From contig NZ_OY759719.1 of assembly GCF_963662555.1 (NCBI RefSeq), positions 764,985-828,984 of the forward strand: a stretch of DNA of 64,000 nucleotides. Reading direction: 5' to 3'. Below the pieces are notes generated by a model that saw only the letters and a program-made list of their open reading frames with translations, was not told where the DNA came from and searched no databases. Source of the DNA: Thiomicrorhabdus sp. GTDB taxonomy: Bacteria; Pseudomonadota; Gammaproteobacteria; Thiomicrospirales; Thiomicrospiraceae. This document shows, in pieces, positions 1 to 64,000 of the stretch (its first letter is position 1; each line of letters begins with the position of its first letter). Both the position numbers and the translations under genes were made by a program.

Positions 1-1051
1 TATCGGCAATTAAGATATCAATTTTTTTGGCTTTGGCAGATTGTATGGCATCAAAAATAACTGCGGCAGAATCTGCACCTGTTTTTTGTGCCATCACTGG
101 AACATTGTTGCGTTCCCCCCACGTTTGTAACTGTTCAACCGCTGCGGCACGAAACGTATCACCAGCGGCTAACATCACAGATTTACCTTCTAGCTGATAC
201 TTTTTAGCAAGTTTACCAATGGTTGTGGTTTTACCTACACCATTAATACCCACCATTAAAATCACAAACGGCCCAGCATTTTTAGCTAAATGGCTATCAA
301 TATCTAATGGTTGCGACATTGGATCAATTATCTCTTGAAGCTGAACTTTAAGGGCATTAATTAATGCTTCAGGGTCTTTTAGTTCTTTACGAGAGACTTG
401 TTCAGTGAGGTTTTTGATGATTCTATCGGTTGCGTCGATTCCTACATCGGCGGTTAACAAAATCATCTCAAGATCATCTAATAGATCTTCATCAATTTCT
501 TTGCGACCTAATACTAGGCTTGCCAAACTATCAGTGAAGCTCTGGCGAGTTTTGCTGAGTCCATTTTTTAAACGGGTGAAGAAGCTTACTTTTTGCGGTT
601 GTTCAACTTGCTCGGTTTTCTCAATAGCAATATCGCCATTAGACATTGTCGAGCTATCAACTGCTGAGTTGGTATCGGCATCAGCTTCTTTAATCTCTGT
701 AAGATCTTTCAGTTCTTCAATCGGTGCTTCGACAGTTTCTTTGGTTTGTTTTAATGCATCATTGATTAAGTGATCCAATGCAATATCAGTATCAGCTGGC
801 TTGTTTGCCGTTTTAGTTAATTCGGTTACTGAAGTTTGCTGAATAATTTGATCAGCTGTTTCTTTATCATCAATTACAGGTTCACTTTCAACCTCTTGAA
901 CCGGCTGGTTTGGCAAAGAGTCCGATTCATTCTGTGTCTGTGGTTGTTTTTCTTCAGACAGCAAATTGTCTTCAAGGTTTTGACTGGTTTCTTCAGCAAT
1001 ATTTTCTGAAGTTTCTTCATTTTTTTTCTTACGTCGCAAAAAGCTAAACAT
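1..1051 (-). CDS. ftsY: Signal recognition particle receptor FtsY (3' end outside window)
   Basis: FtsY is the membrane-associated GTPase that receives SRP-bound ribosomes and delivers them to the Sec translocon. The minus strand reads open from an ATG at 1051 to the window edge, about 350 codons. It starts with a basic MFSFLRRKKK segment and a long Glu/Asp-rich acidic A domain of roughly 170 residues, followed by the N domain. The G domain shows the P-loop GVGKTTT and the DTFRAAA motif. An AGGGAAA ribosome site precedes the start. Its place beside M16 peptidases and rsmD matches the usual gammaproteobacterial order. The C-terminal part of the G domain lies off the left edge. Confidence 0.97.
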   Translation of the reverse strand, partial: MFSFLRRKKKNEETSENIAEETSQNLEDNLLSEEKQPQTQNESDSLPNQPVQEVESEPVIDDKETADQIIQQTSVTELTKTANKPADTDIALDHLINDALKQTKETVEAPIEELKDLTEIKEADADTNSAVDSSTMSNGDIAIEKTEQVEQPQKVSFFTRLKNGLSKTRQSFTDSLASLVLGRKEIDEDLLDDLEMILLTADVGIDATDRIIKNLTEQVSRKELKDPEALINALKVQLQEIIDPMSQPLDIDSHLAKNAGPFVILMVGINGVGKTTTIGKLAKKYQLEGKSVMLAAGDTFRAAAVEQLQTWGERNNVPVMAQKTGADSAAVIFDAIQSAKAKKIDILIAD

Positions 1052-1452
1052 GCGTTTTCCCTGAAACTGGATTGAATGTTGTAGTGTAAATTATGTTGGT
1101 GGTTTATATCGGTTTTATGGGGTGTTTACCCTAAAAATCCAAGTTTTATTCATACTTAAATTAAAAACTCTCGTTATTATAAATGAAATCATTAAGTGTT
1201 TGGCTCAACAGGCCTAGATTCTCAGAAGGGCTAAGCCATTTTAAGTTAGCAATGACAACGTTAAATATTTTAAAAGATAAATATAAATATAAATTTACCA
1301 GGCCTGGTAAATTAGCTTAAATGTATCAAACTATGACTTTATTTCATGACAATGCCACACAATCATTAAAAGATAAAAAAGATTTTTTAAGTTAGATACC
1401 CAATATAAAAAATATAAGACAAATAACTCAAGATAAACAAGGAAACTTCATA
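1052..1452. other. Divergent intergenic region ftsY / M16 peptidase
   Basis: This 401-base AT-rich spacer must hold the promoters of ftsY (leftward) and of the M16 peptidase pair (rightward). No convincing -35/-10 pair stands out. The one notable element is the perfect palindrome at 1297-1308, extended by A/T-symmetric flanks. No ORF, tRNA or U-tailed hairpin was seen. Confidence 0.6.
1297..1308. repeat. ACCAGGCCTGGT palindrome, copy 1 (intergenic)
   Basis: Exact 12-bp palindrome between ftsY and the M16 genes. The flanking bases extend the dyad symmetry to about 22 bp. Confidence 0.9.
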
Positions 1453-2841
1453 ATGGCTACAAGAAGGTTTGCTATAAGCGTTGCCTCGGCAATATTACTT
1501 GCTGCGGTAAGTTTACCGAGTATGGCAAAAGTAACAGAATTTACCTTAGACAACCAAATGAAAGTGTTGGTTAAAGAAGACCATCGTGCACCTGTTGTGG
1601 TGCATCAAGTTTGGTATCGTGTGGGTTCTAATTATGAGCACAGCGGTAAAACGGGTATTTCTCATATGCTTGAGCACATGATGTTTAAAGGTACCAAAAA
1701 ACTTAAGCCAGGTGAGTTCTCTAAAATAGTTTCAAAAATGGGTGGTCAAGAAAATGCCTTTACCTCTACTGACTATACCGCCTATTACCAAGTGGTGGGT
1801 AAACAGCATTTAGGTGAAGTAATGAGCTTAGAAGCCGATCGTATGCGAAATATTGTGCTTACCGATAAAGAATTTTTGAAAGAGCGAGATGTGGTCACCG
1901 AAGAGCGTCGTTGGCGTACTGAAGATAAGCCAACAGGTAAATTATATGAGCAGTTTATGGCCACCGCGTTTATGAACAGTCCTGCTCATCATCCCGTTAT
2001 TGGTTGGATGCCAGACATTAGAAGCTGGACAGCGACGGATGCTCGTAATTGGTACAAGCGTTGGTATGCACCAAACAATGCAACATTAGTTGTGGTAGGC
2101 GATGTTAATCCGCAAGAGGTATATAAATTAGCCCAAAAATATTACGGAAAAATCAAACCAGAAAAAATGGTTCAACCGCCGCCGCAAACAGAGATAGAGC
2201 AAGAGGGGCCAAGACGAATTGTGCTAAAAGGGGCAACTAAAGCTCCAAGTATATTAATGGGCTTTCATGCTCCAACATTAGTTACCGCTAAAAATGCAGA
2301 ACAACGTAAAGAGGTGTTTGCTTTAGAGGTATTGAGTTCAATTTTAGATGGTGATGACTCTGCTCGTTTAACCAAAGACTTGGTGAGAAAACAGCAAGTG
2401 GTTGCTAGTGTGGGTGCTGGGTATGACGCAACAGACCGTTTGAAAACATTATTTATGTTTAGTGCAACACCGTCTGAAGGAGTTACGCCAGAACAGACAG
2501 AAAAAGCAATTTGGAAAGAAATTGAAAAACTACAAACGGAACCTGTTTCACAAGAAGAGTTAGACCGTGTACTGGCGCAAACGGAAGCTCAATATATTTA
2601 TCACCAAGACTCTATTCAGTCGCAAGCGATAGTGCTTGGTTCTTTGGTCAGTGTTGGTTTGCCAGCAGATACCTTAGATAAATGGGTAGATGAATTGCGT
2701 AAAGTTACCCCAAAACAATTACAAGCTGTAGCAAAAAAATACCTACAAAAAGATAAAGTGACGGTGGCTACTTTATTGCCAAACGGTAAAACCATACAAA
2801 GAAAAGCGGGTGCGGGCATGCATTTAGGAGATATACACTAA
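1453..2841 (+). CDS. Exported M16 zinc metallopeptidase (PqqL/insulinase family, active-site subunit)
   Basis: The 462-residue protein has an N-terminal signal peptide (about residues 1-25, ending SMA). It carries the inverted zinc motif HxxEH as HMLEH at residues 71-75, with a conserved downstream Glu region (VTEERRWR) as expected for the third zinc ligand. M16 peptidases of this length work as heterodimers or homodimers that enclose and degrade unfolded peptides, here in the periplasm. The start has AAGGAAAC eight bases upstream. Its stop overlaps the next ATG (TAATG), so the two M16 genes are translationally coupled and very likely form one complex. The natural substrate cannot be told from sequence. 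Confidence 0.92.
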   Translation: MATRRFAISVASAILLAAVSLPSMAKVTEFTLDNQMKVLVKEDHRAPVVVHQVWYRVGSNYEHSGKTGISHMLEHMMFKGTKKLKPGEFSKIVSKMGGQENAFTSTDYTAYYQVVGKQHLGEVMSLEADRMRNIVLTDKEFLKERDVVTEERRWRTEDKPTGKLYEQFMATAFMNSPAHHPVIGWMPDIRSWTATDARNWYKRWYAPNNATLVVVGDVNPQEVYKLAQKYYGKIKPEKMVQPPPQTEIEQEGPRRIVLKGATKAPSILMGFHAPTLVTAKNAEQRKEVFALEVLSSILDGDDSARLTKDLVRKQQVVASVGAGYDATDRLKTLFMFSATPSEGVTPEQTEKAIWKEIEKLQTEPVSQEELDRVLAQTEAQYIYHQDSIQSQAIVLGSLVSVGLPADTLDKWVDELRKVTPKQLQAVAKKYLQKDKVTVATLLPNGKTIQRKAGAGMHLGDIH

Positions 2842-4160
2842 TGAAAGTATTTATAACAAGACCAATTTACCAGGCCTGGTTGTTTATTGGCTTTTTGTTG
2901 GTAAGTGTATCGGCATTTGCTGGGGTACATATTGAGAGCTGGCACACCGATAATGGGGCTAAAGTCATGTATGTGCAGGCCAAACAGCTCCCTATGCTTG
3001 ATATTGAGATGACTTTTGATGCGGGCTCTGCAAGAGACGGCGATGTTTGGGGGCTTGCCTCAATGACATCTAATTTACTGGGTACAAGTACGTCTAAATT
3101 AAATGAAGAGCAGGTTTCTGAAACCTTTAACAACATTGGGGCACAAATTGGTTCTAATGTGAGTCGTGATAACGCTTCTGTTTCTTTGCGTACACTTACG
3201 CGACCAAAAATCATGAAAACGGCACTGGATAATTTTGCAAAATTAGTCAGTGATTCTCAGTTCAAACAAGCTATTTTTGAACGTGAGATGCAACGCCTAA
3301 AAATTGGTTTAAAACAAAATACGGTTAAGCCACAGGTCATGTCTAATGAAGCTTTATGGAAGGCGTTATATGGTAATCATCCCTATGCACATCCAGTTTC
3401 TGGCACGCTAACATCTGTGGATAAAATAACCCTAGATGAAATTAAGACGTTTTATAAAAAATACTATGTGGCTTCAAATGCGGTTATAGCAATTGTTGGT
3501 AATGTGGATAAAGCTCAAGCCAAAGCGATTGCTAATCAGCTGACTAAAAATTTACCAATAGGTTCTAAACCACCAGGCCTGGTAAATCCAACAAAAGAAC
3601 CTAAACAGCAAATTATTAAAATTAATTTTGATTCAACTCAAACCTACTACTCTCTTGCACAATTAGGTATAGAGCGTGGAAATCCTGATTATGTGCCTTT
3701 ATTTGTGGGTAATCATTTATTGGGTGGTGCTGGTTTTGGTTCGTTGTTAATGGACGAAGTACGTGAAAAGCGTGGATTAGTTTATAGCGTGTATAGCTAC
3801 TTTGCACCGCAAAAAGTCACGGGCCCTTTTATTATTGGGCTTTCTACCAAAAACGCCACCGCTAACCAGGCTGATAAGGTAGTAAGAGAAACTTTAGATG
3901 GCTTTCTAAAAGACTTTTCAGATAAAAAACTGCAAGCCATTAAAGATAACTTAATTGGTGGTTTTCCGTTAAGAGCGGATAACAACGGCAAAATTTTGGG
4001 CTACATTTCTATGATTGGTTTTTACGGTTTACCGTTAGATTATTTAGATGAGTTTCCAAAACAGATTGCTAAAGTAACCAAACAAGATATCTTACAGGCC
4101 TGGAAAAAACACATTCATCCTAAAAAGATGGTGGAAATTATGGTGGGTAAACCGCAATAA
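2841..4160 (+). CDS. Exported M16 peptidase-like protein lacking the zinc motif (partner subunit)
   Basis: This 439-residue protein belongs to the M16 family. The position equivalent to HxxEH in the upstream gene reads LASMTSNLL, so no zinc site is present. The C-terminal M16 half keeps the substrate-side motif DEVREKRGLVYSVYSYF, in which the Arg/Tyr residues are characteristic. This is the usual pattern for the non-catalytic subunit of a two-gene M16 complex. A signal peptide ends near residue 27 (AFA). It overlaps the upstream peptidase gene by one base. Two copies of the 12-bp palindrome lie inside it, one encoding YQAW in the signal peptide and one encoding PPGLV. Confidence 0.9.
   Translation: MKVFITRPIYQAWLFIGFLLVSVSAFAGVHIESWHTDNGAKVMYVQAKQLPMLDIEMTFDAGSARDGDVWGLASMTSNLLGTSTSKLNEEQVSETFNNIGAQIGSNVSRDNASVSLRTLTRPKIMKTALDNFAKLVSDSQFKQAIFEREMQRLKIGLKQNTVKPQVMSNEALWKALYGNHPYAHPVSGTLTSVDKITLDEIKTFYKKYYVASNAVIAIVGNVDKAQAKAIANQLTKNLPIGSKPPGLVNPTKEPKQQIIKINFDSTQTYYSLAQLGIERGNPDYVPLFVGNHLLGGAGFGSLLMDEVREKRGLVYSVYSYFAPQKVTGPFIIGLSTKNATANQADKVVRETLDGFLKDFSDKKLQAIKDNLIGGFPLRADNNGKILGYISMIGFYGLPLDYLDEFPKQIAKVTKQDILQAWKKHIHPKKMVEIMVGKPQ
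2869..2880. repeat. ACCAGGCCTGGT palindrome, copy 2 (in M16 partner gene)
   Basis: Exact copy read as Tyr-Gln-Ala-Trp within the signal-peptide coding region. Confidence 0.9.
3572..3583. repeat. ACCAGGCCTGGT palindrome, copy 3 (in M16 partner gene)
   Basis: Exact copy read in the Pro-Gly-Leu-Val frame, in what looks like the linker between the two M16 halves. Confidence 0.9.
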
Positions 4161-4231
4161 ATAGGTGATAAATTAGAAACAGGAAATGAATTTTTAAGTT
4201 TATTCAAAGGTATTAATGGCAGTTTTTAAGG

Positions 4232-4753
4232 CTATCGTGTTAATAGTCCTTGTTTTAAATTAGTTTGTTTACGTGTTTTAATGAAAGTTTTTTGAATAAG
4301 AGAGGCATCAAAACTGGCTCTATGTCGTTCTTTTTCATGACCTTTTAACAGCTTGTTTTTGGTTTCATGCCAAATTTCCATCTGATCTTCCGTCAAAATA
4401 AGTTCTAAAGTACTTACGGTGAAGGTAGGTGATTTATGGGCGGTGTAAAAAAGTTTTTTTACCCAAGAATCATCCACTACCCAACCATCAGAATACACCG
4501 TTTGATTACCTAAAAGAGCATTCAGTTCATCCACGACCTTATCAACGGGCTTGCCATATTTTTGTAAAACATCTTTAGTTATCTGGTGAACTTTTTCGGC
4601 CTCTAAATCCCAATCTTGCCAAGACTCATCAGGCATAATTAACGCACAATAACGTTCTCCGGTATGTAATACAACACCAACCTCAATCGGGTAAGAATCG
4701 CTACTTAAGCTAGATGCCTCCAAATCAATAATATTAGGTATGCCACTAAACAT
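4232..4753 (-). CDS. DEDDh-type 3'-5' exonuclease-fold protein
   Basis: This 173-residue protein looks like a small member of the RNase T/DnaQ exonuclease superfamily. Exo I is present as IIDLE (Asp10, Glu12), Exo II is probably among Asp89/Asp94/Asp95 in YSDGWVVDD, and Exo III is HRASFD (His144-Asp149), the HxAxxD pattern of the DEDDh subclass. These residues would bind two metal ions for 3'-end hydrolysis of DNA or RNA. It has no extra domain, so it is not a PolC epsilon or RNase T that can be named with certainty. It is a single gene, convergent with the M16 pair. A perfect inverted repeat lies just upstream of its start. Confidence 0.72.
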   Translation of the reverse strand: MFSGIPNIIDLEASSLSSDSYPIEVGVVLHTGERYCALIMPDESWQDWDLEAEKVHQITKDVLQKYGKPVDKVVDELNALLGNQTVYSDGWVVDDSWVKKLFYTAHKSPTFTVSTLELILTEDQMEIWHETKNKLLKGHEKERHRASFDASLIQKTFIKTRKQTNLKQGLLTR

Positions 4754-4761
4754 AGAAAGAC

Positions 4762-4798
4762 TTTAAAGTATAAATATAGTCAGTCTTTATACTTTAAA
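4762..4798. promoter_or_regulatory. Perfect inverted repeat in front of exonuclease-like gene
   Basis: Arms TTTAAAGTATAAA (4762-4774) and TTTATACTTTAAA (4786-4798) flank an 11-base spacer, starting nine bases upstream of the minus-strand ATG at 4753. This may be an operator for a dimeric regulator or a 5'-leader hairpin that would hide the ribosome site. Confidence 0.45.
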
Positions 4799-4888
4799 AA
4801 TCATAAGCATACAAGCGTAGTGTTATCTGTTTTATGTACTAATGCTTCTGTTTTTAATGCATAAACTCTATTTACCTTCATGTAAATT

Positions 4889-4900
4889 ACCAGGCCTGGT
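4889..4900. repeat. ACCAGGCCTGGT palindrome, copy 4 (intergenic)
   Basis: Exact copy between two divergent genes, about 136 bases from the nearer start codon. Confidence 0.9.
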
Positions 4901-5162
4901 TATAATTAACAGATAAATAGTAGATAAACGTAAAGAGATCTTAGCATGAGATCATAAACAAATAAAAATGGCTAAAATTTCACTGCTTTTCGTTCTAAAA
5001 CTTGTTAATAGTTAGCTATTAACTGCGTTTCAGGCCTTAACCAGTAAAAATTTTCACTCATTTTTCTTTTGTCCATAACTCGTGCAAAGGTCTCGTTAAA
5101 TTTTTTTAAGCGTATTTTATGGCACTAAAATTTTGGTGCTCAAATTAGTTAAAGGGTTAAGA

Positions 5163-5990
5163 ATGGCTCAGGTTGGACAAATAAACCAATTAAAAATTGT
5201 TAAAGAAGTCGAATTTGGGCTGTATTTAGACGGTGGTGATTTGGGTGAGATTTTATTGCCTAAACGCTATGTACCTGCCAATGCCAAAGTCGGGCAAACG
5301 CTAGAAGTTTTTATTCATTTGGATTCACAAGATCGTTTAGTAGCAACCACGGATAAACCTCTGGCTGAGGTGGGTGAGGTAGCCTATTTAAAAGTGACCG
5401 ATGTAAATAGAACCGGTGCTTTTATGGATTGGGGAATGCCTAAGGATTTATTGGTACCTTATGCTGAGCAACGAGTGCCAATGGAAAAAGGCAAATTTTA
5501 CTGTGTTTATCTATATATGGATTTAAGTGATCGTATTGCTGCATCCAGTAAATTGAGTTTACATCTTAAAGAAACCAATGATAATTTTAAAAGCGGCCAG
5601 CCTGTCAAACTCATGGTGGTGAGTAGAAGTAATATGGGATATACCGCATTAATTGATGGTACGCATTTAGGGCTTATTCATAATTCGGATATTTTACAGC
5701 CATTGAGAATGGGGCAAAAAATGCAGGGTTATATTAAAGGCATTCGTCCTGACCATAAAATTAATCTTACTCTTCAAAAGCGTGGGCAAGAAGCTCAAGA
5801 TGAATTAGGGCAGATGATTCTTGCTGTATTAGAAGTGAATGGTGGTGTATCAGAGTTAACGGATAAAAGCTCTCCAGAAGCCATTTTTAAACAATACAGA
5901 GTGAGTAAAGCAGCCTATAAAAAAGCATTGAGTAAGTTGTACAAAGCGAGAAAGATTTTAATTACTCCCGATCAAATCTCGATTGTTTAA
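5163..5990 (+). CDS. cvfB: CvfB/YitL-like S1-domain RNA-binding protein
   Basis: The 275-residue protein resembles the CvfB/YitL family: tandem S1-like OB folds followed by a C-terminal winged-helix segment (about residues 205-275) with the typical ending KARKILITPDQ. CvfB proteins bind RNA and, in Firmicutes, influence virulence regulators; the role in Proteobacteria is not settled. The open frame extends upstream to a TTG at 5133, but the ATG at 5163 has AAAGGG six bases upstream and begins MAQVGQ, the family's usual N terminus, so it is preferred. The diguanylate cyclase gene follows 17 bases later and may be cotranscribed. Confidence 0.82.
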   Translation: MAQVGQINQLKIVKEVEFGLYLDGGDLGEILLPKRYVPANAKVGQTLEVFIHLDSQDRLVATTDKPLAEVGEVAYLKVTDVNRTGAFMDWGMPKDLLVPYAEQRVPMEKGKFYCVYLYMDLSDRIAASSKLSLHLKETNDNFKSGQPVKLMVVSRSNMGYTALIDGTHLGLIHNSDILQPLRMGQKMQGYIKGIRPDHKINLTLQKRGQEAQDELGQMILAVLEVNGGVSELTDKSSPEAIFKQYRVSKAAYKKALSKLYKARKILITPDQISIV

Positions 5991-6007
5991 TTTGCCACCA
6001 AGGTTTT

Positions 6008-7822
6008 ATGATGCTTAATTTTATTATCAAGTATAAAACTGGTTTGCTTGTAATAGGTTTTTTATTGTTGTTGCAGCTTTTTACTTTTTATACGGTCTCT
6101 CAATATGCATCGTTGATGAGTCAAAACCAGTTAAAGACCTTAGCTTCAAAAATTAATAATGAAATAGAACAAAGCATTATTGATAAACAGCGAGCAACAA
6201 CAGCCCTTGCCTTTGCCCTAAGTCATGATGTTACTAGGTTAGAAATTTCACCTGAAAAGCTAGAACATAATATCGAGTTTAATTCTTTAATTGCACAAAT
6301 TAAAAAGCATTCTGATTACAAAAATCTTGGGGTTCAAATTGTAAATAAAGAGGGGAGTGCTGTATATCGAAGCTGGAGTCCATTCCACAATAAATTGTCT
6401 AATGTTCACCCTGAATTCAATTTAGCTTTGCAGAGTGGTGATCTGGTAAAGGGCGTTGCATCAGGAATGTTTGGTGTCGTTCTAAAAACGGTAACACCTA
6501 TCATTCAGAACGATCAAATAGTTGGTTTTTTAGACCTCATTTCGCATTTCAACTCCATACAGCACAGTTTGGAGACAAAACATATTGATTCAATTGTTAT
6601 TGCTACCGAGGAACGCTCAAAATTGATTACAGTGCCTTTTAGTTCACATCGAATAGGCCCTTTTTATATTGCAAATCTTAATCCTAACCCTAGTTTAATG
6701 AGCAGTCTTAATGAAAAGATTGTTCGTAATTGGCAAGATAGACAAAAAAACTATTGGTTATGGCAAGATAAACTGGTCGTAAAACATCCCTTAAAAGGGG
6801 CTGATAACACAATTCACGCGTATGTTTATGGAATGTCTTCTATTGCAGATCTTACCAGTCAAACTGATTTATTTGTCTCATTGGTAAATAAAAAGAACTT
6901 CTTTATTACTGCCGATATCGTTATCTCAATTACCTTATTAATGGGGCTAGCATTATTTTATGTGAGAGCTCAAAGACAGTATTATCACGATATTCTTAAC
7001 TATGAAGAAGAGGCCGTATTGGTTACCAATGGAGAGCAGTGGGTTGATGCAAATTCCCAGTTATTTCACTATTTTCCAGGTTTGAAAGAGAATGATTACA
7101 AGTGTATTTGTGATTTCTTTGAGAAAGAAGACGGCTTTTTGCAAAAGTACATGGATGGCGTTTTATGGATTGAGTATTTGACTCAACAACCGTTTAAGCA
7201 AAATAAGGTATTGGTTTTACAAAACGGCTCTAGAAAAATTTTTCAAGTTAAGGCCAGGAAACTCGATTCACCGTCATCGCTCTATGTGGCTGTGCTCACG
7301 GATATTACTACAATTGAAAACCTAAATACTCAACTTCATGTTCAGAGCTTAACTGATGAACTTACTCAGGTAGGTAATCGTAGAAGTTTTAATGAAGCTT
7401 TATCGAGAGAGATTGAATTATCAAAACTAAAAGGACAAAGCCTCTCTTTAATTTCATTTGATATTGATTACTTTAAAGCAGTCAATGATAGCTATGGGCA
7501 TGCGGTGGGTGATGAAGTACTTAAAAGTGTTGTCCAAACTGTTCATTTAGTTTTACGTAAGACGGATGCTCTTTTTAGAGTCGGTGGTGAAGAATTTATG
7601 GTCTTACTGTCCATGCAAAACCATGACGAAGCCGCTATTGTTGCAGAAAAGATTCGCCAACAAATAGAAAGCACACACATTGATACGGTTGGACAAATAA
7701 CCGTAAGTCTTGGGGTAACTCAGATGACAATAGATGATGATCAGTCATCCTTATTAATTAGGGTTGATAGAGCAATGTATAACGCTAAAGAGAGTGGTCG
7801 AAATCGAGTAAGCGTGGTTTAA
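6008..7822 (+). CDS. Membrane diguanylate cyclase with periplasmic sensor domain
   Basis: The 604-residue protein probably makes the second messenger c-di-GMP from GTP. A transmembrane helix spans about residues 12-30. A large extracytoplasmic region follows (about 31-295, probably dCache-like), then a second helix at about 298-318. A PAS-like linker precedes the C-terminal GGDEF domain. The active site reads GGEEF at residues 526-530. The inhibitory I-site RxxD (RKTD) sits five residues upstream, so product inhibition is expected. The ligand is unknown. The first of two adjacent ATGs (6008 or 6011) cannot be chosen with certainty. rsmD begins three bases after its stop. Confidence 0.92.
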   Translation: MMLNFIIKYKTGLLVIGFLLLLQLFTFYTVSQYASLMSQNQLKTLASKINNEIEQSIIDKQRATTALAFALSHDVTRLEISPEKLEHNIEFNSLIAQIKKHSDYKNLGVQIVNKEGSAVYRSWSPFHNKLSNVHPEFNLALQSGDLVKGVASGMFGVVLKTVTPIIQNDQIVGFLDLISHFNSIQHSLETKHIDSIVIATEERSKLITVPFSSHRIGPFYIANLNPNPSLMSSLNEKIVRNWQDRQKNYWLWQDKLVVKHPLKGADNTIHAYVYGMSSIADLTSQTDLFVSLVNKKNFFITADIVISITLLMGLALFYVRAQRQYYHDILNYEEEAVLVTNGEQWVDANSQLFHYFPGLKENDYKCICDFFEKEDGFLQKYMDGVLWIEYLTQQPFKQNKVLVLQNGSRKIFQVKARKLDSPSSLYVAVLTDITTIENLNTQLHVQSLTDELTQVGNRRSFNEALSREIELSKLKGQSLSLISFDIDYFKAVNDSYGHAVGDEVLKSVVQTVHLVLRKTDALFRVGGEEFMVLLSMQNHDEAAIVAEKIRQQIESTHIDTVGQITVSLGVTQMTIDDDQSSLLIRVDRAMYNAKESGRNRVSVV

Positions 7823-7825
7823 GAA

Positions 7826-8437
7826 ATGGCAAATAAAACAAACAAGACAAAAAGTAACGCAATAAAAAAGAGAAATAACTCAAGTGGAGTAGTAAGAATT
7901 ATTGGCGGCAAATTTAGAGGCCGAAAACTTCCTGTTTTAGATGCTGAAGGATTACGTCCAACCTCAGATAGAGTTAAAGAGACATTATTTAACTGGCTAC
8001 AGTTTGAGGTGGCGGGAGCGAGTTGTTTAGATTTGTTCGCAGGTTCTGGTGCTTTATCCTTTGAAGCCATTTCACGTGGAGCAAAACAGGCTAGCTTATT
8101 GGAGTTGAACACAAAAAATGCCCAGCAATTACGCCAAAATTTAAACATGTTAAATATCTCAAATGCCAAGGTTGAACAAACAGACAGTTTGCTTTGGTTA
8201 AACAAACCTTGTGAACAGGCTTATGATTTAGTGTTTTTAGACCCTCCATTTCATAAAGAGTTTATGCAAAAAGCGATTGATTTACTGTTTGCTAATGGTT
8301 ATTTAAATGATCAGAGTTGGTTATATTTAGAACAAGAAAAACAGCTTGATTGGCCGAGTTTGCCGCAAGGTTGGGTTTGTCATCGTGAAAAAACTACGTC
8401 TCAAGTTAGATTTGGTTTATTTAAATATATAGATTGA
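7826..8437 (+). CDS. rsmD: 16S rRNA (guanine966-N2)-methyltransferase RsmD
   Basis: RsmD transfers a methyl group from S-adenosylmethionine to N2 of G966 in 16S rRNA of the small subunit. The 203-residue protein has a basic N terminus, the RIIGGKFRGRKL and RPTSDRVKETLFNWL motifs typical of the family, the SAM-binding loop LDLFAGSGALSFEA, and the catalytic motif DLVFLDPPF. It follows the diguanylate cyclase by three bases. The nearby coaD is the usual partner of rsmD in gammaproteobacteria. A strong hairpin terminator follows. Confidence 0.96.
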   Translation: MANKTNKTKSNAIKKRNNSSGVVRIIGGKFRGRKLPVLDAEGLRPTSDRVKETLFNWLQFEVAGASCLDLFAGSGALSFEAISRGAKQASLLELNTKNAQQLRQNLNMLNISNAKVEQTDSLLWLNKPCEQAYDLVFLDPPFHKEFMQKAIDLLFANGYLNDQSWLYLEQEKQLDWPSLPQGWVCHREKTTSQVRFGLFKYID

Positions 8438-8485
8438 GAAACCGTAAGGAATAAAAACAATCATGAAATGAAAGTGTTAGACAAT

Positions 8486-8524
8486 AAAAAACGGCTGTGT
8501 TTACCAATGAACACAACCGTTTTT
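8486..8524 (+). terminator. Rho-independent terminator after rsmD
   Basis: Stem AAAAACGG-C-TGTGTT / AACACA-A-CCGTTTT with an 8-base loop and a single C/A mismatch, flanked by A and T runs, so it could act in both directions. Confidence 0.85.
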
Positions 8525-8534
8525 AAAGATTGCA

Positions 8535-8727
8535 TTGCCCATTAACCCTTGGCTGATATAAGACTAAAGGCACTATGCCTTGCTTTTTTGCCATCTGATA
8601 AAAAACTCTTACATGAGGTTATGCACACAAACGATTGCACAATTTAAGCGACTAACGAACGTGAAATTGTCGAATAATTTCTAATAGAAATATCACTTGA
8701 ATAGAAAACCAGCCATGTGCTGGTTTT
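8535..8727 (+). ncRNA. Possible small RNA between rsmD and coaD
   Basis: Downstream of the rsmD terminator, TTGCCC (8535-8540) and TATAAG with a preceding TG (8557-8562) are spaced 16 bases and could be a promoter. About 150 bases later lies an orphan terminator hairpin (8705-8727, stem AAAACCAGC/GCTGGTTTT followed by T residues) with no gene in front of it. Another short U-tailed hairpin is at 8567-8589. The region has no ORF with a ribosome site. A short transcript is plausible. The alternative is a stack of leftover terminators. Confidence 0.25.
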
Positions 8728-8799
8728 TTTATGATTGTTCTTAACGTAGAATGGCTTGCATATTTTTTAATAAACATCCATTGCTAGATAAGTTATTAA

Positions 8800-9309
<510 letters not shown>

Positions 9310-9386
9310 GCATTATTTTAAATACGTTTAAATCGAATTTTACAGGCCTGGTAGCCTTTTTGTTTTAATGTTCTAAGCTTTACCAT

Positions 9387-9851
9387 CTATCGTCGATTTA
9401 TGGTTTCTAATGTATAAGGTATTTGAATTTGTGTACCGTCTTTTTGATGAATCATTAAGGTGATTTGCCATTCCATTTTTTGATTTGTACAAAATGCCAA
9501 CATTGATGTACCTACAAAGCGATTAGAATCCATTTGTGTTAAATCAACCCGGTTATATCCCATATACATATTAATTCCAGAAATATCTAACTCCATTCTT
9601 TGAGCATCTAGGTTTTTTGTATCCACCTCTATTCCCAGAGGTCTAGCAATTGGAATAGGGTGCGGACTTATTTTTAGTGTCACTTTAGCTTCGCCCATTA
9701 CAGCGGTACAGCTGTTAGTATGTAAATCGCAATTTTTTGGGGTTTGCCATTGTGTGATATTGCTATCTTCAGATTTTGAACAGCCTTGTAATACCAGGCC
9801 TGTAAGAATAAGAGAAAGTAATATGGCTATATTTTGAGGTTTTATCATCAT
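9387..9851 (-). CDS. Small lipoprotein, YtkA/FixH-like fold possible
   Basis: The 154-residue protein has a lipoprotein signal peptide with lipobox LQGC and acylated Cys24. The mature part (about 130 residues) is predicted to be beta-rich, with conserved-looking segments KISPHPIPIARPLGIEVD and MYMGYNRVDL. That pattern recalls YtkA-like beta-sandwich proteins, but the match is by impression and no function is claimed. It ends 35 bases before the HPP gene reads in from upstream on the same strand, so both may be one transcript. A near-palindrome lies in the signal-peptide coding part. Confidence 0.7.
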   Translation of the reverse strand: MMIKPQNIAILLSLILTGLVLQGCSKSEDSNITQWQTPKNCDLHTNSCTAVMGEAKVTLKISPHPIPIARPLGIEVDTKNLDAQRMELDISGINMYMGYNRVDLTQMDSNRFVGTSMLAFCTNQKMEWQITLMIHQKDGTQIQIPYTLETINRR

Positions 9852-9885
9852 TATCTTCTGTATTTTCTGACACTAAAGGCTTGTG

Positions 9886-10839
9886 TTAATCTTTACGTAT
9901 CCATTTACCATCTTGATTAATCATTTCATATTTTGCCCATTGAGCAAATTCATTACGTGTAACACAGTCACTGCGTTTTTTGGCTTTACCTGCAATTTGT
10001 CTAAAAATAACATAATCTTGAGCAGGGTTTTTATCAGGCGATTCATCGATAATTTGTCGCATACTCCAATCGCTACCTACTTGACCATTACTATAAACCT
10101 TACCAAGCTGAATGTCATAATTGGTGAGCCTATTTTTGGCTGCATTTTGATTAACAAGTTCAAAAATTCGTCGTAATTCATCTTCATTTACATCCACAAA
10201 AGAGTCTATCTCTTTTAAAGCGTTCAAAAAATCTTCGTGTGAAATGGTTGCTGAGTCATTTGAGTTGTTTAATGGAGGTTGGTTACTCGCTCGTAAGAAA
10301 GCAGGATAGCGACGCCAGTGAAATAACGTGTTAAACAAGATGGCAATCAATAATATAGTAATTACATTGAGCAAAACTGGAGTTACTATAAATTGATACC
10401 CCATTTGATGAATGCTTTCTCCACCAATTACTGCTGTTAATGCGGTTGCTCCACCAGGGGGGTGAATGCAGTTTAAATAATACATGACCCCAATAGTTAA
10501 ACCTACTGCAATACTGGCCGCTAATAGTGGATCACGAATCAATATGGCACAACTTACACCGATAAAAGCGGCAAAAATATGGCCTCCAAAAACTGGCCAG
10601 GGTTGTGACAGTGGTCCATTAGGTACTGCAAAAAGTAATACGGCCGAAGCCCCCATTGAAGCAATAATCCCCCAGCTTGCGTTTAAGCCTAAAAAACGTT
10701 CGCTAATTGTGATTACGGCAAAAACAGCGATAAAACCACCGATTGCAGAAATGATTTTTTCACTGTGACTGGCGGTGTTGTTGGTGTGACCAATAAATTG
10801 TGTAATTGAACGGAAGATTGATTGCATGAAGTTTTTCAA
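9886..10839 (-). CDS. HPP-family integral membrane protein with C-terminal soluble domain
   Basis: The 317-residue protein has at least four or five hydrophobic helices in its first 185 residues and the defining HPP signature CIHPPGGATAL (His126-Pro-Pro). Members of this family in cyanobacteria and plants have been linked to nitrite transport; in bacteria the substrate is mostly unknown. The last 130 residues form a charged cytoplasmic domain unusual for the shortest members. It lies directly upstream of the lipoprotein gene on the same strand. Divergent modE is across a 220-base spacer. Confidence 0.85.
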   Translation of the reverse strand: MKNFMQSIFRSITQFIGHTNNTASHSEKIISAIGGFIAVFAVITISERFLGLNASWGIIASMGASAVLLFAVPNGPLSQPWPVFGGHIFAAFIGVSCAILIRDPLLAASIAVGLTIGVMYYLNCIHPPGGATALTAVIGGESIHQMGYQFIVTPVLLNVITILLIAILFNTLFHWRRYPAFLRASNQPPLNNSNDSATISHEDFLNALKEIDSFVDVNEDELRRIFELVNQNAAKNRLTNYDIQLGKVYSNGQVGSDWSMRQIIDESPDKNPAQDYVIFRQIAGKAKKRSDCVTRNEFAQWAKYEMINQDGKWIRKD

Positions 10840-10888
10840 TTATTACAAAGATTTGAGTATGGTTACATCTATCGTCTTTAGTGTAAAT

Positions 10889-10900
10889 ACCAGGCCTGGT
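10889..10900. repeat. ACCAGGCCTGGT palindrome, copy 5 (intergenic)
   Basis: Exact copy in the divergent spacer between the HPP gene and modE, about 100 bases before the modE promoter. Confidence 0.9.
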
Positions 10901-10999
10901 AAATTCAGAAAATTTTAATACTCTTAATTCAAGAAACTCAGTGTTAAAACCATATTAAGTTTGCGTGTTGTGGTTACAAAATAATGTTTATGAATAGGG

Positions 11000-11027
11000 T
11001 TGACATGATTTTGTTCCAAGTTATAAT
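11000..11027 (+). promoter_or_regulatory. Sigma-70 promoter of modE
   Basis: TTGACA (11000-11005) and TATAAT (11022-11027) are both perfect consensus hexamers, with a 16-base spacer. The start point would fall near 11034, inside the ModE-box-like sequence that follows. Confidence 0.75.
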
Positions 11028-11030
11028 TTG

Positions 11031-11058
11031 AATCAATATGTATATATGGTAATAACGT
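11031..11058. promoter_or_regulatory. ModE-box-like operator in front of modE
   Basis: The sequence has a left half ATCAATATGTA and a right half GTAATAACGT, resembling the two halves of the known ModE target (CGTTATAT / ATATAACG type). It overlaps the predicted transcription start, a position suited to autorepression by molybdate-loaded ModE. The match is imperfect. Confidence 0.4.
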
Positions 11059-11059
11059 T

Positions 11060-11869
11060 TTGAACGACTCTCATCCAGAACAACTTGTGCAATCTTTTTT
11101 AATGGGCTCTAAGCAGTCTCGTTCAGGGCAACGTCGTTTAGAGTTATTAAATAAAATTGCTTCTTTGGGCTCATTATCTGCCGCCGCTAAAGCTTGTGGC
11201 ATGAGTTACAAAGGAGCTTGGCAGGCTATTGAGGCAATGAACTTAGCCGCAGAAACCCCTTTGGTTACAGCTCAAAAAGGCGGTGCTGGTGGCGGTGGAA
11301 TGGTGTTAACTACAGAGGGAGAGTCTCTGTTGGCGGCATACCAGTTGTTTTCAGAACAAATGCAACATTGGATGAGAGAGTTAGAAAGTATCTCACCTGG
11401 TGTGTTAAGTCAGTTAGAAATTATGCGGAAGGTCTCAATGAAAACCAGTGCAAGAAACCTGTTTCATGGTTCGGTTACTAAAATTACAACAGGCCCTGTG
11501 AATTGCGAAGTAATTTTGGCGATTGGTCATGACATGCAAGTGGTGGCACATATTACTCCAGAGAGTCTGGAACGTTTGGGGTTAGAAGTAGGTTCTGACG
11601 CTTATGCTTTAATTAAGGCCAGCTGGGTTATCTTAACTGAAGATATTAATGGTGCTTTTAAAACCAGTGCTCGTAACCAATTTTGTGGAGAAATTACTCA
11701 TATTGAAAAAGGTGCGGTTAACAGTGATGTCACTGTGGATGTTGGTGGCGGGCAAAAGCTTTCTGCGGTAATTACCAATCAGAGTGTTGAGAATCTAGAA
11801 TTAGAAGTGGGTGAGCGTTGTTGTGCATTGATTAAATCTAGCCATGTATTATTGGCAGTTTCTGACTAA
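11060..11869 (+). CDS. modE: Molybdate-responsive regulator ModE
   Basis: ModE binds molybdate and then DNA to repress molybdate uptake genes and adjust molybdoenzyme genes. The 269-residue protein has an N-terminal LysR-like winged helix (about 20-85, with LGSLSAAAKACGMSYKGAWQAIEAMN) and two tandem Mop domains (about 130-195 and 203-268). Each Mop domain opens with a TSARNxFxG motif that forms the molybdate site. The predicted start is TTG at 11060 with only a weak ribosome site; an internal ATG at 11102 has none. It stands directly before modABC and has its own consensus promoter. Confidence 0.95.
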   Translation: MNDSHPEQLVQSFLMGSKQSRSGQRRLELLNKIASLGSLSAAAKACGMSYKGAWQAIEAMNLAAETPLVTAQKGGAGGGGMVLTTEGESLLAAYQLFSEQMQHWMRELESISPGVLSQLEIMRKVSMKTSARNLFHGSVTKITTGPVNCEVILAIGHDMQVVAHITPESLERLGLEVGSDAYALIKASWVILTEDINGAFKTSARNQFCGEITHIEKGAVNSDVTVDVGGGQKLSAVITNQSVENLELEVGERCCALIKSSHVLLAVSD

Positions 11870-11950
11870 CCAAGCGTTAACAATCACAAAAGAATTCAAA
11901 ATATAGTACCGAGGTGATTTAGTCTTTGCTAAGTTGCCTATTTTTTTAAA

Positions 11951-12000
11951 AATCGATATGTATAAAAGGTTATATGTATAAAAGGTTATATGTATCAAAA
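11951..12000. promoter_or_regulatory. Direct repeats / ModE-like site in front of modA
   Basis: A 16-base unit TATGTATAAAAGGTTA is repeated head to tail (11957-11972, 11973-11988), followed by a partial third copy. The left end, ATCGATATGTA, resembles a ModE half-site and TTATATGTAT could be the other half. The array lies 65-115 bases upstream of the modA ATG, where the modABC promoter is expected. Confidence 0.4.
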
Positions 12001-12065
12001 TGTATCAAACTTTAATTCGGGTTTGTTTTTTTACAAACCAATTAAAACTGAGGATGGAGACAAAA

Positions 12066-12854
12066 ATGAAAAAAACACATAAACGTTTAGGGCAAGGTTT
12101 AAGCTTAATTTTTGGGTTAGCTTTAGGTTTAGCCTTTAGCTCTCAGGTATATGCACAAAACGCCACAGTCGCTGTAGCGGCTAATTTTACTAAAACCATC
12201 GAGTCGGTAAATGAAGCGTTTGTAAAACACCACCCTGAGCATCATATAAAATTCTCTTTTGGTCCAACAGGTAAGTTATTTGCCCAAATTAAAAATGGTG
12301 CTCCGTTTGATGCCTTTTTTGCCGCTGATGAAAGACGTGCTAAAAAAACCATTGAGGTAGGCACAGGACTGGCAAACAGCTATTTTGTTTATGCTCAAGG
12401 TAAAATCGCTCTTTATAGCTCCAAATTTCCAGTGGCTAAAAAGCCAATAGAAGTCCTAAAACAAGCTAAATTTAACCATTTGGCGATTGCGAATCCAAAG
12501 ACAGCTCCTTATGGAGAACGTGCCCAAGCATTTTTACAGAGCCAAGGGTTATATGACGGCGTTAAAGCAAAAATCGTTAACGGTGAAAGTATTGCCCATG
12601 CGTTTCAGTATGTAGCAACGGGTAATGCGGAGATCGGTTTTGTGGCGATGTCACAAATTGTTGACCCACAAAGTCCAATTTACAAAAAAGGTGAATATTG
12701 GGTCGTGCCGCAAGCGGATTACAAACCCATTAATCAAGGTGCTGTGGTATTGAAACGTGGTAAAGAAAATGCCGCAATAAAAGACTTTATGGCCTTTATG
12801 AAAACTCCAGAAGCGATTAAAATTATTGAAAATTACGGTTACGGTGTTAATTAA
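12066..12854 (+). CDS. modA: Molybdate ABC transporter periplasmic binding protein ModA
   Basis: ModA captures molybdate (and tungstate) in the periplasm and hands it to ModBC. The 262-residue protein has a signal peptide ending VYA before QNATVAVAANF, the usual mature ModA start. It carries the family motifs SFGPTGKLFAQIKNGAPFDAFF and the C-terminal GYG. An upstream in-frame ATG at 12000 would add 22 residues, but GGATGGAG six bases before the ATG at 12066 and the signal-peptide position favour the later start. A hairpin with a U run follows before modB. Confidence 0.95.
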   Translation: MKKTHKRLGQGLSLIFGLALGLAFSSQVYAQNATVAVAANFTKTIESVNEAFVKHHPEHHIKFSFGPTGKLFAQIKNGAPFDAFFAADERRAKKTIEVGTGLANSYFVYAQGKIALYSSKFPVAKKPIEVLKQAKFNHLAIANPKTAPYGERAQAFLQSQGLYDGVKAKIVNGESIAHAFQYVATGNAEIGFVAMSQIVDPQSPIYKKGEYWVVPQADYKPINQGAVVLKRGKENAAIKDFMAFMKTPEAIKIIENYGYGVN

Positions 12855-12920
12855 CATCGGAACTAAGAAAACTTAACGATGTGCTGATTTAGAGAATTGT
12901 GCATAATTGTTGAAATCTAT

Positions 12921-12945
12921 AAAGCAGGTGTTTCTACCTGTTTTT
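12921..12945 (+). terminator. Attenuator-like hairpin between modA and modB
   Basis: Stem CAGGT/ACCTG, extended by AAAG/TTTT pairing, with loop GTTTCT, is followed by TTTTTG. It would end part of the modA transcripts and so give more binding protein than permease, a common arrangement in ABC importer operons. Confidence 0.55.
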
Positions 12946-12970
12946 GTTTTTGAATCAAAGGAAGGTTTCC

Positions 12971-13666
12971 ATGCTGGAAATTTTTGGCACACAGATTAAT
13001 TTGAATCCAATATGGCTAACTTTAGAAGTGGCCGCCATGACGACTATTGTTTTGCTGGTTTTAGGGACTCCCTTAGCCTGGTGGATGGCACAGATGCGTT
13101 CATCTAATAAAGTTATGCTAGAGGCATTAGTGGCTTTGCCGTTGGTTTTACCGCCAACCGTATTAGGTTTTTATATGCTAATTATTTTTAATCCAAACGG
13201 CATGGTTACACAGTTTTTACAGTTCTTTGGATTTGAAGGCCAATTAACCTTTAGTAAGGCGGGTTTGGTTATTGGTTCAGTTTTTTACTCTTTGCCATTT
13301 GCCGTTCAACCACTTATGCATGCCTTTGAATCGATTCCTCCTCGTTTATTAGATGCGGCAGCGACTATGCGAGCCTCATTTTTAGATCGCTTTTTTACCA
13401 TTGTGGTGCCGCTTTCACAACGTGGTTTTTTAGTTGCCGCGACCTTAACTTTTGCGCATACCGTAGGTGAATTTGGTGTGGTATTAATGATGGGAGGCAA
13501 TATTCCTGGGCAAACAAGAATGGTTTCAATTGATATCTTTGACCATGTTGAAAGCATGGAGTATGACCAGGCCCATATATTATCAGGCATGATGCTGGTG
13601 TTTTCGTTGGCAGTATTAATTTTGGTATATGGCGTGAATCGTCGCTTTGGCGTAAAGGTAGGTTAG
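12971..13666 (+). CDS. modB: Molybdate ABC transporter permease ModB
   Basis: ModB is the inner-membrane channel subunit of the molybdate importer. The 231-residue protein has five or so hydrophobic helices and the EAA-type loop for contact with the ATPase (LLDAAATMRASFLDRFFTIVVPLSQRG). HTVGEFGVVLMMGGNIPGQT is highly typical of ModB. The reading frame opens at a TTG (12944), but the ATG at 12971 has AAGGAAGG upstream and begins MLEIFG, so it is preferred. The modC start is four bases after the stop. Confidence 0.95.
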   Translation: MLEIFGTQINLNPIWLTLEVAAMTTIVLLVLGTPLAWWMAQMRSSNKVMLEALVALPLVLPPTVLGFYMLIIFNPNGMVTQFLQFFGFEGQLTFSKAGLVIGSVFYSLPFAVQPLMHAFESIPPRLLDAAATMRASFLDRFFTIVVPLSQRGFLVAATLTFAHTVGEFGVVLMMGGNIPGQTRMVSIDIFDHVESMEYDQAHILSGMMLVFSLAVLILVYGVNRRFGVKVG

Positions 13667-13670
13667 GGCG

Positions 13671-14792
13671 ATGACGGAGTCAATAAAACAACCAATAAAA
13701 CCGCCAATGATAAAAGGCAATTTACAATTAGATTTAGGCGGGTTTGCCCTTGATAGCGGTAATTTTGAAATTCCACTACAAGGTGTGACGGTACTGTTTG
13801 GACGATCAGGCAGTGGTAAAAGCACCTTATTACGAGCCATTGCAGGTTTAGATAAACGAACTCGTGGGCAGTTAACGGTAGAAGAACAAATTTGGCAACA
13901 AGAGAGCAAATCCATGCCTGCCCAAAACCGTAATATTGGTTTTGTATTTCAAGATGCTGCTCTGTTCCCGCATTTAACGGTTCGCCAAAACTTAGAGTAC
14001 GGCATTAAACGTTTACCCAAAACAACCAGGCCTGCTGATTTTGACGATATTGTGCAGCGTGTGGGTATTAGCAAGTTATTAGATCGTAAAGTCACTTATC
14101 TTTCGGGTGGAGAGCGTCAACGTGTAGCTATCGCTCGCACCTTGTTAATGCGTCCTAAGTTACTCTGTATGGACGAACCTCTTTCGGCACTAGATTGGCG
14201 GGCCAAAGCTGAGTTACTTGCATTAATTGAAGAGGTGATAGAACAGTACAATTTACCTGTGTTGTATATCACTCATGCTCCTGCCGAAGTTGAACGTTTA
14301 GCTGATCGAGTGGTGTTTATGAAGGCAGGGCAGATTGAACACATGGAAACATTACAACAAGCCTTGGCTCGTCCCGATTCACCATTGTTTGATGAGCAAG
14401 GCGCGGTGTCTGTCTTAATGGGAACTCCTCAGCAAGTTGAAGATGGTTTGCAGTGTATTCAAATTAACCAAGATATTGACAAAAGTTGTGAGCAATCATT
14501 ATGGGTGGCTGAACACTTATTGGTTCAAAAACCTCAAGTCAGAGTGCGAATCTTAGCTAGAGATGTCAGTATCGGTTTAGCTGATCCACAGAATTTAAGC
14601 ATTATTAATCATCTTAAAGCTGAGGTGAGTGAGTTGATTCCGCAAGGCAAACATAAGGTTCTTGTGCGTTTATTGTTGGCTGATGGTCAACACCTGTTTG
14701 CCGAAATCACAAAGAGCTCAGCTAATCGTTTACAACTTTTACCAGGCCTGGTCGTTTTCGCTTTGATTAAAACGGTGGCAATGACAGAGTGA
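13671..14792 (+). CDS. modC: Molybdate ABC transporter ATP-binding protein ModC
   Basis: ModC powers molybdate import by ATP hydrolysis at the inner face of the membrane. The 373-residue protein has Walker A GRSGSGKST, the ABC signature LSGGERQRVAIART, Walker B LLCMDEPLSALD and the switch His in ITHAP. A C-terminal Mop-type regulatory domain (about residues 300-370) should bind molybdate and inhibit transport. It closes the modEABC block; modD converges on it with 12 bases between the stops. One 12-bp palindrome lies near its end and encodes PGLV. Confidence 0.95.
   Translation: MTESIKQPIKPPMIKGNLQLDLGGFALDSGNFEIPLQGVTVLFGRSGSGKSTLLRAIAGLDKRTRGQLTVEEQIWQQESKSMPAQNRNIGFVFQDAALFPHLTVRQNLEYGIKRLPKTTRPADFDDIVQRVGISKLLDRKVTYLSGGERQRVAIARTLLMRPKLLCMDEPLSALDWRAKAELLALIEEVIEQYNLPVLYITHAPAEVERLADRVVFMKAGQIEHMETLQQALARPDSPLFDEQGAVSVLMGTPQQVEDGLQCIQINQDIDKSCEQSLWVAEHLLVQKPQVRVRILARDVSIGLADPQNLSIINHLKAEVSELIPQGKHKVLVRLLLADGQHLFAEITKSSANRLQLLPGLVVFALIKTVAMTE
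14741..14752. repeat. ACCAGGCCTGGT palindrome, copy 6 (in modC)
   Basis: Exact copy read as Leu-Pro-Gly-Leu-Val in the C-terminal Mop domain of ModC. Confidence 0.9.
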
Positions 14793-14804
14793 TGTCATTC
14801 GTCA

Positions 14805-15653
14805 TTAACGGTCAATGAGATTGATGGTTACGCCTAAATCAGCTGGTTTAGCGTGATAAACCGAACTCAATACAATGCCATCAACCCCTGTTTTAGCGTA
14901 ATCTTGAATATTTTGTGGTGTGATGCCTCCAGCAATAATAATTGTGAGTAGCGGGTATTGAGCTTTTAATTGTTTTACCCATTGAGCAAGTTGGTTGAGC
15001 TCGATTTTATCAAATTGAATCAGATCAGAACCCGCTTGAGCGGCTTGTATTGCTTGTTCTAAGGTATCGCATTCAATTGATATTTTTTTCTCGCAGGCGG
15101 CCGTTTTAATGAGCGGGATTTGTTCTGCAATAGCATCCCGACCACCAATGATATTAAGATGGTTTTCAAACACCAAAATGGTTTCTGATAACCCTAAACG
15201 GTGGGGGTGAGCTCCAGCGGAGAGAATCGCTTTAATCATCGGTTTTTTCATTCCCGGTAAGTGTTTACGAGTCACCAATAATGGTATGTCACTAACTGCC
15301 TGTACTTCGGCAACCATTTGAGCGGTTTGTGTAGCAATCCCACAAAAATATTCTAGTAGGTTCATGGCAACTTTCCAGCCACGGTGTAATGCATCTGCAC
15401 GGCCTTTGATTTGTAAAATGATTTTCTGAGATTCGACGTCTTCTCCAGAAGGTAGTTGTAGACAGACTTGTGCTCCTAAAATTTCAAAAATACGTGCGGC
15501 TTCTTCCATTAAGGTTAAGCGTGTAGCGTGCCGAGTGCGAACCGTCAATATTGCCTGTTGTTCATGAATCTCTAGAAGATGGCTGGTTAAATCAATGAGC
15601 GGAGCATCTTCATTAATCCAGGCTTCAATTTCGTGTGTTTGAAAAAATATCAT
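14805..15653 (-). CDS. modD: ModD, NadC-like pyrophosphorylase of molybdate clusters
   Basis: ModD belongs to the quinolinate phosphoribosyltransferase fold family but is found in mod clusters; its reaction there is not firmly known. The 282-residue protein has the family segments LLEYFCGIATQTAQMV, TRKHLPGMKKPMIKA and PHRLGLSETILVFENH, which fit ModD better than NadC. The C-terminal barrel shows QAAQAGSDLIQFD and IIIAGGITPQNI. An open frame extends to 15719, but the ATG at 15653 with GAGGAA upstream is preferred. It lies downstream of mop on the same strand behind a terminator. Confidence 0.88.
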   Translation of the reverse strand: MIFFQTHEIEAWINEDAPLIDLTSHLLEIHEQQAILTVRTRHATRLTLMEEAARIFEILGAQVCLQLPSGEDVESQKIILQIKGRADALHRGWKVAMNLLEYFCGIATQTAQMVAEVQAVSDIPLLVTRKHLPGMKKPMIKAILSAGAHPHRLGLSETILVFENHLNIIGGRDAIAEQIPLIKTAACEKKISIECDTLEQAIQAAQAGSDLIQFDKIELNQLAQWVKQLKAQYPLLTIIIAGGITPQNIQDYAKTGVDGIVLSSVYHAKPADLGVTINLIDR

Positions 15654-15717
15654 ACGGTTCCTCAAGATTGGTGTTTTTGATAGATGTTTGAAAATAATTA
15701 GTAATGAGGGGAAATAC

Positions 15718-15742
15718 AAAAAAAGCCCGAGTTAAGTCGGGC
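15718..15742 (-). terminator. Rho-independent terminator of mop
   Basis: Stem GCCCGA/TCGGGC with a 6-base loop, followed on the minus strand by a run of seven T. It separates the molbindin gene from modD, so modD expression needs read-through or its own start. Confidence 0.85.
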
Positions 15743-15777
15743 TAAAGGTGTTAAAGCAACAAAGAAAAAACTAGAAA

Positions 15778-15987
15778 TTATTCAACCGCAAGCATAACGC
15801 TACTGGCTTTTATGAATGCATAGGTCTCTTTACCTACGGTTAAGCCGAGGTTATCGGCAGAACTTTTGGTAATAATCGAGGCGATTTCAACACCAGGAGC
15901 AACTTCAATCACCACTTCGGTATTTACCACACCTTCGTGGATGCTTTTTACAATGCCCTTGATTTGGTTACGTGCACTAAATTTCAT
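15778..15987 (-). CDS. mop: Single-domain molbindin (Mop)
   Basis: The 69-residue protein is one Mop domain: MKFSARNQIKG, then NTEVVIEVAPG, SSADNLGLTVG and AFIKASSVML. Such molbindins assemble into hexamers that bind several molybdate ions and probably buffer or store molybdenum in the cytoplasm. It is very similar in pattern to the Mop domains of ModE and ModC in this window. AGAAGGAAAATAG before the ATG gives a good ribosome site. A near-consensus ModE half-site lies about 130 bases upstream, so it is likely under ModE control. Confidence 0.95.
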   Translation of the reverse strand: MKFSARNQIKGIVKSIHEGVVNTEVVIEVAPGVEIASIITKSSADNLGLTVGKETYAFIKASSVMLAVE

Positions 15988-16111
15988 CTATTTTCCTTCT
16001 TGATGAAAAGGTTTTGTAAAGCTTAAAGCACCCAGAGTATCTGAAGTTCTGGGCAAAGTCCTTTTGATAAATGACAGAAAGCAAAAGGGTCTATAATTTA
16101 TTAAGCTTACA

Positions 16112-16139
16112 TACCTAAGTATACTTTTGTATATAACGA
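16112..16139 (-). promoter_or_regulatory. ModE-box-like site upstream of mop
   Basis: Read on the minus strand, TCGTTATATA matches one half of the known ModE consensus exactly. It is followed by a 6-base spacer and a weaker second half, TATACTTAGG. It lies 125-150 bases upstream of the mop start in the only space available for its promoter. This is the best of the three ModE-like sites here. Confidence 0.5.
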
Positions 16140-16146
16140 GTTTTGT

Positions 16147-16173
16147 AAAAAAACCTCAAGGATTTATGAGGTT
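16147..16173 (-). terminator. Rho-independent terminator of the P-type ATPase gene
   Basis: Stem AACCTCA/TGAGGTT with an 8-base loop and a run of T on the minus strand. It lies about 130 bases downstream of the ATPase stop codon. Together with the ModE-like site and the mop leader, it accounts for the 315-base gap at 15988-16302, where nothing else was seen. Confidence 0.75.
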
Positions 16174-16302
16174 GAATACTCAATATGTTGTTTAGTACAT
16201 ATCGATGTAGTAATTAGAACATATTCATATTGTTTGTTTCAAGGCTTTTATTAAAAAAATAGCACGAACTTTATAGATTAGCTTGGCATGGCGGTTTTTT
16301 GT

Positions 16303-19080
16303 TCAGCTTTTTAAACGGTTTTCTAAATGGATTCTCAGGCGTTTTTCAATATCTATAATGATGTAAATACTTAAACCAGAAAGTATCACAGCACCCCATT
16401 GCAGCAACGAAAGTGGTGCACTGCCAAATAAAGTATTCATTGTGGTGGAATGAGTAAATAGAATTTGAATGAATACCATTGTGCTTACGCCTGCTAGTAG
16501 CCAAGGGTTTGAGAAAAAACCTATTTTAAACATTGAAAAGCGTAAAGAACGGCAATTAAAGAGATAAAAAATCTCGCCAAATACAAACATGTTTACCGCT
16601 AAAGTACGAGCAGTTTCTAGACTGTTGTTTGTGTATATTGCCCAATTAAATAAGCCATAAGCTCCTGCTAGCATTAATGCACTCACGGTTAAGATACGAA
16701 TCGCCAGTTCTGGATTAATAATAGGTGAATTGGGTTTGCGTGGTTTGCGAGTCATTAGACCTGGCTCTTTATTTTCAAATGCCAGCATTAATCCTAATAA
16801 CAATGCAGTTGTCATATTAATCCATAAAATTTGAACGGGTGTAATGGGTAGGGTAAGACCAAAAATAATGGCGGTTAAAATGACCAAACCTTCCCCTGCA
16901 TTGGTGGGCAAAGTCCAAGTGATGAATTTGACCAGGTTATCAAAGACCGAACGGCCTTCTTCAACTGCAGCTTCAATGGTGGCAAAGTTATCATTCGTAA
17001 GAATCATATCTGCGGCTTCTTTAGCTACTTCAGTGCCTCCTAACCCCATAGCAATACCGATGTCAGCTTGTTTTAGAGCAGGGGCATCATTAACTCCATC
17101 GCCTGTCATAGCAACAACATGGCCTTTAGATTGCAATGCCTCTACCAAACGTAATTTTTGTTCTGGTGTCACACGAGCAAATACTGCAGAATTTTCAGCG
17201 ACTTCAATGAGTTCACTGTCACTGAGTTGTGCAAGCGAATGTCCGCTATAGGCATAGTGTTCGTCTGTTTTGTTTGCTGTGCCTTTTAAACCTATTTGTT
17301 TGGCAATGGCTGCTGCAGTAGCAACATGGTCGCCGGTAATCATTTTCACATGAATGCCTGCTGCTTGACACGCTTTTACTGCAGAGATGGCTTCTTGGCG
17401 AGGTGGATCCATCATGGCTTGTAAACCCAAAAATATTAACCCAGTACTCAGTTCTTCATGAGTGACGTTTTTTGTTTCAGCAGAAACGATTTTTTTAGCA
17501 AAAGCTAATACTCTTAAGCCTTTGGATGCCATTAAATCAATTTCTTGATGAATGCGATCGGTATCAAGAGCAATGATTTGATTGTGATTGCTTAAGGCGT
17601 TTTCACAGCGTTTTAATATGCTTTCAACAGAACCTTTAATGTATATGACTGCTCGGTTTGTTTCTTCTTGAGTTGAAGTTGCTAAATGATGCAGAGTAGC
17701 CATATATTGGTGCTGTGACTCAAACGGCAAAGTGTCTAACCTGGGATAGGATTGATTCAGCTCATCTGTGTTGAACTGGCCTTTTAAAGCTGAAGAAATT
17801 AAGGCGGCTTCAGTTGGATCACCCTCAATCATCCACTGTTGTGCTTTTTCATAGATTCTAGAGTCATTGCACAATAAGCCAGCTTTAAGGGTTTCTGAAA
17901 GGGCTTTATGTTCACTGTTAGCGGTTAAGGTCTGAAAGGATTCTATAGGTTGTCCGTTGTTTAATATCTCTCCTAGTGGGTTGTAGCCAGTACCGGTTAT
18001 CTCATAATGTGTTTGGTCAGTATAGATTTGTTGAACCGTCATTTGATTTTGGGTCAGAGTCCCTGTTTTGTCAGAACAAATAACGGTGGTGCTACCTAAG
18101 GTTTCAACTGCAGGCATTTTTCGGATAATGGCATGACGTGCAGCCATTTTATTGACTCCTATCGCGAGCATAATAGACATAGCCGCAGGTAAGCCTTCAG
18201 GAATCGCACCAACCGCTAGAGCAACTGCCGCCATAAAGGTTTCAAGCAAAGGCTGTCCGTGAAACCAGCCTATAGCAAAAGTGAGGCCTGCTAAAAGAAG
18301 TATTATTTTTAAAAGTAGTTCACTAAATTCAGAGATTTTTTTGGTTAATGGTGTGGCTAAGGTCGTAGCATTATTGATAAGCGTATTGATTTGGCCAATT
18401 TCTGTGCTATCACCTATTTCAACCACGATACCTACCGCCGTTCCATAGGTAACCAGGGTTGATGAGTAAGCCATGTTTTTTCGGTCGGCTAAAGAGGTTT
18501 CTAATGGGAGTGGCTGTAAATCTTTTTGAGATGGAACCGACTCACCCGTTAAGGCCGATTCATCCACTTGTAACTCTCTGCAACGTACCAAACGTAAATC
18601 AGCAGGAACCTTATCACCAGATTGAAGTAAAACGATATCGCCTAAAACTAACTCTTGGGAAGGAATGGTAACTTTTGTACCCGCACGCAAAACGGTTGCT
18701 GACCCTTCCATACTTTGAGATAGAGCCTCAATGGCTTTTAATGCTTTTGATTCTTGAATAAAACCAACGATGGCATTAACTAAAATAACGCCAAAAATAA
18801 CGCCGCTATCAACCCATTCTTGCAAAAGAAAAGTGACGATGGCTGCGGCTAAAAGAATATAAACAAGTGGTTGATGAAATTGAAGTAAAAGCAGAATAAG
18901 AGGGCTTTTGCCCTTTTGAGGAGTAAGTCGATTAGCACCGTATAACAGCTGACGCTCTTTTACCGTGAGTAAATTCAAACCTGTGTGACTATTTGTCTCC
19001 AGCAAGTTATCCATCTCTGATAATGGATGATGATGCCAGTGCTTCTCTCTTAAGTTATCCATATCGACTGCAAATTCCAT
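16303..19080 (-). CDS. P2-type cation-transporting ATPase
   Basis: The 925-residue pump couples ATP hydrolysis to cation export across the inner membrane. It has the N-terminal cation-ATPase domain (LTVKERQLLYGANRL), the actuator motif LTGES, the phosphorylation motif SDKTGTLT (Asp near residue 336), and the hinge motif MTGDGVNDAPALKQADIGIAMG. About ten membrane helices are present, with PEGLP in M4, NAGEGL in M5 and NMTTALLLG in M6. This places it among Ca2+/Na+-type P2 pumps; the M6 acidic residue of true SERCA pumps is not seen, so the ion is uncertain. An alternative start is Met7. It stands alone, between mutM and mop. Confidence 0.9.
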   Translation of the reverse strand: MEFAVDMDNLREKHWHHHPLSEMDNLLETNSHTGLNLLTVKERQLLYGANRLTPQKGKSPLILLLLQFHQPLVYILLAAAIVTFLLQEWVDSGVIFGVILVNAIVGFIQESKALKAIEALSQSMEGSATVLRAGTKVTIPSQELVLGDIVLLQSGDKVPADLRLVRCRELQVDESALTGESVPSQKDLQPLPLETSLADRKNMAYSSTLVTYGTAVGIVVEIGDSTEIGQINTLINNATTLATPLTKKISEFSELLLKIILLLAGLTFAIGWFHGQPLLETFMAAVALAVGAIPEGLPAAMSIMLAIGVNKMAARHAIIRKMPAVETLGSTTVICSDKTGTLTQNQMTVQQIYTDQTHYEITGTGYNPLGEILNNGQPIESFQTLTANSEHKALSETLKAGLLCNDSRIYEKAQQWMIEGDPTEAALISSALKGQFNTDELNQSYPRLDTLPFESQHQYMATLHHLATSTQEETNRAVIYIKGSVESILKRCENALSNHNQIIALDTDRIHQEIDLMASKGLRVLAFAKKIVSAETKNVTHEELSTGLIFLGLQAMMDPPRQEAISAVKACQAAGIHVKMITGDHVATAAAIAKQIGLKGTANKTDEHYAYSGHSLAQLSDSELIEVAENSAVFARVTPEQKLRLVEALQSKGHVVAMTGDGVNDAPALKQADIGIAMGLGGTEVAKEAADMILTNDNFATIEAAVEEGRSVFDNLVKFITWTLPTNAGEGLVILTAIIFGLTLPITPVQILWINMTTALLLGLMLAFENKEPGLMTRKPRKPNSPIINPELAIRILTVSALMLAGAYGLFNWAIYTNNSLETARTLAVNMFVFGEIFYLFNCRSLRFSMFKIGFFSNPWLLAGVSTMVFIQILFTHSTTMNTLFGSAPLSLLQWGAVILSGLSIYIIIDIEKRLRIHLENRLKS

Positions 19081-19169
19081 TAATAGTCATTTGTGATGTA
19101 TCTGTCGTTTAATCATATCAACTTTATATGGTTAGAGAGAAGGTGCTTTTTGGTTTTTTAGTTAAGTGA

Positions 19170-19997
19170 TTATTTTTTCTGGCATTTTGGGCAAAAATAG
19201 CTGGCACGTTGATTAAGAATAATACGCTCAATTAGGGTGCCGCAAACGGTACAAGGTTTTCCAGCTTGGTCATAGACATTCAGTTTTTGAACAAAATAAC
19301 CGGGTTTTCCATCTGGAGACATAAAGTCTTTAAGTGTGGTGCCGCCTTGTTCAATGGCTGCTGAAAGTACTCGTTTTATATTGCTAACTAATAACTCACA
19401 TTGCTTTTTAGTCAGTTTACTAGCCATGGTTTGGGGGTGAATCTTACTCATAAATAGAGATTCATTAGCGTAAATATTACCAGCACCTACGGCAACTGCA
19501 CTGTTCATGATTAGGCTTTTAATGGCTACTTTGCGGTTGCGAGTTTTTTCATAAAAGTATTGGCCATTAAAATCATCTGTTAAAGGTTCGGGTGCTAATT
19601 TAGCCAGGAGCTTATGCTGTTCAACTGAACCAGCTGAAGCAGGGTGCCAAAGTACTGAACCAAAACGACGGGGATCATTTAAACGCACTAAATATCCGTT
19701 TTCTAAAATGATATCTACATGGTCATGTTTCAGGGCTGGGGTATTTTCGGGTAAAACTCGGAGGTTGCCAGACATGCCTAGATGAATAAGTAGGGTGCCT
19801 AACTCTGTTTTGAGTAATAAATACTTGCCTCTTCGATCTATAGATTGAATGACCAGGCCTGGTAATTTTTTAGTGAGGCTTAAATCAACTGGCCAGCGTA
19901 AGCTAGCATTACGCACTACAAAGGCTTTAATAGTTTGCTGATTGGCCTTTGGAGTAATGCCTTTTCGTGTGGTTTCTACTTCGGGTAATTCTGGCAT
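19170..19997 (-). CDS. mutM: Formamidopyrimidine-DNA glycosylase MutM (Fpg)
   Basis: MutM excises oxidised purines such as 8-oxoguanine and cuts the abasic site by beta/delta elimination. The 275-residue protein begins MPELPEVE, with catalytic Pro2 and Glu3. It has Lys58 in RRGKYL, GNIYANESLF, and a C-terminal zinc finger with Cys249, Cys252, Cys269 and Cys272. All active-site residues are present. The ATP pump gene lies downstream on the same strand, about 90 bases away. A 12-bp palindrome encodes LPGLV near the N terminus. Confidence 0.97.
   Translation of the reverse strand: MPELPEVETTRKGITPKANQQTIKAFVVRNASLRWPVDLSLTKKLPGLVIQSIDRRGKYLLLKTELGTLLIHLGMSGNLRVLPENTPALKHDHVDIILENGYLVRLNDPRRFGSVLWHPASAGSVEQHKLLAKLAPEPLTDDFNGQYFYEKTRNRKVAIKSLIMNSAVAVGAGNIYANESLFMSKIHPQTMASKLTKKQCELLVSNIKRVLSAAIEQGGTTLKDFMSPDGKPGYFVQKLNVYDQAGKPCTVCGTLIERIILNQRASYFCPKCQKK
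19852..19863. repeat. ACCAGGCCTGGT palindrome, copy 7 (in mutM)
   Basis: Exact copy read on the minus strand as Leu-Pro-Gly-Leu-Val (residues 45-49 of MutM). Confidence 0.9.
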
Positions 19998-20177
19998 GGT
20001 AACTATTTAATTTAATGAAATTGACAATATTGTAAACAAAGCGAAAGCAAAACGTCAGATATCCGTAAATCGATACATTAAGGTTTAGGCATAAAATGTG
20101 TTTAGTTTTAGATAATCAACAAGTTATTGACTATTTGGCCGATAACATTAATAAGATAGTGAGTAAATGGAGGCTAA

Positions 20178-20387
20178 ATGTCTAATTCAAATTATTTAGT
20201 AGAGTTTAATGGTAGTGATTTTGTCGTTTTATTTGGTGCTCGGGTTGTAGCGGCTTTTGCCAATTGTGAAGAGGCATTTGAGGCAAAACGTTCTTTTGAA
20301 AATAGACCTGTTTTAAGTCACTTTGATAAGACCCCGCCAGCAATGCGGGCAGCCAAAGCAATTTATTATGGTCAAAAAATGCTGTAG
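20178..20387 (+). CDS. Small hypothetical protein (69 aa)
   Basis: This short ORF has a good ribosome site (GGAGG five to six bases before ATG) and encodes a soluble protein of 69 residues. An N-terminal beta-like stretch (YLVEFNGSDFVVLFGARVVAAF) leads into a helical, charged part. No cysteine pair, membrane helix or known motif is seen. It is divergent from mutM and lies 72 bases before the large sensor cyclase gene. I do not recognise it; the strong ribosome site and codon use argue that it is real. Confidence 0.6.
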   Translation: MSNSNYLVEFNGSDFVVLFGARVVAAFANCEEAFEAKRSFENRPVLSHFDKTPPAMRAAKAIYYGQKML

Positions 20388-20459
20388 TTTTTGTTTTACC
20401 CCACAATGTTTATGGTGATTTTGATTTCATTTATTTAAAATCTTACATATACTAAGTAA

Positions 20460-23216
20460 ATGACACGGAATAACAACCAAATAAATAATGTATTTCAACC
20501 ATTTAAAAGGTTAATGTGTGCCTTTGTTAAATCTGTTTTATTGGTTAGTTTTTCTGCTTCCGTCTTAGCAAGCCAATCGTCAAATAATCTATTACCAGCA
20601 CCAGCATCATCAAAGAGCTTTGAAAATTCGCAAAGCCTAACTCCTATCAGTGTTCAAACAAATTGGAATCATCAGTTTCAATTTGCAGGTTTTTATGCAG
20701 CTAAAAAACAAGGCTATTATAAAAAAGCGGGTTTAGATGTCACAATTAAAGACTGGAAATCTGGCATCAATGTGGTTAAAGAGGTGATTGAAGGTCGGGC
20801 TGATTTTGGAACTAGTAAGGGTGATGTATTGGCTAATTATGCCAAAGGAGATCCTGTATCTTTGGTTATGGCATCATTTCAATTTTCGCCACTAGTTTTG
20901 TTGTCGCATGAGCCGATTGACGATCTTTCTCAATTATCTGGTAAAACGGTTATGTATCATAATGGCTTACAGATAAGTGGCTTACTTAACAAAGCAGATT
21001 ATATAGTTAAAAGCCCAATAAAAAGGCTAGCAACTTCAGGAGATATAAATGACTTTGTGAATAACAAAGTAGATTTTTATGCCGCCTACACAACTAATGA
21101 GCCTTATCGCTTAAAAAAGAGAAATATCCCTTTTTATCTTGTTGACCCTAAAGGCTATGGTGTCCAAAATTATGGTGATTTGGTGATTACCACTCAGCAA
21201 AATGCAAATTTTAATCCATCTATGGTTGAAGCATTTAAAAAGGCCACAATAAAAGGTTGGCAATATGCCATCGCTCATCAAGACGAGATAGTCGACTACA
21301 TAATAAAAAACTATTTAGTAGTTAAAGATAGGGAATCATTATTGGCGGAAGCACGTGCCACAACGCAATATGTAAAAACTGGCGATACTCCAATAGGTTC
21401 AGTTGATCCAATCAAATTAATGTCAATGGCGGCGACTGTAAAAGACATTGGCTTAATAACTGATCAAGAATTTTCGGCAATCAAGATGCAAAACTTTATT
21501 TTTGATGCTAGCCGAACTACCTATAGTAAAGAAGAGTTGGATTATTTGCATCAACATCCTGTAATTACTATAGGTACGGATCGTGATTGGGGGCCATTTG
21601 AGTTTTTTGATTCTGTAAATGGTTATAGTGGTATGTCTGCCGATTACTTTAAACTTTTTGAGAAAAAATTAGGCGTTAAGTTTAAACCAGAATTTTCTGA
21701 TTCTTGGGCAAGCGTTACTCGTTTAGCAGAACAGGGCAAAATTGATTTGTACACTTGTGCAGTCGCTACCCCTGACCGTGAACAATATATGCGATTTACT
21801 AAGCCATATCTCTCGTTTCCTGTGGCTCTAGCGGCGACAGAAAAGTCGGCTTATGTTGGGGATTATTCGCAACTAGAAGGTTACACAGTTGCGGTGGTTA
21901 AAGATTATTGGTCACATGAGTTTTTAAAAACACACTATCCTAAAGTTAAACTGATGGTAGTACCTAATGTGGTTGATGGGTTATCAGCTGTTATAGATGG
22001 GCGTGCTGATGGTTATTTAGGCAATTTGGCAGTGATTAACTTTAATATTCGTAAGTTTGGCATGGAAGGGATTCGTATTGTTGGGCAGTTTCCACACCAC
22101 TTTGAATTGGCTATGGGTGTGCAAAAGAGTGAACCGATTTTGTTTAGTATTATGCAAAAAGCCTTAGCCTCGGTGACAAAAGCCGAGCGAGAAGAGATTT
22201 TTTCTCGTTGGGTTAAGCTTAAGGTTGTCAATAATTTAGATACCAAGCAATTACTGCAAATTTTAATTCCTACTCTTCTTATTATTTTTGTTCTGTTAGT
22301 GTTGTTGATGGTTTATGCCTATCAAAAACGTAAACAAAAAGAGTACATTCGTGAAATTTACGAACTCTCATTAGCCACTGAAATCGATTTAAATTCTCGT
22401 ACCATTATTTGGGCAAGTAAATCTTTTATGAAATTAACCGGTTATAGTCATCAAGAATTAAAAGGGATGTCTTATTTACAATTGGCACGTGAAGATATTC
22501 CTACGGAGTTTGTTGAGCATATACATGCTCTATTAATGTCCGGCAGTACCTGGGTTGGAGATGTTGAGGCTAGAAAAAAAACGGGAGAGAGTTACTGGAT
22601 AGAACTAACCCTAACACCTAATAAGAACCTTTGGGGTAATGTTAATCGTGTTTTGGCAACAAGGGTGGATATTACTGATAAAAAACGGATTGAAAAATTG
22701 TCTGTAAGCGATGTGTTAACGGGGTTGTTTAATCGCCGTCATTACAATGAAATAATTGAGTTAGAAATACGTCGCAGTCAACGAGAACACCTGGCTTTAG
22801 GGTTAGTAATGTTAGATATAGATTTCTTTAAAGCCGTAAATGACAATTATGGACATCAGCAAGGTGACCTGGTTTTAAAACAAATTTCTAACGTGTTAAA
22901 AGATGCCTTTAACCGTGCAAATGATCATGTGTTTAGGGTTGGTGGTGAAGAGTTTATGGTGATTTGCCGTTTTAAAACTCAGCAAGATTTTGAGACATAC
23001 TTGAAGAAGGTCTGTTTACAGGTTGAGGCATTAGCTATTAAAAATGAAGGGGCTATAAATGATGTGGTCACCATTTCAGTAGGCGGTGTATATTCAGAGC
23101 CATCTAGAGAACTAAATGCTGAAGACTTGTTTAAAACGGTTGATCTAATGTTATATGAAGCTAAACAAAATGGACGTAATCAGGTAGTTGTCTATACACC
23201 AGATAAAGAAGCTTAA
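20460..23216 (+). CDS. Diguanylate cyclase with two periplasmic solute-binding domains (NMT1/THI5-like and SBP3) and PAS
   Basis: The 918-residue protein seems to be a periplasmic-solute sensor that makes c-di-GMP. After a signal sequence or membrane anchor (about 15-37) comes an NMT1/THI5-type binding domain (about 60-345, WNHQFQFAGFYAAKKQGYY). A second binding domain of the SBP_bac_3 type follows (about 365-590, ITIGTDRDWGPFEF). A transmembrane helix lies at about 597-620, then a PAS domain and a GGDEF domain. The active site is GGEEF (828-832) and the RxxD I-site (RAND) lies five residues before it. NMT1/THI5 domains often bind pyrimidine or sulfonate-like ligands; the real ligand is unknown. 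Confidence 0.92.
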   Translation: MTRNNNQINNVFQPFKRLMCAFVKSVLLVSFSASVLASQSSNNLLPAPASSKSFENSQSLTPISVQTNWNHQFQFAGFYAAKKQGYYKKAGLDVTIKDWKSGINVVKEVIEGRADFGTSKGDVLANYAKGDPVSLVMASFQFSPLVLLSHEPIDDLSQLSGKTVMYHNGLQISGLLNKADYIVKSPIKRLATSGDINDFVNNKVDFYAAYTTNEPYRLKKRNIPFYLVDPKGYGVQNYGDLVITTQQNANFNPSMVEAFKKATIKGWQYAIAHQDEIVDYIIKNYLVVKDRESLLAEARATTQYVKTGDTPIGSVDPIKLMSMAATVKDIGLITDQEFSAIKMQNFIFDASRTTYSKEELDYLHQHPVITIGTDRDWGPFEFFDSVNGYSGMSADYFKLFEKKLGVKFKPEFSDSWASVTRLAEQGKIDLYTCAVATPDREQYMRFTKPYLSFPVALAATEKSAYVGDYSQLEGYTVAVVKDYWSHEFLKTHYPKVKLMVVPNVVDGLSAVIDGRADGYLGNLAVINFNIRKFGMEGIRIVGQFPHHFELAMGVQKSEPILFSIMQKALASVTKAEREEIFSRWVKLKVVNNLDTKQLLQILIPTLLIIFVLLVLLMVYAYQKRKQKEYIREIYELSLATEIDLNSRTIIWASKSFMKLTGYSHQELKGMSYLQLAREDIPTEFVEHIHALLMSGSTWVGDVEARKKTGESYWIELTLTPNKNLWGNVNRVLATRVDITDKKRIEKLSVSDVLTGLFNRRHYNEIIELEIRRSQREHLALGLVMLDIDFFKAVNDNYGHQQGDLVLKQISNVLKDAFNRANDHVFRVGGEEFMVICRFKTQQDFETYLKKVCLQVEALAIKNEGAINDVVTISVGGVYSEPSRELNAEDLFKTVDLMLYEAKQNGRNQVVVYTPDKEA

Positions 23217-23283
23217 GCTTTAAGGTTTTAACTATCCTTGGTGGAATGGAAGAAATGTATCAGGTTGGGTTTATTTTAGGCAT

Positions 23284-23310
23284 AAAAAAACCCGGTCTTT
23301 TGAACCGGGT
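23284..23310 (-). terminator. Rho-independent terminator of rpmB-rpmG
   Basis: Perfect 7-bp stem ACCCGGT/ACCGGGT with a 7-base loop, followed by a long T run on the minus strand, 27 bases beyond the rpmG stop. Confidence 0.9.
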
Positions 23311-23336
23311 TGGTCTCAAATCTATCTGGGTAAGAC

Positions 23337-23489
23337 TTATTTGATTTTTGCTTCTTTGAACAAGACGTGTTTACGAACTACTGGATCGTATTTCTTGATC
23401 TCGAATTTTCCAGCCATGTTCTTTTTATTTTTATCAGTTGTATAAAAATAAGCAGATTCAGTTGACTGTAATTTGATTTTATCGCGCAT
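23337..23489 (-). CDS. rpmG: 50S ribosomal protein L33
   Basis: A 50-residue protein read from the ATG at 23489: [20 protein letters not shown], then [23 protein letters not shown]. It matches the bacterial L33 pattern, in the form without the zinc-binding cysteines (C- type), as in most gammaproteobacteria. L33 binds 23S rRNA near the E site. It lies 11 bases downstream of rpmB, with AAGGAG in its leader, in the standard rpmBG operon. Confidence 0.96.
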
Positions 23490-23500
23490 GGTTAGTCTCC

Positions 23501-23737
23501 TTAGACCTTCTCACCACGTGAACGCATATCTGCGATCACAGCGTCAATTCCGTTTTTATCAATGATACGCATACCAGCTGCAGTAACGCGTAACTTAACA
23601 AAACGACTTTCAGCTTCAGACCAAAAACGATGCGTGTGCAAGTTTGGTAAGAAACGACGACGAGTTTTACGGTGAGAGTGAGAAACATTGTTACCTACGA
23701 CAGGACGTTTTCCTGTAACTTGGCATACTTTAGACAT
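23501..23737 (-). CDS. rpmB: 50S ribosomal protein L28
   Basis: The 78-residue protein begins [21 protein letters not shown] and contains [16 protein letters not shown] and the C-terminal RSRGEKV, all typical of L28. An in-frame ATG at 23785 would add 16 residues. The ATG at 23737 has AAGGA seven bases upstream and the normal L28 N terminus, so it is chosen. It forms an operon with rpmG. A 16-bp palindrome AAATATTCGAATATTT lies 57 bases upstream of the start. Confidence 0.97.
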
Positions 23738-23949
23738 TTCACAATCCTTCTTAAAAACAGTTTTTGAACCCCAAGAGGGACTCAAATAAATAAAAATATT
23801 CGAATATTTCTATATTCATAACGCTATGTGGGTAACGTTAAAAATAAGAAGCGGAATTATCCATAAAAGTAGAGTGGATTGCAAGTTTATTTCCTATTTA
23901 AATTGAATAACCTACATAACTAAGCTTCTAATTTGCATGAAAAAAATAA

Positions 23950-25665
23950 TTAATGATGAGTAATAGGCTCAACGACCCCAGTTTTTTCATTGATTGGCAC
24001 AATATCCCAACTGGTTGTTATTGGTCTTACATGGGCATCACGACCAAAAATATAGCTTTGTTCATCTACAATCACTTTATAGGCTTTGTTTAGCATTAAA
24101 GCTCGCTCTTTTGATGGAAGTAAAAGGTGTCCAATATCTGTATGGAGCACTTTAAGCTCTTTGGGTTTGATATTGCCTTTTTCATCAAAAAACTTTTTGG
24201 CGACTTCATTGTTATTACGGAATTCATTGCCTGAGTGGTTGTTTAATAAATATTCAGTGTATTGCCAAGTTCCATCGTTAAACTTGGGTTCAGGTAGACC
24301 GTGTAAACTCTGTTGTGTCCAGTGTGTCCAAGTGTTTTTTAGGTCTTTAGGATTGATTTTTCGAGCAAAAGAAAAACCACTGTCGGTGGTTGCGCCAATG
24401 CCTGAATGACAACCTATACAATACAGTGTCTCTTCAAAACTCTGTGGCCTCAGGTCGCCTTTTTTATCTTCTATAAAGGCTTGGTAAGCCCAGCCTAGTC
24501 CATTTAGCATTCCTGCTTCAGAATTGCCCAATACACGGCGTAAACGCTCAGGAAAGTCCCTGAGTTCTTTTACTTCAGATAGCGCGGCATTATTTAATTG
24601 GCTATAAGTGTTCCAGTTGGTTTTAATACCGTAGCGTAACTCTTTAAAACGATTAGCCATAATTGGCCTACCTGCGTTATCTATATCCATATAGCGTACC
24701 GAATGTAAAAATTCAGTACCTATTGGGTAAAGCCCAGCGGCTAGATGTAGCTGGTTTTGCTCTAACAATAGTTTAGCTTGACCAACATAAGACATAAACT
24801 TGCCTTCTTTTGGGGCCCAACGGTAAGTAATTTGATGGCTTATATCTAATTTGCCATTACGGTTCAGATCAACACCGTATTGTGTTTCATCTGTGGCGCT
24901 AATCTCAACATCTTTGCGTTGGATCACCGACTCTAGAATGGCTAAGTTTAATTTATAGACGGCAAGATTGGGCTTGCCTTGCTCATCATTTCTAAAAGGT
25001 TCTGCCAAGCGAATCAGTACATCGTTTGTACTGCCGTTAGTTGGCCAAAAAGTGCCAAAAAACGGTGTGTAGGTAAATGCTCTCCATCCAGTAAGTTCAC
25101 CATTGGGTTTGTGGTCAAACCCTTGGTTATCAAAGTTATAATAGCAATCGGGTGTATATCCATTCCATTTTTTATCGCCGTTAACATCCCACTCTTTTGG
25201 CACTTGAGCCATTTTTTCGGCAAGAATAATTTGATTGTTTTTATCTAAGTAGTTAGAGGTACGAACGTAGTTGAGAATGTCACTATCAGATATTTGTGCT
25301 ACTTGCTGGCTTCTGTCTTTAAATAGGTTTGTCCAAGGGTTTTGTCTAGTTGATTCTCTAAAACTGTATTCAAGCTGTAAGTCTGCATCATCAATAAAGT
25401 TGGGACTTTGCGGCGTTGTGTGGCAGCTAAAGCAAGGGTTGTGTACCTTACCTCGAGTTGATTTTGTTTTTGTATAGCATTGCGATGGAATGTAGGCTCC
25501 AGCAGTATTGATAATTTTATTGTTTAGTAATTCAATCTTTTGAACGTGCTCAATGTTTTGATTCGCTTGAGCATATTGAGATAATACTAATCCACTTAGC
25601 GCCATGAATAGCGTTTTGACAATAATATTATTTTTTGTTTTTTGTTGATTCATAGAATGATTCAT
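23950..25665 (-). CDS. Exported protein with two CXXCH heme-binding motifs
   Basis: The 571-residue protein has a signal peptide (about 1-35, ending YAQA) and two c-type heme motifs, CFSCH (78-82) and CIGCH (416-420), so it is probably a periplasmic di-heme cytochrome. The rest matches no enzyme I can name. It holds a DLNRNGKLD segment (about residue 270) that looks like an EF-hand-type calcium loop. The ATG has GGAA seven bases upstream. It lies downstream of the PhoX-family gene on the same strand, separated by a terminator. A perfect 18-bp inverted repeat sits directly in front of it. Confidence 0.75.
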   Translation of the reverse strand: MNHSMNQQKTKNNIIVKTLFMALSGLVLSQYAQANQNIEHVQKIELLNNKIINTAGAYIPSQCYTKTKSTRGKVHNPCFSCHTTPQSPNFIDDADLQLEYSFRESTRQNPWTNLFKDRSQQVAQISDSDILNYVRTSNYLDKNNQIILAEKMAQVPKEWDVNGDKKWNGYTPDCYYNFDNQGFDHKPNGELTGWRAFTYTPFFGTFWPTNGSTNDVLIRLAEPFRNDEQGKPNLAVYKLNLAILESVIQRKDVEISATDETQYGVDLNRNGKLDISHQITYRWAPKEGKFMSYVGQAKLLLEQNQLHLAAGLYPIGTEFLHSVRYMDIDNAGRPIMANRFKELRYGIKTNWNTYSQLNNAALSEVKELRDFPERLRRVLGNSEAGMLNGLGWAYQAFIEDKKGDLRPQSFEETLYCIGCHSGIGATTDSGFSFARKINPKDLKNTWTHWTQQSLHGLPEPKFNDGTWQYTEYLLNNHSGNEFRNNNEVAKKFFDEKGNIKPKELKVLHTDIGHLLLPSKERALMLNKAYKVIVDEQSYIFGRDAHVRPITTSWDIVPINEKTGVVEPITHH

Positions 25666-25691
25666 AACGGGATTCCAGCATGTTTGTTAAA

Positions 25692-25748
25692 AGCGATTTA
25701 ATAAACAAAGGCAAAATCTATTGCGGGTGGTTTGTTTATTAAATCGCT
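25692..25748. promoter_or_regulatory. 18-bp perfect inverted repeat upstream of the heme-protein gene
   Basis: Arms AGCGATTTAATAAACAAA (25692-25709) and its exact complement (25731-25748) flank a 21-base spacer. They lie 27-83 bases upstream of the minus-strand start at 25665. It is neither terminator-like (no U run) nor part of an ORF. It could be an operator pair or a leader hairpin. Confidence 0.5.
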
Positions 25749-25782
25749 CTATCGAATTGTACGATCGAGCAATGTGATATAA

Positions 25783-25812
25783 AAAAGCCTTGTTGGTTAA
25801 AACAAGGCTTTT
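25783..25812. terminator. Rho-independent terminator of the phoX-like gene
   Basis: Perfect 12-bp stem AAAAGCCTTGTT/AACAAGGCTTTT with a 6-base loop, A/T-flanked and therefore active in both directions. It lies 37 bases after the phoX-like stop. Confidence 0.9.
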
Positions 25813-25848
25813 AGTGCTAAAGTTAAAATTATCTCTGTTAGATAATTG

Positions 25849-27681
25849 TTACTTTAGTTTTGAGAAATCAAAAGGTCCGATGTAACCAGCTTCTGTTCTT
25901 GTCTCTACCCCAGCAGGGCGAACGTAACCACCAGCTACCTCACCGAATGGGTGTTGAACCGTCATGCTTAGGTAACCCTTTCCATTGATGTTTTTGTGCC
26001 AGAAAGGCGAAGTAGTTTCTGAACCGTATGGTCCTGTAAAGATACGTTCCATCTTGCCGTTTTTGATGTTATACGACCACGCCATATCATTAGGGTGTGC
26101 ACTAGTGTCTTCACCAATAACAAGGATGTCAGTATCTTTTAGGAATGTAAGGTTATCAGGACTAGCAATGCCGTTAACATCACAAGTGTTACCTTCCAAA
26201 GGTGTGCCTGTGTAATCTGTTGGCGTACCAGCGACTAGGCCTTTCATGCTGTAAACGGCATAGTCTGTTCCAATAGTTTCATTTTTAGCGACGTCTAAAG
26301 CGTAAACACCACCACAACCATTAGAAGCAACTTGGATATCATCAGCACCGTCACTCATAGAACTTCCTACGTTCGACATAGCTATATATAGCTTGTTATC
26401 ACGTTCATTGAATGTGATACCTTCTTCTTTTTTGAACTCTGTTGTTGCACCTTTATAAGCCGCCATACGACGTGTCTCAAAACGAGCTGCCAAAGCTTCA
26501 TCCGCTGCATCTACAGTTGTGTCATTGTTCACATCTTGTAGTTGTAAACACTCTGCCCCTGTAGCTGTTTTAGTATAAACAAAACCGGCTGTTGGACAAG
26601 AAGTGCCTGTAGGAGCTTCTGTTGCAAAAATATTAGCAAAAGTAATACCGTCATTGGTGGTGTAATCATTATCTGGGTCTAATAAAGATTTAATCGTGCT
26701 ATCGGTTGAGTGACCCAGGTCAATCCAGGTAATAATTGCTTCACCTAAGCCACTGTTTGATGTTTGGTTCCATTTAGCCGCATATAGTTGACCAGAGCTT
26801 AAATCTTCCGCTGTATCGGCTACAAACATAAATAAACCAACATCTGTACCATCATCAGAAAGGTAAACCGTTTTGTTGTCTGGCATAACATAAGCTAATT
26901 CATGTGCGAAACGCCCCATTGAATAGTGTTTGGTATAGTCAGGCGTGCCGTCTGCATTTACTTTAACTTCTGGAGTCCAGCCATAGTAGTAAGGGCTGTT
27001 AAGAGCAGCATTACCCCAGTATTTATTACTTACTTCATTGTAGTAACTGCCTCCTGGAGACGCGGCGTTTGGTTCATATTCTTCTGAACCTAAATGTGAG
27101 TTCCAAGGTGTTGTCATACCTGCACAATGAACCCAACCACCAAATTCTTCTTTTTGGCTAACAAATTGTAAAGAGTTTGCTTTAACGCTTAATTTACCAT
27201 CAGCAGCTTGCTCTATTTCACTCATATACATAGCACCAGGTGCACACTCAAACTGGGCAACTGAATAAATTTTTCCGTTTTTTTGTAAGAATGAGAAATG
27301 GTCTAAACCAGAACCTGTTCCAGTATCAGTTCCGTTACATAGAACTGGTGATCCATCTAATTCAGTAATCACCGCGTCGGTATAGTCTTTTACGGCACCA
27401 AATGTTTCACCATTATTAGTGTCACCTGTTTTGATTAAGGTTGTATAGCCAATGGCTTGTGAGTCACCTGCAATCGTTACTTCAGTAGTTGCTCTAATAC
27501 TGTTTTTTTCTGCCTCAGTAATCGCCGGAGCAATCTCTGTAAATTGAATGTCTGATGAATATATGCTACCAGGAGCTCCAGTTGCTCCAGTTTCACCATC
27601 TTCAGGTACACAACCAACTAAAGTAATAGTTGAGGCTGCTAAGGCAATAGCTATTGCTTTGTTTAATGCATTCAGTTTCAT
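25849..27681 (-). CDS. phoX: PhoX-family (DUF839) lipoprotein phosphatase
   Basis: PhoX enzymes are calcium/iron-dependent alkaline phosphatases that release phosphate from organic esters. The 610-residue protein has a lipobox LVGC with Cys24, so it is probably lipid-anchored, unlike the classical Tat-exported PhoX. A short collagen-like run GETGATGAPGS follows the anchor. The PhoX signature region is clear: RRMAAYKGATTEFKKEEGITFNERDNKLYIAMSNV and later PDNLTFL. A calcium-type segment DVNNDTTVDAADEAL lies before it. The family call is firm; enzymatic activity and phosphate regulation are inferences. Confidence 0.82.
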   Translation of the reverse strand: MKLNALNKAIAIALAASTITLVGCVPEDGETGATGAPGSIYSSDIQFTEIAPAITEAEKNSIRATTEVTIAGDSQAIGYTTLIKTGDTNNGETFGAVKDYTDAVITELDGSPVLCNGTDTGTGSGLDHFSFLQKNGKIYSVAQFECAPGAMYMSEIEQAADGKLSVKANSLQFVSQKEEFGGWVHCAGMTTPWNSHLGSEEYEPNAASPGGSYYNEVSNKYWGNAALNSPYYYGWTPEVKVNADGTPDYTKHYSMGRFAHELAYVMPDNKTVYLSDDGTDVGLFMFVADTAEDLSSGQLYAAKWNQTSNSGLGEAIITWIDLGHSTDSTIKSLLDPDNDYTTNDGITFANIFATEAPTGTSCPTAGFVYTKTATGAECLQLQDVNNDTTVDAADEALAARFETRRMAAYKGATTEFKKEEGITFNERDNKLYIAMSNVGSSMSDGADDIQVASNGCGGVYALDVAKNETIGTDYAVYSMKGLVAGTPTDYTGTPLEGNTCDVNGIASPDNLTFLKDTDILVIGEDTSAHPNDMAWSYNIKNGKMERIFTGPYGSETTSPFWHKNINGKGYLSMTVQHPFGEVAGGYVRPAGVETRTEAGYIGPFDFSKLK

Positions 27682-28012
27682 TTTATTCTCTCTAAGTAAT
27701 TGGATAATAAGTTGTGAGTTCGGCTATGAATTTTAGAAAGGTTTTATGACAACTGGATTAATTGAAAATAGCATTTTGTTTAAAGAAAAATGACAGGAAT
27801 TAACCGTTTGAAGTGAAAATTTAGGTTATAAACATTATTTGGGAATAAATTATAAGTATCTATATTTAACAAATGAGTTAATCAACTTAATGACTGCTAT
27901 TTTATGTTTGGATTATTGTTACTCTTTTATTAAATAGGTTGATTTGCAATTTACCCTGTGCTTACAACATATAGGTTGATCTCTGGGTATGCCAGGCCTG
28001 GTAAATTGAGGA
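27682..28012. other. Intergenic region phoX-like / radC
   Basis: This 331-base AT-rich leader and promoter region serves the PhoX-like gene. Two TGTCAT elements on its coding strand, TTGTCATAAAA (27746-27752 core) and CTGTCATTTTT (27790-27796 core), resemble single Pho-box halves. The second repeat unit of each is poor (CCTTTCT, CTTTAAA). A near-copy of the 12-bp palindrome (GCCAGGCCTGGT) lies at 27991-28002, just beyond the radC stop. Confidence 0.45.
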
Positions 28013-28693
28013 TTAAAGCATTTGATTATGTTGCGCCATGGAGTGCCAGCGACCTTTATCGCCAATAATCATATGGTCTAAGGTTCTTACTTCAATAAGT
28101 TCAAGAGCAGAGCTTAGAGATTGGGTAAGTTGAATATCGGCTTGGCTTGGCGATGGATCGCCTGAAGGGTGGTTATGTGCCAAAATAACGGCTGCTGCAT
28201 TGGCACTTAAAACGGCTTTTACAACTTCTCTAGCATGCACTTCTGCTTGGTTGAGCGTGCCTTCAAAGAGTATTTGTAGCTCAATCAATTGATGTTGTTG
28301 ATCTAATAGCAATATGGCAAAACGTTCACGACTTTGATGAGAGAGTTCATGAGAGAGAAATTGAGCAACGAGTTCTGGACTGGTAAAGGCATTGCCTTTT
28401 TCTAGGCCTGATTGAAAGTGACGGCGTGACATTTCTAACACCGCTTTTAGTTGAACATACTTGGCTTGCCCTAAGCCTTTTGCTTTACAAAAATCGGTTT
28501 CATTGGCTTTGAGTAAATTATGTAAACTGCCAAATTCATCTAGTAAATCTTGAGCTAAATCCACCGCACTTTTACCTTTAACTCCTACACGCAAAAATAT
28601 CGCTAATAGCTCGGCATCGGTGAGTGTGTTTTCACCAAATTTAATCAATTTTTCTCTTGGGCGATCATTTTCATGCCAATCACTTATTGCCAT
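28013..28693 (-). CDS. radC: RadC-family JAB/MPN protein
   Basis: The 226-residue protein has an N-terminal helix-hairpin-helix-like region ([36 protein letters not shown]). Its C-terminal MPN/JAMM domain has the metal motif [14 protein letters not shown]. RadC was once thought to be a repair protein; its function remains unclear and links to recombination are disputed. All metal ligands are present. It is a single gene, divergent from the thioesterase gene. Confidence 0.93.
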
Positions 28694-28881
28694 AGCTTTA
28701 TATCACTTATTATGTGGAGTTTATTTAGGACTTTAATTTGGTTTTTGATACTATAAATTTCAAATTTATCAGGCCTGGTATCTTTAGGTTTTATCCCTTT
28801 GTTTTGGATAGAGCCTTAATCGTTTGGTTTTTATATTAAATTATATTTAAGTAATATTAAGTAATAGGGCGTATATAAGCA

Positions 28882-29271
28882 ATGTTTAAAGTTGAAATGA
28901 AAGTTCGTGATTATGAGTGTGATATACAAAAAGTGGTGAATAACGCCGTCTATCAAAATTATTTAGAACATAGTCGCCATGAATATTTATTAGCTAACAA
29001 CGTTGATTTTGTGGCTCTGGCTAAAGCAAGTATTCACTTGGTCGTGGTGCGGGCTGAGCTGGATTACAAACAGTCTTTGGTGCCAGGTGATGACTTTTAT
29101 ATTACCGTTGAGGTAGAAAAAGAGTCGCGAGTTAAGTATGCCTTTATTCAACATGTTTACCGTAAAGCAGATGATAAACTCATGCTTAAAGCCCGCACCT
29201 TAGGAGTAGCCTTAAATGAAAAAGGCCGCCCCGTTGTGTTTGAGGCATTAGATAAATTGGTCACTATCTAA
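28882..29271 (+). CDS. Acyl-CoA thioesterase, hotdog fold (YbgC/4HBT family)
   Basis: The 129-residue protein is a single hotdog domain. The typical opening KVRDYECDIQKVVNNAVYQNYLEHSRHEYL contains an Asp and the VVNNAxY pattern that mark the 4-hydroxybenzoyl-CoA thioesterase/YbgC group. These enzymes hydrolyse acyl-CoA or aryl-CoA thioesters in the cytoplasm; the substrate here is unknown. It is not in the tol-pal context of true YbgC, so no symbol is given. The ribosome site is weak. It converges with the large channel gene, with 24 bases between the stops. Confidence 0.88.
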   Translation: MFKVEMKVRDYECDIQKVVNNAVYQNYLEHSRHEYLLANNVDFVALAKASIHLVVVRAELDYKQSLVPGDDFYITVEVEKESRVKYAFIQHVYRKADDKLMLKARTLGVALNEKGRPVVFEALDKLVTI

Positions 29272-29295
29272 ATGCCCACATTTAACATTGTTTGT

Positions 29296-32200
29296 TTAAG
29301 TTGCGGTTTTGCCTTTGGTTAATTGAATTTCTAATGGGCCAGAGGTATCTAAATGTACATCTCTTTGTGGGAATGATATTTCAATGCCCGCTTCTGCAAA
29401 CTTACTGTTAATGAGTTCATGTAAGCTAGATCGAGTAATAATCATTTGATCTAGGTCATCCACAAAGCAACGTAATATGAAGTTAAGTGAGTTGTCACCG
29501 AAGGCATCAAACACTACAGTTGGTTCAGGATCGGTTAACACACTTGGATGTTCATTAGCGGCATCTAACATAAGCTTCATCGCCTTTTCAACATCACTTC
29601 CGTAAGCAATACCCACTTCTACTTTTACACGGTTGATTGGGTCTGAGAGCGTCCAGTTAATTAATTGCCCAGTAATAATTTGTTTATTAGGTATAACGAG
29701 TTCTTGTCGTTCCCAGTTTACTATGGTTGTGGCTCTGATACGGATTCTAGAAACCTTTCCTGTCACTCCGTCAACGGTCACAATGTCGCCTACTCTAATA
29801 GGTTGTTCAAACAGTAAAATAATACCGCTTACAAAGTTGGCCACAATTTCTTGCAAGCCAAAACCTAAACCAACTGATAAAGCGGCCACTAACCATTGAA
29901 TATTTGACCACTCTATCCCCAGTGCTCTAAAAATAAGAATAAAACCGATGATGGCAATAATATATTGTGTTAATGAACTGGTTGCATAGCGAGCTGCATT
30001 ACTAATAGGTAGATATTTAAGTAGTGTAAATTCTAAAATTCCAGGCAAGTTTTTAGCAAGCAATAGCGTTACAAAGCCTAATATTAAGCCTTGTGACAAA
30101 TCACCTAAAGTAAGCGGAACTTGTTGAATAACGCCATCAATTACCTGAGATTTAGTGAGAGGTAAAGTACTGTCATTGATTAAGTTTAGGGCAAGTAGTA
30201 AATCACTCCAAATTAGCCAAGTACCTACTGCAAGAGCCACAAAGAAACCAAGGCTAACGGTTTGTCTAATTTGGTTGCTGAGTTTATCGTAATTAATTTC
30301 ATCCACTTCAATCGGCGGAATGTCAGCACTCTCTTTTGGTGTGTCTTGTTCGTCTGCTTGTCTAGCTAACATTAAGGCTTCTTGTTGTTTGACCTTTTCT
30401 GCAAAATGCTGCTTTCTTTCAGATAAGTAGATGCTACGTAGCAAGAGCTCTCTAAATATATAGGCGATGAGAATTAAGCCTATGGTCAAGTTGAGTCTTT
30501 CAGCAATAATAAGTGATGAGTAGTAATAGCCTGAAATGGTGCTCCAAATTAAAAATGCTGGAATTAATAATAAGGCAGGAAACCAAATAAAGTGTATTTG
30601 CATCCAGTTGTTTTTTGGGCTTTGTAAACGGGTGTTTTTAATAATGTCACTAGAAGGCCCCCACAGTTTGAAGAGCGTTAAAGTCAGTAAAATCATTAAT
30701 CCAATAAAGCCAAGACGGCCTAAGACTTGCCTATCAGAAGGGCCTGTTGAATCTGTGTTTAACCCAATAATGATAATTAAAAAAACGGCGATAGGTACCG
30801 CCCATTTAAGCACTTTGTAAATAGTTTTATAGGTAGGTTCGTGCCAGCGAAAATGTCTTTGTGCTAATCCATTGTCCCTACAAATCTGTTTTAATCCTCC
30901 TAAAATGAACAACAAAGTACCTGCGTTGATAAAACTGTTTATAAGACGTTGCGAGTATTCAGATGGAGTACTTAAATCGTTTAATAAACTGGCCAAACCA
31001 AAAAACACCAGTGGTGGGGTGAGTGTAAGTGCCAGTGTGAACCCCACCGCTTTTAAGGTGTAAATAAACGAATCTGTCCGGATAGATACAATTTTAGTTG
31101 CCGTCTCTTCAAGGCCTTTTATAAAACGTTTTCTCATGTAAATGAGCATGGCTATTATGAATAACCATATAGCAATCATTGTTCGTTGTTTATTCACACC
31201 CTCTTTAATGTCGTCTAAAAGAGCATTGCTATTTTGTGAGTCAAAAAACCAATGTAAGCTGTGGCTTAAAGCCTGAACCGAAAATAATGAATTAGCCTGA
31301 ACATTGGGCAACCATAATAAATTGTTATCTAAAAAGTGAGAATACTTGGCAATTAACTGCTCACGTTTGTTGTAAAGTGCATTTAACTCAGAAAGTTTGC
31401 TAACAAAGTCAGGATATAGACTTTGTAACTCATTGGCTGAATCAATATATTTTGCTTGAATCTCTTCCAACTGAGACTGTATTTGAGTCAATTCATTTGG
31501 GTCATTTATGTGGATTTTTCCAATTGTTTGGTCAACCAACTTGCTAGAACTTAGTTGGTTTGCTTCACGGAGTTTTTCGCTTAATAGCATTTGTGCTAAC
31601 ACGGTATGGTTAAGCTGGTCTTTAATTTTTAATGCCGTTGATTCTTTAACCCGATAACCTGCTAAACTTTCAACTCGTTTGTGGAGTACTTGGGCAATAA
31701 TATCCCTAGAGCCTTCTATGGCAACAATTTGTTTATCGCGGCTAAAATCAGCCTCTATCGCGTTATTAGTATTGGTAATGTAGTTAATTTGTTGTTGTAT
31801 TTGTTGCTCTTGTTTTACTAAGTTGGCTTTTTCTTGCTGTACATCAATAATCTTAGCTTGGATAGAATAGAGCGGACTTGAAGGGTCAAGCTGGTCTTTA
31901 ACCGTTTCCTCTAATTCGTTTTCTGCTTGCTGAGTTTTTTGGTTTTGCAAAATACCTTGTAGACGATTAACTATTTGTAACTCTAATGCTTTATTTTTTT
32001 GCCAGTAATCACGTTCTACTTGGGCGTTCTTAGTTAAATCACCTAAGTTATTAATTTGAAAATCGAGCAGGTTGAGATTGTTTTGCAGTAATTCTTGACG
32101 TGCCTTAAAGCTAAATACACTGACCTGTGTAGATAAGTCAGTTTGCTTTGGTGCCGTATTATTTGAGGTGTTTTGGGTGAATTTCTCAAGCGTTTGTTCT

Positions 32201-32709
32201 AAGTTTACTTTTTGTTTGGCTCCACTTACTGCCAACGCTTGAAATTGATTTAAGGCTTTATCCCATTTGAGGTAGTTATCATTGGCTAAATCTAATGCGT
32301 TTTGAGTGGTGTCTAATAGAGTGTTTAAACGATCATTTGAGATGACTTCTTGAGTGAGCTTTTGGATCTCTTCTAATTTTTTGGTTAATCGAGCAAGGTT
32401 AATGTTGATTTCTAGTTCACGCTTGCTTGAATCAGCCACATTTTGTTTTTCTGTATTAAGAACTTCAAGAGTTTTAGTACTCGATAAAATCCATGATTTA
32501 GCTTGTTCTAACTGTAATGATAGGTCGTTTTTTTCAGTGTCATTTAATGCATTAGATTGGCTAACAGCTTGGGTTAGAGTTTCAACCGTATCAATGGATA
32601 CTGTTATGGCTTTAGAGGTGTTTACCGATTCAGCTGGATCAGCTGCCATGGCTGTTTGCCCAAAAGAAACTATGGCAAATATCCAAATTAAAAAAACGGT
32701 GAGTCGCAT
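29296..32709 (-). CDS. Large MscS-family mechanosensitive channel (MscK/MscM-like)
   Basis: The 1137-residue protein protects against hypo-osmotic shock by opening under membrane tension. A signal peptide ends near residue 23 (AMA). A long Gln/Asn-rich coiled-coil periplasmic region of about 450 residues follows, then about ten membrane helices and a C-terminal MscS core. The pore helix and beta domain read GLGFGLQEIVANFVSGIILL, EQPIRVGDIVTVDGVTGKV and ERQELVIPNKQII. The length and layout match MscK/KefA and MscM/YjeP types; which of these cannot be settled by eye. No K+-efflux partner gene is nearby. Confidence 0.9.
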   Translation of the reverse strand: MRLTVFLIWIFAIVSFGQTAMAADPAESVNTSKAITVSIDTVETLTQAVSQSNALNDTEKNDLSLQLEQAKSWILSSTKTLEVLNTEKQNVADSSKRELEININLARLTKKLEEIQKLTQEVISNDRLNTLLDTTQNALDLANDNYLKWDKALNQFQALAVSGAKQKVNLEQTLEKFTQNTSNNTAPKQTDLSTQVSVFSFKARQELLQNNLNLLDFQINNLGDLTKNAQVERDYWQKNKALELQIVNRLQGILQNQKTQQAENELEETVKDQLDPSSPLYSIQAKIIDVQQEKANLVKQEQQIQQQINYITNTNNAIEADFSRDKQIVAIEGSRDIIAQVLHKRVESLAGYRVKESTALKIKDQLNHTVLAQMLLSEKLREANQLSSSKLVDQTIGKIHINDPNELTQIQSQLEEIQAKYIDSANELQSLYPDFVSKLSELNALYNKREQLIAKYSHFLDNNLLWLPNVQANSLFSVQALSHSLHWFFDSQNSNALLDDIKEGVNKQRTMIAIWLFIIAMLIYMRKRFIKGLEETATKIVSIRTDSFIYTLKAVGFTLALTLTPPLVFFGLASLLNDLSTPSEYSQRLINSFINAGTLLFILGGLKQICRDNGLAQRHFRWHEPTYKTIYKVLKWAVPIAVFLIIIIGLNTDSTGPSDRQVLGRLGFIGLMILLTLTLFKLWGPSSDIIKNTRLQSPKNNWMQIHFIWFPALLLIPAFLIWSTISGYYYSSLIIAERLNLTIGLILIAYIFRELLLRSIYLSERKQHFAEKVKQQEALMLARQADEQDTPKESADIPPIEVDEINYDKLSNQIRQTVSLGFFVALAVGTWLIWSDLLLALNLINDSTLPLTKSQVIDGVIQQVPLTLGDLSQGLILGFVTLLLAKNLPGILEFTLLKYLPISNAARYATSSLTQYIIAIIGFILIFRALGIEWSNIQWLVAALSVGLGFGLQEIVANFVSGIILLFEQPIRVGDIVTVDGVTGKVSRIRIRATTIVNWERQELVIPNKQIITGQLINWTLSDPINRVKVEVGIAYGSDVEKAMKLMLDAANEHPSVLTDPEPTVVFDAFGDNSLNFILRCFVDDLDQMIITRSSLHELINSKFAEAGIEISFPQRDVHLDTSGPLEIQLTKGKTAT

Positions 32710-32757
32710 TTTGTTACCCCTAAATTAGCTTAAAAACATTCTGTTTTTTATTTATGG

Positions 32758-32935
32758 GCACCTCGATTAACCCTTGATGAATTCAGGCAAGGCCAAGTTA
32801 GTCATATCAAGGCGTGAAGATGAAGGAATGTCTATACATTGCAAATCTTCACAACACAGAGATGGCTAACTTGGCTAAGCCCCTACGGGCGGGCTCTAAG
32901 TCCCGTTGAATTTCATCAAGGGTTAGTTGAGATGC
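32758..32935. mobile_element. MITE-like nested palindromic element (178 bp)
   Basis: The ends GCACCTCGATTAACCCTTGA (32758 onward) and the inverted copy ending at 32935 form imperfect terminal inverted repeats of about 27 bp. Inside, further arms are nested in order: GGCCAAGTTAG/CTAACTTGGC, GTGAAGAT/ATCTTCAC and AATGT/ACATT around the loop CTAT. The whole element can therefore fold into one long hairpin. A GC-rich side hairpin AGCCC/GGGCT lies near the right end. It has no ORF. No clear target duplication was found. It fills most of the 443-base gap between the channel gene and cytochrome b561; the rest shows nothing notable. Confidence 0.6.
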
Positions 32936-33152
32936 TCTCATGTTATTAAACAGATAACCGCTCAAAATTCCTAGTTATATTTTGTTTCACTCTGCAAAAG
33001 CAAGCAAATATTATTATCTTTGCTTTATTGGTTTTGCATTTTGGTTTATTTGTAAGTAGATGTCGTTATTTTTTGATTGTTTATCCGTATACTGGTAGAT
33101 TAACAATGTTTTTTTCTTTATATGGCTTAGTTTTATAAATAGAGAGGTTTAT

Positions 33153-33698
33153 ATGAGTTTAACGAACAGCAATGAACGTTATGGCGCTTTATCGATAGGA
33201 ATACATTGGCTAATGTTTCTTATTATTGTCATGACTTTTGCCAGTATAGAGTTGCGTGACCTTTTTGAAAAAGGAACCGAAGCAAGAGACTTCATGAAAA
33301 CCATACACTTTACTTTGGGTTTAACTATTTTGGCATTGGTAATAGTGCGTTTATTCATTATGTTACCGCAAAGACAGCCAGTAATATTGCCAACACCTGA
33401 TGATAGATTGCAAAAAGTAGCCAAGGCAATGAAAGTCAGCCTTTATCTATTCATGTTTGCTATGCCAATATTAGGTTGGTTGATTCTTAGCGGAGCAGAC
33501 AAGTCGATTCCGTTCTATGGTTTTGATTTACCAGCCTTAATAGAGCCAAATAAAGATCTGGCACATACGATTAAAGAAGTGCATGAATTTTTGGGTGAGA
33601 TTGGTTATTGGTTAATTGGTATTCATGCTGCCGCTGCGTTGTTCCATCATTACGTTTTAAAGGACAATACGTTAAAACGAATCTTGCCAAAAAAATAG
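33153..33698 (+). CDS. Cytochrome b561 family protein
   Basis: The 181-residue protein has four membrane helices with His residues placed as in bacterial CybB: IGIHWLMF, KTIHFTLGL, VHEFLGEIGYW and GIHAAAALFHHYVLKDNTL. These would bind two b-type hemes and move electrons between quinones and periplasmic or membrane partners. The length fits the family. AGAGAGG precedes the ATG. It stands 437 bases before the first cytochrome/flavoprotein pair; a link to that electron-transfer system is an inference from position only. Confidence 0.9.
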   Translation: MSLTNSNERYGALSIGIHWLMFLIIVMTFASIELRDLFEKGTEARDFMKTIHFTLGLTILALVIVRLFIMLPQRQPVILPTPDDRLQKVAKAMKVSLYLFMFAMPILGWLILSGADKSIPFYGFDLPALIEPNKDLAHTIKEVHEFLGEIGYWLIGIHAAAALFHHYVLKDNTLKRILPKK

Positions 33699-34135
33699 TT
33701 CAACAAACCATGCCATTAACATGGCTAACCGAAATATAGTTGCCTCAACCATCATTCTCTTAAGCAGCGACTAAAAAGAATCACTTAAAAATCACAATAC
33801 TTGGCCTTTTGCGGGTCAAGTTTAATTCAATTGCTCTCTTCTTTATCATTATCTAAATCTACATATACTTTTTAATAAGTATTTGTTTATAAAGCTAAAA
33901 TCCTTCTTCCTTATGCATTGTTATTTCGTCGATTTAGTGGGTTTTTGCTTCTTAAATTGAGACAAAACTTGATTTGAGTCATCTATTTTTTATTTTGTTA
34001 TTTAAATTACCCCTTTCGGGTGAAGAACTAATATCGTTTATATGGAATATTAGACTTGGATTAAGCTTTTTATCGTATTGGCTTAGAAAAGTGTATTAGT
34101 TTTTCAGTCTCAAAAAATAATTACAAGGAGGGGGG
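33699..34135. other. Intergenic region cytochrome b561 / first FCSD-like module
   Basis: This 437-base AT-rich leader holds only a small hairpin ACCC-ctttc-GGGT (about 34010-34022) and, at the end, a very strong ribosome site AAGGAGGGGGG before the ATG at 34136. No ORF, clear sigma-54 box or terminator was found. The promoter of the fcc-like operon should be here. Confidence 0.5.
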
Positions 34136-34579
34136 ATGAAGGCAAAAACAAAAAATATAAGGCGCTCAACCAAGTCTTTTGGTCTCGTGGCAATGCCGTT
34201 ACTTATGTCTGTTTTTATTACAGGTTGTTTTGAATCGTCATCAAGTGATGGTGTAGCTGATAGTGGTATTTACTTTCCTATTGATGGGGTAGATTACAGT
34301 GCAATAAGTTTGGATAGCGGGGTTAATGGCTTAGCACCTGGTGCAAGGTTGTTAGCTTCTCAATGTGCTCAGTGCCATGGCACTTATGGTGTTGCAGTAG
34401 CAAATTGGCCAGACATTTATGGGCCTGGTGGCGTTGGAAATGCAATGACGACATATCAAGATGTTTCATATATCGACAATATGATGTACATGCATGCAAA
34501 GGCTTATACGACAGATGAAGTAGATTTATTAAAAACCTATTATTCTAAAGTCATATACACACCAGCTGGAGGAGGCTAA
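34136..34579 (+). CDS. Lipoprotein monoheme cytochrome c, FccA-like subunit (module 1)
   Basis: The 147-residue protein probably passes electrons from the flavoprotein encoded next. A lipobox FITGC (Cys31) predicts an anchored lipoprotein. One heme motif CAQCH (77-81) is followed by a Met-rich segment (NMMYMHAKAY) that can give the axial Met ligand. FccA of Allochromatium is diheme and soluble, so a monoheme, lipid-anchored version is a variant; SoxE-type and some chemolithotroph FccA proteins are monoheme. The stop overlaps the next gene's ATG by one base, showing translational coupling. Confidence 0.8.
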   Translation: MKAKTKNIRRSTKSFGLVAMPLLMSVFITGCFESSSSDGVADSGIYFPIDGVDYSAISLDSGVNGLAPGARLLASQCAQCHGTYGVAVANWPDIYGPGGVGNAMTTYQDVSYIDNMMYMHAKAYTTDEVDLLKTYYSKVIYTPAGGG

Positions 34580-35886
34580 TGATGAGTAAATCAACGGTTC
34601 AAATAGACGTAAGTCAGGCCATTTGGTCTCGTCGTCAATTACTAAAAACGGGTGCAGGTTTGTTAGCAGGATTATCTGGTTTAACAAGCTTAAAAGCCTT
34701 TGCTGCCGTTCCACACATTGTTGTGGTTGGGGGTGGTTTTGGTGGGGCTACCGCAGCTAAATATTTAAAGATTTGGGGTAAAGACACGGTTAATGTGACT
34801 TTGATTGAGCCTAATAGTAAGTTCAGTTCTCCCATCTTGAGCGGCATGGTGGTGACTAGCCAATTAGAAGTTGAGAAATTAGATTTTGGTTACAATCGTT
34901 TAACGGGTATTCATGGTGTCAATCTTGTTCAAGACCGTGTGACAGCTGTTGATTCGGCGGGTAAAACGGTAACATTATCAGATGGTGTCACTACCATGAA
35001 TTATGACCATTTAATTGTTGCTCCTGGGATTGATTTTATTGATGTACCAGGTTGGGATAAAACTAAACTACCGCACGCTTGGAGCGGAAGAGAGCAACTG
35101 GTTAATTTTCAACAGCAACTGGTTAATTTTCCAGTAGGTGGAACTTTAGTTATTAAAGTGCCAAAACTGCCATATCGTTGTCCTCCAGGACCTTATGAAC
35201 GTGCGAGTACCGTAGCCGATTATTTACGCGTGAATAATAAAAAAGCCAATGTGATTGTTTTAGATCCACAGCCAGATATTTCAGTAGAACCGGATATGTT
35301 TCATGCACTTTATACCGAATTTGGGGTGGATTATCGTCCTAATATAGAGGTCAGTAGTGTCAATTCTGGTGATGCAGATGGAAATGGTCGATCTATTACC
35401 TTTAGCCAATCTGGTGGAGCGAATCAAACGATTGAAGCCGATGTTATTAACTTAATTGGAGACCATAAAGCGGGTTCAATTATTTTTGATGCGGGTTTAA
35501 ATGTCGATAATTGGGCTCCGATTAACCCATTAACCTACGAGTCAACTGTTGCAGGTAAAGAAAATATTTATGTTTTGGGTGATTCTCAAGCCACTTCACA
35601 AGTTAAAGGTGGTCAAGCAGCTAATGCTCAAGCTAAAATTTGTGCGGATGCCATTTTAAGAATTATGGCTGGTGATACACCTTATGCAACACCAATTACT
35701 ACAGTGGGTTGTTCTGCACCAGTAACTCAAACCAAAATCAACTGGGCAGGTAAAGCTTGGCGATATGATTCAGGTACGCAAACAATGGTAGTTAGTGTAG
35801 GTAATGCTGCTCCTGAACCTAGTGAGGCCTATTTAGGGCCAATGTTAAAATGGGCTAATAATCTCTTTGCAGATACTTTTGGTTAA
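34579..35886 (+). CDS. fccB: FCSD/SoxF-like flavoprotein (FccB, module 1)
   Basis: This is probably the FAD subunit of flavocytochrome c sulfide dehydrogenase, oxidising sulfide to sulfur in the periplasm. The 435-residue protein has a Tat-type signal SRRQLLKTGAGLLAGL, the FAD-binding motif IVVVGGGFGGATAAKYL, and the family block YRCPPGPYERAS. The two redox cysteines of FCSD correspond to Cys201 (in RCPPGP) and Cys378 (in VGCSAP). The C terminus has the usual WANNLFADTFG. Upstream is the cytochrome, and a palindrome follows the stop by five bases. Related SQR-like enzymes differ in the cysteine positions, so FCSD is favoured. Confidence 0.88.
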   Translation: MMSKSTVQIDVSQAIWSRRQLLKTGAGLLAGLSGLTSLKAFAAVPHIVVVGGGFGGATAAKYLKIWGKDTVNVTLIEPNSKFSSPILSGMVVTSQLEVEKLDFGYNRLTGIHGVNLVQDRVTAVDSAGKTVTLSDGVTTMNYDHLIVAPGIDFIDVPGWDKTKLPHAWSGREQLVNFQQQLVNFPVGGTLVIKVPKLPYRCPPGPYERASTVADYLRVNNKKANVIVLDPQPDISVEPDMFHALYTEFGVDYRPNIEVSSVNSGDADGNGRSITFSQSGGANQTIEADVINLIGDHKAGSIIFDAGLNVDNWAPINPLTYESTVAGKENIYVLGDSQATSQVKGGQAANAQAKICADAILRIMAGDTPYATPITTVGCSAPVTQTKINWAGKAWRYDSGTQTMVVSVGNAAPEPSEAYLGPMLKWANNLFADTFG

Positions 35887-35891
35887 ATTTT

Positions 35892-35903
35892 ACCAGGCCT
35901 GGT
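35892..35903. repeat. ACCAGGCCTGGT palindrome, copy 8 (intergenic)
   Basis: Exact copy beginning five bases after the stop of the first FccB-like gene. Confidence 0.9.
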
Positions 35904-36041
35904 AAAGTTTACTTTATTCAAAATATAAAGAGGTTTTGCACGAATGAATAAAGGGTGAAAGCAGTGGTAATTGACTATTTTAAGACTAGAAAATCTTAAC
36001 TTGTTTTTTCTCATTCCTGACTCGTGTAGCAATGATCTTAT

Positions 36042-36077
36042 AAAGCTAAATTGTAAATAAACAATTTAGCTTTTTTT
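36042..36077 (+). terminator. Rho-independent terminator of FCSD-like module 1
   Basis: Perfect 13-bp stem AAAGCTAAATTGT/ACAATTTAGCTTT with a 6-base loop, followed by TTTT. It separates module 1 from module 2, so the two are likely transcribed independently. Confidence 0.85.
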
Positions 36078-36258
36078 GTTTTATGCATATGCATGCCAAT
36101 GTATGTATTCATTTCTACTAAATTAATTCTCTAAAAATAAGCTTTTGTACTTAAGACAAATGTCTATTAAGACATATGCCCTCTGTTTTGTATGGTTTTA
36201 TTCTGTACTATCAAGTAAGAATTTTACATATTTAATAAATACACAACTAGGATTGGCT

Positions 36259-37290
36259 ATGAAAATAACAAAAGCCCCATTTGTACTGTCCGGAATATCT
36301 ATAGCGATATTATTAGCCTCTTGCGGCGGAGGAGGCAGTAGCAGTACAGATACAACTACAGCAACTACGGCAAGTACAACAAGTGTGGTAAGTGGCACGG
36401 TTCCAGGAACTCTAATTGAAGCTTTTTGTGCAGACGGAACTTACTATCATGTAAATTCAACGGATGATGGCACAACCGAGCATCCGTTCTCAATTTCATT
36501 ACCTAATAATGTCGATTGTCGATTAGTTATGACGACGAATGAAGATGATCCGGCAACAAGAGTGATTACTTCTATACAAATAAATTCAGGGCTCGTAACA
36601 AGTGGCCTGATTAACATGTCAGAAGATTTTGAATTAGGCTATGTTCCGCTTTCATTAACGCGTACAGGAGTGGATGCTGATGGTGATGGCGTTGCAGATG
36701 CTCCTCTAGCCTTGCCTTTAACATTACCTGATGGTGTTGTGGTTAGAGATGTAAGTTATGACTCTTTGGATAAAGACGGTGACGATATACCAGATGTCTA
36801 TAACGATGAAGATGATGACGGTGAGATAAATTCGGAAGACAGCGATTACGTTAGAGTTGGCGATACAGATGGCGATGGTATTGATGATATTTATGATCTA
36901 GATGATGATAATGACGGCCTAAATGATGAAGCTGATTCTGACGACGATAATGACGGTACGCCTGATAGCGAAGATTCTGACCATGACGATGATAATGAAA
37001 CGACTTCAACAACGGTTTACACCCCGGTTTCTGAATATACCTTAACAACGGGTCGCTTATTAGCATCTCAATGTGCACAGTGTCATGGCACAAATGGTAG
37101 TTCAACCAATAGTTGGGACAGCATTGCTGGTGAAAGTGCTAGTGAACTTATTGAAGAGATGAAAGAGATTCAAGCGGGTGAAGAAGATCTTATTATGCAA
37201 GCACAGGCACATGGTTATAGCGATGCCGAAATAGAAGCTTTAGCAGCATGGTTAGCAACTCAGGCTAACTCAGATAATGACGATGATTAA
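36259..37290 (+). CDS. Lipoprotein monoheme cytochrome c with Asp-rich TSP3-like Ca-binding region (FccA-like, module 2)
   Basis: The 343-residue protein starts at the ATG with AGGATTGGCT upstream and has the lipobox LLASC (Cys22), followed by a Gly/Ser/Thr-rich linker. A beta-rich domain (about 45-138) precedes an Asp-rich region (about 139-250) with repeats such as DADGDGVAD, DKDGDDIPD, DTDGDGIDD and DDDNDGLND, the DxDxDGxxD pattern of thrombospondin type-3 calcium loops. The C-terminal cytochrome domain has CAQCH (272-276) inside LLASQCAQCHGT, the same stretch as module 1. Electron transfer to or from the next flavoprotein is inferred from context. The combination is unusual for an FccA subunit. 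Confidence 0.82.
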   Translation: MKITKAPFVLSGISIAILLASCGGGGSSSTDTTTATTASTTSVVSGTVPGTLIEAFCADGTYYHVNSTDDGTTEHPFSISLPNNVDCRLVMTTNEDDPATRVITSIQINSGLVTSGLINMSEDFELGYVPLSLTRTGVDADGDGVADAPLALPLTLPDGVVVRDVSYDSLDKDGDDIPDVYNDEDDDGEINSEDSDYVRVGDTDGDGIDDIYDLDDDNDGLNDEADSDDDNDGTPDSEDSDHDDDNETTSTTVYTPVSEYTLTTGRLLASQCAQCHGTNGSSTNSWDSIAGESASELIEEMKEIQAGEEDLIMQAQAHGYSDAEIEALAAWLATQANSDNDDD

Positions 37291-37301
37291 GGAAAGTGAA
37301 T

Positions 37302-38609
37302 ATGAATAATCAATTATCACGAAGAAATTTATTAAAATCACTTGGTCTTGGTATTGCTGCAACCGCTTTACCAGGCCTGGTAAAAGCTGCAGATACTTTG
37401 CCTCACATTGTTGTTGTCGGAGGTGGTTTTGCTGGAGCAACCGTTGCAAAATATCTAAAAATGTGGGGTGGTTTAAGTGTACAAGTTACCGTTATTGAAC
37501 CAAACTCAACTTATGTATCACCTATCTTAAGTAACTTAGTACTGAATGGTCAAAAGACCACAGATGACTTAAGTTTTAACTATATTAATCATAGCCAGAA
37601 ATATGCTGTAAATATGCTACATGATACGGTGACTGCGGTTAATAACACCGAAAAGTCTGTTACCTTATTAAGCGGTGGCAGTATTAGTTATGATAAGTTA
37701 ATACTTGCTCCTGGAATTGATTTTGACTCTGTACCAGGCCATGACTTTACGAAAGTACCTCACGCTTGGAAAGCAGGAGAGCAAACTAATCTTTTAAAAG
37801 CACAAATTGATGCGATGAACGATGGTGATAGTTTTATTATGACTGTTCCAAAGGCTCCTTATCGCTGTCCTCCAGGGCCTTATGAACGTGCTTGTGTCGT
37901 AGCGGATTATCTCAAAAACACCAAAGGGTTTACGGGTTGTACCGTAAAAGTACTAGATGCAAACGCTGCAATTACGGTTGAAGCCGATACCTTTGGAACA
38001 ATGTTTACAAGTTATGGTGTGGAATATATTCATAGTGCAACAGTATTAAGCGTTGATTCAGATAATAAATCGGTGACTTATACGGTTGGTTCAGATGCCA
38101 CACCAATTACTGATAGTGCCACTACGTTAAATGTGATACCAAACCAGAAAGCGGGTCCTATCGTATTTACGGCGGGTCTTAATGAGGGAAATTGGGCACC
38201 AATTAATCCTTTAACGTATGAATCAACTAAGCTAAACGGATCATCTGAAGCAGTAGGTTTAGATATTCATATTATTGGTGATTCACAAGGAACAGGCTTG
38301 CCAAAAGCAGGACATATTGGAAATTCAGAAGCAAAAATTTGTGCTGATGCAGTGCTTCGATCTTTAAAAGGGTTGGATCCGGATCCAGCACCAAAAACCA
38401 ATTCAGCTTGTTATAGCCCAGTATCTGCAACAACGGCTTCATGGTTAACTGCGGTATATGAATACAATTCAGATACAAAGCAAATGCAGCCTATTGATAT
38501 CGTTCCTAATAGCGTTTTAGATAAGTATGCTTCAGGAGCTCCAAGTGCAGAAAATTATCGTTCGATGTTTAATTGGTCAGGTAATTTATTTGCAGATACT
38601 TTCTCTTAA
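37302..38609 (+). CDS. FCSD/SoxF-like flavoprotein (FccB, module 2)
   Basis: The 435-residue paralogue of the module-1 flavoprotein has a Tat-type signal SRRNLLKSLGLG, the FAD motif IVVVGGGFAGATVAKYL and YRCPPGPYERAC. The FCSD redox cysteines correspond to Cys189 and Cys370. The frame opens at a GTG (37296), but the ATG at 37302 with AAGGAAAG upstream is better. It starts 11 bases after the cytochrome stop. A 12-bp palindrome lies within its signal-peptide region (LPGLV). Both copies keep all key residues, so neither looks decayed; different sulfide affinity or electron acceptors is speculation. Confidence 0.86.
   Translation: MNNQLSRRNLLKSLGLGIAATALPGLVKAADTLPHIVVVGGGFAGATVAKYLKMWGGLSVQVTVIEPNSTYVSPILSNLVLNGQKTTDDLSFNYINHSQKYAVNMLHDTVTAVNNTEKSVTLLSGGSISYDKLILAPGIDFDSVPGHDFTKVPHAWKAGEQTNLLKAQIDAMNDGDSFIMTVPKAPYRCPPGPYERACVVADYLKNTKGFTGCTVKVLDANAAITVEADTFGTMFTSYGVEYIHSATVLSVDSDNKSVTYTVGSDATPITDSATTLNVIPNQKAGPIVFTAGLNEGNWAPINPLTYESTKLNGSSEAVGLDIHIIGDSQGTGLPKAGHIGNSEAKICADAVLRSLKGLDPDPAPKTNSACYSPVSATTASWLTAVYEYNSDTKQMQPIDIVPNSVLDKYASGAPSAENYRSMFNWSGNLFADTFS
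37370..37381. repeat. ACCAGGCCTGGT palindrome, copy 9 (in second FccB-like gene)
   Basis: Exact copy read as Leu-Pro-Gly-Leu-Val at residues 23-27, at the end of the Tat signal peptide. Confidence 0.9.
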
Positions 38610-38681
38610 ATATTTTCAATATTGAAGGCTTAAAGATACAGTTAAGTAAATAAATAACTTAATCAGCAATTAAGTCAGCAA

Positions 38682-39179
38682 TTACATCAATAAGTCTTCA
38701 AAAAAGAAAGCAACTAACTCATGCCGGCCTGATATGCCGGCTTTTTTGTATAAGTTGGATGCTTGTTGACGAACCGTTTTCTCTTTAGTCTCTCGTACCG
38801 CTGCAATTTCCTCTAAAGTTAGGCCTTTTAATAGAAGTAAAGCCACTTCTCTTTCACTCTGAGTAAAATTCCAAAGATCAAATTGCGATTGTATGATTTT
38901 GGAGAACTCTCCCTTCAACTTATTACTTTGTTGTTTTGCTGTATTTAATGCTGCTTCAGCTTGAATAAGGTTGCTTCCCATCTTTTGGAGCGTTTTCTTT
39001 TGTTTCCAAGAGGAAAATAGCAAAACGCCAAATGCAGTCAATGACATCAATCCCATAAATAGTTCAATTAAAATATGGGCATTAAGTTCTCCCATGCTAT
39101 CCCAATCATAGAGAATATCTATAAGAGAAATTAAAAACAGGATAATAAACACCCCTAAACTAAAACGGACGATATGCAT
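38682..39179 (-). CDS. Membrane-anchored LuxR-type transcriptional regulator
   Basis: The 165-residue protein has two N-terminal membrane helices (about 5-23 and 32-54), a short coiled-coil linker (60-95) and a C-terminal LuxR/GerE helix-turn-helix (about 103-165). The latter includes FTQSEREVALLLLKGLTLEEIA and KTVRQQASNLYKKAGISGRHEL. No receiver or ligand domain is present, so control by a membrane signal or partner protein is likely. It converges on the second FCSD-like module and is divergent from coaBC. Whether it regulates either neighbour is unknown. Confidence 0.85.
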   Translation of the reverse strand: MHIVRFSLGVFIILFLISLIDILYDWDSMGELNAHILIELFMGLMSLTAFGVLLFSSWKQKKTLQKMGSNLIQAEAALNTAKQQSNKLKGEFSKIIQSQFDLWNFTQSEREVALLLLKGLTLEEIAAVRETKEKTVRQQASNLYKKAGISGRHELVAFFFEDLLM

Positions 39180-39306
39180 GGCTAGAGCCTTTATTTATAA
39201 GAGGTTGTATCTTGATATTCATAAAAGTAAGAGTAATAAAAAGTATTCGCTTATTATGTAAACTCGGTATCATAAGTGTAGTTTAACTTTTGAATATGAA
39301 ATATAG

Positions 39307-40518
39307 ATGAAAATACTAATTGGGGTTACAGGCGGTATTGCCGCATATAAATCTTTGGAACTGACTCGGCTTTTTATTAAAGCTGGGCATGAGGTTCAAG
39401 TAGTGATGACGGCGGGTGCAAAAGAGTTTATTCAACCGCTCTCTTTTCAAGCGTTGTCAGGCAATCCTGTGCGTGACAGTTTATTTGATGTAAACCAAGA
39501 AGCAGGCATGGGGCATATTGAACTTGCCCGTTGGGCAGATGTCATTGTGGTTGCACCAACCTCTGCAGAAACCCTAGCCAAATTAAGAATGGGCCGTGCA
39601 GATGATTTGTTAACCACTTTGATTTTAGCAACCGATAAACCTATTGTTTTAGCCCCAGCAATGAATCGTTTAATGTGGAGCAATCAAGCGACTCAAGAAA
39701 ACGTAACGGTTTTAAAACAACGTGGCTGGACGTTATTACAACCAGGTTCTGGTGAGCAAGCCTGTGGTGAAGTGGGTGAGGGCCGAATGCCTGAACCACA
39801 ACAAATATTTGACGCCGTGATTGAGGTTGAACAACAGCAAAAAGAAAATTACCAGGCCTGGTCAGAGTTAAAAACATTTTGGCAGGGTAAATCATTACTA
39901 ATTAGTGCTGGGCCAACCTATGAAAACATCGATCCAGTGCGTTTTATAGGCAATAGAAGTTCCGGAAAAATGGGTTTTGCACTTGCTCAAGTGGCAGCTT
40001 TGGCTGGTGCTAATGTCACCTTAATTGCTGGGCCTGTACAATTAACAACACCTGATAAAGTAAAGCGTATTAATGTGCGTTCAGCACTAGATATGTTTGA
40101 GGCTGTCCAAAAAGAGTACGCTCAAAACAGCTATTTTATAAGTGCGGCAGCGGTTGCAGATTTTAGAGTGGCAGAGATGGCTGAGCAAAAAATCAAAAAA
40201 CAGGCAGATAATGAAAATATGACGCTTGAATTGATTAAAAACCCTGACATAGTTGCCTGGGTAGCTCAACAAAAAGATAAACCTTTTGTAGTAGGGTTTG
40301 CCGCAGAAACTCAAAATGTCATTGAGTACGCTAAAGACAAATTAAAGCGTAAAAATTTAGACATGATTTGTGCTAATCAGGTGGGTGAAAATCAAGGTTT
40401 TGAATGTGACGATAATTCGCTAACTGTTATTACCCATTCTCAGCAACAAACATTTCCAAGTTCATCTAAGTATCAACAGGCAATCGCAGTGTTAAACACG
40501 ATTTCTGAAAATAATTAA
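39307..40518 (+). CDS. coaBC: Bifunctional phosphopantothenoylcysteine decarboxylase / phosphopantothenate-cysteine ligase
   Basis: CoaBC performs two steps of CoA synthesis: CTP-dependent addition of cysteine to 4'-phosphopantothenate (CoaB) and FMN-dependent decarboxylation (CoaC). The 403-residue protein has the CoaC half first, with GVTGGIAAYKSLELTR, the catalytic His in MGHIELARWAD, PAMNRLMW, and the Cys of the clamp GEQACGEVGEGRM. The CoaB half begins near GPTYENIDPVRFIGNRSSGKMG. dut, often its neighbour, is about 9 kb away here. A 12-bp palindrome encodes YQAW in the interdomain linker. Confidence 0.97.
   Translation: MKILIGVTGGIAAYKSLELTRLFIKAGHEVQVVMTAGAKEFIQPLSFQALSGNPVRDSLFDVNQEAGMGHIELARWADVIVVAPTSAETLAKLRMGRADDLLTTLILATDKPIVLAPAMNRLMWSNQATQENVTVLKQRGWTLLQPGSGEQACGEVGEGRMPEPQQIFDAVIEVEQQQKENYQAWSELKTFWQGKSLLISAGPTYENIDPVRFIGNRSSGKMGFALAQVAALAGANVTLIAGPVQLTTPDKVKRINVRSALDMFEAVQKEYAQNSYFISAAAVADFRVAEMAEQKIKKQADNENMTLELIKNPDIVAWVAQQKDKPFVVGFAAETQNVIEYAKDKLKRKNLDMICANQVGENQGFECDDNSLTVITHSQQQTFPSSSKYQQAIAVLNTISENN
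39851..39862. repeat. ACCAGGCCTGGT palindrome, copy 10 (in coaBC)
   Basis: Exact copy read as Tyr-Gln-Ala-Trp in the linker between the CoaC and CoaB halves. Confidence 0.9.
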
Positions 40519-40672
40519 GATTATATTCCCCTCTCTATAGACCCTACGAACACGCTGTCTAATGCCTGTTTTTAGGGTTTTTACCGCTAAATTTTAAGTT
40601 TAGGCCGTTTGTATACGTAGTTTTGATTTGTTATGGTAAAAAAACAAATACAAATTAGGGTCAGCATTTTTC

Positions 40673-41794
40673 ATGAGATTTAGTCATCTTTCTTCCGTAT
40701 CAGCAGGTGTTTTTTCAGTCATTTTTTCCAATCAAGTTTTTGCTTCTAACGATTTAACGTTAGGTGTTTGGTATAACTACGCCAATGAAAACGATAACGT
40801 TCCCGGTAATAGTTATACCGCCAATGGTGATTTTGGAAACGGTGCTGTTATTTTATATGCTGATGGAGCGGCTGAAAAAGGCAAAGGAAATTGGTCGTAT
40901 TCAGCTGAATTACGAGTTGGTCCGGGTTCTTTCACAGACACTCTAAATAATTCAACGGGTGATGAAATCTCATTGCATAAAGCTTGGGTTGGGTTTGATT
41001 TTAGCAATGATTACAAATTAATCATTGGTAAAAGTCAGGTACCTTTTGGCTGGAAAACCACTAATTTTTGGCCTGGCGATATGTATCAGGCAGGTTACGG
41101 TGATCAGATGGATGTTGGCTTAAAACTAGAAGCCAAAAAAGGTAAATTGAATTACAACCTCGCTTATTACCTTCAGGATGATTGGTGGGCAACCAGTACT
41201 GATACTACCGATGACAACCGTCATTGGGGTTCTTCTACTACTTACCGTAAGGTAGGTACTTTTGTTGCCGATTTTAATACGGCAATTGCTCCAAATCATA
41301 CTGTGGGTGTGTCATTGCAAACGGGTCAGTTACAAGACTTAACTGGTGAGCGTTCTAATCCTTTAACAAAACTCAATAATAGAAATGAGTCAGACGGTGA
41401 TCAAACCGCGGCGGTCATTTACTATAAAGGAACATTTGGTCCAACTTTTGTCAATGCAGAAGCGATTCAGACACAACGTTCTATGCCAGGTGACTTAGTC
41501 GCCGTTGATGGGATTGCCAGTAAGCACAAAACTACGCGTTATGCGTTTGAAGTGGGCCGCACTTCCGGAAACTGGAGATATTACTTAGATGCCACTTGGG
41601 CAGATTCGAGCACCAAGGGTAATAACAATAATATGATTGCCGCCTATGCTCCTGGCGTTAGTTATGATTATGGTCCTGGTTGGATCTATGCTGAATACTT
41701 AACTCAAAATGGTTATATCGATCGTTATGGCGATGTGGTAAATGACAAGTATGAGTTTAGTGCTCTTTATCTTTCTATGGATTGGTATTACTAA
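40673..41794 (+). CDS. Outer-membrane porin-like protein (OprO/P-like)
   Basis: The 373-residue protein has a signal peptide (about 1-24, ending FAS) and a sequence of alternating aromatic/polar beta strands ending in the aromatic SMDWYY, as in outer-membrane barrels. KLIIGKSQVPFGWK and the short strands after it resemble OprO/OprP-type phosphate- or pyrophosphate-selective porins. The specificity is not shown by any motif I can see. It stands alone before the BCCT transporter gene, 129 bases away. The match is by family impression. Confidence 0.72.
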   Translation: MRFSHLSSVSAGVFSVIFSNQVFASNDLTLGVWYNYANENDNVPGNSYTANGDFGNGAVILYADGAAEKGKGNWSYSAELRVGPGSFTDTLNNSTGDEISLHKAWVGFDFSNDYKLIIGKSQVPFGWKTTNFWPGDMYQAGYGDQMDVGLKLEAKKGKLNYNLAYYLQDDWWATSTDTTDDNRHWGSSTTYRKVGTFVADFNTAIAPNHTVGVSLQTGQLQDLTGERSNPLTKLNNRNESDGDQTAAVIYYKGTFGPTFVNAEAIQTQRSMPGDLVAVDGIASKHKTTRYAFEVGRTSGNWRYYLDATWADSSTKGNNNNMIAAYAPGVSYDYGPGWIYAEYLTQNGYIDRYGDVVNDKYEFSALYLSMDWYY

Positions 41795-41923
41795 ACATTC
41801 TCCTGATTTTTTAACGTCATATTTCTGAAGCGTTTCATTTTATAAAACCAATATTTATTGGTTGTCATTTACAAGGGCGGAGAACGCTCAATAGCATTAA
41901 AGTAATACACAAAGGTAGTTCCA

Positions 41924-43906
41924 ATGAGTGAAGTCGAAAAAATTGAAGCCGCAAAGTTAAATCCAGCGGTGTTTTTTAGTGCCTCTGGTATCATCGTTTT
42001 ATTATTAATTTACACCTCTTTTATGCCTGAACAGGCAGGTTCATTTTTTAAAAGCTTGCAAAATATACTCGTTGATAATGGAGGGTGGTTTTATATTCTG
42101 ACCGTTGCCATACTTTTTATTACCGTTGTATTTTTAGGCTTATCTCGTTACGGTGAAATTAAACTGGGACCTGATCATTCCACACCAGATTATTCTGATA
42201 TTACTTGGTTTTCGATGCTGTTTTCTGCGGGAATGGGAATTGGTTTAATGTTTTTTGGAGTGGCTGAACCCGTTATGCATTTTTTGGCACCACCAGTCGG
42301 TGATGCTGGCACTATAGAAGCGGCTCGAGAGGCTATGCGAATCACCTTTTTCCACTGGGGACTTCATGCGTGGGCTATTTACGCTATTGTGGCATTAATT
42401 TTAGCCTTTTTTAGTTACCGTCACGGTTTGCCGCTGACTTTACGTTCAGCCTTGTATCCGCTGATAGGTGAAAAAATATATGGCCCAATTGGGCATGCGG
42501 TTGATGTGTTTGCGGTAATAGGAACCGTATTTGGTATTGCAACTTCTTTGGGTTACGGCGTTCTGCAAATGAACACGGGTTTTAACTATTTATTTGGTAT
42601 GCCTGTGGATACGATTTCGCAGTCGTTGTTAATTTTAGCGGTCATGTCATTGGCTGCGGTATCTGTTGCAACGGGGTTGGATAAAGGGATTCGCCGTCTT
42701 TCTGAATTAAATATGAGCTTGGCGGTTCTGTTGATGTTATTGGTGCTAGTGTTAGGCTCTACCGTATTCTTACTGCAAGCGATGATACAAAATGCAGGTG
42801 CTTATTTATCAGATATTATTAGTGCGACATTTAATCTTTACGCCTACAAAAAGACGGACTGGATAGGTGGTTGGACTATTTTTTACTGGGCTTGGTGGTT
42901 AGCATGGGCTCCGTTTGTTGGGCTATTTATTGCACGTGTTTCTCGTGGCCGTAGCATTCGCCAGTTTGTTATTGGCGTATTATTTGTACCAGTAGGCTTT
43001 AGTATGATGTGGTTTACCGTTTTTGGTAATTCCGCTATTGATATGATTCTAAATCAAGGTTTAAGCAGTCTTGGTGACCAAGTGTCTAGTGATGTTTCCC
43101 TCGCACTATTTGCATTTTTAAATCAATTTCCATTTGGTGACGTGCTGTCGGGTATTGCCATTGTTATGGTGATAATCTTCTTTGTCACCTCTGCAGACTC
43201 GGGTGCATTGGTAGTAAATATGCTGTGTTCAAATGGTCGTGATGACACGCCAATGTGGCAGCGTATGTATTGGGTCGTTGCTATTGGATTGATTGCGATC
43301 ATTTTATTGCTCGTGGGAGGGTTAGGTGCTTTGCAAACCATGACCATTGCTAGTGCTATGCCATTTTCGATTGTATTATTAATGACTACTTATGGATTGA
43401 TTAAGGCTCTGCGTGTGGATATTGCTAAGCGCGATAGCTTACTTTCAAATGTCTATCCTATTCCAAGTGAAAATGGCGATAGTAGTTGGAAGGATCGTTT
43501 ACATAATATTGTAGATTATCCAAGTCGCTCTGCAGTAGGGCGTTATATTCAAACAGTCGTTAGCTCGGCTTTTAACGAAGTAGCGAAAGAATTAAAAGAG
43601 CAAGAGCTTATTGTAGAAGTCGAAAATGAAAAAGACCTTGATAGAATACGTTTAATTGTCCGCCACGGTGAAGAGATTGATTTTATCTATGAGGTACGCA
43701 GTCGTTCACATTTACGTCCTGAATTTACTCAAGTAGAAATGCCATCAGAAGAAATGGATGAGAGTGCTCATTATTATCGTGCTGAAATTCATTTACGTGA
43801 AGGTGGGCAAGATTACGATGTAATGGGGTGGTCAAAAACCGCTATTATCAATGACATTATTGATCACTATCATAAGCACATGCACTTCTTGCATGTATTA
43901 CGATAG
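41924..43906 (+). CDS. BCCT-family transporter (choline/betaine/carnitine type)
   Basis: The 660-residue protein has about twelve membrane helices and a 140-residue cytoplasmic C-terminal tail. The BCCT signature is WWLAWAPFVGLFIARVSRGRSIRQF. FGVAEPVMHF and SAGMGIGLMFFGV complete the family pattern. Such transporters use the proton or sodium gradient to import betaine, choline or related compatible solutes, consistent with a marine lifestyle. The long C-terminal tail is typical of BetT-like osmosensing members. AAAGG is present seven bases before the ATG. The exact substrate is not determined. Confidence 0.92.
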   Translation: MSEVEKIEAAKLNPAVFFSASGIIVLLLIYTSFMPEQAGSFFKSLQNILVDNGGWFYILTVAILFITVVFLGLSRYGEIKLGPDHSTPDYSDITWFSMLFSAGMGIGLMFFGVAEPVMHFLAPPVGDAGTIEAAREAMRITFFHWGLHAWAIYAIVALILAFFSYRHGLPLTLRSALYPLIGEKIYGPIGHAVDVFAVIGTVFGIATSLGYGVLQMNTGFNYLFGMPVDTISQSLLILAVMSLAAVSVATGLDKGIRRLSELNMSLAVLLMLLVLVLGSTVFLLQAMIQNAGAYLSDIISATFNLYAYKKTDWIGGWTIFYWAWWLAWAPFVGLFIARVSRGRSIRQFVIGVLFVPVGFSMMWFTVFGNSAIDMILNQGLSSLGDQVSSDVSLALFAFLNQFPFGDVLSGIAIVMVIIFFVTSADSGALVVNMLCSNGRDDTPMWQRMYWVVAIGLIAIILLLVGGLGALQTMTIASAMPFSIVLLMTTYGLIKALRVDIAKRDSLLSNVYPIPSENGDSSWKDRLHNIVDYPSRSAVGRYIQTVVSSAFNEVAKELKEQELIVEVENEKDLDRIRLIVRHGEEIDFIYEVRSRSHLRPEFTQVEMPSEEMDESAHYYRAEIHLREGGQDYDVMGWSKTAIINDIIDHYHKHMHFLHVLR

Positions 43907-43991
43907 CTTGCTTGAGAGAAATTATGTTCAAACTTATGTTCAAGAATACTTTCAAAATCTTACTGTATTAGCTAGTTGAATTAGTGATGAT

Positions 43992-44031
43992 AAAACCTCA
44001 AGTCATAGTTAATCTATTGGCTTGGGGTTTT
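43992..44031. terminator. Terminator between the convergent BCCT and sdaA genes
   Basis: Stem AAACCTCAAG/CTTGGGGTTT (one G-U pair) with an 18-base loop and T run. It follows the BCCT stop by 85 bases and can serve the rightward transcript. Confidence 0.7.
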
Positions 44032-44102
44032 TTAGGTTTTAGTTTCTCTTGATGATATCTAATGATTTGGTCAAGATAGGTAAAATGATTGGGCTGAGTT
44101 AA

Positions 44103-45479
44103 TCAACACTCCACCCAGGTAACGGCTAATCCTCCTAAAGAGGTCTCTTTGTATTTATGAGACATCTCGTCGCCAGTTTTTTTCATAGCTTCAATACAAC
44201 TATCTAAAGACATAATGTGTTCACCGCTCTCACGCAGTGCGATTGATGAAGAGGTGTAGGCTTTAATTGCACCAAAACCATTACGTTCAATACAAGGTAC
44301 TTGCACCAAACCTTTTACAGGGTCACAGGTCATACCTAAGTGATGTTCTAAAGCCATCTCGGCAGCTTGCTCAATTTGTTCAGGGATTCCCCCTTTTGCC
44401 GCACATAACCCAGCCGCAGCCATGGCTGATGCCGAACCTACTTCACCCTGACAACCGACTTCTGCTCCAGAAATAGAGCTATTGTGTTTAATTAATCCAC
44501 CAATCGCGGCTGCGGTAAGTAAAAAAGTTTTTACCTGTTCAAATGTGCCGTTTTCATGATGTACAAAGTAGTATAAAACAGCAGGAATTACGCCTGCGGC
44601 ACCGTTCGTTGGAGCGGTAACCACCATATGGCCTGCGGCATTTTCTTCATTTACGGCCATGGCATAAGCACATAGCCAGTCATTTACATTGCCTGTTCTA
44701 GATTCTTTTTGTAGTTGGGTAAAAAGGTTTTTGGCTCGACGTTTTACATTTAACCCGCCTGGTAAGATACCCTCAGCAGCTAAGCCGTTTTCAACACACG
44801 TTTGCATGGCATGCCAAATAGCGTTTAATTTTTTGTCTATTTGTTTATCTGATAAATGCTCTTTTTCATTTGTAATTTTCATCTCAGCAATGGATTTTTG
44901 ATGGCTATTAGAAAGTTTTAACATTAACTCTGCATTATTAAACGGAAATGGAAATAGCTTTGCAGGTTCACCTTTAATTGGGGCTTCAATAGAACCGATT
45001 TCATTTACCGTTGTAATAAAACCACCACCAATAGAGAAGTAGATTTCCATATGGATACGCTGATCATTTTCATCTAAACATTCCATAATCATGCCGTTTG
45101 GATGCTGAAACAGAGGTTCTTTGTAGTCAAAAACAATATCGCGTTCTGGATCAAATAGTATTTCTTTGCTTAATTGAGCGATAGGTGTTGGTTCTTTAAG
45201 CTGAGTAAGCAAAATGGGGATGTCTACATTAATCAAGTTTTCAGGTTTATAACCGTGAGCACCCAATAAAACGGCACTATCTGTCGCATGACCATGACCT
45301 GTAAAGGCTAAAGAACCTTTTAAGGTGCATCTGATTCGGGCAATTTTTAAGTCAGGATTTTGATTAAGTTTTGAGCTGACAAGGTCAATATAATTTTGAG
45401 CCGCAATCATAGGTCCCATAGTATGAGAGCTAGAAGGGCCAACTCCAATTTTAAAAATATCAAAAACGCTAATAAACAT
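44103..45479 (-). CDS. sdaA: L-serine dehydratase (iron-sulfur type)
   Basis: SdaA deaminates L-serine to pyruvate and ammonia with a [4Fe-4S] cluster. The 458-residue single-chain form has the N-terminal domain with [16 protein letters not shown] and the C-terminal domain with [23 protein letters not shown]. The cluster cysteines lie in [14 protein letters not shown] and [18 protein letters not shown]. Length and motifs match the E. coli SdaA type. It stands next to an AGCS amino-acid symporter on the same strand, suggesting use of imported amino acids. The two are separated by a hairpin. Confidence 0.96.
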
Positions 45480-45592
45480 AGTCAGAATTCATCAATTAAA
45501 TTTAGTAAATGAAAGTTTATGTTACACCTAAAAAATAACTCAAATACAACAAACTTTTATAGTAATTATAAGATCTGGTAAATGTCATAGGT

Positions 45593-45624
45593 AAGCCTGC
45601 TACATTTGCAAAATAGCAGGCTTT
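45593..45624. terminator. Hairpin between AGCS symporter and sdaA
   Basis: Perfect 10-bp stem AAGCCTGCTA/TAGCAGGCTT with an 11-base loop. It lies downstream of the symporter stop on the minus strand; the T run is short on that side, so it is a weaker terminator. Confidence 0.55.
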
Positions 45625-45657
45625 TGAGAAAAGATTTGATCTTTGTTTTTGGAATAG

Positions 45658-46998
45658 CTAAGGTTTTGCTTGCATAGAGAGTTTGACAATAATTGGCGAA
45701 AGTACCAATAAGGCAATTAAGTTTGGTATCGCCATAAGGGCATTCAGTACATCTGCAAGAATTAATACGGTATTAAAGTAGTCAGATAACGCAGCACCAG
45801 CAAAAACCGCAATTACCCATAACACTCGGTAACCAGTAATCACTTTTGTTCCTGCAATATATTCGGCACAACGTTCACCATAATAACTCCAACCAAGTAA
45901 GGTAGTAAAAGCAAAAATAGCCAAGCCTACAGCAACCACAATGGCACCAAAATCAGAATCTAAACCTACATTAAATGCCATTGCGGTTAAGGGTGAACCT
46001 GTTTCGCCACTTTGCCAGACACCAGTCACCATAATCACCAAAGCGGTCATGGTGCAGATAATGATGGTATCGATAAAGGTACCGAGCATAGCAATGTGAC
46101 CTTGTTTTACAGGGTCTTTGGTTTTTGCAGCGGCATGTGCAATAGGAGCTGTTCCCAAACCTGCTTCATTAGAAAATACCCCACGGGCAACTCCAAACTG
46201 AATGGCTAAAATAATACTTGCTCCAGCAAAACCACCTGCTGCTGCACTACCAGTAAAAGCACTTTGTACTATAGTGCTGATTGCTCCTGGTAGAGCATCA
46301 GCATGCATAATTAATATATAAACAGCAAAAAGAATATAAAGCAAAGCCATAATTGGCACCAATGCTGTGGCTGTTTTAGCAATACGTTGAATGCCTCCAA
46401 ACAAGACCAGGCCTACTAAAACCATAAGAACCAGGCCTGTTATTTGATTGTTAATATGAAATGCCGTCTCCATGGCTCCAGCAACAGCATTGGCTTGTAC
46501 CATGTTTCCAATACCGAAAGCGGCAATAGTACCAAACAGAGCAAACGCAAAACCTAGCGGTTTCCCTTTTTCACCCATACCATTTTTAATGTAGTACATT
46601 GGGCCACCAACATGGCGACCATCTTCATCAATTTCACGATATTTAACCGCTAGCACCGCTTCACTGTATTTGGTGGCCATACCAACTATTGCCGTCACCC
46701 ACATCCAAAAAATCGCACCTGGCCCACCAATAAATAAGGCTGCGGCAACACCTGCAATGTTACCTGTACCCACTGTGGCCGCCATGGCAGTCATTAGGGC
46801 ACTAAATGGACTAATATCACCGTCCTCTTTTGATTTGCGGCTTTTCCACAGTAAGCTAAAAGCGTAAAAAAGGTGACGAAGTGGCAAAAACTTTAAACGA
46901 ATGGTTAAAAATATCCCCGTACCTAATAACAGTACTAGCATAGCTGGCCCCCAGGCCAAGCTGCTCGCGGTAGAAAGAATGCTGTTGATGTTTTCCAT
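45658..46998 (-). CDS. AGCS-family sodium:alanine/glycine symporter
   Basis: The 446-residue protein has about eleven membrane helices and the AGCS signatures TAMAATVGTGNIAGVAAALFIGGPGAIFWMW and ARGVFSNEAGLGTAPIAHAAAKT. These transporters import alanine or glycine with Na+ across the inner membrane. The Gly-rich substrate-binding stretches are complete. Two near-copies of the CAGGCCTG core lie within the coding region around 46407-46440. No glycine riboswitch-like leader was found in the 150 bases upstream. Confidence 0.94.
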   Translation of the reverse strand: MENINSILSTASSLAWGPAMLVLLLGTGIFLTIRLKFLPLRHLFYAFSLLWKSRKSKEDGDISPFSALMTAMAATVGTGNIAGVAAALFIGGPGAIFWMWVTAIVGMATKYSEAVLAVKYREIDEDGRHVGGPMYYIKNGMGEKGKPLGFAFALFGTIAAFGIGNMVQANAVAGAMETAFHINNQITGLVLMVLVGLVLFGGIQRIAKTATALVPIMALLYILFAVYILIMHADALPGAISTIVQSAFTGSAAAGGFAGASIILAIQFGVARGVFSNEAGLGTAPIAHAAAKTKDPVKQGHIAMLGTFIDTIIICTMTALVIMVTGVWQSGETGSPLTAMAFNVGLDSDFGAIVVAVGLAIFAFTTLLGWSYYGERCAEYIAGTKVITGYRVLWVIAVFAGAALSDYFNTVLILADVLNALMAIPNLIALLVLSPIIVKLSMQAKP

Positions 46999-47150
46999 AA
47001 AGGTCTCAAATAGTGTGTGTTTGTTGATTAAGTTACCTAGCTTGGGCAGTAAAGTCGAGTAAAAATGTTTTGTTGAGTGATAGAAAATTTGTTTGAAGAT
47101 ACGCAGCCCAAAAATGCTGCTTGTATATGTATGTGTCTAAATTAGCTTTA

Positions 47151-48497
47151 TTAAACACTAACTTCTTTAAGTCTAAAGTTCCACCAGGCCGCAAAAATAG
47201 CCAATAAGCTAAGAAGTAAAATGACAAACTGAATAGAAACAGTATCGGCTAAGATTCCAACTAAACCACCTGTAAGCATGGCGATACCAATTACCGTGTT
47301 GCTTAACGCTACATAAGTGGCTCGTGTTTTTTCATTGGCAAGGTCAACTAGGTAAATTTTTCGACCAAGTCGAACACCGCCATGAAAAACGGTTACCGCA
47401 AAGAAGAATAAAGCGTGAGTAAGAGGATGTGTTAACCAATCACTATTAAGCTCAACTAAACTAAAAAGAGTAATGCCAATAAGACCTGTACCTAAAGAGG
47501 CTAGTGCCATAACTACACGGCTTGAGCGGTCACCAAGTTTACCCCAAAGTGGGGCACTGACCATACTAGCAACACCACTACTTATAATGAGCATGCCTAA
47601 ACCTGTCAGTTGTTGAGCACTGTATTGTTGGGCTAATAAAATATAAAAGGGTGGTACTAAGGCACTGCTTAATAGAAGAATGCGACCAATAACGTAATGC
47701 CTGAATGGTTTATCTGTTTTAAGCAATACAAAGCTTTTTATGGCAGTTTGTATCGCATTGCCACCACCTTCAGTGGCTCCGTCATGCTCTTCAATGGCAC
47801 TAAAAAAGAATAAACTTATAAACCATAATATTCCACCTAGTAAAAGCAGAAAGGCAAGTAACTCAATGGGAGGTGTAGCATTAAAAAATTCAATATATAT
47901 ACCAACGGCTAGGGTGGCTATGCCTGCAAGTCCTGCACTTATTCCCATTAATACACCACGTTTGCCTTTTGAAACCGTTTTGCCTAAAACATCTTTCGCG
48001 GATACTGAGCATAAGCCTCTCGCTAAACTAAAAATTACCAAAGCAATCAGTAAAGCCCAACCAGCAATAGCCCCGCTAAAAGAGATTGCCGTGACCGACA
48101 TTAACAAAAGTGCAAGTCCAGACAGCCCCGCACCCAACAGCCAAACCCCTTTTCGTTTTGGACGATTGCGAACAGCGGCGGCTACAAATAGCTGCGGTAA
48201 AAGTACCCCAGATTCACGAATAGGAACTAAAAACCCCACCATGGCAGAGGGAGCTCCTAAAGCTCCCATTAACCAAGGTAATATGAGTTTTGCACTGGCG
48301 AGTTCGTCGGCAACTTTGCCAAGAAAGTTGGCAATTAAATAGGCAAAAAAGTTTTTTGGCTGATGTTTGCAGGCCTGCTCGGGTATCTCCTTACAAACAC
48401 GAGAATCTTCATCACCAGTGATTAGCTCATACGCTTTAGTAACCACGGGTGTTGAATGATTATGTTCAAATTTCTGGTTTGAGTCATTTGAACTCAT
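47151..48497 (-). CDS. Major facilitator superfamily transporter
   Basis: The 448-residue protein has about twelve membrane helices. After a hydrophilic N-terminal segment of 50 residues come LLPQLFVAAAVRNRPKRKGVW and GKLGDRSSR, which resemble MFS loop motif A. The substrate is not evident. The open frame extends to 48554, but ATG at 48497, four bases after the stop of the hemolysin III-like gene and preceded by AGGGA, is the more likely start and makes a tight two-gene operon. A palindromic GCAGGCCTGC lies in its 5' part. Confidence 0.82.
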   Translation of the reverse strand: MSSNDSNQKFEHNHSTPVVTKAYELITGDEDSRVCKEIPEQACKHQPKNFFAYLIANFLGKVADELASAKLILPWLMGALGAPSAMVGFLVPIRESGVLLPQLFVAAAVRNRPKRKGVWLLGAGLSGLALLLMSVTAISFSGAIAGWALLIALVIFSLARGLCSVSAKDVLGKTVSKGKRGVLMGISAGLAGIATLAVGIYIEFFNATPPIELLAFLLLLGGILWFISLFFFSAIEEHDGATEGGGNAIQTAIKSFVLLKTDKPFRHYVIGRILLLSSALVPPFYILLAQQYSAQQLTGLGMLIISSGVASMVSAPLWGKLGDRSSRVVMALASLGTGLIGITLFSLVELNSDWLTHPLTHALFFFAVTVFHGGVRLGRKIYLVDLANEKTRATYVALSNTVIGIAMLTGGLVGILADTVSIQFVILLLSLLAIFAAWWNFRLKEVSV

Positions 48498-48501
48498 CTC
48501 A

Positions 48502-49197
48502 TTATCCCTGTACCGAAGGTATGACATAGACAGGGCTGGCATACCACACTGCAAAAAAATGACTGATGCTACCTCCTAATACAAACAAGTGCCATAAGAA
48601 ATGTCCGTAATTAACCCGAGAGTCTGTTAGGTAAAACACCATGCCCAAACTGTAAGAGATACCACCTGTGACTAGCCAGAACATACCGGTGCTTGATAGA
48701 TTATTGATTAAAGGTTCAATCGCAATGACAATTATCCATCCCATAACTAAGTAGAGAATATTGTCAAAAATTGGCCGATTCATCGCCCCACCAAAAATTT
48801 TTAAGCTAATACCTAGTGCAGCTAACCCCCAGGTAATACCAAATATCGACCAACCCCAACCGCCTGTTAATACACCTAAAGTAAACGGGGTATAAGTGCC
48901 GGCAATTAATAGAAATATCATTGAGTGGTCAATAATCTGAAAGGCATCTTTTAACCGACCATTTGGGGTTGCATGGTAGAGCGTTGATCCTAAATAGAGC
49001 AATATCATGCTAGCGGTAAAAATGCATACCCCAATAATGTAACCAGTGTGTTCGCTATGTATGGCATGCAGAATTAAAAACGGAGTACCAAATAGTATTG
49101 CTAATAAACCTAGTCCATGACTAAGGCTGTTGGCTAATTCTTCTCTAGATGTTTGTAATCTATTTAGGGCGTTTTGTGCTGTATGAATTTTAAACAT
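48502..49197 (-). CDS. Hemolysin III / YqfA-family (PAQR) membrane protein
   Basis: The 231-residue protein has seven membrane helices and the PAQR-type residues: SREELANSLSHGLG, STLYHATPNG and YGHFLWHLFVLGG, with the conserved Ser/His/Asp and C-terminal His pair that in this fold bind zinc. The family includes bacterial hemolysin III and TrhA/YqfA, which are linked to membrane fluidity homeostasis rather than lysis. It overlaps no gene and is followed closely by the MFS transporter. Confidence 0.92.
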   Translation of the reverse strand: MFKIHTAQNALNRLQTSREELANSLSHGLGLLAILFGTPFLILHAIHSEHTGYIIGVCIFTASMILLYLGSTLYHATPNGRLKDAFQIIDHSMIFLLIAGTYTPFTLGVLTGGWGWSIFGITWGLAALGISLKIFGGAMNRPIFDNILYLVMGWIIVIAIEPLINNLSSTGMFWLVTGGISYSLGMVFYLTDSRVNYGHFLWHLFVLGGSISHFFAVWYASPVYVIPSVQG

Positions 49198-49437
49198 AAC
49201 GCTTCCTTAACAAGTATGTGCTGTTTAAAAGTGTAATTAAAATTACAGTGATAGTAATCCTGGTGAAACTCAGTGTAAAGGATTACAAAGCTTTATCCAA
49301 TTTTGCTTGTTAAAAAGCATCGTCTTGCAGAGAGTGAGTCATGTAAAATAAGCTCTATCCTAGTCATGCCAGATAGTTTTAAGCCATAGCGTTAATCTGT
49401 TGCTGCGGTAAAAAGTTAAATAATAGAGGAGTAAATA

Positions 49438-49899
49438 ATGACCATTCAAGTTGAATATAAAATTTTGGACAAACGCTTAGGTAATGAAATTGAAATGCCA
49501 CATTACGGTACTAAAGGTTCAGCAGGTTTAGATTTACGTGCTTGTCTTGATGAAGATATGACAATTGAACCTGGTCAAACGGTTTTGATTCCTACTGGCA
49601 TGGCCATTCATTTAGATGATGCAGGCTTGGCTGCTATGATTTTGCCGCGTTCAGGTTTAGGGCATAAGCACGGAATTGTATTAGGGAATTTGGTGGGCTT
49701 AATCGATTCTGATTACCAAGGTCCATTAATGGTCTCGGTATGGAATCGTGGCGATACACCTTATAAGGTAGAAGTAGGTGAAAGAATTGCCCAAATGGTG
49801 ATTGTGCCGGTTTTACAGCCCGTCTTTACTGAGGTACAAGAGTTTGGCGATGTGACAGAAAGAGGCCAAGGTGGTTTTGGTTCAACAGGTATCAAGTAG
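49438..49899 (+). CDS. dut: Deoxyuridine 5'-triphosphate nucleotidohydrolase
   Basis: Dut splits dUTP to dUMP and pyrophosphate, keeping uracil out of DNA and supplying dUMP for thymidylate. The 153-residue protein has all five trimeric dUTPase motifs: [49 protein letters not shown] and the C-terminal [16 protein letters not shown] lies in its leader. It stands alone, with an osmC-family gene 116 bases downstream. Confidence 0.98.
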
Positions 49900-50015
49900 C
49901 AGGTAGCAAGTAAGGCTTGGTTTTTTATTATTTGCTAGATAAATCGCTGAGATTGCGAAAGCTAAATAATTTCACTATTATCATTACTATAATTCAGAAT
50001 TTATAAGGAAAAAGC

Positions 50016-50432
50016 ATGAGTATTAAAATTGAATGGAAAGGCAAGAAAGCGTTTGAAGCGACTTCATCAACAGGCCATAAAGTGATGATGGATGCCTCTA
50101 AGGAAGTGGGTGGTGAAGATCGTGGTTCTCGCCCGATGGAACTGTTGTTGATGGGATTAGGTGGTTGTTCTGGAATTGATGTCATGATGATGTTAGAAAA
50201 AGGCAAGCAAGATGTGAAAGATTGTCAAATGGAAGTGACCTCTGAACGTGCTGATGCTGTGCCTGCGGTTTACACTAAAATTCACCTACATTTTAAAGTG
50301 ACTGGTACAGACCTAAATGAGAAGAAAGTTGCTAGAGCGGTTGAATTATCAGCGGATAAATACTGTTCAGTTTCTAAGATGCTTGAAAAAACAGCAGAAA
50401 TGACACATAGCTATGAGATTATTGAAGGGTAA
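50016..50432 (+). CDS. OsmC/Ohr-family protein (YhfA-like)
   Basis: The 138-residue protein is an OsmC-type fold. The two peroxidatic/resolving cysteines sit in GGCSGIDVMMML and DKYCSVSKML, as in the family. RPMELLLMGLGGCSG is characteristic of the YhfA branch. Such proteins reduce hydroperoxides or have unknown thiol roles. AAGGAAAA lies before the ATG. It converges with the DUF805 gene, and a long hairpin lies between them. Confidence 0.88.
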   Translation: MSIKIEWKGKKAFEATSSTGHKVMMDASKEVGGEDRGSRPMELLLMGLGGCSGIDVMMMLEKGKQDVKDCQMEVTSERADAVPAVYTKIHLHFKVTGTDLNEKKVARAVELSADKYCSVSKMLEKTAEMTHSYEIIEG

Positions 50433-50531
50433 TTTCTAGGGGGTTCTTTATGGTTGCTTCTGTATGAATACTTCTTTATAAGTAATTCATGAACAGCTAC
50501 ATGCTGATTTGGTTTGAGAAGTTATGTTTTG

Positions 50532-50570
50532 TTTCATTGAACTCAATATATGATATTAAGTTCAATGAAA
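50532..50570. other. Long hairpin between convergent osmC-family and DUF805 genes
   Basis: Arms TTTCATTGAACT (50532-50543) and AGTTCAATGAAA (50559-50570) pair perfectly. After one mismatch, AATAT/ATATT continue the stem around the loop ATG. It lacks a strong U tail, so it is either a bidirectional 3'-end hairpin or a cruciform-type element. Confidence 0.5.
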
Positions 50571-50611
50571 AGTTAGCTGAAATGATCGGCTAATTTATTT
50601 AGCGATTACAC

Positions 50612-50974
50612 CTAATATTTGATGCTCTCCCCATATTCATTTGCTTGTCTTTCACTGTCTAAGAGCGTAAAGATAAGAATGACAATCGCTCCAATCAATG
50701 GAATGAAAATCAGTAAAATCCACCAACCTGAACGACCAGTATCATGTAGTCTTCTTGCAAGTATGGCAATAGATGGGATCAGCAAAGCAAGGCTGTATAT
50801 AATAGTTAATATTCCTTCTCCAAACTCTCCAAGCGTTAATCCGAGAGCATTTTCTAACACAGATAGAATGATATAGAAAATGATATAGAACAGATAAAAC
50901 ATCCAATATTGTTGACGCGTTGCTCGGCCTGTAAATGTTGCGTAATTTTTAATAGCATCGATAAAAAAATTCAC
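50612..50974 (-). CDS. DUF805 inner-membrane protein
   Basis: The 120-residue protein has three to four membrane helices and the DUF805 patterns FTGRATRQQYWMFYLF and RRLHDTGRSGWWILL. E. coli YhaH/YhaI-type proteins have this layout; no biochemical function is known. The start codon is GTG, supported by AGAGGA six bases upstream. It is a single gene, followed in the leftward direction by the osmC-family gene (convergent). Confidence 0.9.
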   Translation of the reverse strand: MNFFIDAIKNYATFTGRATRQQYWMFYLFYIIFYIILSVLENALGLTLGEFGEGILTIIYSLALLIPSIAILARRLHDTGRSGWWILLIFIPLIGAIVILIFTLLDSERQANEYGESIKY

Positions 50975-51209
50975 AAGTTATCCTCTTAATATTTTTATTT
51001 AGTACGCTCAATAGCGTATATGTATAGTACGTATTGCTTGATTCACTGTCAATTTATAAGAAAGGTTTAACTTGGTTTGCTTTGATATATTTAAATTCAA
51101 TAGAGCATGACTCTCTTTGGGATATAGGTTTCTTGTACTTTCGATTTTAAAATGCTAGAAAAAAAACATTAACTAGGGCATAGTTGTGCAAAATAATGAC
51201 TTTATTTTT

Positions 51210-51221
51210 ACCAGGCCTGGT
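51210..51221. repeat. ACCAGGCCTGGT palindrome, copy 11 (intergenic)
   Basis: Exact copy, flanked by symmetric T/A runs, 45 bases upstream of the zntB-like start. Confidence 0.9.
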
Positions 51222-51265
51222 AAAAAGTTATTAAGTTAATACAGTTGCTAATTAAGGATTTGAGC

Positions 51266-52234
51266 ATGTCAGAAGGTTTGATTCATGGCTTGTTGTTGGA
51301 TGGCCAAGGTGGAGCAAAGTCTCTAAGCTGGTCAGAAATTAAAAACTGGAACCCCTCTAAAGGAGAACTATGGTTACACATGGATTACAGTGTGTACCAT
51401 GTTAAAGAGTGGCTTTTTCATGAGAGTCATTTAGATATTTCAGTAGCAGAAACCTTGCTGAGCAATGAGTCTCGTCCCAGATTTAGCATGCTCGATCCAG
51501 GGGTTTTGATGGCCTGGCGAGGTGTGAACCTCAATCCAACAGCTGATCCAGAAGACATGGTGGCAATTCGATTATGGCGAGAAGAAGGGCGGCTTATTTC
51601 TACTTTAAGACGCGATTTAATGGCTGTTAATGAAGTGGTGCATGCTTTAGAGAGAGGGCGAGGGCCCGAAACTATTGGTGAATTGTTGATTGAAATTGCA
51701 GACAAAATGGTCTGGAAAATTGGTGATGTAGTGAATGACTTTGATGATCATATGTCAGACCTAGAAGGTAAAGTCATTGAAGAAGGAAGGATGGCCTTAA
51801 GACTAGAATTAAGTGCAATCCGTAGGCAGATTATTTATTTACGACGTTATATAGGGCCGCAAAAAGAAGCGTTAATGCGTTTTTCTATTGAAAAATTGCC
51901 TTGGTTAAGTCAAAACGATCGTATCTTGTTGCGTGAAGTGGTTGATAGGATTACTCGAACCTTAGAAGAGCTTGAGATGTTAAGAGAGCGTGCAGCAGTA
52001 TCGCAAGAAGAGTTGCAAAATCGCATATCTGAAGAGTTAAATAGCCGAATGTATGTGCTATCAGTGATTACCGCTATCTTTTTGCCATTAGGATTTTTAA
52101 CAGGCCTGTTAGGAATTAACGTTGGCGGAATCCCTGGTTCGGATAATCCCGAAGCTTTTCGCTATTTTGTGATTGGTTTAGTCGTGTTAATTATTTCTCA
52201 ACTGGCGCTATTCAAATGGCGAAAATGGTTTTAA
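51266..52234 (+). CDS. zntB: CorA-family divalent metal transporter, ZntB-like
   Basis: The 322-residue protein has a large cytoplasmic N-terminal domain and two C-terminal membrane helices. The CorA-type loop motif reads GINVGGIPG rather than the GMN of Mg2+ CorA, which is typical of the zinc transporter ZntB. The long central helices (QIIYLRRYIGPQKEALMRF) form the pentameric funnel. The frame opens at a TTG (51245), but ATG at 51266 with AAGGA upstream and MSEGLIHGLLLDG is preferred. The direction of zinc transport in the family is debated. Confidence 0.9.
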   Translation: MSEGLIHGLLLDGQGGAKSLSWSEIKNWNPSKGELWLHMDYSVYHVKEWLFHESHLDISVAETLLSNESRPRFSMLDPGVLMAWRGVNLNPTADPEDMVAIRLWREEGRLISTLRRDLMAVNEVVHALERGRGPETIGELLIEIADKMVWKIGDVVNDFDDHMSDLEGKVIEEGRMALRLELSAIRRQIIYLRRYIGPQKEALMRFSIEKLPWLSQNDRILLREVVDRITRTLEELEMLRERAAVSQEELQNRISEELNSRMYVLSVITAIFLPLGFLTGLLGINVGGIPGSDNPEAFRYFVIGLVVLIISQLALFKWRKWF

Positions 52235-52311
52235 CCGCCGTTTTGGTTAAAACCATTTAAAGCTGTTATTGAGTTACCAGGCCTGCTAATCCTTTTGGTC
52301 CTTTTTCTAGG

Positions 52312-53382
52312 CTATTCTTCAATATCATCTTGAATGTCAGCAATTTGCATAATCAAACGTATAAAAGACTGCACCGCTTCTAAAGAGGCGGTTTCATTCA
52401 TGGTGTGATAGCCAGTGGTAGGGATTTGAATGGTGGTACCATGCACTAAACCTTGAGAGTTGGCAGTGATTCTACCTAACTCGGTACGTCCAAGCCCTTG
52501 TGGTTTTTGCCCATTTAAGCTCGATGTTTGATTAAGTTGCTCAATGTAGTGATCTTTGAAGCTAAACGGAATCTCTAATTGAGCACAGTGTTGAACAACG
52601 GCTTGTGTGGTTTCAATATTAAATTCGGCATGTTCATCGCGGTTACGTAACACAATATGTTGTTTATCAGCTTCTTCACGATTTTTGTATGGGCTTGTGT
52701 CTAATACATAAAGTTCATTGGTTGAGTTACCAAAACGGCGGAACCACTCCAATAGATAACGCCAGCTTCCGCCGCACTCTTCTTCAGCTGTAAAGAAAGC
52801 CGTTCCTTGATAACCTAAACTAAATAAATGAACCAAAACTGCAGCCGTTAAAACGTTATCTAATTGACCTGATAACAGACCTTCTTCAGATTTTAATTTA
52901 TCTAAAAATCCAACTGGCGTTCCAGCCACAACGTGCTCTAAACCTTCAACCTCAAAAATTAAGTTATTACGAAACTCACAAATATAAGCGTTATTGATTG
53001 TTCCTGTGCCGCGATAAGCTCCCGACCAAGGTTCATAAGCCAAAACAGGCGTTTGGTCAAAACGGTTCATTAACGTGAACTTAAGTTCATCACTGATTGA
53101 GTTATCAAATAAAGTGCCAATTTTGCCAGTGATAAAAGCGGCAAACTGAAATTCATTAGGCCCGGTACAAATTAAACCATGACGGTCAATATGACTAGAG
53201 AACATACAGCTTTCAGGGTCATTACCTTGAGCAACCAAAACACCTTCATACCAAGTGACTTTAGCCCCACGCTCTTCTAGCTCGCGTTGTAATACTCTAA
53301 AAAATGAGTGTTCAGCACCCACAACGCTCGGCTGGCGAATTAAAGATTTGAGTAAGTCGATGAATTCATCAAAGTGTTCCAT
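52312..53382 (-). CDS. M42/M20-like metallopeptidase
   Basis: The 356-residue protein looks like a zinc aminopeptidase of the M42/M20 clan. The metal motif is SSHIDRHGL near residue 65, the catalytic Glu pair lies in TAEEECGGSW, and a further Asp lies in YVLDTSPYKNR. A His near the C terminus (GYHTMNE) completes a plausible di-zinc set. The frame extends to an ATG at 53409 with no ribosome site. ATG 53382, behind GGAGAG, is preferred. The substrate is unknown. The gene is between zntB (convergent) and bioA (same strand). Confidence 0.82.
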   Translation of the reverse strand: MEHFDEFIDLLKSLIRQPSVVGAEHSFFRVLQRELEERGAKVTWYEGVLVAQGNDPESCMFSSHIDRHGLICTGPNEFQFAAFITGKIGTLFDNSISDELKFTLMNRFDQTPVLAYEPWSGAYRGTGTINNAYICEFRNNLIFEVEGLEHVVAGTPVGFLDKLKSEEGLLSGQLDNVLTAAVLVHLFSLGYQGTAFFTAEEECGGSWRYLLEWFRRFGNSTNELYVLDTSPYKNREEADKQHIVLRNRDEHAEFNIETTQAVVQHCAQLEIPFSFKDHYIEQLNQTSSLNGQKPQGLGRTELGRITANSQGLVHGTTIQIPTTGYHTMNETASLEAVQSFIRLIMQIADIQDDIEE

Positions 53383-53544
53383 TTGGTCTCTCCAAGTTAG
53401 AGTAGACATGGCAGAATAATAAGGTTCTGTTGCGTCAATTGATTTAAAGCAAGGCTTTATAAATAAGAGTTTAAGCTCACGAAATTTTGATTTTAATCTG
53501 TATTTATTAAAACGCGAGCTTTTTTAAATATTGGATGGGGATTT

Positions 53545-54843
53545 TTAAATTAAACTGCTTTCAATTGATTTTATTAAGCCATTGGTTAAGCTTTCTAGTT
53601 GTGTTTGAGGAATATTATAAGCAGGCATGGTATAGATAAGTTTGCCAAAAGGTCTTATCCAAACGCCGTTTTCTATAGCGGCAGCTTGAATGTCTGCTCC
53701 TAAATCATTTCTTTCTAATTCAATGACACCAATTGCACCCAGAACTCGCACATCTTTTACGCCCTCTAGCTTTTTTAGTGGTAATAGAGTTTCATTAAAA
53801 TGTGTCTCAATACGTTGAATATTATCCTGCCAAGGCGAGGCCATTAATACATCAATATTGGCAATCGCCGCTCGGCAAGCAAGAGGGTTGGCCATGTAGG
53901 TTGGGCCGTGTGCCAATATACCTGGTTGGCCTTGACTAATAGTTTCACTGATTTTACTAGTGGCTAAGGTCGCCGCTAAAGTGATATGTCCGCCTGTTAA
54001 TGTTTTACCTAAAGTTAGAATATCTGGTGAAATATCAGCCCATTCACAGGCAAACAGTTTGCCAGTACGGCCAAACCCAGTGGCAATTTCATCGGCAATC
54101 AGTAACACATCAAATTCATCGCACAATTGTCTAACCTGTTTCAAATAGTCAGGGCGGTAAAAACGCATACCACCAGCTCCTTGTACAATCGGCTCAATCG
54201 TTACTGCGGCGATTTCATTATGATGTTCTGCAAGAATGGCTTTGAACTGGGCGATGTCTTGATTGTCTGATTCAATCTCAAACCCCATTTGCGGAGCAGG
54301 TGCAAAGAAGTGTTTAGGCAGTAATTCAGAAAATAGACTATGCATGCCATTAACAGGGTCGCAAATGGCCATAGTGGCAAAGGTATCACCGTGATAACCA
54401 TTTTTAACAGTGAGTAATTTGTTTTTACCAGGCCTGGTTAAACTAATCCAATATTGCATGGCCATTTTAATGGCTACTTCCATGGCGACTGAACCAGAAT
54501 CAACAAAAAATACTTTTTCCAGGCCTGGGGGTGATAAATCGACTAAACGTTTGGCAAGTTCTATCGCAGGTTCATGTGTAAGACCGCCAAACATGATATG
54601 TGGCATGGTATCTATTTGCTCATGCATCGCTTGTTGAATTTTTGGATGATTATAACCATGTAAAGCCGCCCACCAGGATGACATACCATCAACCACCTCA
54701 CGATCATCTGCAAGTGTAATGATTGATCCTTGAGTCTTTTTCACACCAATCGCAGCAATGGGGTTAGGTAATTTGGCATAAGGGTGCCAAATGTGCTCTT
54801 GGTCGTATTGTAATCGTGCATTCCAATCGTTAAATGAATTCAT
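53545..54843 (-). CDS. bioA: Adenosylmethionine-8-amino-7-oxononanoate aminotransferase
   Basis: BioA makes 7,8-diaminopelargonic acid in biotin synthesis, using S-adenosylmethionine as amino donor and PLP as cofactor. The 432-residue protein has HIWHPYAK at the N terminus, GMSSWWAALHGYNHP, the PLP-site pattern LLIADEIATGFGRTG and the Schiff-base Lys in LTLGKTLTGG. The other biotin genes are not in the window. It carries one exact 12-bp palindrome (TRPGK) and a near-copy. An M42-like gene lies downstream on the same strand, and truC lies upstream. Confidence 0.97.
   Translation of the reverse strand: MNSFNDWNARLQYDQEHIWHPYAKLPNPIAAIGVKKTQGSIITLADDREVVDGMSSWWAALHGYNHPKIQQAMHEQIDTMPHIMFGGLTHEPAIELAKRLVDLSPPGLEKVFFVDSGSVAMEVAIKMAMQYWISLTRPGKNKLLTVKNGYHGDTFATMAICDPVNGMHSLFSELLPKHFFAPAPQMGFEIESDNQDIAQFKAILAEHHNEIAAVTIEPIVQGAGGMRFYRPDYLKQVRQLCDEFDVLLIADEIATGFGRTGKLFACEWADISPDILTLGKTLTGGHITLAATLATSKISETISQGQPGILAHGPTYMANPLACRAAIANIDVLMASPWQDNIQRIETHFNETLLPLKKLEGVKDVRVLGAIGVIELERNDLGADIQAAAIENGVWIRPFGKLIYTMPAYNIPQTQLESLTNGLIKSIESSLI
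54427..54438. repeat. ACCAGGCCTGGT palindrome, copy 12 (in bioA)
   Basis: Exact copy read on the minus strand in the Thr-Arg-Pro-Gly frame, the third possible frame. Confidence 0.9.
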
Positions 54844-54899
54844 ATATTGCTTACTTAGTTGTTCACTTTTAATTATTAAATAGATATTTAGGCTATCTT

Positions 54900-54911
54900 A
54901 CCAGGCCTGGT
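54900..54911. repeat. ACCAGGCCTGGT palindrome, copy 13 (intergenic)
   Basis: Exact copy three bases beyond the truC stop codon, in the 71-base spacer before bioA. Confidence 0.9.
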
Positions 54912-54914
54912 AAA

Positions 54915-55667
54915 TTAGAAATTCAACTTTTCTAAAGCAAGGGTAAAGCTGTTTTCTAGTGGTGCTTGAATCGTCATCGGTTCTAATGTTTGTGGGTGTG
55001 TGAATTCAAGAGTGGTAGCGGCTAAATAAAGTCTATGCTGACCAAGCCATTCATTAAAAAAATGGTTGTGGTGTCTATCACCATATTTCACATCACCAAT
55101 AATAGGATGATGTATATGGTTCATGTGGCGACGCAATTGATGTTTACGCCCAGTTTTAGGTTTAAGTTCTATCAAGGAGTAACGTTGCTGCTCATAGCGA
55201 CCAATCGTATGTTTCACCGTAGTTTGTCTTAAACAGGTATAGGCTGTCTCAGCCGATTGGGGTTCAAGTTGCTCTCGTTTGAGTTTTTCAGCAATCTTGT
55301 CTTTTTTATATTTTAATGCGTGGTCGATATAGCCACTCTCGTCTACCCAGCCTCTGCAAATAGCTTGATAGGTCTTATTAATAGTGTGACTCATAAACTG
55401 GTCACTGAGGTTTCTAGCAGTAACAGAGTCCAACGCAAAAAGTAATAATCCTGAGGTTGCTTTGTCTAAACGATGGATAGGGTAAACTTTTTGTCCAATT
55501 AGGTCACGAGTGATTTGAACAGCAAACTGGGTTTCGTGTTTATCAATTGGTGAACGATGAACCAACAGGCCTGCAGGTTTGTGAATTGCAACAATATAAT
55601 CATCTTGGTAGAGGATTTTAAGGTTATGTAATTGGCATTGAGTGAGCATGGTTCTGGTTTCTGACAT
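54915..55667 (-). CDS. truC: tRNA pseudouridine synthase (TruC-like, RluA family)
   Basis: TruC converts U65 in the T-arm of some tRNAs to pseudouridine. The 250-residue protein opens with LKILYQDDYIVAIHKPAGLLVHRS and has the catalytic Asp in HRLDKATSGLLLF. LKPKTGRKHQLRRHMNHIHHPIIGDVKYGD is the RluA-type C-terminal motif. The short length and the LVHRSPID segment favour TruC over the rRNA enzymes. Two candidate ATGs (55667, 55649) both lack a clear ribosome site. bioA follows on the same strand after a palindrome-bearing spacer. Confidence 0.88.
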   Translation of the reverse strand: MSETRTMLTQCQLHNLKILYQDDYIVAIHKPAGLLVHRSPIDKHETQFAVQITRDLIGQKVYPIHRLDKATSGLLLFALDSVTARNLSDQFMSHTINKTYQAICRGWVDESGYIDHALKYKKDKIAEKLKREQLEPQSAETAYTCLRQTTVKHTIGRYEQQRYSLIELKPKTGRKHQLRRHMNHIHHPIIGDVKYGDRHHNHFFNEWLGQHRLYLAATTLEFTHPQTLEPMTIQAPLENSFTLALEKLNF

Positions 55668-55904
55668 GTGTTAACAATAAATTTAAAAATTGGAATGTTT
55701 TTTATTTTATAGAAAAAATAGCAAACAAACCCTATTTAAGTCTGAAAAAACAACCACCAATAAATAAAAATGAAATAGGGATATTATTGGCTGTTTACAA
55801 TTAACTTATTGATTGTTAATATTTATTTTCAATTTGGACTATGAACATCTATTGTGGGCTGTGTACTGATTAGTATTTAAATTTAAAATATATTAAATTT
55901 AGTG

Positions 55905-55932
55905 TTGACAGGGTCTAATTAATCTATAAAAT
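55905..55932 (+). promoter_or_regulatory. Promoter of the tRNA-Tyr-Gly-Thr-tuf operon
   Basis: TTGACA (55905-55910) is a perfect -35. TAAAAT (55927-55932) is the -10 at a 16-base spacer. The start falls 10 or so bases before tRNA-Tyr. The bases before it (55668-55904) are AT-rich, and only weak inverted repeats such as CCAATAA/TTATTGG were noted. Confidence 0.75.
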
Positions 55933-55947
55933 ACGCACTCACAATTT

Positions 55948-56032
55948 GGAGGGTTTCCCGAGCGGCCAAAGGGGGCAGACTGTAAATCTGCTGGCTCAGC
56001 CTTCGGTGGTTCGAATCCACCACCCTCCACCA
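55948..56032 (+). tRNA. tRNA-Tyr (GTA)
   Basis: Class II tRNA of 85 bases. The acceptor GGAGGG pairs with CCCTCC, the anticodon GTA is at 55982-55984, and the long variable arm and CCA end are encoded. It is the first of three tRNA genes before tuf. Confidence 0.97.
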
Positions 56033-56037
56033 TATTT

Positions 56038-56112
56038 GCGGGTATCGTATATTGGCTATTACCTCGGCCTTCCAAGCCGATGAGAGGAGTTCGATTCTCC
56101 TTACCCGCTCCA
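56038..56112 (+). tRNA. tRNA-Gly (TCC)
   Basis: The acceptor GCGGGT pairs with ACCCGC. The anticodon loop CTTCCAA carries TCC at 56071-56073. The T-loop TTCGATT and CCA end are encoded. It lies five bases after tRNA-Tyr. Confidence 0.96.
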
Positions 56113-56175
56113 TATTTCAAAGGCTTTCTTTGTTAGTTTGTTAATTCAGATTGATGAAGAGGGCCTTTTTAATTT

Positions 56176-56251
56176 GCTCTTATAGCTCAGTAGGTAGAGC
56201 GCATCCATGGTAAGGATGAGGTCATCGGTTCGATTCCGATTAAGAGCTCCA
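56176..56251 (+). tRNA. tRNA-Thr (GGT)
   Basis: The acceptor GCTCTTA pairs with TAAGAGC. The anticodon GGT is at 56209-56211. The T-loop TTCGATT and CCA are encoded. It precedes the tuf start by 59 bases, as in the E. coli tufB operon. Confidence 0.96.
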
Positions 56252-56310
56252 GATTTTAATATTTGCATCGAGCTGTCTTGTACAGTCGCTGCTACTTAGG
56301 AGATTGCATC

Positions 56311-57501
56311 ATGGCAAAGGAAAAATTCGAACGCGCGAAATTGCATGTAAACGTTGGTACGATCGGTCACGTTGACCATGGTAAGACAACTCTTACAGCA
56401 GCACTAACAATTGTACAAGGTAAGAAGTTTGGTGGGGATATCAAAGATTTCGCATCTATCGATAACGCACCAGAAGAAAGAGATCGTGGTATCACTATCT
56501 CAACTTCACACGTTGAATATGAATCAGATACACGTCACTACGCACACGTAGACTGCCCAGGTCACGCCGACTATGTTAAAAACATGATCACTGGTGCTGC
56601 ACAGATGGACGGAGCAATCCTAGTATGTTCAGCAGCAGACGGACCAATGCCACAGACACGTGAGCACATCCTTCTATCACGTCAGGTAGGTGTACCATAC
56701 ATCGTAGTATTCCTAAACAAAGCTGACATGGTTGACGACGAAGAGCTAATGGAGCTAGTAGAAATGGAAGTTCGTGAACTTCTAGATATGTACGAATTCC
56801 CAGGTGACGATACTCCAGTAATCATCGGTTCAGCTACTTTAGCAATCGCTGGTGACGAATCAGAGATCGGTGCTCCTGCTATCGGACGTTTAGTAGACGC
56901 TCTAGATGCATACATCCCAGATCCTACTCGTGAAACAGACAAGCCATTCCTAATGCCTGTAGAAGATATCTTCTCAATCCAAGGTCGTGGAACAGTAGCA
57001 ACTGGACGTGTAGAAACTGGTGTAGTAAAAGTTGGTGAAGAAATCGAAATCGTAGGTATTCGCCCAACTCAAACAACAACAGTTACTGGTGTAGAAATGT
57101 TCCGTAAGCTTCTAGACCAAGGTGAAGCTGGTGACAACGTAGGTATCCTATTACGTGGTACTAAGCGTGAAGACATCGAGCGTGGTCAAGTTCTAGCACA
57201 CAAAGGTTCTGTTACTCCACATACTAAGTTTGAAGCAGAAGTATATGTACTAGGTAAAGATGAAGGTGGACGTCACACTCCATTCTTTAACGGATACCGT
57301 CCACAGTTCTACTTCCGTACAACGGATGTAACTGGTGCATGTGAATTACCAGCAGGAACAGAAATGGTAATGCCTGGTGATAACGTACAAATGACTGTAG
57401 AGTTAATCAACCCAATCGCGATGTCAGAAGGTTTACGTTTTGCCATCCGTGAAGGTGGACGTACAGTTGGTGCAGGTGTTGTTGCTAAAATTATTGACTA
57501 A
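56311..57501 (+). CDS. tuf: Elongation factor Tu
   Basis: EF-Tu carries aminoacyl-tRNA to the ribosome in its GTP form. The 396-residue protein starts [20 protein letters not shown] and has G1 GHVDHGKT, G3 DCPGH, G4 NKAD and the domain-2/3 motifs. An open frame begins upstream at 56263, within the leader after tRNA-Thr. AGGAGA before the ATG at 56311 marks the true start. Its codon use is strongly biased, with many CTA leucine and GTA valine codons compared with the neighbouring ribosomal genes. The upstream tRNA genes are expected in the same transcript. Confidence 0.98.
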
Positions 57502-57520
57502 TTTTAGTATTAAATAGCAC

Positions 57521-57549
57521 TTGCTCTAGCAAGAAAAGGGGGGTATAAT
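57521..57549 (+). promoter_or_regulatory. Promoter inside the tuf terminator
   Basis: TTGCTC (57521-57526) and a perfect TATAAT (57544-57549) are spaced 17 bases. The -10 lies in the loop of the tuf terminator hairpin. It would start transcription near 57556, before tRNA-Trp. Confidence 0.6.
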
Positions 57550-57560
57550 CCCCTTTTTTT
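57534..57560 (+). terminator. Rho-independent terminator of tuf
   Basis: Stem AAAAGGGG/CCCCTTTT, loop GGTATAAT, and seven T residues. The loop contains the -10 box of the next promoter. Confidence 0.85.
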
Positions 57561-57573
57561 GTGAATACACTTC

Positions 57574-57650
57574 AGGGGTATAGCTCCAATTGGTAGAGCA
57601 CCGGATTCCAAATCCGGGTGTTGGGAGTTCGAATCTCTCTACCCCTGCCA
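57574..57650 (+). tRNA. tRNA-Trp (CCA)
   Basis: The acceptor AGGGGTA pairs with TACCCCT. The anticodon CCA is at 57608-57610. The T-loop TTCGAAT and CCA end are encoded. tRNA-Trp before secE is the usual gammaproteobacterial arrangement. Confidence 0.97.
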
Positions 57651-57657
57651 CATTCCT

Positions 57658-57693
57658 AACGACCTGCATTTTATTGAAATGCGGGTCGTTTTT
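57658..57693 (+). terminator. Terminator-like hairpin between tRNA-Trp and secE
   Basis: Stem AACGACC-T-GCATTT / AAATGC-G-GGTCGTT with loop TATTG, followed by a T run. It could end tRNA-Trp transcripts or act as an attenuator before secE; no other promoter is visible in the 20 bases before secE. Confidence 0.6.
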
Positions 57694-57713
57694 AATTTAG
57701 CTGATAGATATAT

Positions 57714-58097
57714 ATGAGTAAAGAATTAGAAAGTCAAAGTAACTCGAGCTCGCTAGATACCGTAAAGATGGTTTTATCATTATTGGTTTTAGTTGGTTCT
57801 TTAGTTGGATATTACATGTTTCCAGATGTTCATCCGGTGATTCGTGTATTAGGCGTTGTTGTTGGTGCAGCAATTGCGATTTTTATTCTTTATCAAACTT
57901 CTGTTGGTAAAAGCTGGTTTCATTACCTATCGCTTGCTAAGCGAGAAGTTCGTCAGGTTGTATGGCCTACACGTCCTGAAACTGTGCAGATGACATTAAT
58001 TGTCTTTGTAGTTGTTATTTTAATGGGTATCTTTTTGTGGTTAGTTGACATGTTCTTTTTATGGGCAGTTAAATTATTAACAGGGCAAGGTGGTTAA
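57714..58097 (+). CDS. secE: Preprotein translocase subunit SecE
   Basis: SecE is the essential clamp subunit of the SecYEG channel. The 127-residue protein has the three membrane helices of the E. coli form and the conserved cytoplasmic amphipathic helix and hinge ([19 protein letters not shown]). The third helix is [19 protein letters not shown]. It directly precedes nusG, with one base between stop and ATG. The leader is short and has only a weak ribosome site. Confidence 0.96.
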
Positions 58098-58098
58098 G

Positions 58099-58632
58099 AT
58101 GGCTCAAAGATGGTATGTCGTACATGCTTATTCAGGTTATGAGAATAAAGTAAAAAATGCACTTGCAGAATATGTTGAGCGTGCAGGGTTGGAAGATTCA
58201 TTTGGTGAAATCTTAGTTCCTTCAGAAGAGGTTGTTGAGATTCGTGATGGGAAAAAGCGTACTAGTGAGCGTAAATTCTTCCCTGGGTATGTTTTAGTGC
58301 AAATGGAAATGAATGAAGATTCATGGCATTTGGTTAAAAGTGTTCCGCAGGTTATGGGTTTCATTGGTGGTACTAGTGATCGTCCGGCACCTATTTCTCA
58401 GAAAGAAGTTGATCGTATTTTACAACGTGTAGAAACTAGTGTTGATAAGCCGCGTCCTAAGGTTATTTATGAGCCAGGTGAAATGGTTCGTGTAATAGAT
58501 GGACCGTTTAAAGAGTTTGAAGCGGTTATTGAAAACGTGGATTACGATAAAAATAAGTTACAAGTTTCTGTATTAATTTTTGGTCGTTCAACTCCGGTTG
58601 AACTTGAGTTTACTCAAGTAGAGAAAATTTAA
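58099..58632 (+). CDS. nusG: Transcription termination/antitermination factor NusG
   Basis: NusG binds RNA polymerase and joins it to Rho or the ribosome. The 177-residue protein opens [19 protein letters not shown] (NGN domain), contains [15 protein letters not shown] and ends with a KOW domain ([21 protein letters not shown]). Three codons of open frame precede the ATG and overlap secE; starting at 58099 gives the usual MAQRWY. It is followed by rplK after a 55-base leader, which may hold the L1 autoregulatory site. Confidence 0.97.
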
Positions 58633-58687
58633 TACTTATTTAAGTCTGGGGAGCTGAAAGGCGTTATTACCCGAATAGGAGAAAATC

Positions 58688-59116
58688 ATGGCTAAGAAGA
58701 TCCAAGCCTATATTAAGTTGCAAGTACCTGCTGGTGCTGCAAACCCTAGTCCACCAGTTGGTCCTGCATTAGGTCAACACGGTGTTAATATCATGGAATT
58801 CTGTAAAGCATTTAACGCTCAGACTCAGAGTCTTGAAGCTAAGATGCCTATTCCAGTAGTTATTACTGTATATAGTGATAAAAGTTTTACATTCATTACT
58901 AAAACTCCTCCTGCTTCAATCCTTCTTAAGAAGGCTGCTGGTATCAAGAGTGGTTCAGCTATTCCTAACGTAAACAAAGTTGGAACAGTAACTCGTGCGC
59001 AGTTAGAAGAAATTGCAAATACTAAAATGGCGGATTTGAACGCTAATGACCTTGACGCTGCAGTAAATATCATTGCTGGTTCTGCGCGTTCAATGGGCTT
59101 AGTGGTAGAGGGTTAA
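58688..59116 (+). CDS. rplK: 50S ribosomal protein L11
   Basis: L11 binds the GTPase-associated region of 23S rRNA. The 142-residue protein opens [43 protein letters not shown] in family fashion (Pro-rich N domain) and ends with the rRNA-binding C domain [29 protein letters not shown] is directly before the ATG. It is translationally close to rplA (four bases). Confidence 0.98.
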
Positions 59117-59120
59117 TAAA

Positions 59121-59810
59121 ATGGCAAAACTAACTAAAAAACAAAAAGTTTGGGCTGAACGCGTTGATCGTAATGCTTCTTATGACCTAGTTGAAGGTAT
59201 TAACATTGTTAAAGACTTAGCAAATTCTAAATTTGTTGAATCTGTAGATGTTGCTATTCGTTTAGGTATTGATCCACGTAAATCTGATCAGGTTGTTCGT
59301 GGTGCAACAGTTATGCCTAATGGTACTGGTAAAACTGTACGTATTGCTGTATTTACTGGTGAAGCTAACCAAGCTGCTGCAAAAGAAGCTGGTGCTGATT
59401 TTGTTGGTATGGAAGAGTTAGCTGACGAAATTAAAAAAGGCATGATGGATTTTGACGTTGTAATCGCGTCTCCTGATGCTATGCGTGTTGTTGGTATGTT
59501 AGGTCAGGTTCTAGGTCCACGTGGTCTTATGCCTAACCCTAAAACTGGTACTGTAACTCCTGATATAGTTGGTGCTATCAATAATGCTAAAGCTGGTCAA
59601 GTTCGTTTCCGTGCTGATAAAGCAGGTATTATTCATGCCTCAATCGGTACTGTTTCTTTTGAAGCTGACAAGCTTAAAGAAAATTTAAATGCCTTAATGG
59701 AAGACCTAAACAAAGCTAAGCCAGCTTCTGCAAAGGGTGTTTACGTTAAGAAAGTGACTATTTCTTCTACAATGGGTCCAGGCCTAGTAGTTGATCAGTC
59801 AACACTATAA
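59121..59810 (+). CDS. rplA: 50S ribosomal protein L1
   Basis: L1 forms the mobile stalk at the E site and represses its own operon by binding mRNA. The 229-residue protein contains [39 protein letters not shown] and the C-terminal [14 protein letters not shown]. It follows rplK by four bases. A hairpin (59818-59838) lies just after the stop codon. Confidence 0.98.
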
Positions 59811-59998
59811 TGATGGTTGCACCAATTAATTTGGTGCAGACATTATTTGCGAATCGAGTCTCCTTTATTCCTAATAGGTTGAAAGTGAGTGCTCATCGCA
59901 GACCGTAGGCGAGTGTAAAACATACACTCTTAATAGATTTAAGCCTGCGTAGATGGAAGAGTTCAATGTTTTGAGTATTGAACTGTTTTGGAGGTTAT
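59811..59998 (+). promoter_or_regulatory. L10 leader region and rplA 3' hairpin
   Basis: The 188-base spacer holds an 8-bp hairpin TGCACCAA/TTGGTGCA (59818-59838) right after rplA. It then holds a structured leader with the segments expected of the L10-L7/L12-binding autoregulatory RNA that controls rplJL translation (paired arms GAGTGT/ACACTC around 59921-59930, and AGTTCAAT/ATTGAACT before the ribosome site). Identification as the L10 leader rests on position and fold, not on a covariance search. Confidence 0.65.
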
Positions 59999-60499
59999 AT
60001 GGCGCTCAATATCGAAGATAAAAAGCTGGTCGTAGAAGAAGTTTCTGCTGTTGTAGCAGGTGCAGGTTCAATGATTACAGCTGAATATCGTGGTTTGACT
60101 GTAGAGCAAATGACCCAGTTACGTGCAAAAGCACGTGCGGCAAATGTACAAGTACGTGTTGTTAAAAATACGCTTGCACGTCGTGCGGTAGCTGGTACTA
60201 AGTTTGAAGACATGGCGGATACCTTTACAGGTCCTCTAGTGTTTGCATGGTCTGGTGAAGAACTAGGTAATGCTGCACGTGTTTTCAAAGATTTCGCTAA
60301 AGATAATGATGCACTTATTGTGAACTCATTATCTATCGGTGAAGGTGTAATGGACGCTAGCCAGCTAGCGGTTGTTGCTGCTCTACCTACTTACGATGAA
60401 GCTGTTGCTAAACTTCTATTTGTTATGAAAGAACCTGTTGCTAAGTTGGCTCGTGCCCTTGCAGCGGTTAAAGAACAAAAAGAAGCTGAAGCAGCTTAA
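59999..60499 (+). CDS. rplJ: 50S ribosomal protein L10
   Basis: L10 anchors the L7/L12 stalk to 23S rRNA. The 166-residue protein begins MALNIEDKKLVVEEV and contains EYRGLTVEQMTQLRAKAR and VKNTLARRAV, the standard L10 pattern, with the C-terminal helix for L12 dimers (VMKEPVAKLARALAAVKEQKE). The open frame starts earlier (59978), but GGAGG seven bases before the ATG at 59999 supports this start. It follows the L10 leader and precedes rplL. Confidence 0.98.
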   Translation: MALNIEDKKLVVEEVSAVVAGAGSMITAEYRGLTVEQMTQLRAKARAANVQVRVVKNTLARRAVAGTKFEDMADTFTGPLVFAWSGEELGNAARVFKDFAKDNDALIVNSLSIGEGVMDASQLAVVAALPTYDEAVAKLLFVMKEPVAKLARALAAVKEQKEAEAA

Positions 60500-60552
60500 A
60501 TTTTTATTAAACGTTAAATCGTTTTACCCTATTAAATATTTGGAGATTTCAA

Positions 60553-60924
60553 ATGTCTGTATCACAAAATGATATTTTAGAAGCAGTTGCAGCGATGTCT
60601 GTAATGGAAGTTGTAGAATTAGTTTCTGCAATGGAAGAGAAATTTGGTGTATCTGCAGCAGCTATGGTTGCTTCAGGTCCTGCTGGTGATGCTGGTGCTG
60701 GCGCAGAAGCTCAAACTGAGTTTGATGTTGTTCTTACTGGTGCCGGTGCTAACAAAGTTGCAGCAATCAAAGCTGTACGTGGAGCAACTGGTCTAGGTCT
60801 TAAAGAAGCTAAAGAAGCTGTAGAAAGCGCTCCTTTCACTTTGAAAGAAGGTGTTTCTAAAGAAGAAGCTGATGCATTAGCTAACGAGCTTAAAGAAGCT
60901 GGTATCGAAGTAGAAGTAAAATAA
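60553..60924 (+). CDS. rplL: 50S ribosomal protein L7/L12
   Basis: L7/L12 forms the multi-copy stalk that recruits translation GTPases. The 123-residue protein has the N-terminal dimer domain ([28 protein letters not shown]), an Ala/Gly hinge ([13 protein letters not shown]) and the C-terminal domain with the highly conserved [29 protein letters not shown] precedes the ATG. It is cotranscribed with rplJ. A hairpin separates it from rpoB. Confidence 0.98.
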
Positions 60925-60957
60925 TTCTGCTTTAACCGCTGATTTACAGCATGAAAT

Positions 60958-60984
60958 GGCTGGCGTTTTTGCGTCGGCCTTTTC
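60958..60984 (+). terminator. Attenuator hairpin between rplL and rpoB
   Basis: Stem GGCTGGCG/CGTCGGCC (two G-U pairs) with a 6-base loop, followed by TTTTCG. It lies where E. coli has the partial terminator that lowers rpoBC relative to rplL. Confidence 0.6.
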
Positions 60985-61099
60985 GTGTTTTTAAAGTGTG
61001 TAAAAGTGTGCTAGATATTTTATCGAGCTACCACAGTTTTATGCATTACCGGGTGAAAGAAATTTCGCTCTACTGACAATCTTATCGTCGAGGTAAACG

Positions 61100-64000
61100 A
61101 TGACCTATTCTTTAACTGAAAAGAAACGAGTTCGTAAAGATTTTGCAACTCGCCCATCTATTCTTGAAGTACCTTATTTGCTTTCTTTGCAAAAAGGATC
61201 TTTTCACGATTTTTTACAAATGGAGAAAAAGCCTGCTGAGCGTGCTCAAGTTGGTCTTCATTCTGCATTTGCTTCAGTATTCCCAATTCATGGTGTAGCA
61301 GGTACTGCTGATCTTGAATATGTGAGTTATCACATGGGACAGCCTGAGTTTGATGTAAAAGAGTGTAAGCAGCGTGGTGTGACTTATGCTGCTCCGCTTC
61401 GCGTTAAAATGCGTTTAGTTTTATTTGATAAAGACGCTCCGGCTGGAAAACGTCCTGTTAAAGATGTTAAAGAACAGGAAGTTTATTTAGGTGATATTCC
61501 TTTAATGACAGATAACGGAACATTTGTTATCAATGGTACTGAGCGTGTAATTGTTACTCAGCTTCACCGTTCACCAGGTGTTATTTTTGATAACGATAAA
61601 GGTAAGTCTCACTCTTCTGGTAAGTTGTTGTTTAATGCTCGTATCATTCCTTACCGTGGTTCATGGTTAGATTTTGAATTTGATCATAACGATTGCCTAT
61701 TTACTCGTATTGACCGTCGTCGTAAATTACCTGTATCTGTATTGTTACGTGCTATGGGTTATTCAAATGAAGATATTCTTGCAAGTTTCCTAGATTCAAA
61801 TACGATCAAAATCACTAAGAAAGGTTTTGAGCTTCAGTTAGTTGCTGAACAGTTAAAAGGTCAAACAGCTGTGTTTGATATTGAACACGATGGTAAGAAG
61901 ATTGTTGAAACTGGTAAGAAAATTACGGCACGAACTGTTAAGCAAATTAATGAAGCAGGAATTAAGTCTGTTAAGGTGTCTGCAGATTACCTACTAGGTA
62001 AAGTTTTAGCTTCAGGTGTTGTAGATAAAGAGTCTGGTGAATTAGTTGCACGTACTAATGAAGTATTAACCGCTGAGCTTATTGAAAAAATTTCTCATAT
62101 TAATAAATGTGAAATTAAGATTCTTTATATCGATGAGCTTGAAAACGGTCCTTATATTTCAGATACGCTAAACCTAGATACTACAACTTCTCAGTTGGAA
62201 GCTCAGATTGAAATCTACCGTATGATGCGTCCAGGTGAGCCACCAACAAAAGAATCTTCAGAAGCTTTATTTAATAGCTTGTTCTTTGATGATGCTCGTT
62301 ATGATTTGTCTTCTGTAGGTCGTATGAAACTAAACCGTCGTTTAGGTCGTAAGACTAATGAAGGTAATGTTGTTCTTGAAAAAGAAGATATTATTGATGT
62401 ATTGCGTGAATTAATTAATATCCGTAACGGTCTATCGACTGTCGATGATATTGATACATTAGGTAACCGTCGTATTCGTGCAGTTGGTGAGATGGCTGAG
62501 AATGCTTTCCGTGTAGGTCTTGTGCGTGTTGAACGTGCAGTTAAAGAGCGTTTGAATCAAGCTGAAACAGATGGTCTTTTACCTCAAGATCTTATTAATG
62601 CTAAGCCTGTATCTGCTGCAATCAAAGAATTCTTTGGTTCAAGTCAGTTATCACAGTTTATGGACCAAGTTAACCCATTGTCAGAGGTTACTCACAAACG
62701 TCGTGTTTCGGCTCTTGGGCCTGGTGGTCTGACTCGTGAGCGTGCTGGTTTTGAGGTGCGTGATGTTCACCCAACTCATTACGGTCGTGTATGCCCAATC
62801 GAAACACCTGAAGGGCCAAACATTGGTCTGATCAATACATTAGCTATTTATGCTAAGACAAATGAATATGGATTCTTAGAAACACCATACCGTAAAGTTG
62901 TTGATGGTCAGGTGACTGATGAAGTTGAATATGTATCTGCAATTGATGAAGCTCAGTTTGTTATTGCCCAGGCAAGTGCAAATGTTGATGCATCAGGTAA
63001 ATTTTTAGATAACTTAGTTTCAGCTCGTCATCAAAATGAATTTACATTAGCATCTTCTGCTGATATTAACTATATGGACGTATCGCCTAAGCAGATCGTA
63101 TCTGTTGCGGCGTCACTTATTCCATTCCTTGAACACGATGATGCTAACCGTGCACTTATGGGTGCTAACATGCAACGTCAGGCTGTTCCAACGTTACGTG
63201 CTGATAAGCCATTAGTAGGAACAGGTATTGAAAAAACTGTTGCTATCGATTCAGGTGTAACAGTGGTTGCTGATCGTGGTGGTGAGGTTCTTTCATCTGA
63301 CGCGGCTCGTATTGTTGTTCGTGTAAATGCTGAAGAAATTAAAGATGGTGAGTCTGGTGTAGATATTTATAACTTAGTTAAATACCAGCGTTCTAACCAA
63401 AATACATGTATCAACCAGAAGCCGATTGTAAAAGCGGGTGATGTTGTTGTTCGTGGTGATGTTATGGCGGATGGACCATCTACAGATTTAGGTGAATTGG
63501 CTCTTGGTCAAAACATGCGTATCGCATTTATGCCTTGGAATGGTTATAACTTTGAGGATTCAATCCTTGTTTCTGAACGTGTTGTTCAGGAAGACCGTTA
63601 TACAACAATTCATATCGAAGAGTTAACGTGTTTAGCACGTGATACTAAGCTTGGGCCTGAAGAGATTACTGCGGATATTCCTAACGTTGGTGAGTCAGCT
63701 CTAGCTCGTTTAGATGATTGCGGTATTGTTAATGTTGGTGCTGAAGTTAAGCAAGGTGATATTCTTGTAGGTAAGGTTACGCCTAAGGGTGAGACGCAAT
63801 TAACACCTGAAGAAAAACTACTTCGTGCTATCTTTGGTGAAAAAGCCTCTGACGTAAAAGACACTTCATTACGTGTAACTAAAGGTATTGAAGGAACGGT
63901 TATTGACGTTCAGGTCTTTACTCGTGAAGGGATTCAAAAAGATTCACGTGCATTAGCTATTCAAGAAGAAGAATTAGCCAAGGTTCGTAAAGATATTGAT
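61100..64000 (+). CDS. rpoB: DNA-directed RNA polymerase subunit beta (3' end outside window)
   Basis: RpoB forms one side of the RNA polymerase active-site cleft. The frame opens at an ATG behind GAGGTAAACG and stays open to the window edge (967 codons of an expected 1350 or so). It begins [19 protein letters not shown]. It contains the rifampicin-pocket cluster [34 protein letters not shown] and the [20 protein letters not shown]-type motif. The sequence seen shows no rifampicin-resistance substitution at the usual positions, as far as visual reading allows. The C-terminal third lies off the right edge. rpoC is expected next. Confidence 0.98.

What the first reader, a model, noticed from the sequence alone, without database searches (positions are those of the whole stretch)
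1297..54911. Dispersed 12-bp palindrome ACCAGGCCTGGT, at least 13 exact copies in 55 kb
Exact copies begin at 1297, 2869, 3572, 4889, 10889, 14741, 19852, 35892, 37370, 39851, 51210, 54427 and 54900. About a dozen more sites keep the CAGGCCTG core (for example 9343, 9795, 27993, 28770, 46432, 52278, 54520). A 12-mer is expected far less than once by chance in 64 kb. Six exact copies are intergenic, often with T/A-symmetric flanks. Seven are in genes, in all three frames (PGLV, YQAW, TRPG), so selection is on DNA and not protein. This resembles DUS/USS uptake signals, HIP1 of cyanobacteria, or a nucleoid/segregation protein site, but its strict dyad symmetry and this sequence match none I know.
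Basis: partly seen in the sequence, partly recalled or inferred. Interest (0 to 1): 0.85.

Follow-up and report, generated by a model that had tools for sequence, protein, structure and literature searches.

The report
Palindromic uptake-signal-like repeat in sulfur oxidisers
A 12-letter mirror-image DNA word is scattered hundreds of times through the genomes of a family of sulfur-oxidising bacteria, comes in related 'dialects' in different species, and behaves like the self-recognition tags that some other bacteria use when taking up DNA, which would make this a third and unusual example of that strategy.

Summary
In detail: all 13 exact copies are present (25 hits at up to 2 mismatches against 1.2 expected), and the whole genome holds 488. 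The genome belongs to the Thiomicrospiraceae. There, 27 of 62 genomes carry 84-718 copies. Others carry related words: one palindromic (ACCGGCCGGT, 1025 copies in one genome) and two asymmetric (ATCTRCCAGGYTGGG, 288-339 copies in three genomes; AACAGGCCGGGT in one).

Sites arise by substitution, persist in relatives better than the bases around them, change dialect together at orthologous places, are nearly gone in one lineage (G003), are about 7-fold denser between genes, and show no origin-terminus pattern. Methyltransferase families PF00145 and PF01555 are absent from the window's genome.

Best explanation: an uptake-signal-like sequence accumulated by biased DNA uptake and recombination (the DUS/USS principle), in a third family and palindromic. 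Uptake bias and receptor are not shown: no ComP_DUS match passed its cut-off (a search without a positive control), and ComEC also occurs in genomes without the word. A chromosome-organising protein, a Chi-like self-marker or an untested methyltransferase remain possible. Ten paper searches gave no report of it.

The parts
1297..1308 (.). exact palindrome, intergenic
2869..2880 (.). exact palindrome in M16 peptidase ORF 2841-4160; core kept in G062, G016, G009, altered in G015 and G003
3572..3583 (.). exact palindrome in the same M16 peptidase ORF; core kept in all four carrier relatives, altered in G003
4889..4900 (.). exact palindrome, divergent intergenic
10889..10900 (.). exact palindrome, divergent intergenic; kept in G062 and G015, not aligned in the others
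14741..14752 (.). exact palindrome in ABC-transporter ATPase ORF 13671-14792; kept in G062, not aligned in the others
19852..19863 (.). exact palindrome in formamidopyrimidine-DNA glycosylase ORF (19170-19997, minus strand); core kept in all four carrier relatives
35892..35903 (.). exact palindrome, intergenic, just after the stop of ORF 34579-35886; core kept in G062, not in G015
37370..37381 (.). exact palindrome in flavocytochrome c sulfide dehydrogenase-like ORF 37296-38609; kept in G062, G015, G009, not in G016
39851..39862 (.). exact palindrome in CoaBC (Dfp) ORF 39307-40518; kept in all four carrier relatives, gone in G003
51210..51221 (.). exact palindrome, intergenic upstream of CorA-like ORF 51245-52234
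54427..54438 (.). exact palindrome in class-III aminotransferase ORF (53545-54843, minus strand)
54900..54911 (.). exact palindrome, intergenic, upstream of the aminotransferase ORF
4095..4102 (.). CAGGCCTG core, degenerate flanks; core also in G062
9343..9350 (.). CAGGCCTG core (TACAGGCCTGGT); full palindrome in G062
9795..9802 (.). CAGGCCTG core (ACCAGGCCTGTA)
14027..14034 (.). CAGGCCTG core (ACCAGGCCTGCT); full palindrome in G062
27993..28000 (.). CAGGCCTG core beside the RadC-like ORF (28013-28693)
28770..28777 (.). CAGGCCTG core on the other side of the RadC-like ORF
46432..46439 (.). CAGGCCTG core (ACCAGGCCTGTT) in Na/alanine symporter ORF; kept in all four carrier relatives, altered in G003; a near copy lies 24 bp upstream (46406)
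48370..48377 (.). CAGGCCTG core
52101..52108 (.). CAGGCCTG core in palindrome AACAGGCCTGTT, made of the half that is commonest in G005
52278..52285 (.). CAGGCCTG core (ACCAGGCCTGCT)
54520..54527 (.). CAGGCCTG core in the aminotransferase ORF
55566..55573 (.). CAGGCCTG core, degenerate flanks

Best explanation
The palindrome (pooled consensus about AAATTTACCAGGCCTGGTAAATTT) is an uptake-signal-like sequence of the Thiomicrospiraceae. Inferred mechanism: the cell's DNA-uptake machinery (type IV pilus, then ComEC) has a surface receptor that prefers this word. Fragments carrying it are taken up and recombined into the chromosome more often, so a chance substitution that creates or improves the word is copied between cells. 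The word therefore accumulates wherever it does little harm, mostly between genes and in tolerant codons, and decays when the bias is lost. Relatives carry dialects because the receptor's preference drifts. Shown: abundance, dialects, origin by substitution, local conservation, dialect change at orthologous places, near-complete loss in one lineage, intergenic excess, presence of ComEC and type IV prepilins. Not shown: biased uptake, the receptor, or natural transformation in this family. The symmetric form suggests a receptor that binds as a two-fold dimer or from either end (inference).
For: Abundance: 488 copies, reversed control 0; 27 of 62 family genomes have 84-718 copies, control 0 in all 62. 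Dialects: ACCGGCCGGT 1025 copies in G023 (control 1), at most 15 in each of the other 61 (controls 0-19); ATCTRCCAGGYTGGG 288, 289 and 339 copies in G046, G047, G052, at most 1 in each of the other 59, control 0; AACAGGCCGGGT 19 times in 100 kb of G021, and AACAGG half-sites in G005. A-rich letters flank the core in G000, G023, G047, G052 and G046. Origin by substitution: in 37 aligned positions with the core in 31 gene families, 32 have a site-less relative aligned without gaps, 19 of these within 1-2 mismatches; 18 positions are in a single genome, 19 shared, only 3 shared across genera (recount). Conservation: in four carrier relatives 29 of 40 aligned core sites are intact, against 8-18% of other 8-mers of equal G+C and 4 of 78 flanking 8-mers. 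Dialect shift: in 7 of 7 flank alignments (two of them one place; 4 places in G046) the G047/G052 word meets the G046 word at the same spot. Distribution: 687 per Mb between genes against 100 in genes; no correlation with distance from the skew poles (Spearman p 0.50 and 0.54). ComEC in 56 of 62; prepilin N-termini in 21 of 21 genomes tested. This is the pattern given for USS/DUS in PMC7811141 (one section read) and PMC3630211 (passages).
Against: No receptor found: ComP_DUS over cut-off in 0 of 62; that search rang in 0 of 14 control genomes, so its sensitivity is unproven. Pilins of one locus, read in 20 genomes, are mostly acidic. ComEC is also in genomes without the word and is unmatched in one carrier, G006 (84 copies, 82% complete). 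Acquired DNA is not clearly poor in the word: in the window, DNA unaligned to carrier relatives had 11 cores in 24.6 kb against 14 in 39.5 kb aligned, though 'unaligned' includes broken synteny; a plasmid-like contig of G019 had 2 exact copies in 20 kb, about 5.7 expected from the genome mean. G003's 0 of 4 conserved sites is no less than its 8% background would give. Three shared sites span genera, and one shared position includes G020 and G064, which lack the word in number, so some sharing is protein constraint or coincidence. Published uptake sequences are not palindromes (PMC1939737, passages). Density is below the 0.58-1.08 USS per kb quoted in PMC7811141 (passage). No report of natural transformation in this family turned up in my searches.
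Confidence: 0.66

Rival explanations
1. Binding site of a chromosome-organising or nucleoid-occlusion protein (SlmA-, Noc- or MatP-like dimer), kept at a density by selection.
For: Long palindromic site of a kind that dimeric DNA-binding proteins read; even spread (mean 3.8, variance 3.1 over twenty 20-kb pieces); mostly intergenic by density.
Against: No origin-terminus trend in 21 pieces. Within one family it is nearly absent, palindromic in different words, or asymmetric. G003 has 1 exact copy in its genome and no CAGGCCTG in 119 kb, with 2 in another 66 kb. Copy number is far above that of SlmA or Noc sites (recalled).
Confidence: 0.1
2. HIP-like sequence created by a methyltransferase and mismatch repair, as proposed by Elhai for cyanobacterial HIP1.
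For: Overrepresented GC-rich palindrome with species-specific alternates, as in PMC4390886 (abstract and first of three parts of the discussion read).
Against: PF00145 has no match in the window's genome or in 9 of 9 g21 genomes; PF01555 has none in the window's genome; 11 of the 27 high-copy genomes match neither, though 16 match at least one. Asymmetric dialects and a preferred span of about 20 bp do not suit a methyltransferase site. PF02086, HsdM-type and other classes were not searched.
Confidence: 0.07
3. Chi-like or defence self-marker: the word protects or stimulates recombination of own DNA inside the cell.
For: Density near that of Chi in E. coli (1008 in about 4.64 Mb, table passage in PMC1939737); a self-marker could also persist and vary between species.
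Against: Chi-type signals are short, asymmetric and strand-biased (recalled); this word is longer, palindromic and denser between genes; A/T-rich flanks suit double-stranded recognition (inference).
Confidence: 0.1
4. Transcription terminator, REP-like or other mobile repeat family.
For: In the H. marinus group some copies form close inverted pairs, and intergenic copies are common.
Against: The main form has no loop; 39 of 89 exact copies lie in ORFs; aligned genes show substitution; close pairs number 2 in 16, 2 in 16, 1 in 10 and 0 in 22 asymmetric sites of G047, G052, G046 and G021.
Confidence: 0.05

Closest known systems
DNA uptake sequence (DUS) of Neisseriaceae, receptor ComP
   Same: Short word repeated hundreds of times, dialects with a kept core in related lineages, copies in genes and between them
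   Different: Here palindromic in most carriers, GGCC or AGG core, A/T-rich flanks, no ComP_DUS match over cut-off
Uptake signal sequence (USS) of Pasteurellaceae, proposed receptor ComN/PpdA
   Same: Core plus A/T-rich flanks; scarcer in coding DNA; evolves by point mutation; dialects; some inverted pairs
   Different: USS A/T tracts lie on one side (PMC12616744, introduction); the main form here has a preference on both sides, though single sites often show it on one side only; unrelated sequence; fewer copies per Mb
HIP1 and alternate HIPs of cyanobacteria
   Same: Overrepresented GC-rich palindrome with alternates in relatives
   Different: HIPs occur with a matching methyltransferase; PF00145 and PF01555 are absent from the window's genome; asymmetric dialects exist; about 180 per Mb against the 1000-2000 per Mb given for HIPs in PMC4390886
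Chi recombination hotspot
   Same: Similar density
   Different: Chi is short and asymmetric (recalled); this is long, palindromic and denser between genes

Membership tests
Uptake sequence (DUS/USS type) | Extreme genome-wide overrepresentation of one short word | tested here: met
   488 copies, reversed control 0
Uptake sequence (DUS/USS type) | Dialects with a shared core in related lineages | tested here: met
   GGCC or AGG kept, flanks and symmetry vary
Uptake sequence (DUS/USS type) | Arises by point mutation, not insertion | tested here: met
   32 of 37 aligned positions have an ungapped site-less partner; 5 do not;
Uptake sequence (DUS/USS type) | Underrepresented in coding DNA | tested here: met
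   100 against 687 per Mb (ORFs of at least 80 aa, rough gene calls)
Uptake sequence (DUS/USS type) | Underrepresented in newly acquired DNA | tested here: inconclusive
Uptake sequence (DUS/USS type) | Underrepresented in rRNA genes | not tested
   no rRNA region was located
Uptake sequence (DUS/USS type) | Host has DNA-uptake machinery | tested here: met
   ComEC in 56 of 62; prepilin N-termini in 21 of 21 tested; not discriminating
Uptake sequence (DUS/USS type) | Word enhances uptake of DNA into cells | not testable with these tools
   needs an uptake assay
DUS of Neisseriaceae | ComP receptor | tested here: not met
   0 of 62 over cut-off; one sub-threshold hit in G020, which has 2 copies of the word; 0 of 14 control genomes ring, so sensitivity is unproven
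HIP with cognate methyltransferase | Methyltransferase that recognises part of the word | tested here: inconclusive
   PF00145 and PF01555 absent from the window's genome; other classes not searched
Nucleoid/segregation site (SlmA, Noc, MatP) | Origin- or terminus-related distribution | tested here: not met
   21 pieces, Spearman p 0.50 and 0.54; poles estimated from coarse GC skew
Chi | Recognised by RecBCD/AddAB in one strand orientation | not testable with these tools
   the palindrome has no orientation

The most novel reading that the evidence does not exclude
A third family, Thiomicrospiraceae, has independently evolved self-specific DNA uptake. Its signal shifts within the family between perfect palindromes and asymmetric words and changes dialect in concert at orthologous sites, so symmetric and asymmetric recognition by one evolving receptor can be compared in nature.
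Probability: 0.55. Interest if true: 0.9.

Novelty: new variant of a known kind. Interest (0 to 1): 0.82.

Why it matters
Neisseriaceae and Pasteurellaceae are described as the only families known to tell own from foreign DNA at the first step of transformation (PMC12616744, introduction read). A third family of sulfur oxidisers from vents and sediments, with palindromic and asymmetric dialects and gain and loss lineages, would allow the question of why such signals evolve to be tested outside animal mucosa, and would give a comparative set for finding a receptor by co-variation.

Tried and rejected
Methyltransferase driver: PF00145 and PF01555 absent from the window's genome; other classes untested. 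Dcm/Vsr idea (CCAGG plus CCTGG are two Dcm sites, recalled): no PF00145 match in the genome, and the main words of G023 and G005 contain no such site. ComP relative: none over cut-off, but without a positive control. Loss of uptake as the cause of motif loss: ComEC is present in G003, G024, G020, G046 and G047. A pilus locus as the seat of a receptor: compared in 20 genomes, 17 with a word and 3 (G003, G024, G020) without. No gene cluster is in all word-bearing genomes and absent from the three. One, c13 (about 160 aa, 9-10 Cys, no Pfam match in G000), occurs in 8 of 17 word-bearing and 0 of 3 wordless genomes: too few to tell. The PilR/PilS-like pair is in 14 of 20, missing in G046, G047, G052, G045, G070 and G071. 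Pilins are mostly acidic. Origin-terminus pattern: none. Intergenic context (24 tandem, 16 convergent, 8 divergent of 48 placed, of 50): a convergent excess is suggested, not significant by a hand chi-square (about 4.1, 2 degrees of freedom). In G003, G024 and G020 (118-119 kb each) no 12-mer had 5 copies in 4 of 6 pieces; the strongest 10-mers are weak (G024 CAAGGCTTGG 8 against 0.32; G020 CAGCAGGCCG 7 against 0.23) and could be faint dialects, not pursued. G003 also has 7 two-mismatch copies against 2.2 expected, possibly relics. The ftsZ regions proved not to be a dcw cluster; few genes are shared by nearly all. The tree rests on three proteins, midpoint-rooted; G021 and G056 of the 40 genomes dropped out for lack of data. 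One search covers one region only.
Full report
All 13 exact copies of ACCAGGCCTGGT stand at the stated positions, with 25 hits at up to two mismatches against a shuffle mean of 1.17 and 25 copies of the core CAGGCCTG. The window is positions 764985-828984 of a single 2,696,250-base contig, which holds 488 exact copies and none of the reversed control. In 464 kb of this genome (window plus twenty 20-kb stretches) there are 89 exact copies and 168 cores; one-mismatch copies number only 45, and 36 of these differ at the outer two letters. Pooled over both sides, the flanks prefer T at positions 1-3 and A at 4-6. At single sites the two flanks vary independently: both sides TT in 35 of 96, one side in 48, neither in 13.

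The genome belongs to the Thiomicrospiraceae. An 18-letter form gave 37 stretches of DNA in the genome collection: 33 in Hydrogenovibrio halophilus, Thiomicrospira sp. WB1 and two Thiomicrorhabdus records, and 4 in unrelated records, about the number that chance would give (hand estimate). By matching contig lengths (inference), G045 is H. halophilus DSM 15072, G048 Thiomicrospira sp. WB1, G016 Thiomicrorhabdus sp. Milos-T2 (same genus as the window's genome), and G047 H. marinus MH-110 (length in a search listing).

Across 62 family genomes the exact word is unevenly spread. In the window's genus (32 genomes, own included) 10 have 84-718 copies, 4 have 16-38 and 18 have 0-6. In g18, 7 of 11 have 93-515 and 4 have 0. 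In g21, 9 of 9 have 181-688. The one g22 genome has 289. The nine genomes of g17, g19 and g20 have 0-3. The reversed control is 0 in all 62. In the 15 genomes of other families of the class, counts are 0 or 1.

Low counts often mean another dialect. ACCGGCCGGT occurs 1025 times in G023 (control 1) and at most 15 times in any other of the 62 (controls 0-19). ATCTRCCAGGYTGGG occurs 288, 289 and 339 times in G046, G047 and G052 (both strands added) and at most once in any other. In the places listed (a capped list), G046 always has C and G047 and G052 T at the Y position. G053, the nearest relative of these three on the tree, has neither this word nor the 12-mer. In 80-120 kb samples, G005 has 51 CAGGCCTG cores, whose commonest half is AACAGG (38 of 102 halves, ACCAGG 22); G067 mixes ACCAGG (27) and AGCAGG (26) halves; G021 has AACAGGCCGGGT 19 times against 0.01 expected. 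The G021 and G046/G047/G052 words are asymmetric, the latter with an AAAA tract on one side. G003, G024 and G020 show no strong word in 118-119 kb each. On a three-protein tree of 38 genomes, G003 lies beside the carriers G000, G016, G062, G015 and G009, which reads as a loss, and the H. marinus group lies among carriers. G003 has 1 exact copy in its genome, no CAGGCCTG in 119 kb and 2 in another 66 kb.

How the sites evolve. In gene families near ftsZ (31 families of at least 4 members, from 40 genomes), 73 core copies fall at 37 aligned positions. 18 are in one genome, 19 are shared, 3 of these across genera. 32 of 37 have a site-less relative aligned without gaps, and in 19 of the 32 that relative is within 1-2 mismatches of the core. 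In the window region, four carrier relatives (73.6-78.2% identical) keep 29 of 40 aligned cores, against 8-18% of other 8-mers of the same G+C and 4 of 78 8-mers lying 14 bp to either side; G003 keeps 0 of 4, which its 8% background would also give. Cores at 3574, 19854, 39853 and 46432 are intact in all four. Between G046 and G047/G052, 7 of 7 flank alignments obtained (4 places in G046, two alignments showing one place) set one dialect against the other at the same spot. This is what a change of preferred word would do.

Where the sites lie. In the 464-kb sample 50 of 89 exact copies are outside ORFs of at least 80 aa, 687 against 100 per Mb. Coding copies use all three frames (8, 10 and 21), most often reading LPGLV (15 of 39). 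Counts per 20 kb (mean 3.8, variance 3.1) show no clustering and no trend with distance from either GC-skew pole.

What drives it. A methyltransferase is less likely: PF00145 and PF01555 have no match in the window's genome, and 11 of the 27 genomes with 84 or more copies match neither, though 16 match at least one; other classes were not searched. DNA-uptake machinery is present: ComEC in 56 of 62 and prepilin N-termini in all 21 genomes tested. It is present in genomes without the word too, so it permits the uptake model but does not single it out. No ComP_DUS match passed its cut-off, in a search that rang in none of its 14 control genomes. A pilus locus compared in 20 genomes gave no clear receptor.

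The published pattern for USS and DUS is evolution by point mutation, scarcity in coding, rRNA and newly acquired DNA, molecular drive without need of other function (PMC7811141, section read), and dialects that follow phylogeny around a fixed core (PMC3630211, passages). Point mutation, coding scarcity and dialects are met here; acquired DNA was inconclusive; rRNA genes were not tested. [quoted passage not shown] Ten searches of the held papers (several listings capped) gave no report of this word or of uptake sequences in this family; the library lacks most subscription journals.

Verdict: a real, family-wide, evolving DNA signal. It works most like an uptake sequence, with a palindromic main form. 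Membership in that kind is unproven until uptake bias or a receptor is shown.

Noticed in passing
L217 (G019 second contig, 96.8 kb): Looks plasmid-like from its ORFs (replication-initiator-like, ParA/ParB-like and a large TraN-like protein, judged by eye from translations); carries 2 exact palindromes in 20 kb.
   Followed up: partly
L151-L153 (G046, G047, G052 pilus locus): A response-regulator/sensor-kinase pair that lies beside the pilin genes in 14 of the 20 genomes compared is missing here.
   Followed up: partly
L136:4334-4813 and its cluster c13: A cysteine-rich protein of about 160 aa with no Pfam match, upstream of the pilin genes in 8 of 17 word-bearing and 0 of 3 wordless genomes.
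   Followed up: no
window 46406 and 46430; G000:C1:37840 and 37864: Two motif copies 24 bp apart, the same spacing as some inverted pairs of the asymmetric dialect in G047 and G052.
   Followed up: no
G042 (g17): Nine PF00145 matches (some are fragments) and five PF01555 matches, the most of the 62 genomes.
   Followed up: no
window 34579-38609: Two flavocytochrome c sulfide dehydrogenase-like flavoproteins flank a cytochrome c-like ORF.
   Followed up: no
G045 sampled stretches (L103, L147): CAGGATGACA occurs 13 times in 39 kb, perhaps a local repeat.
   Followed up: no
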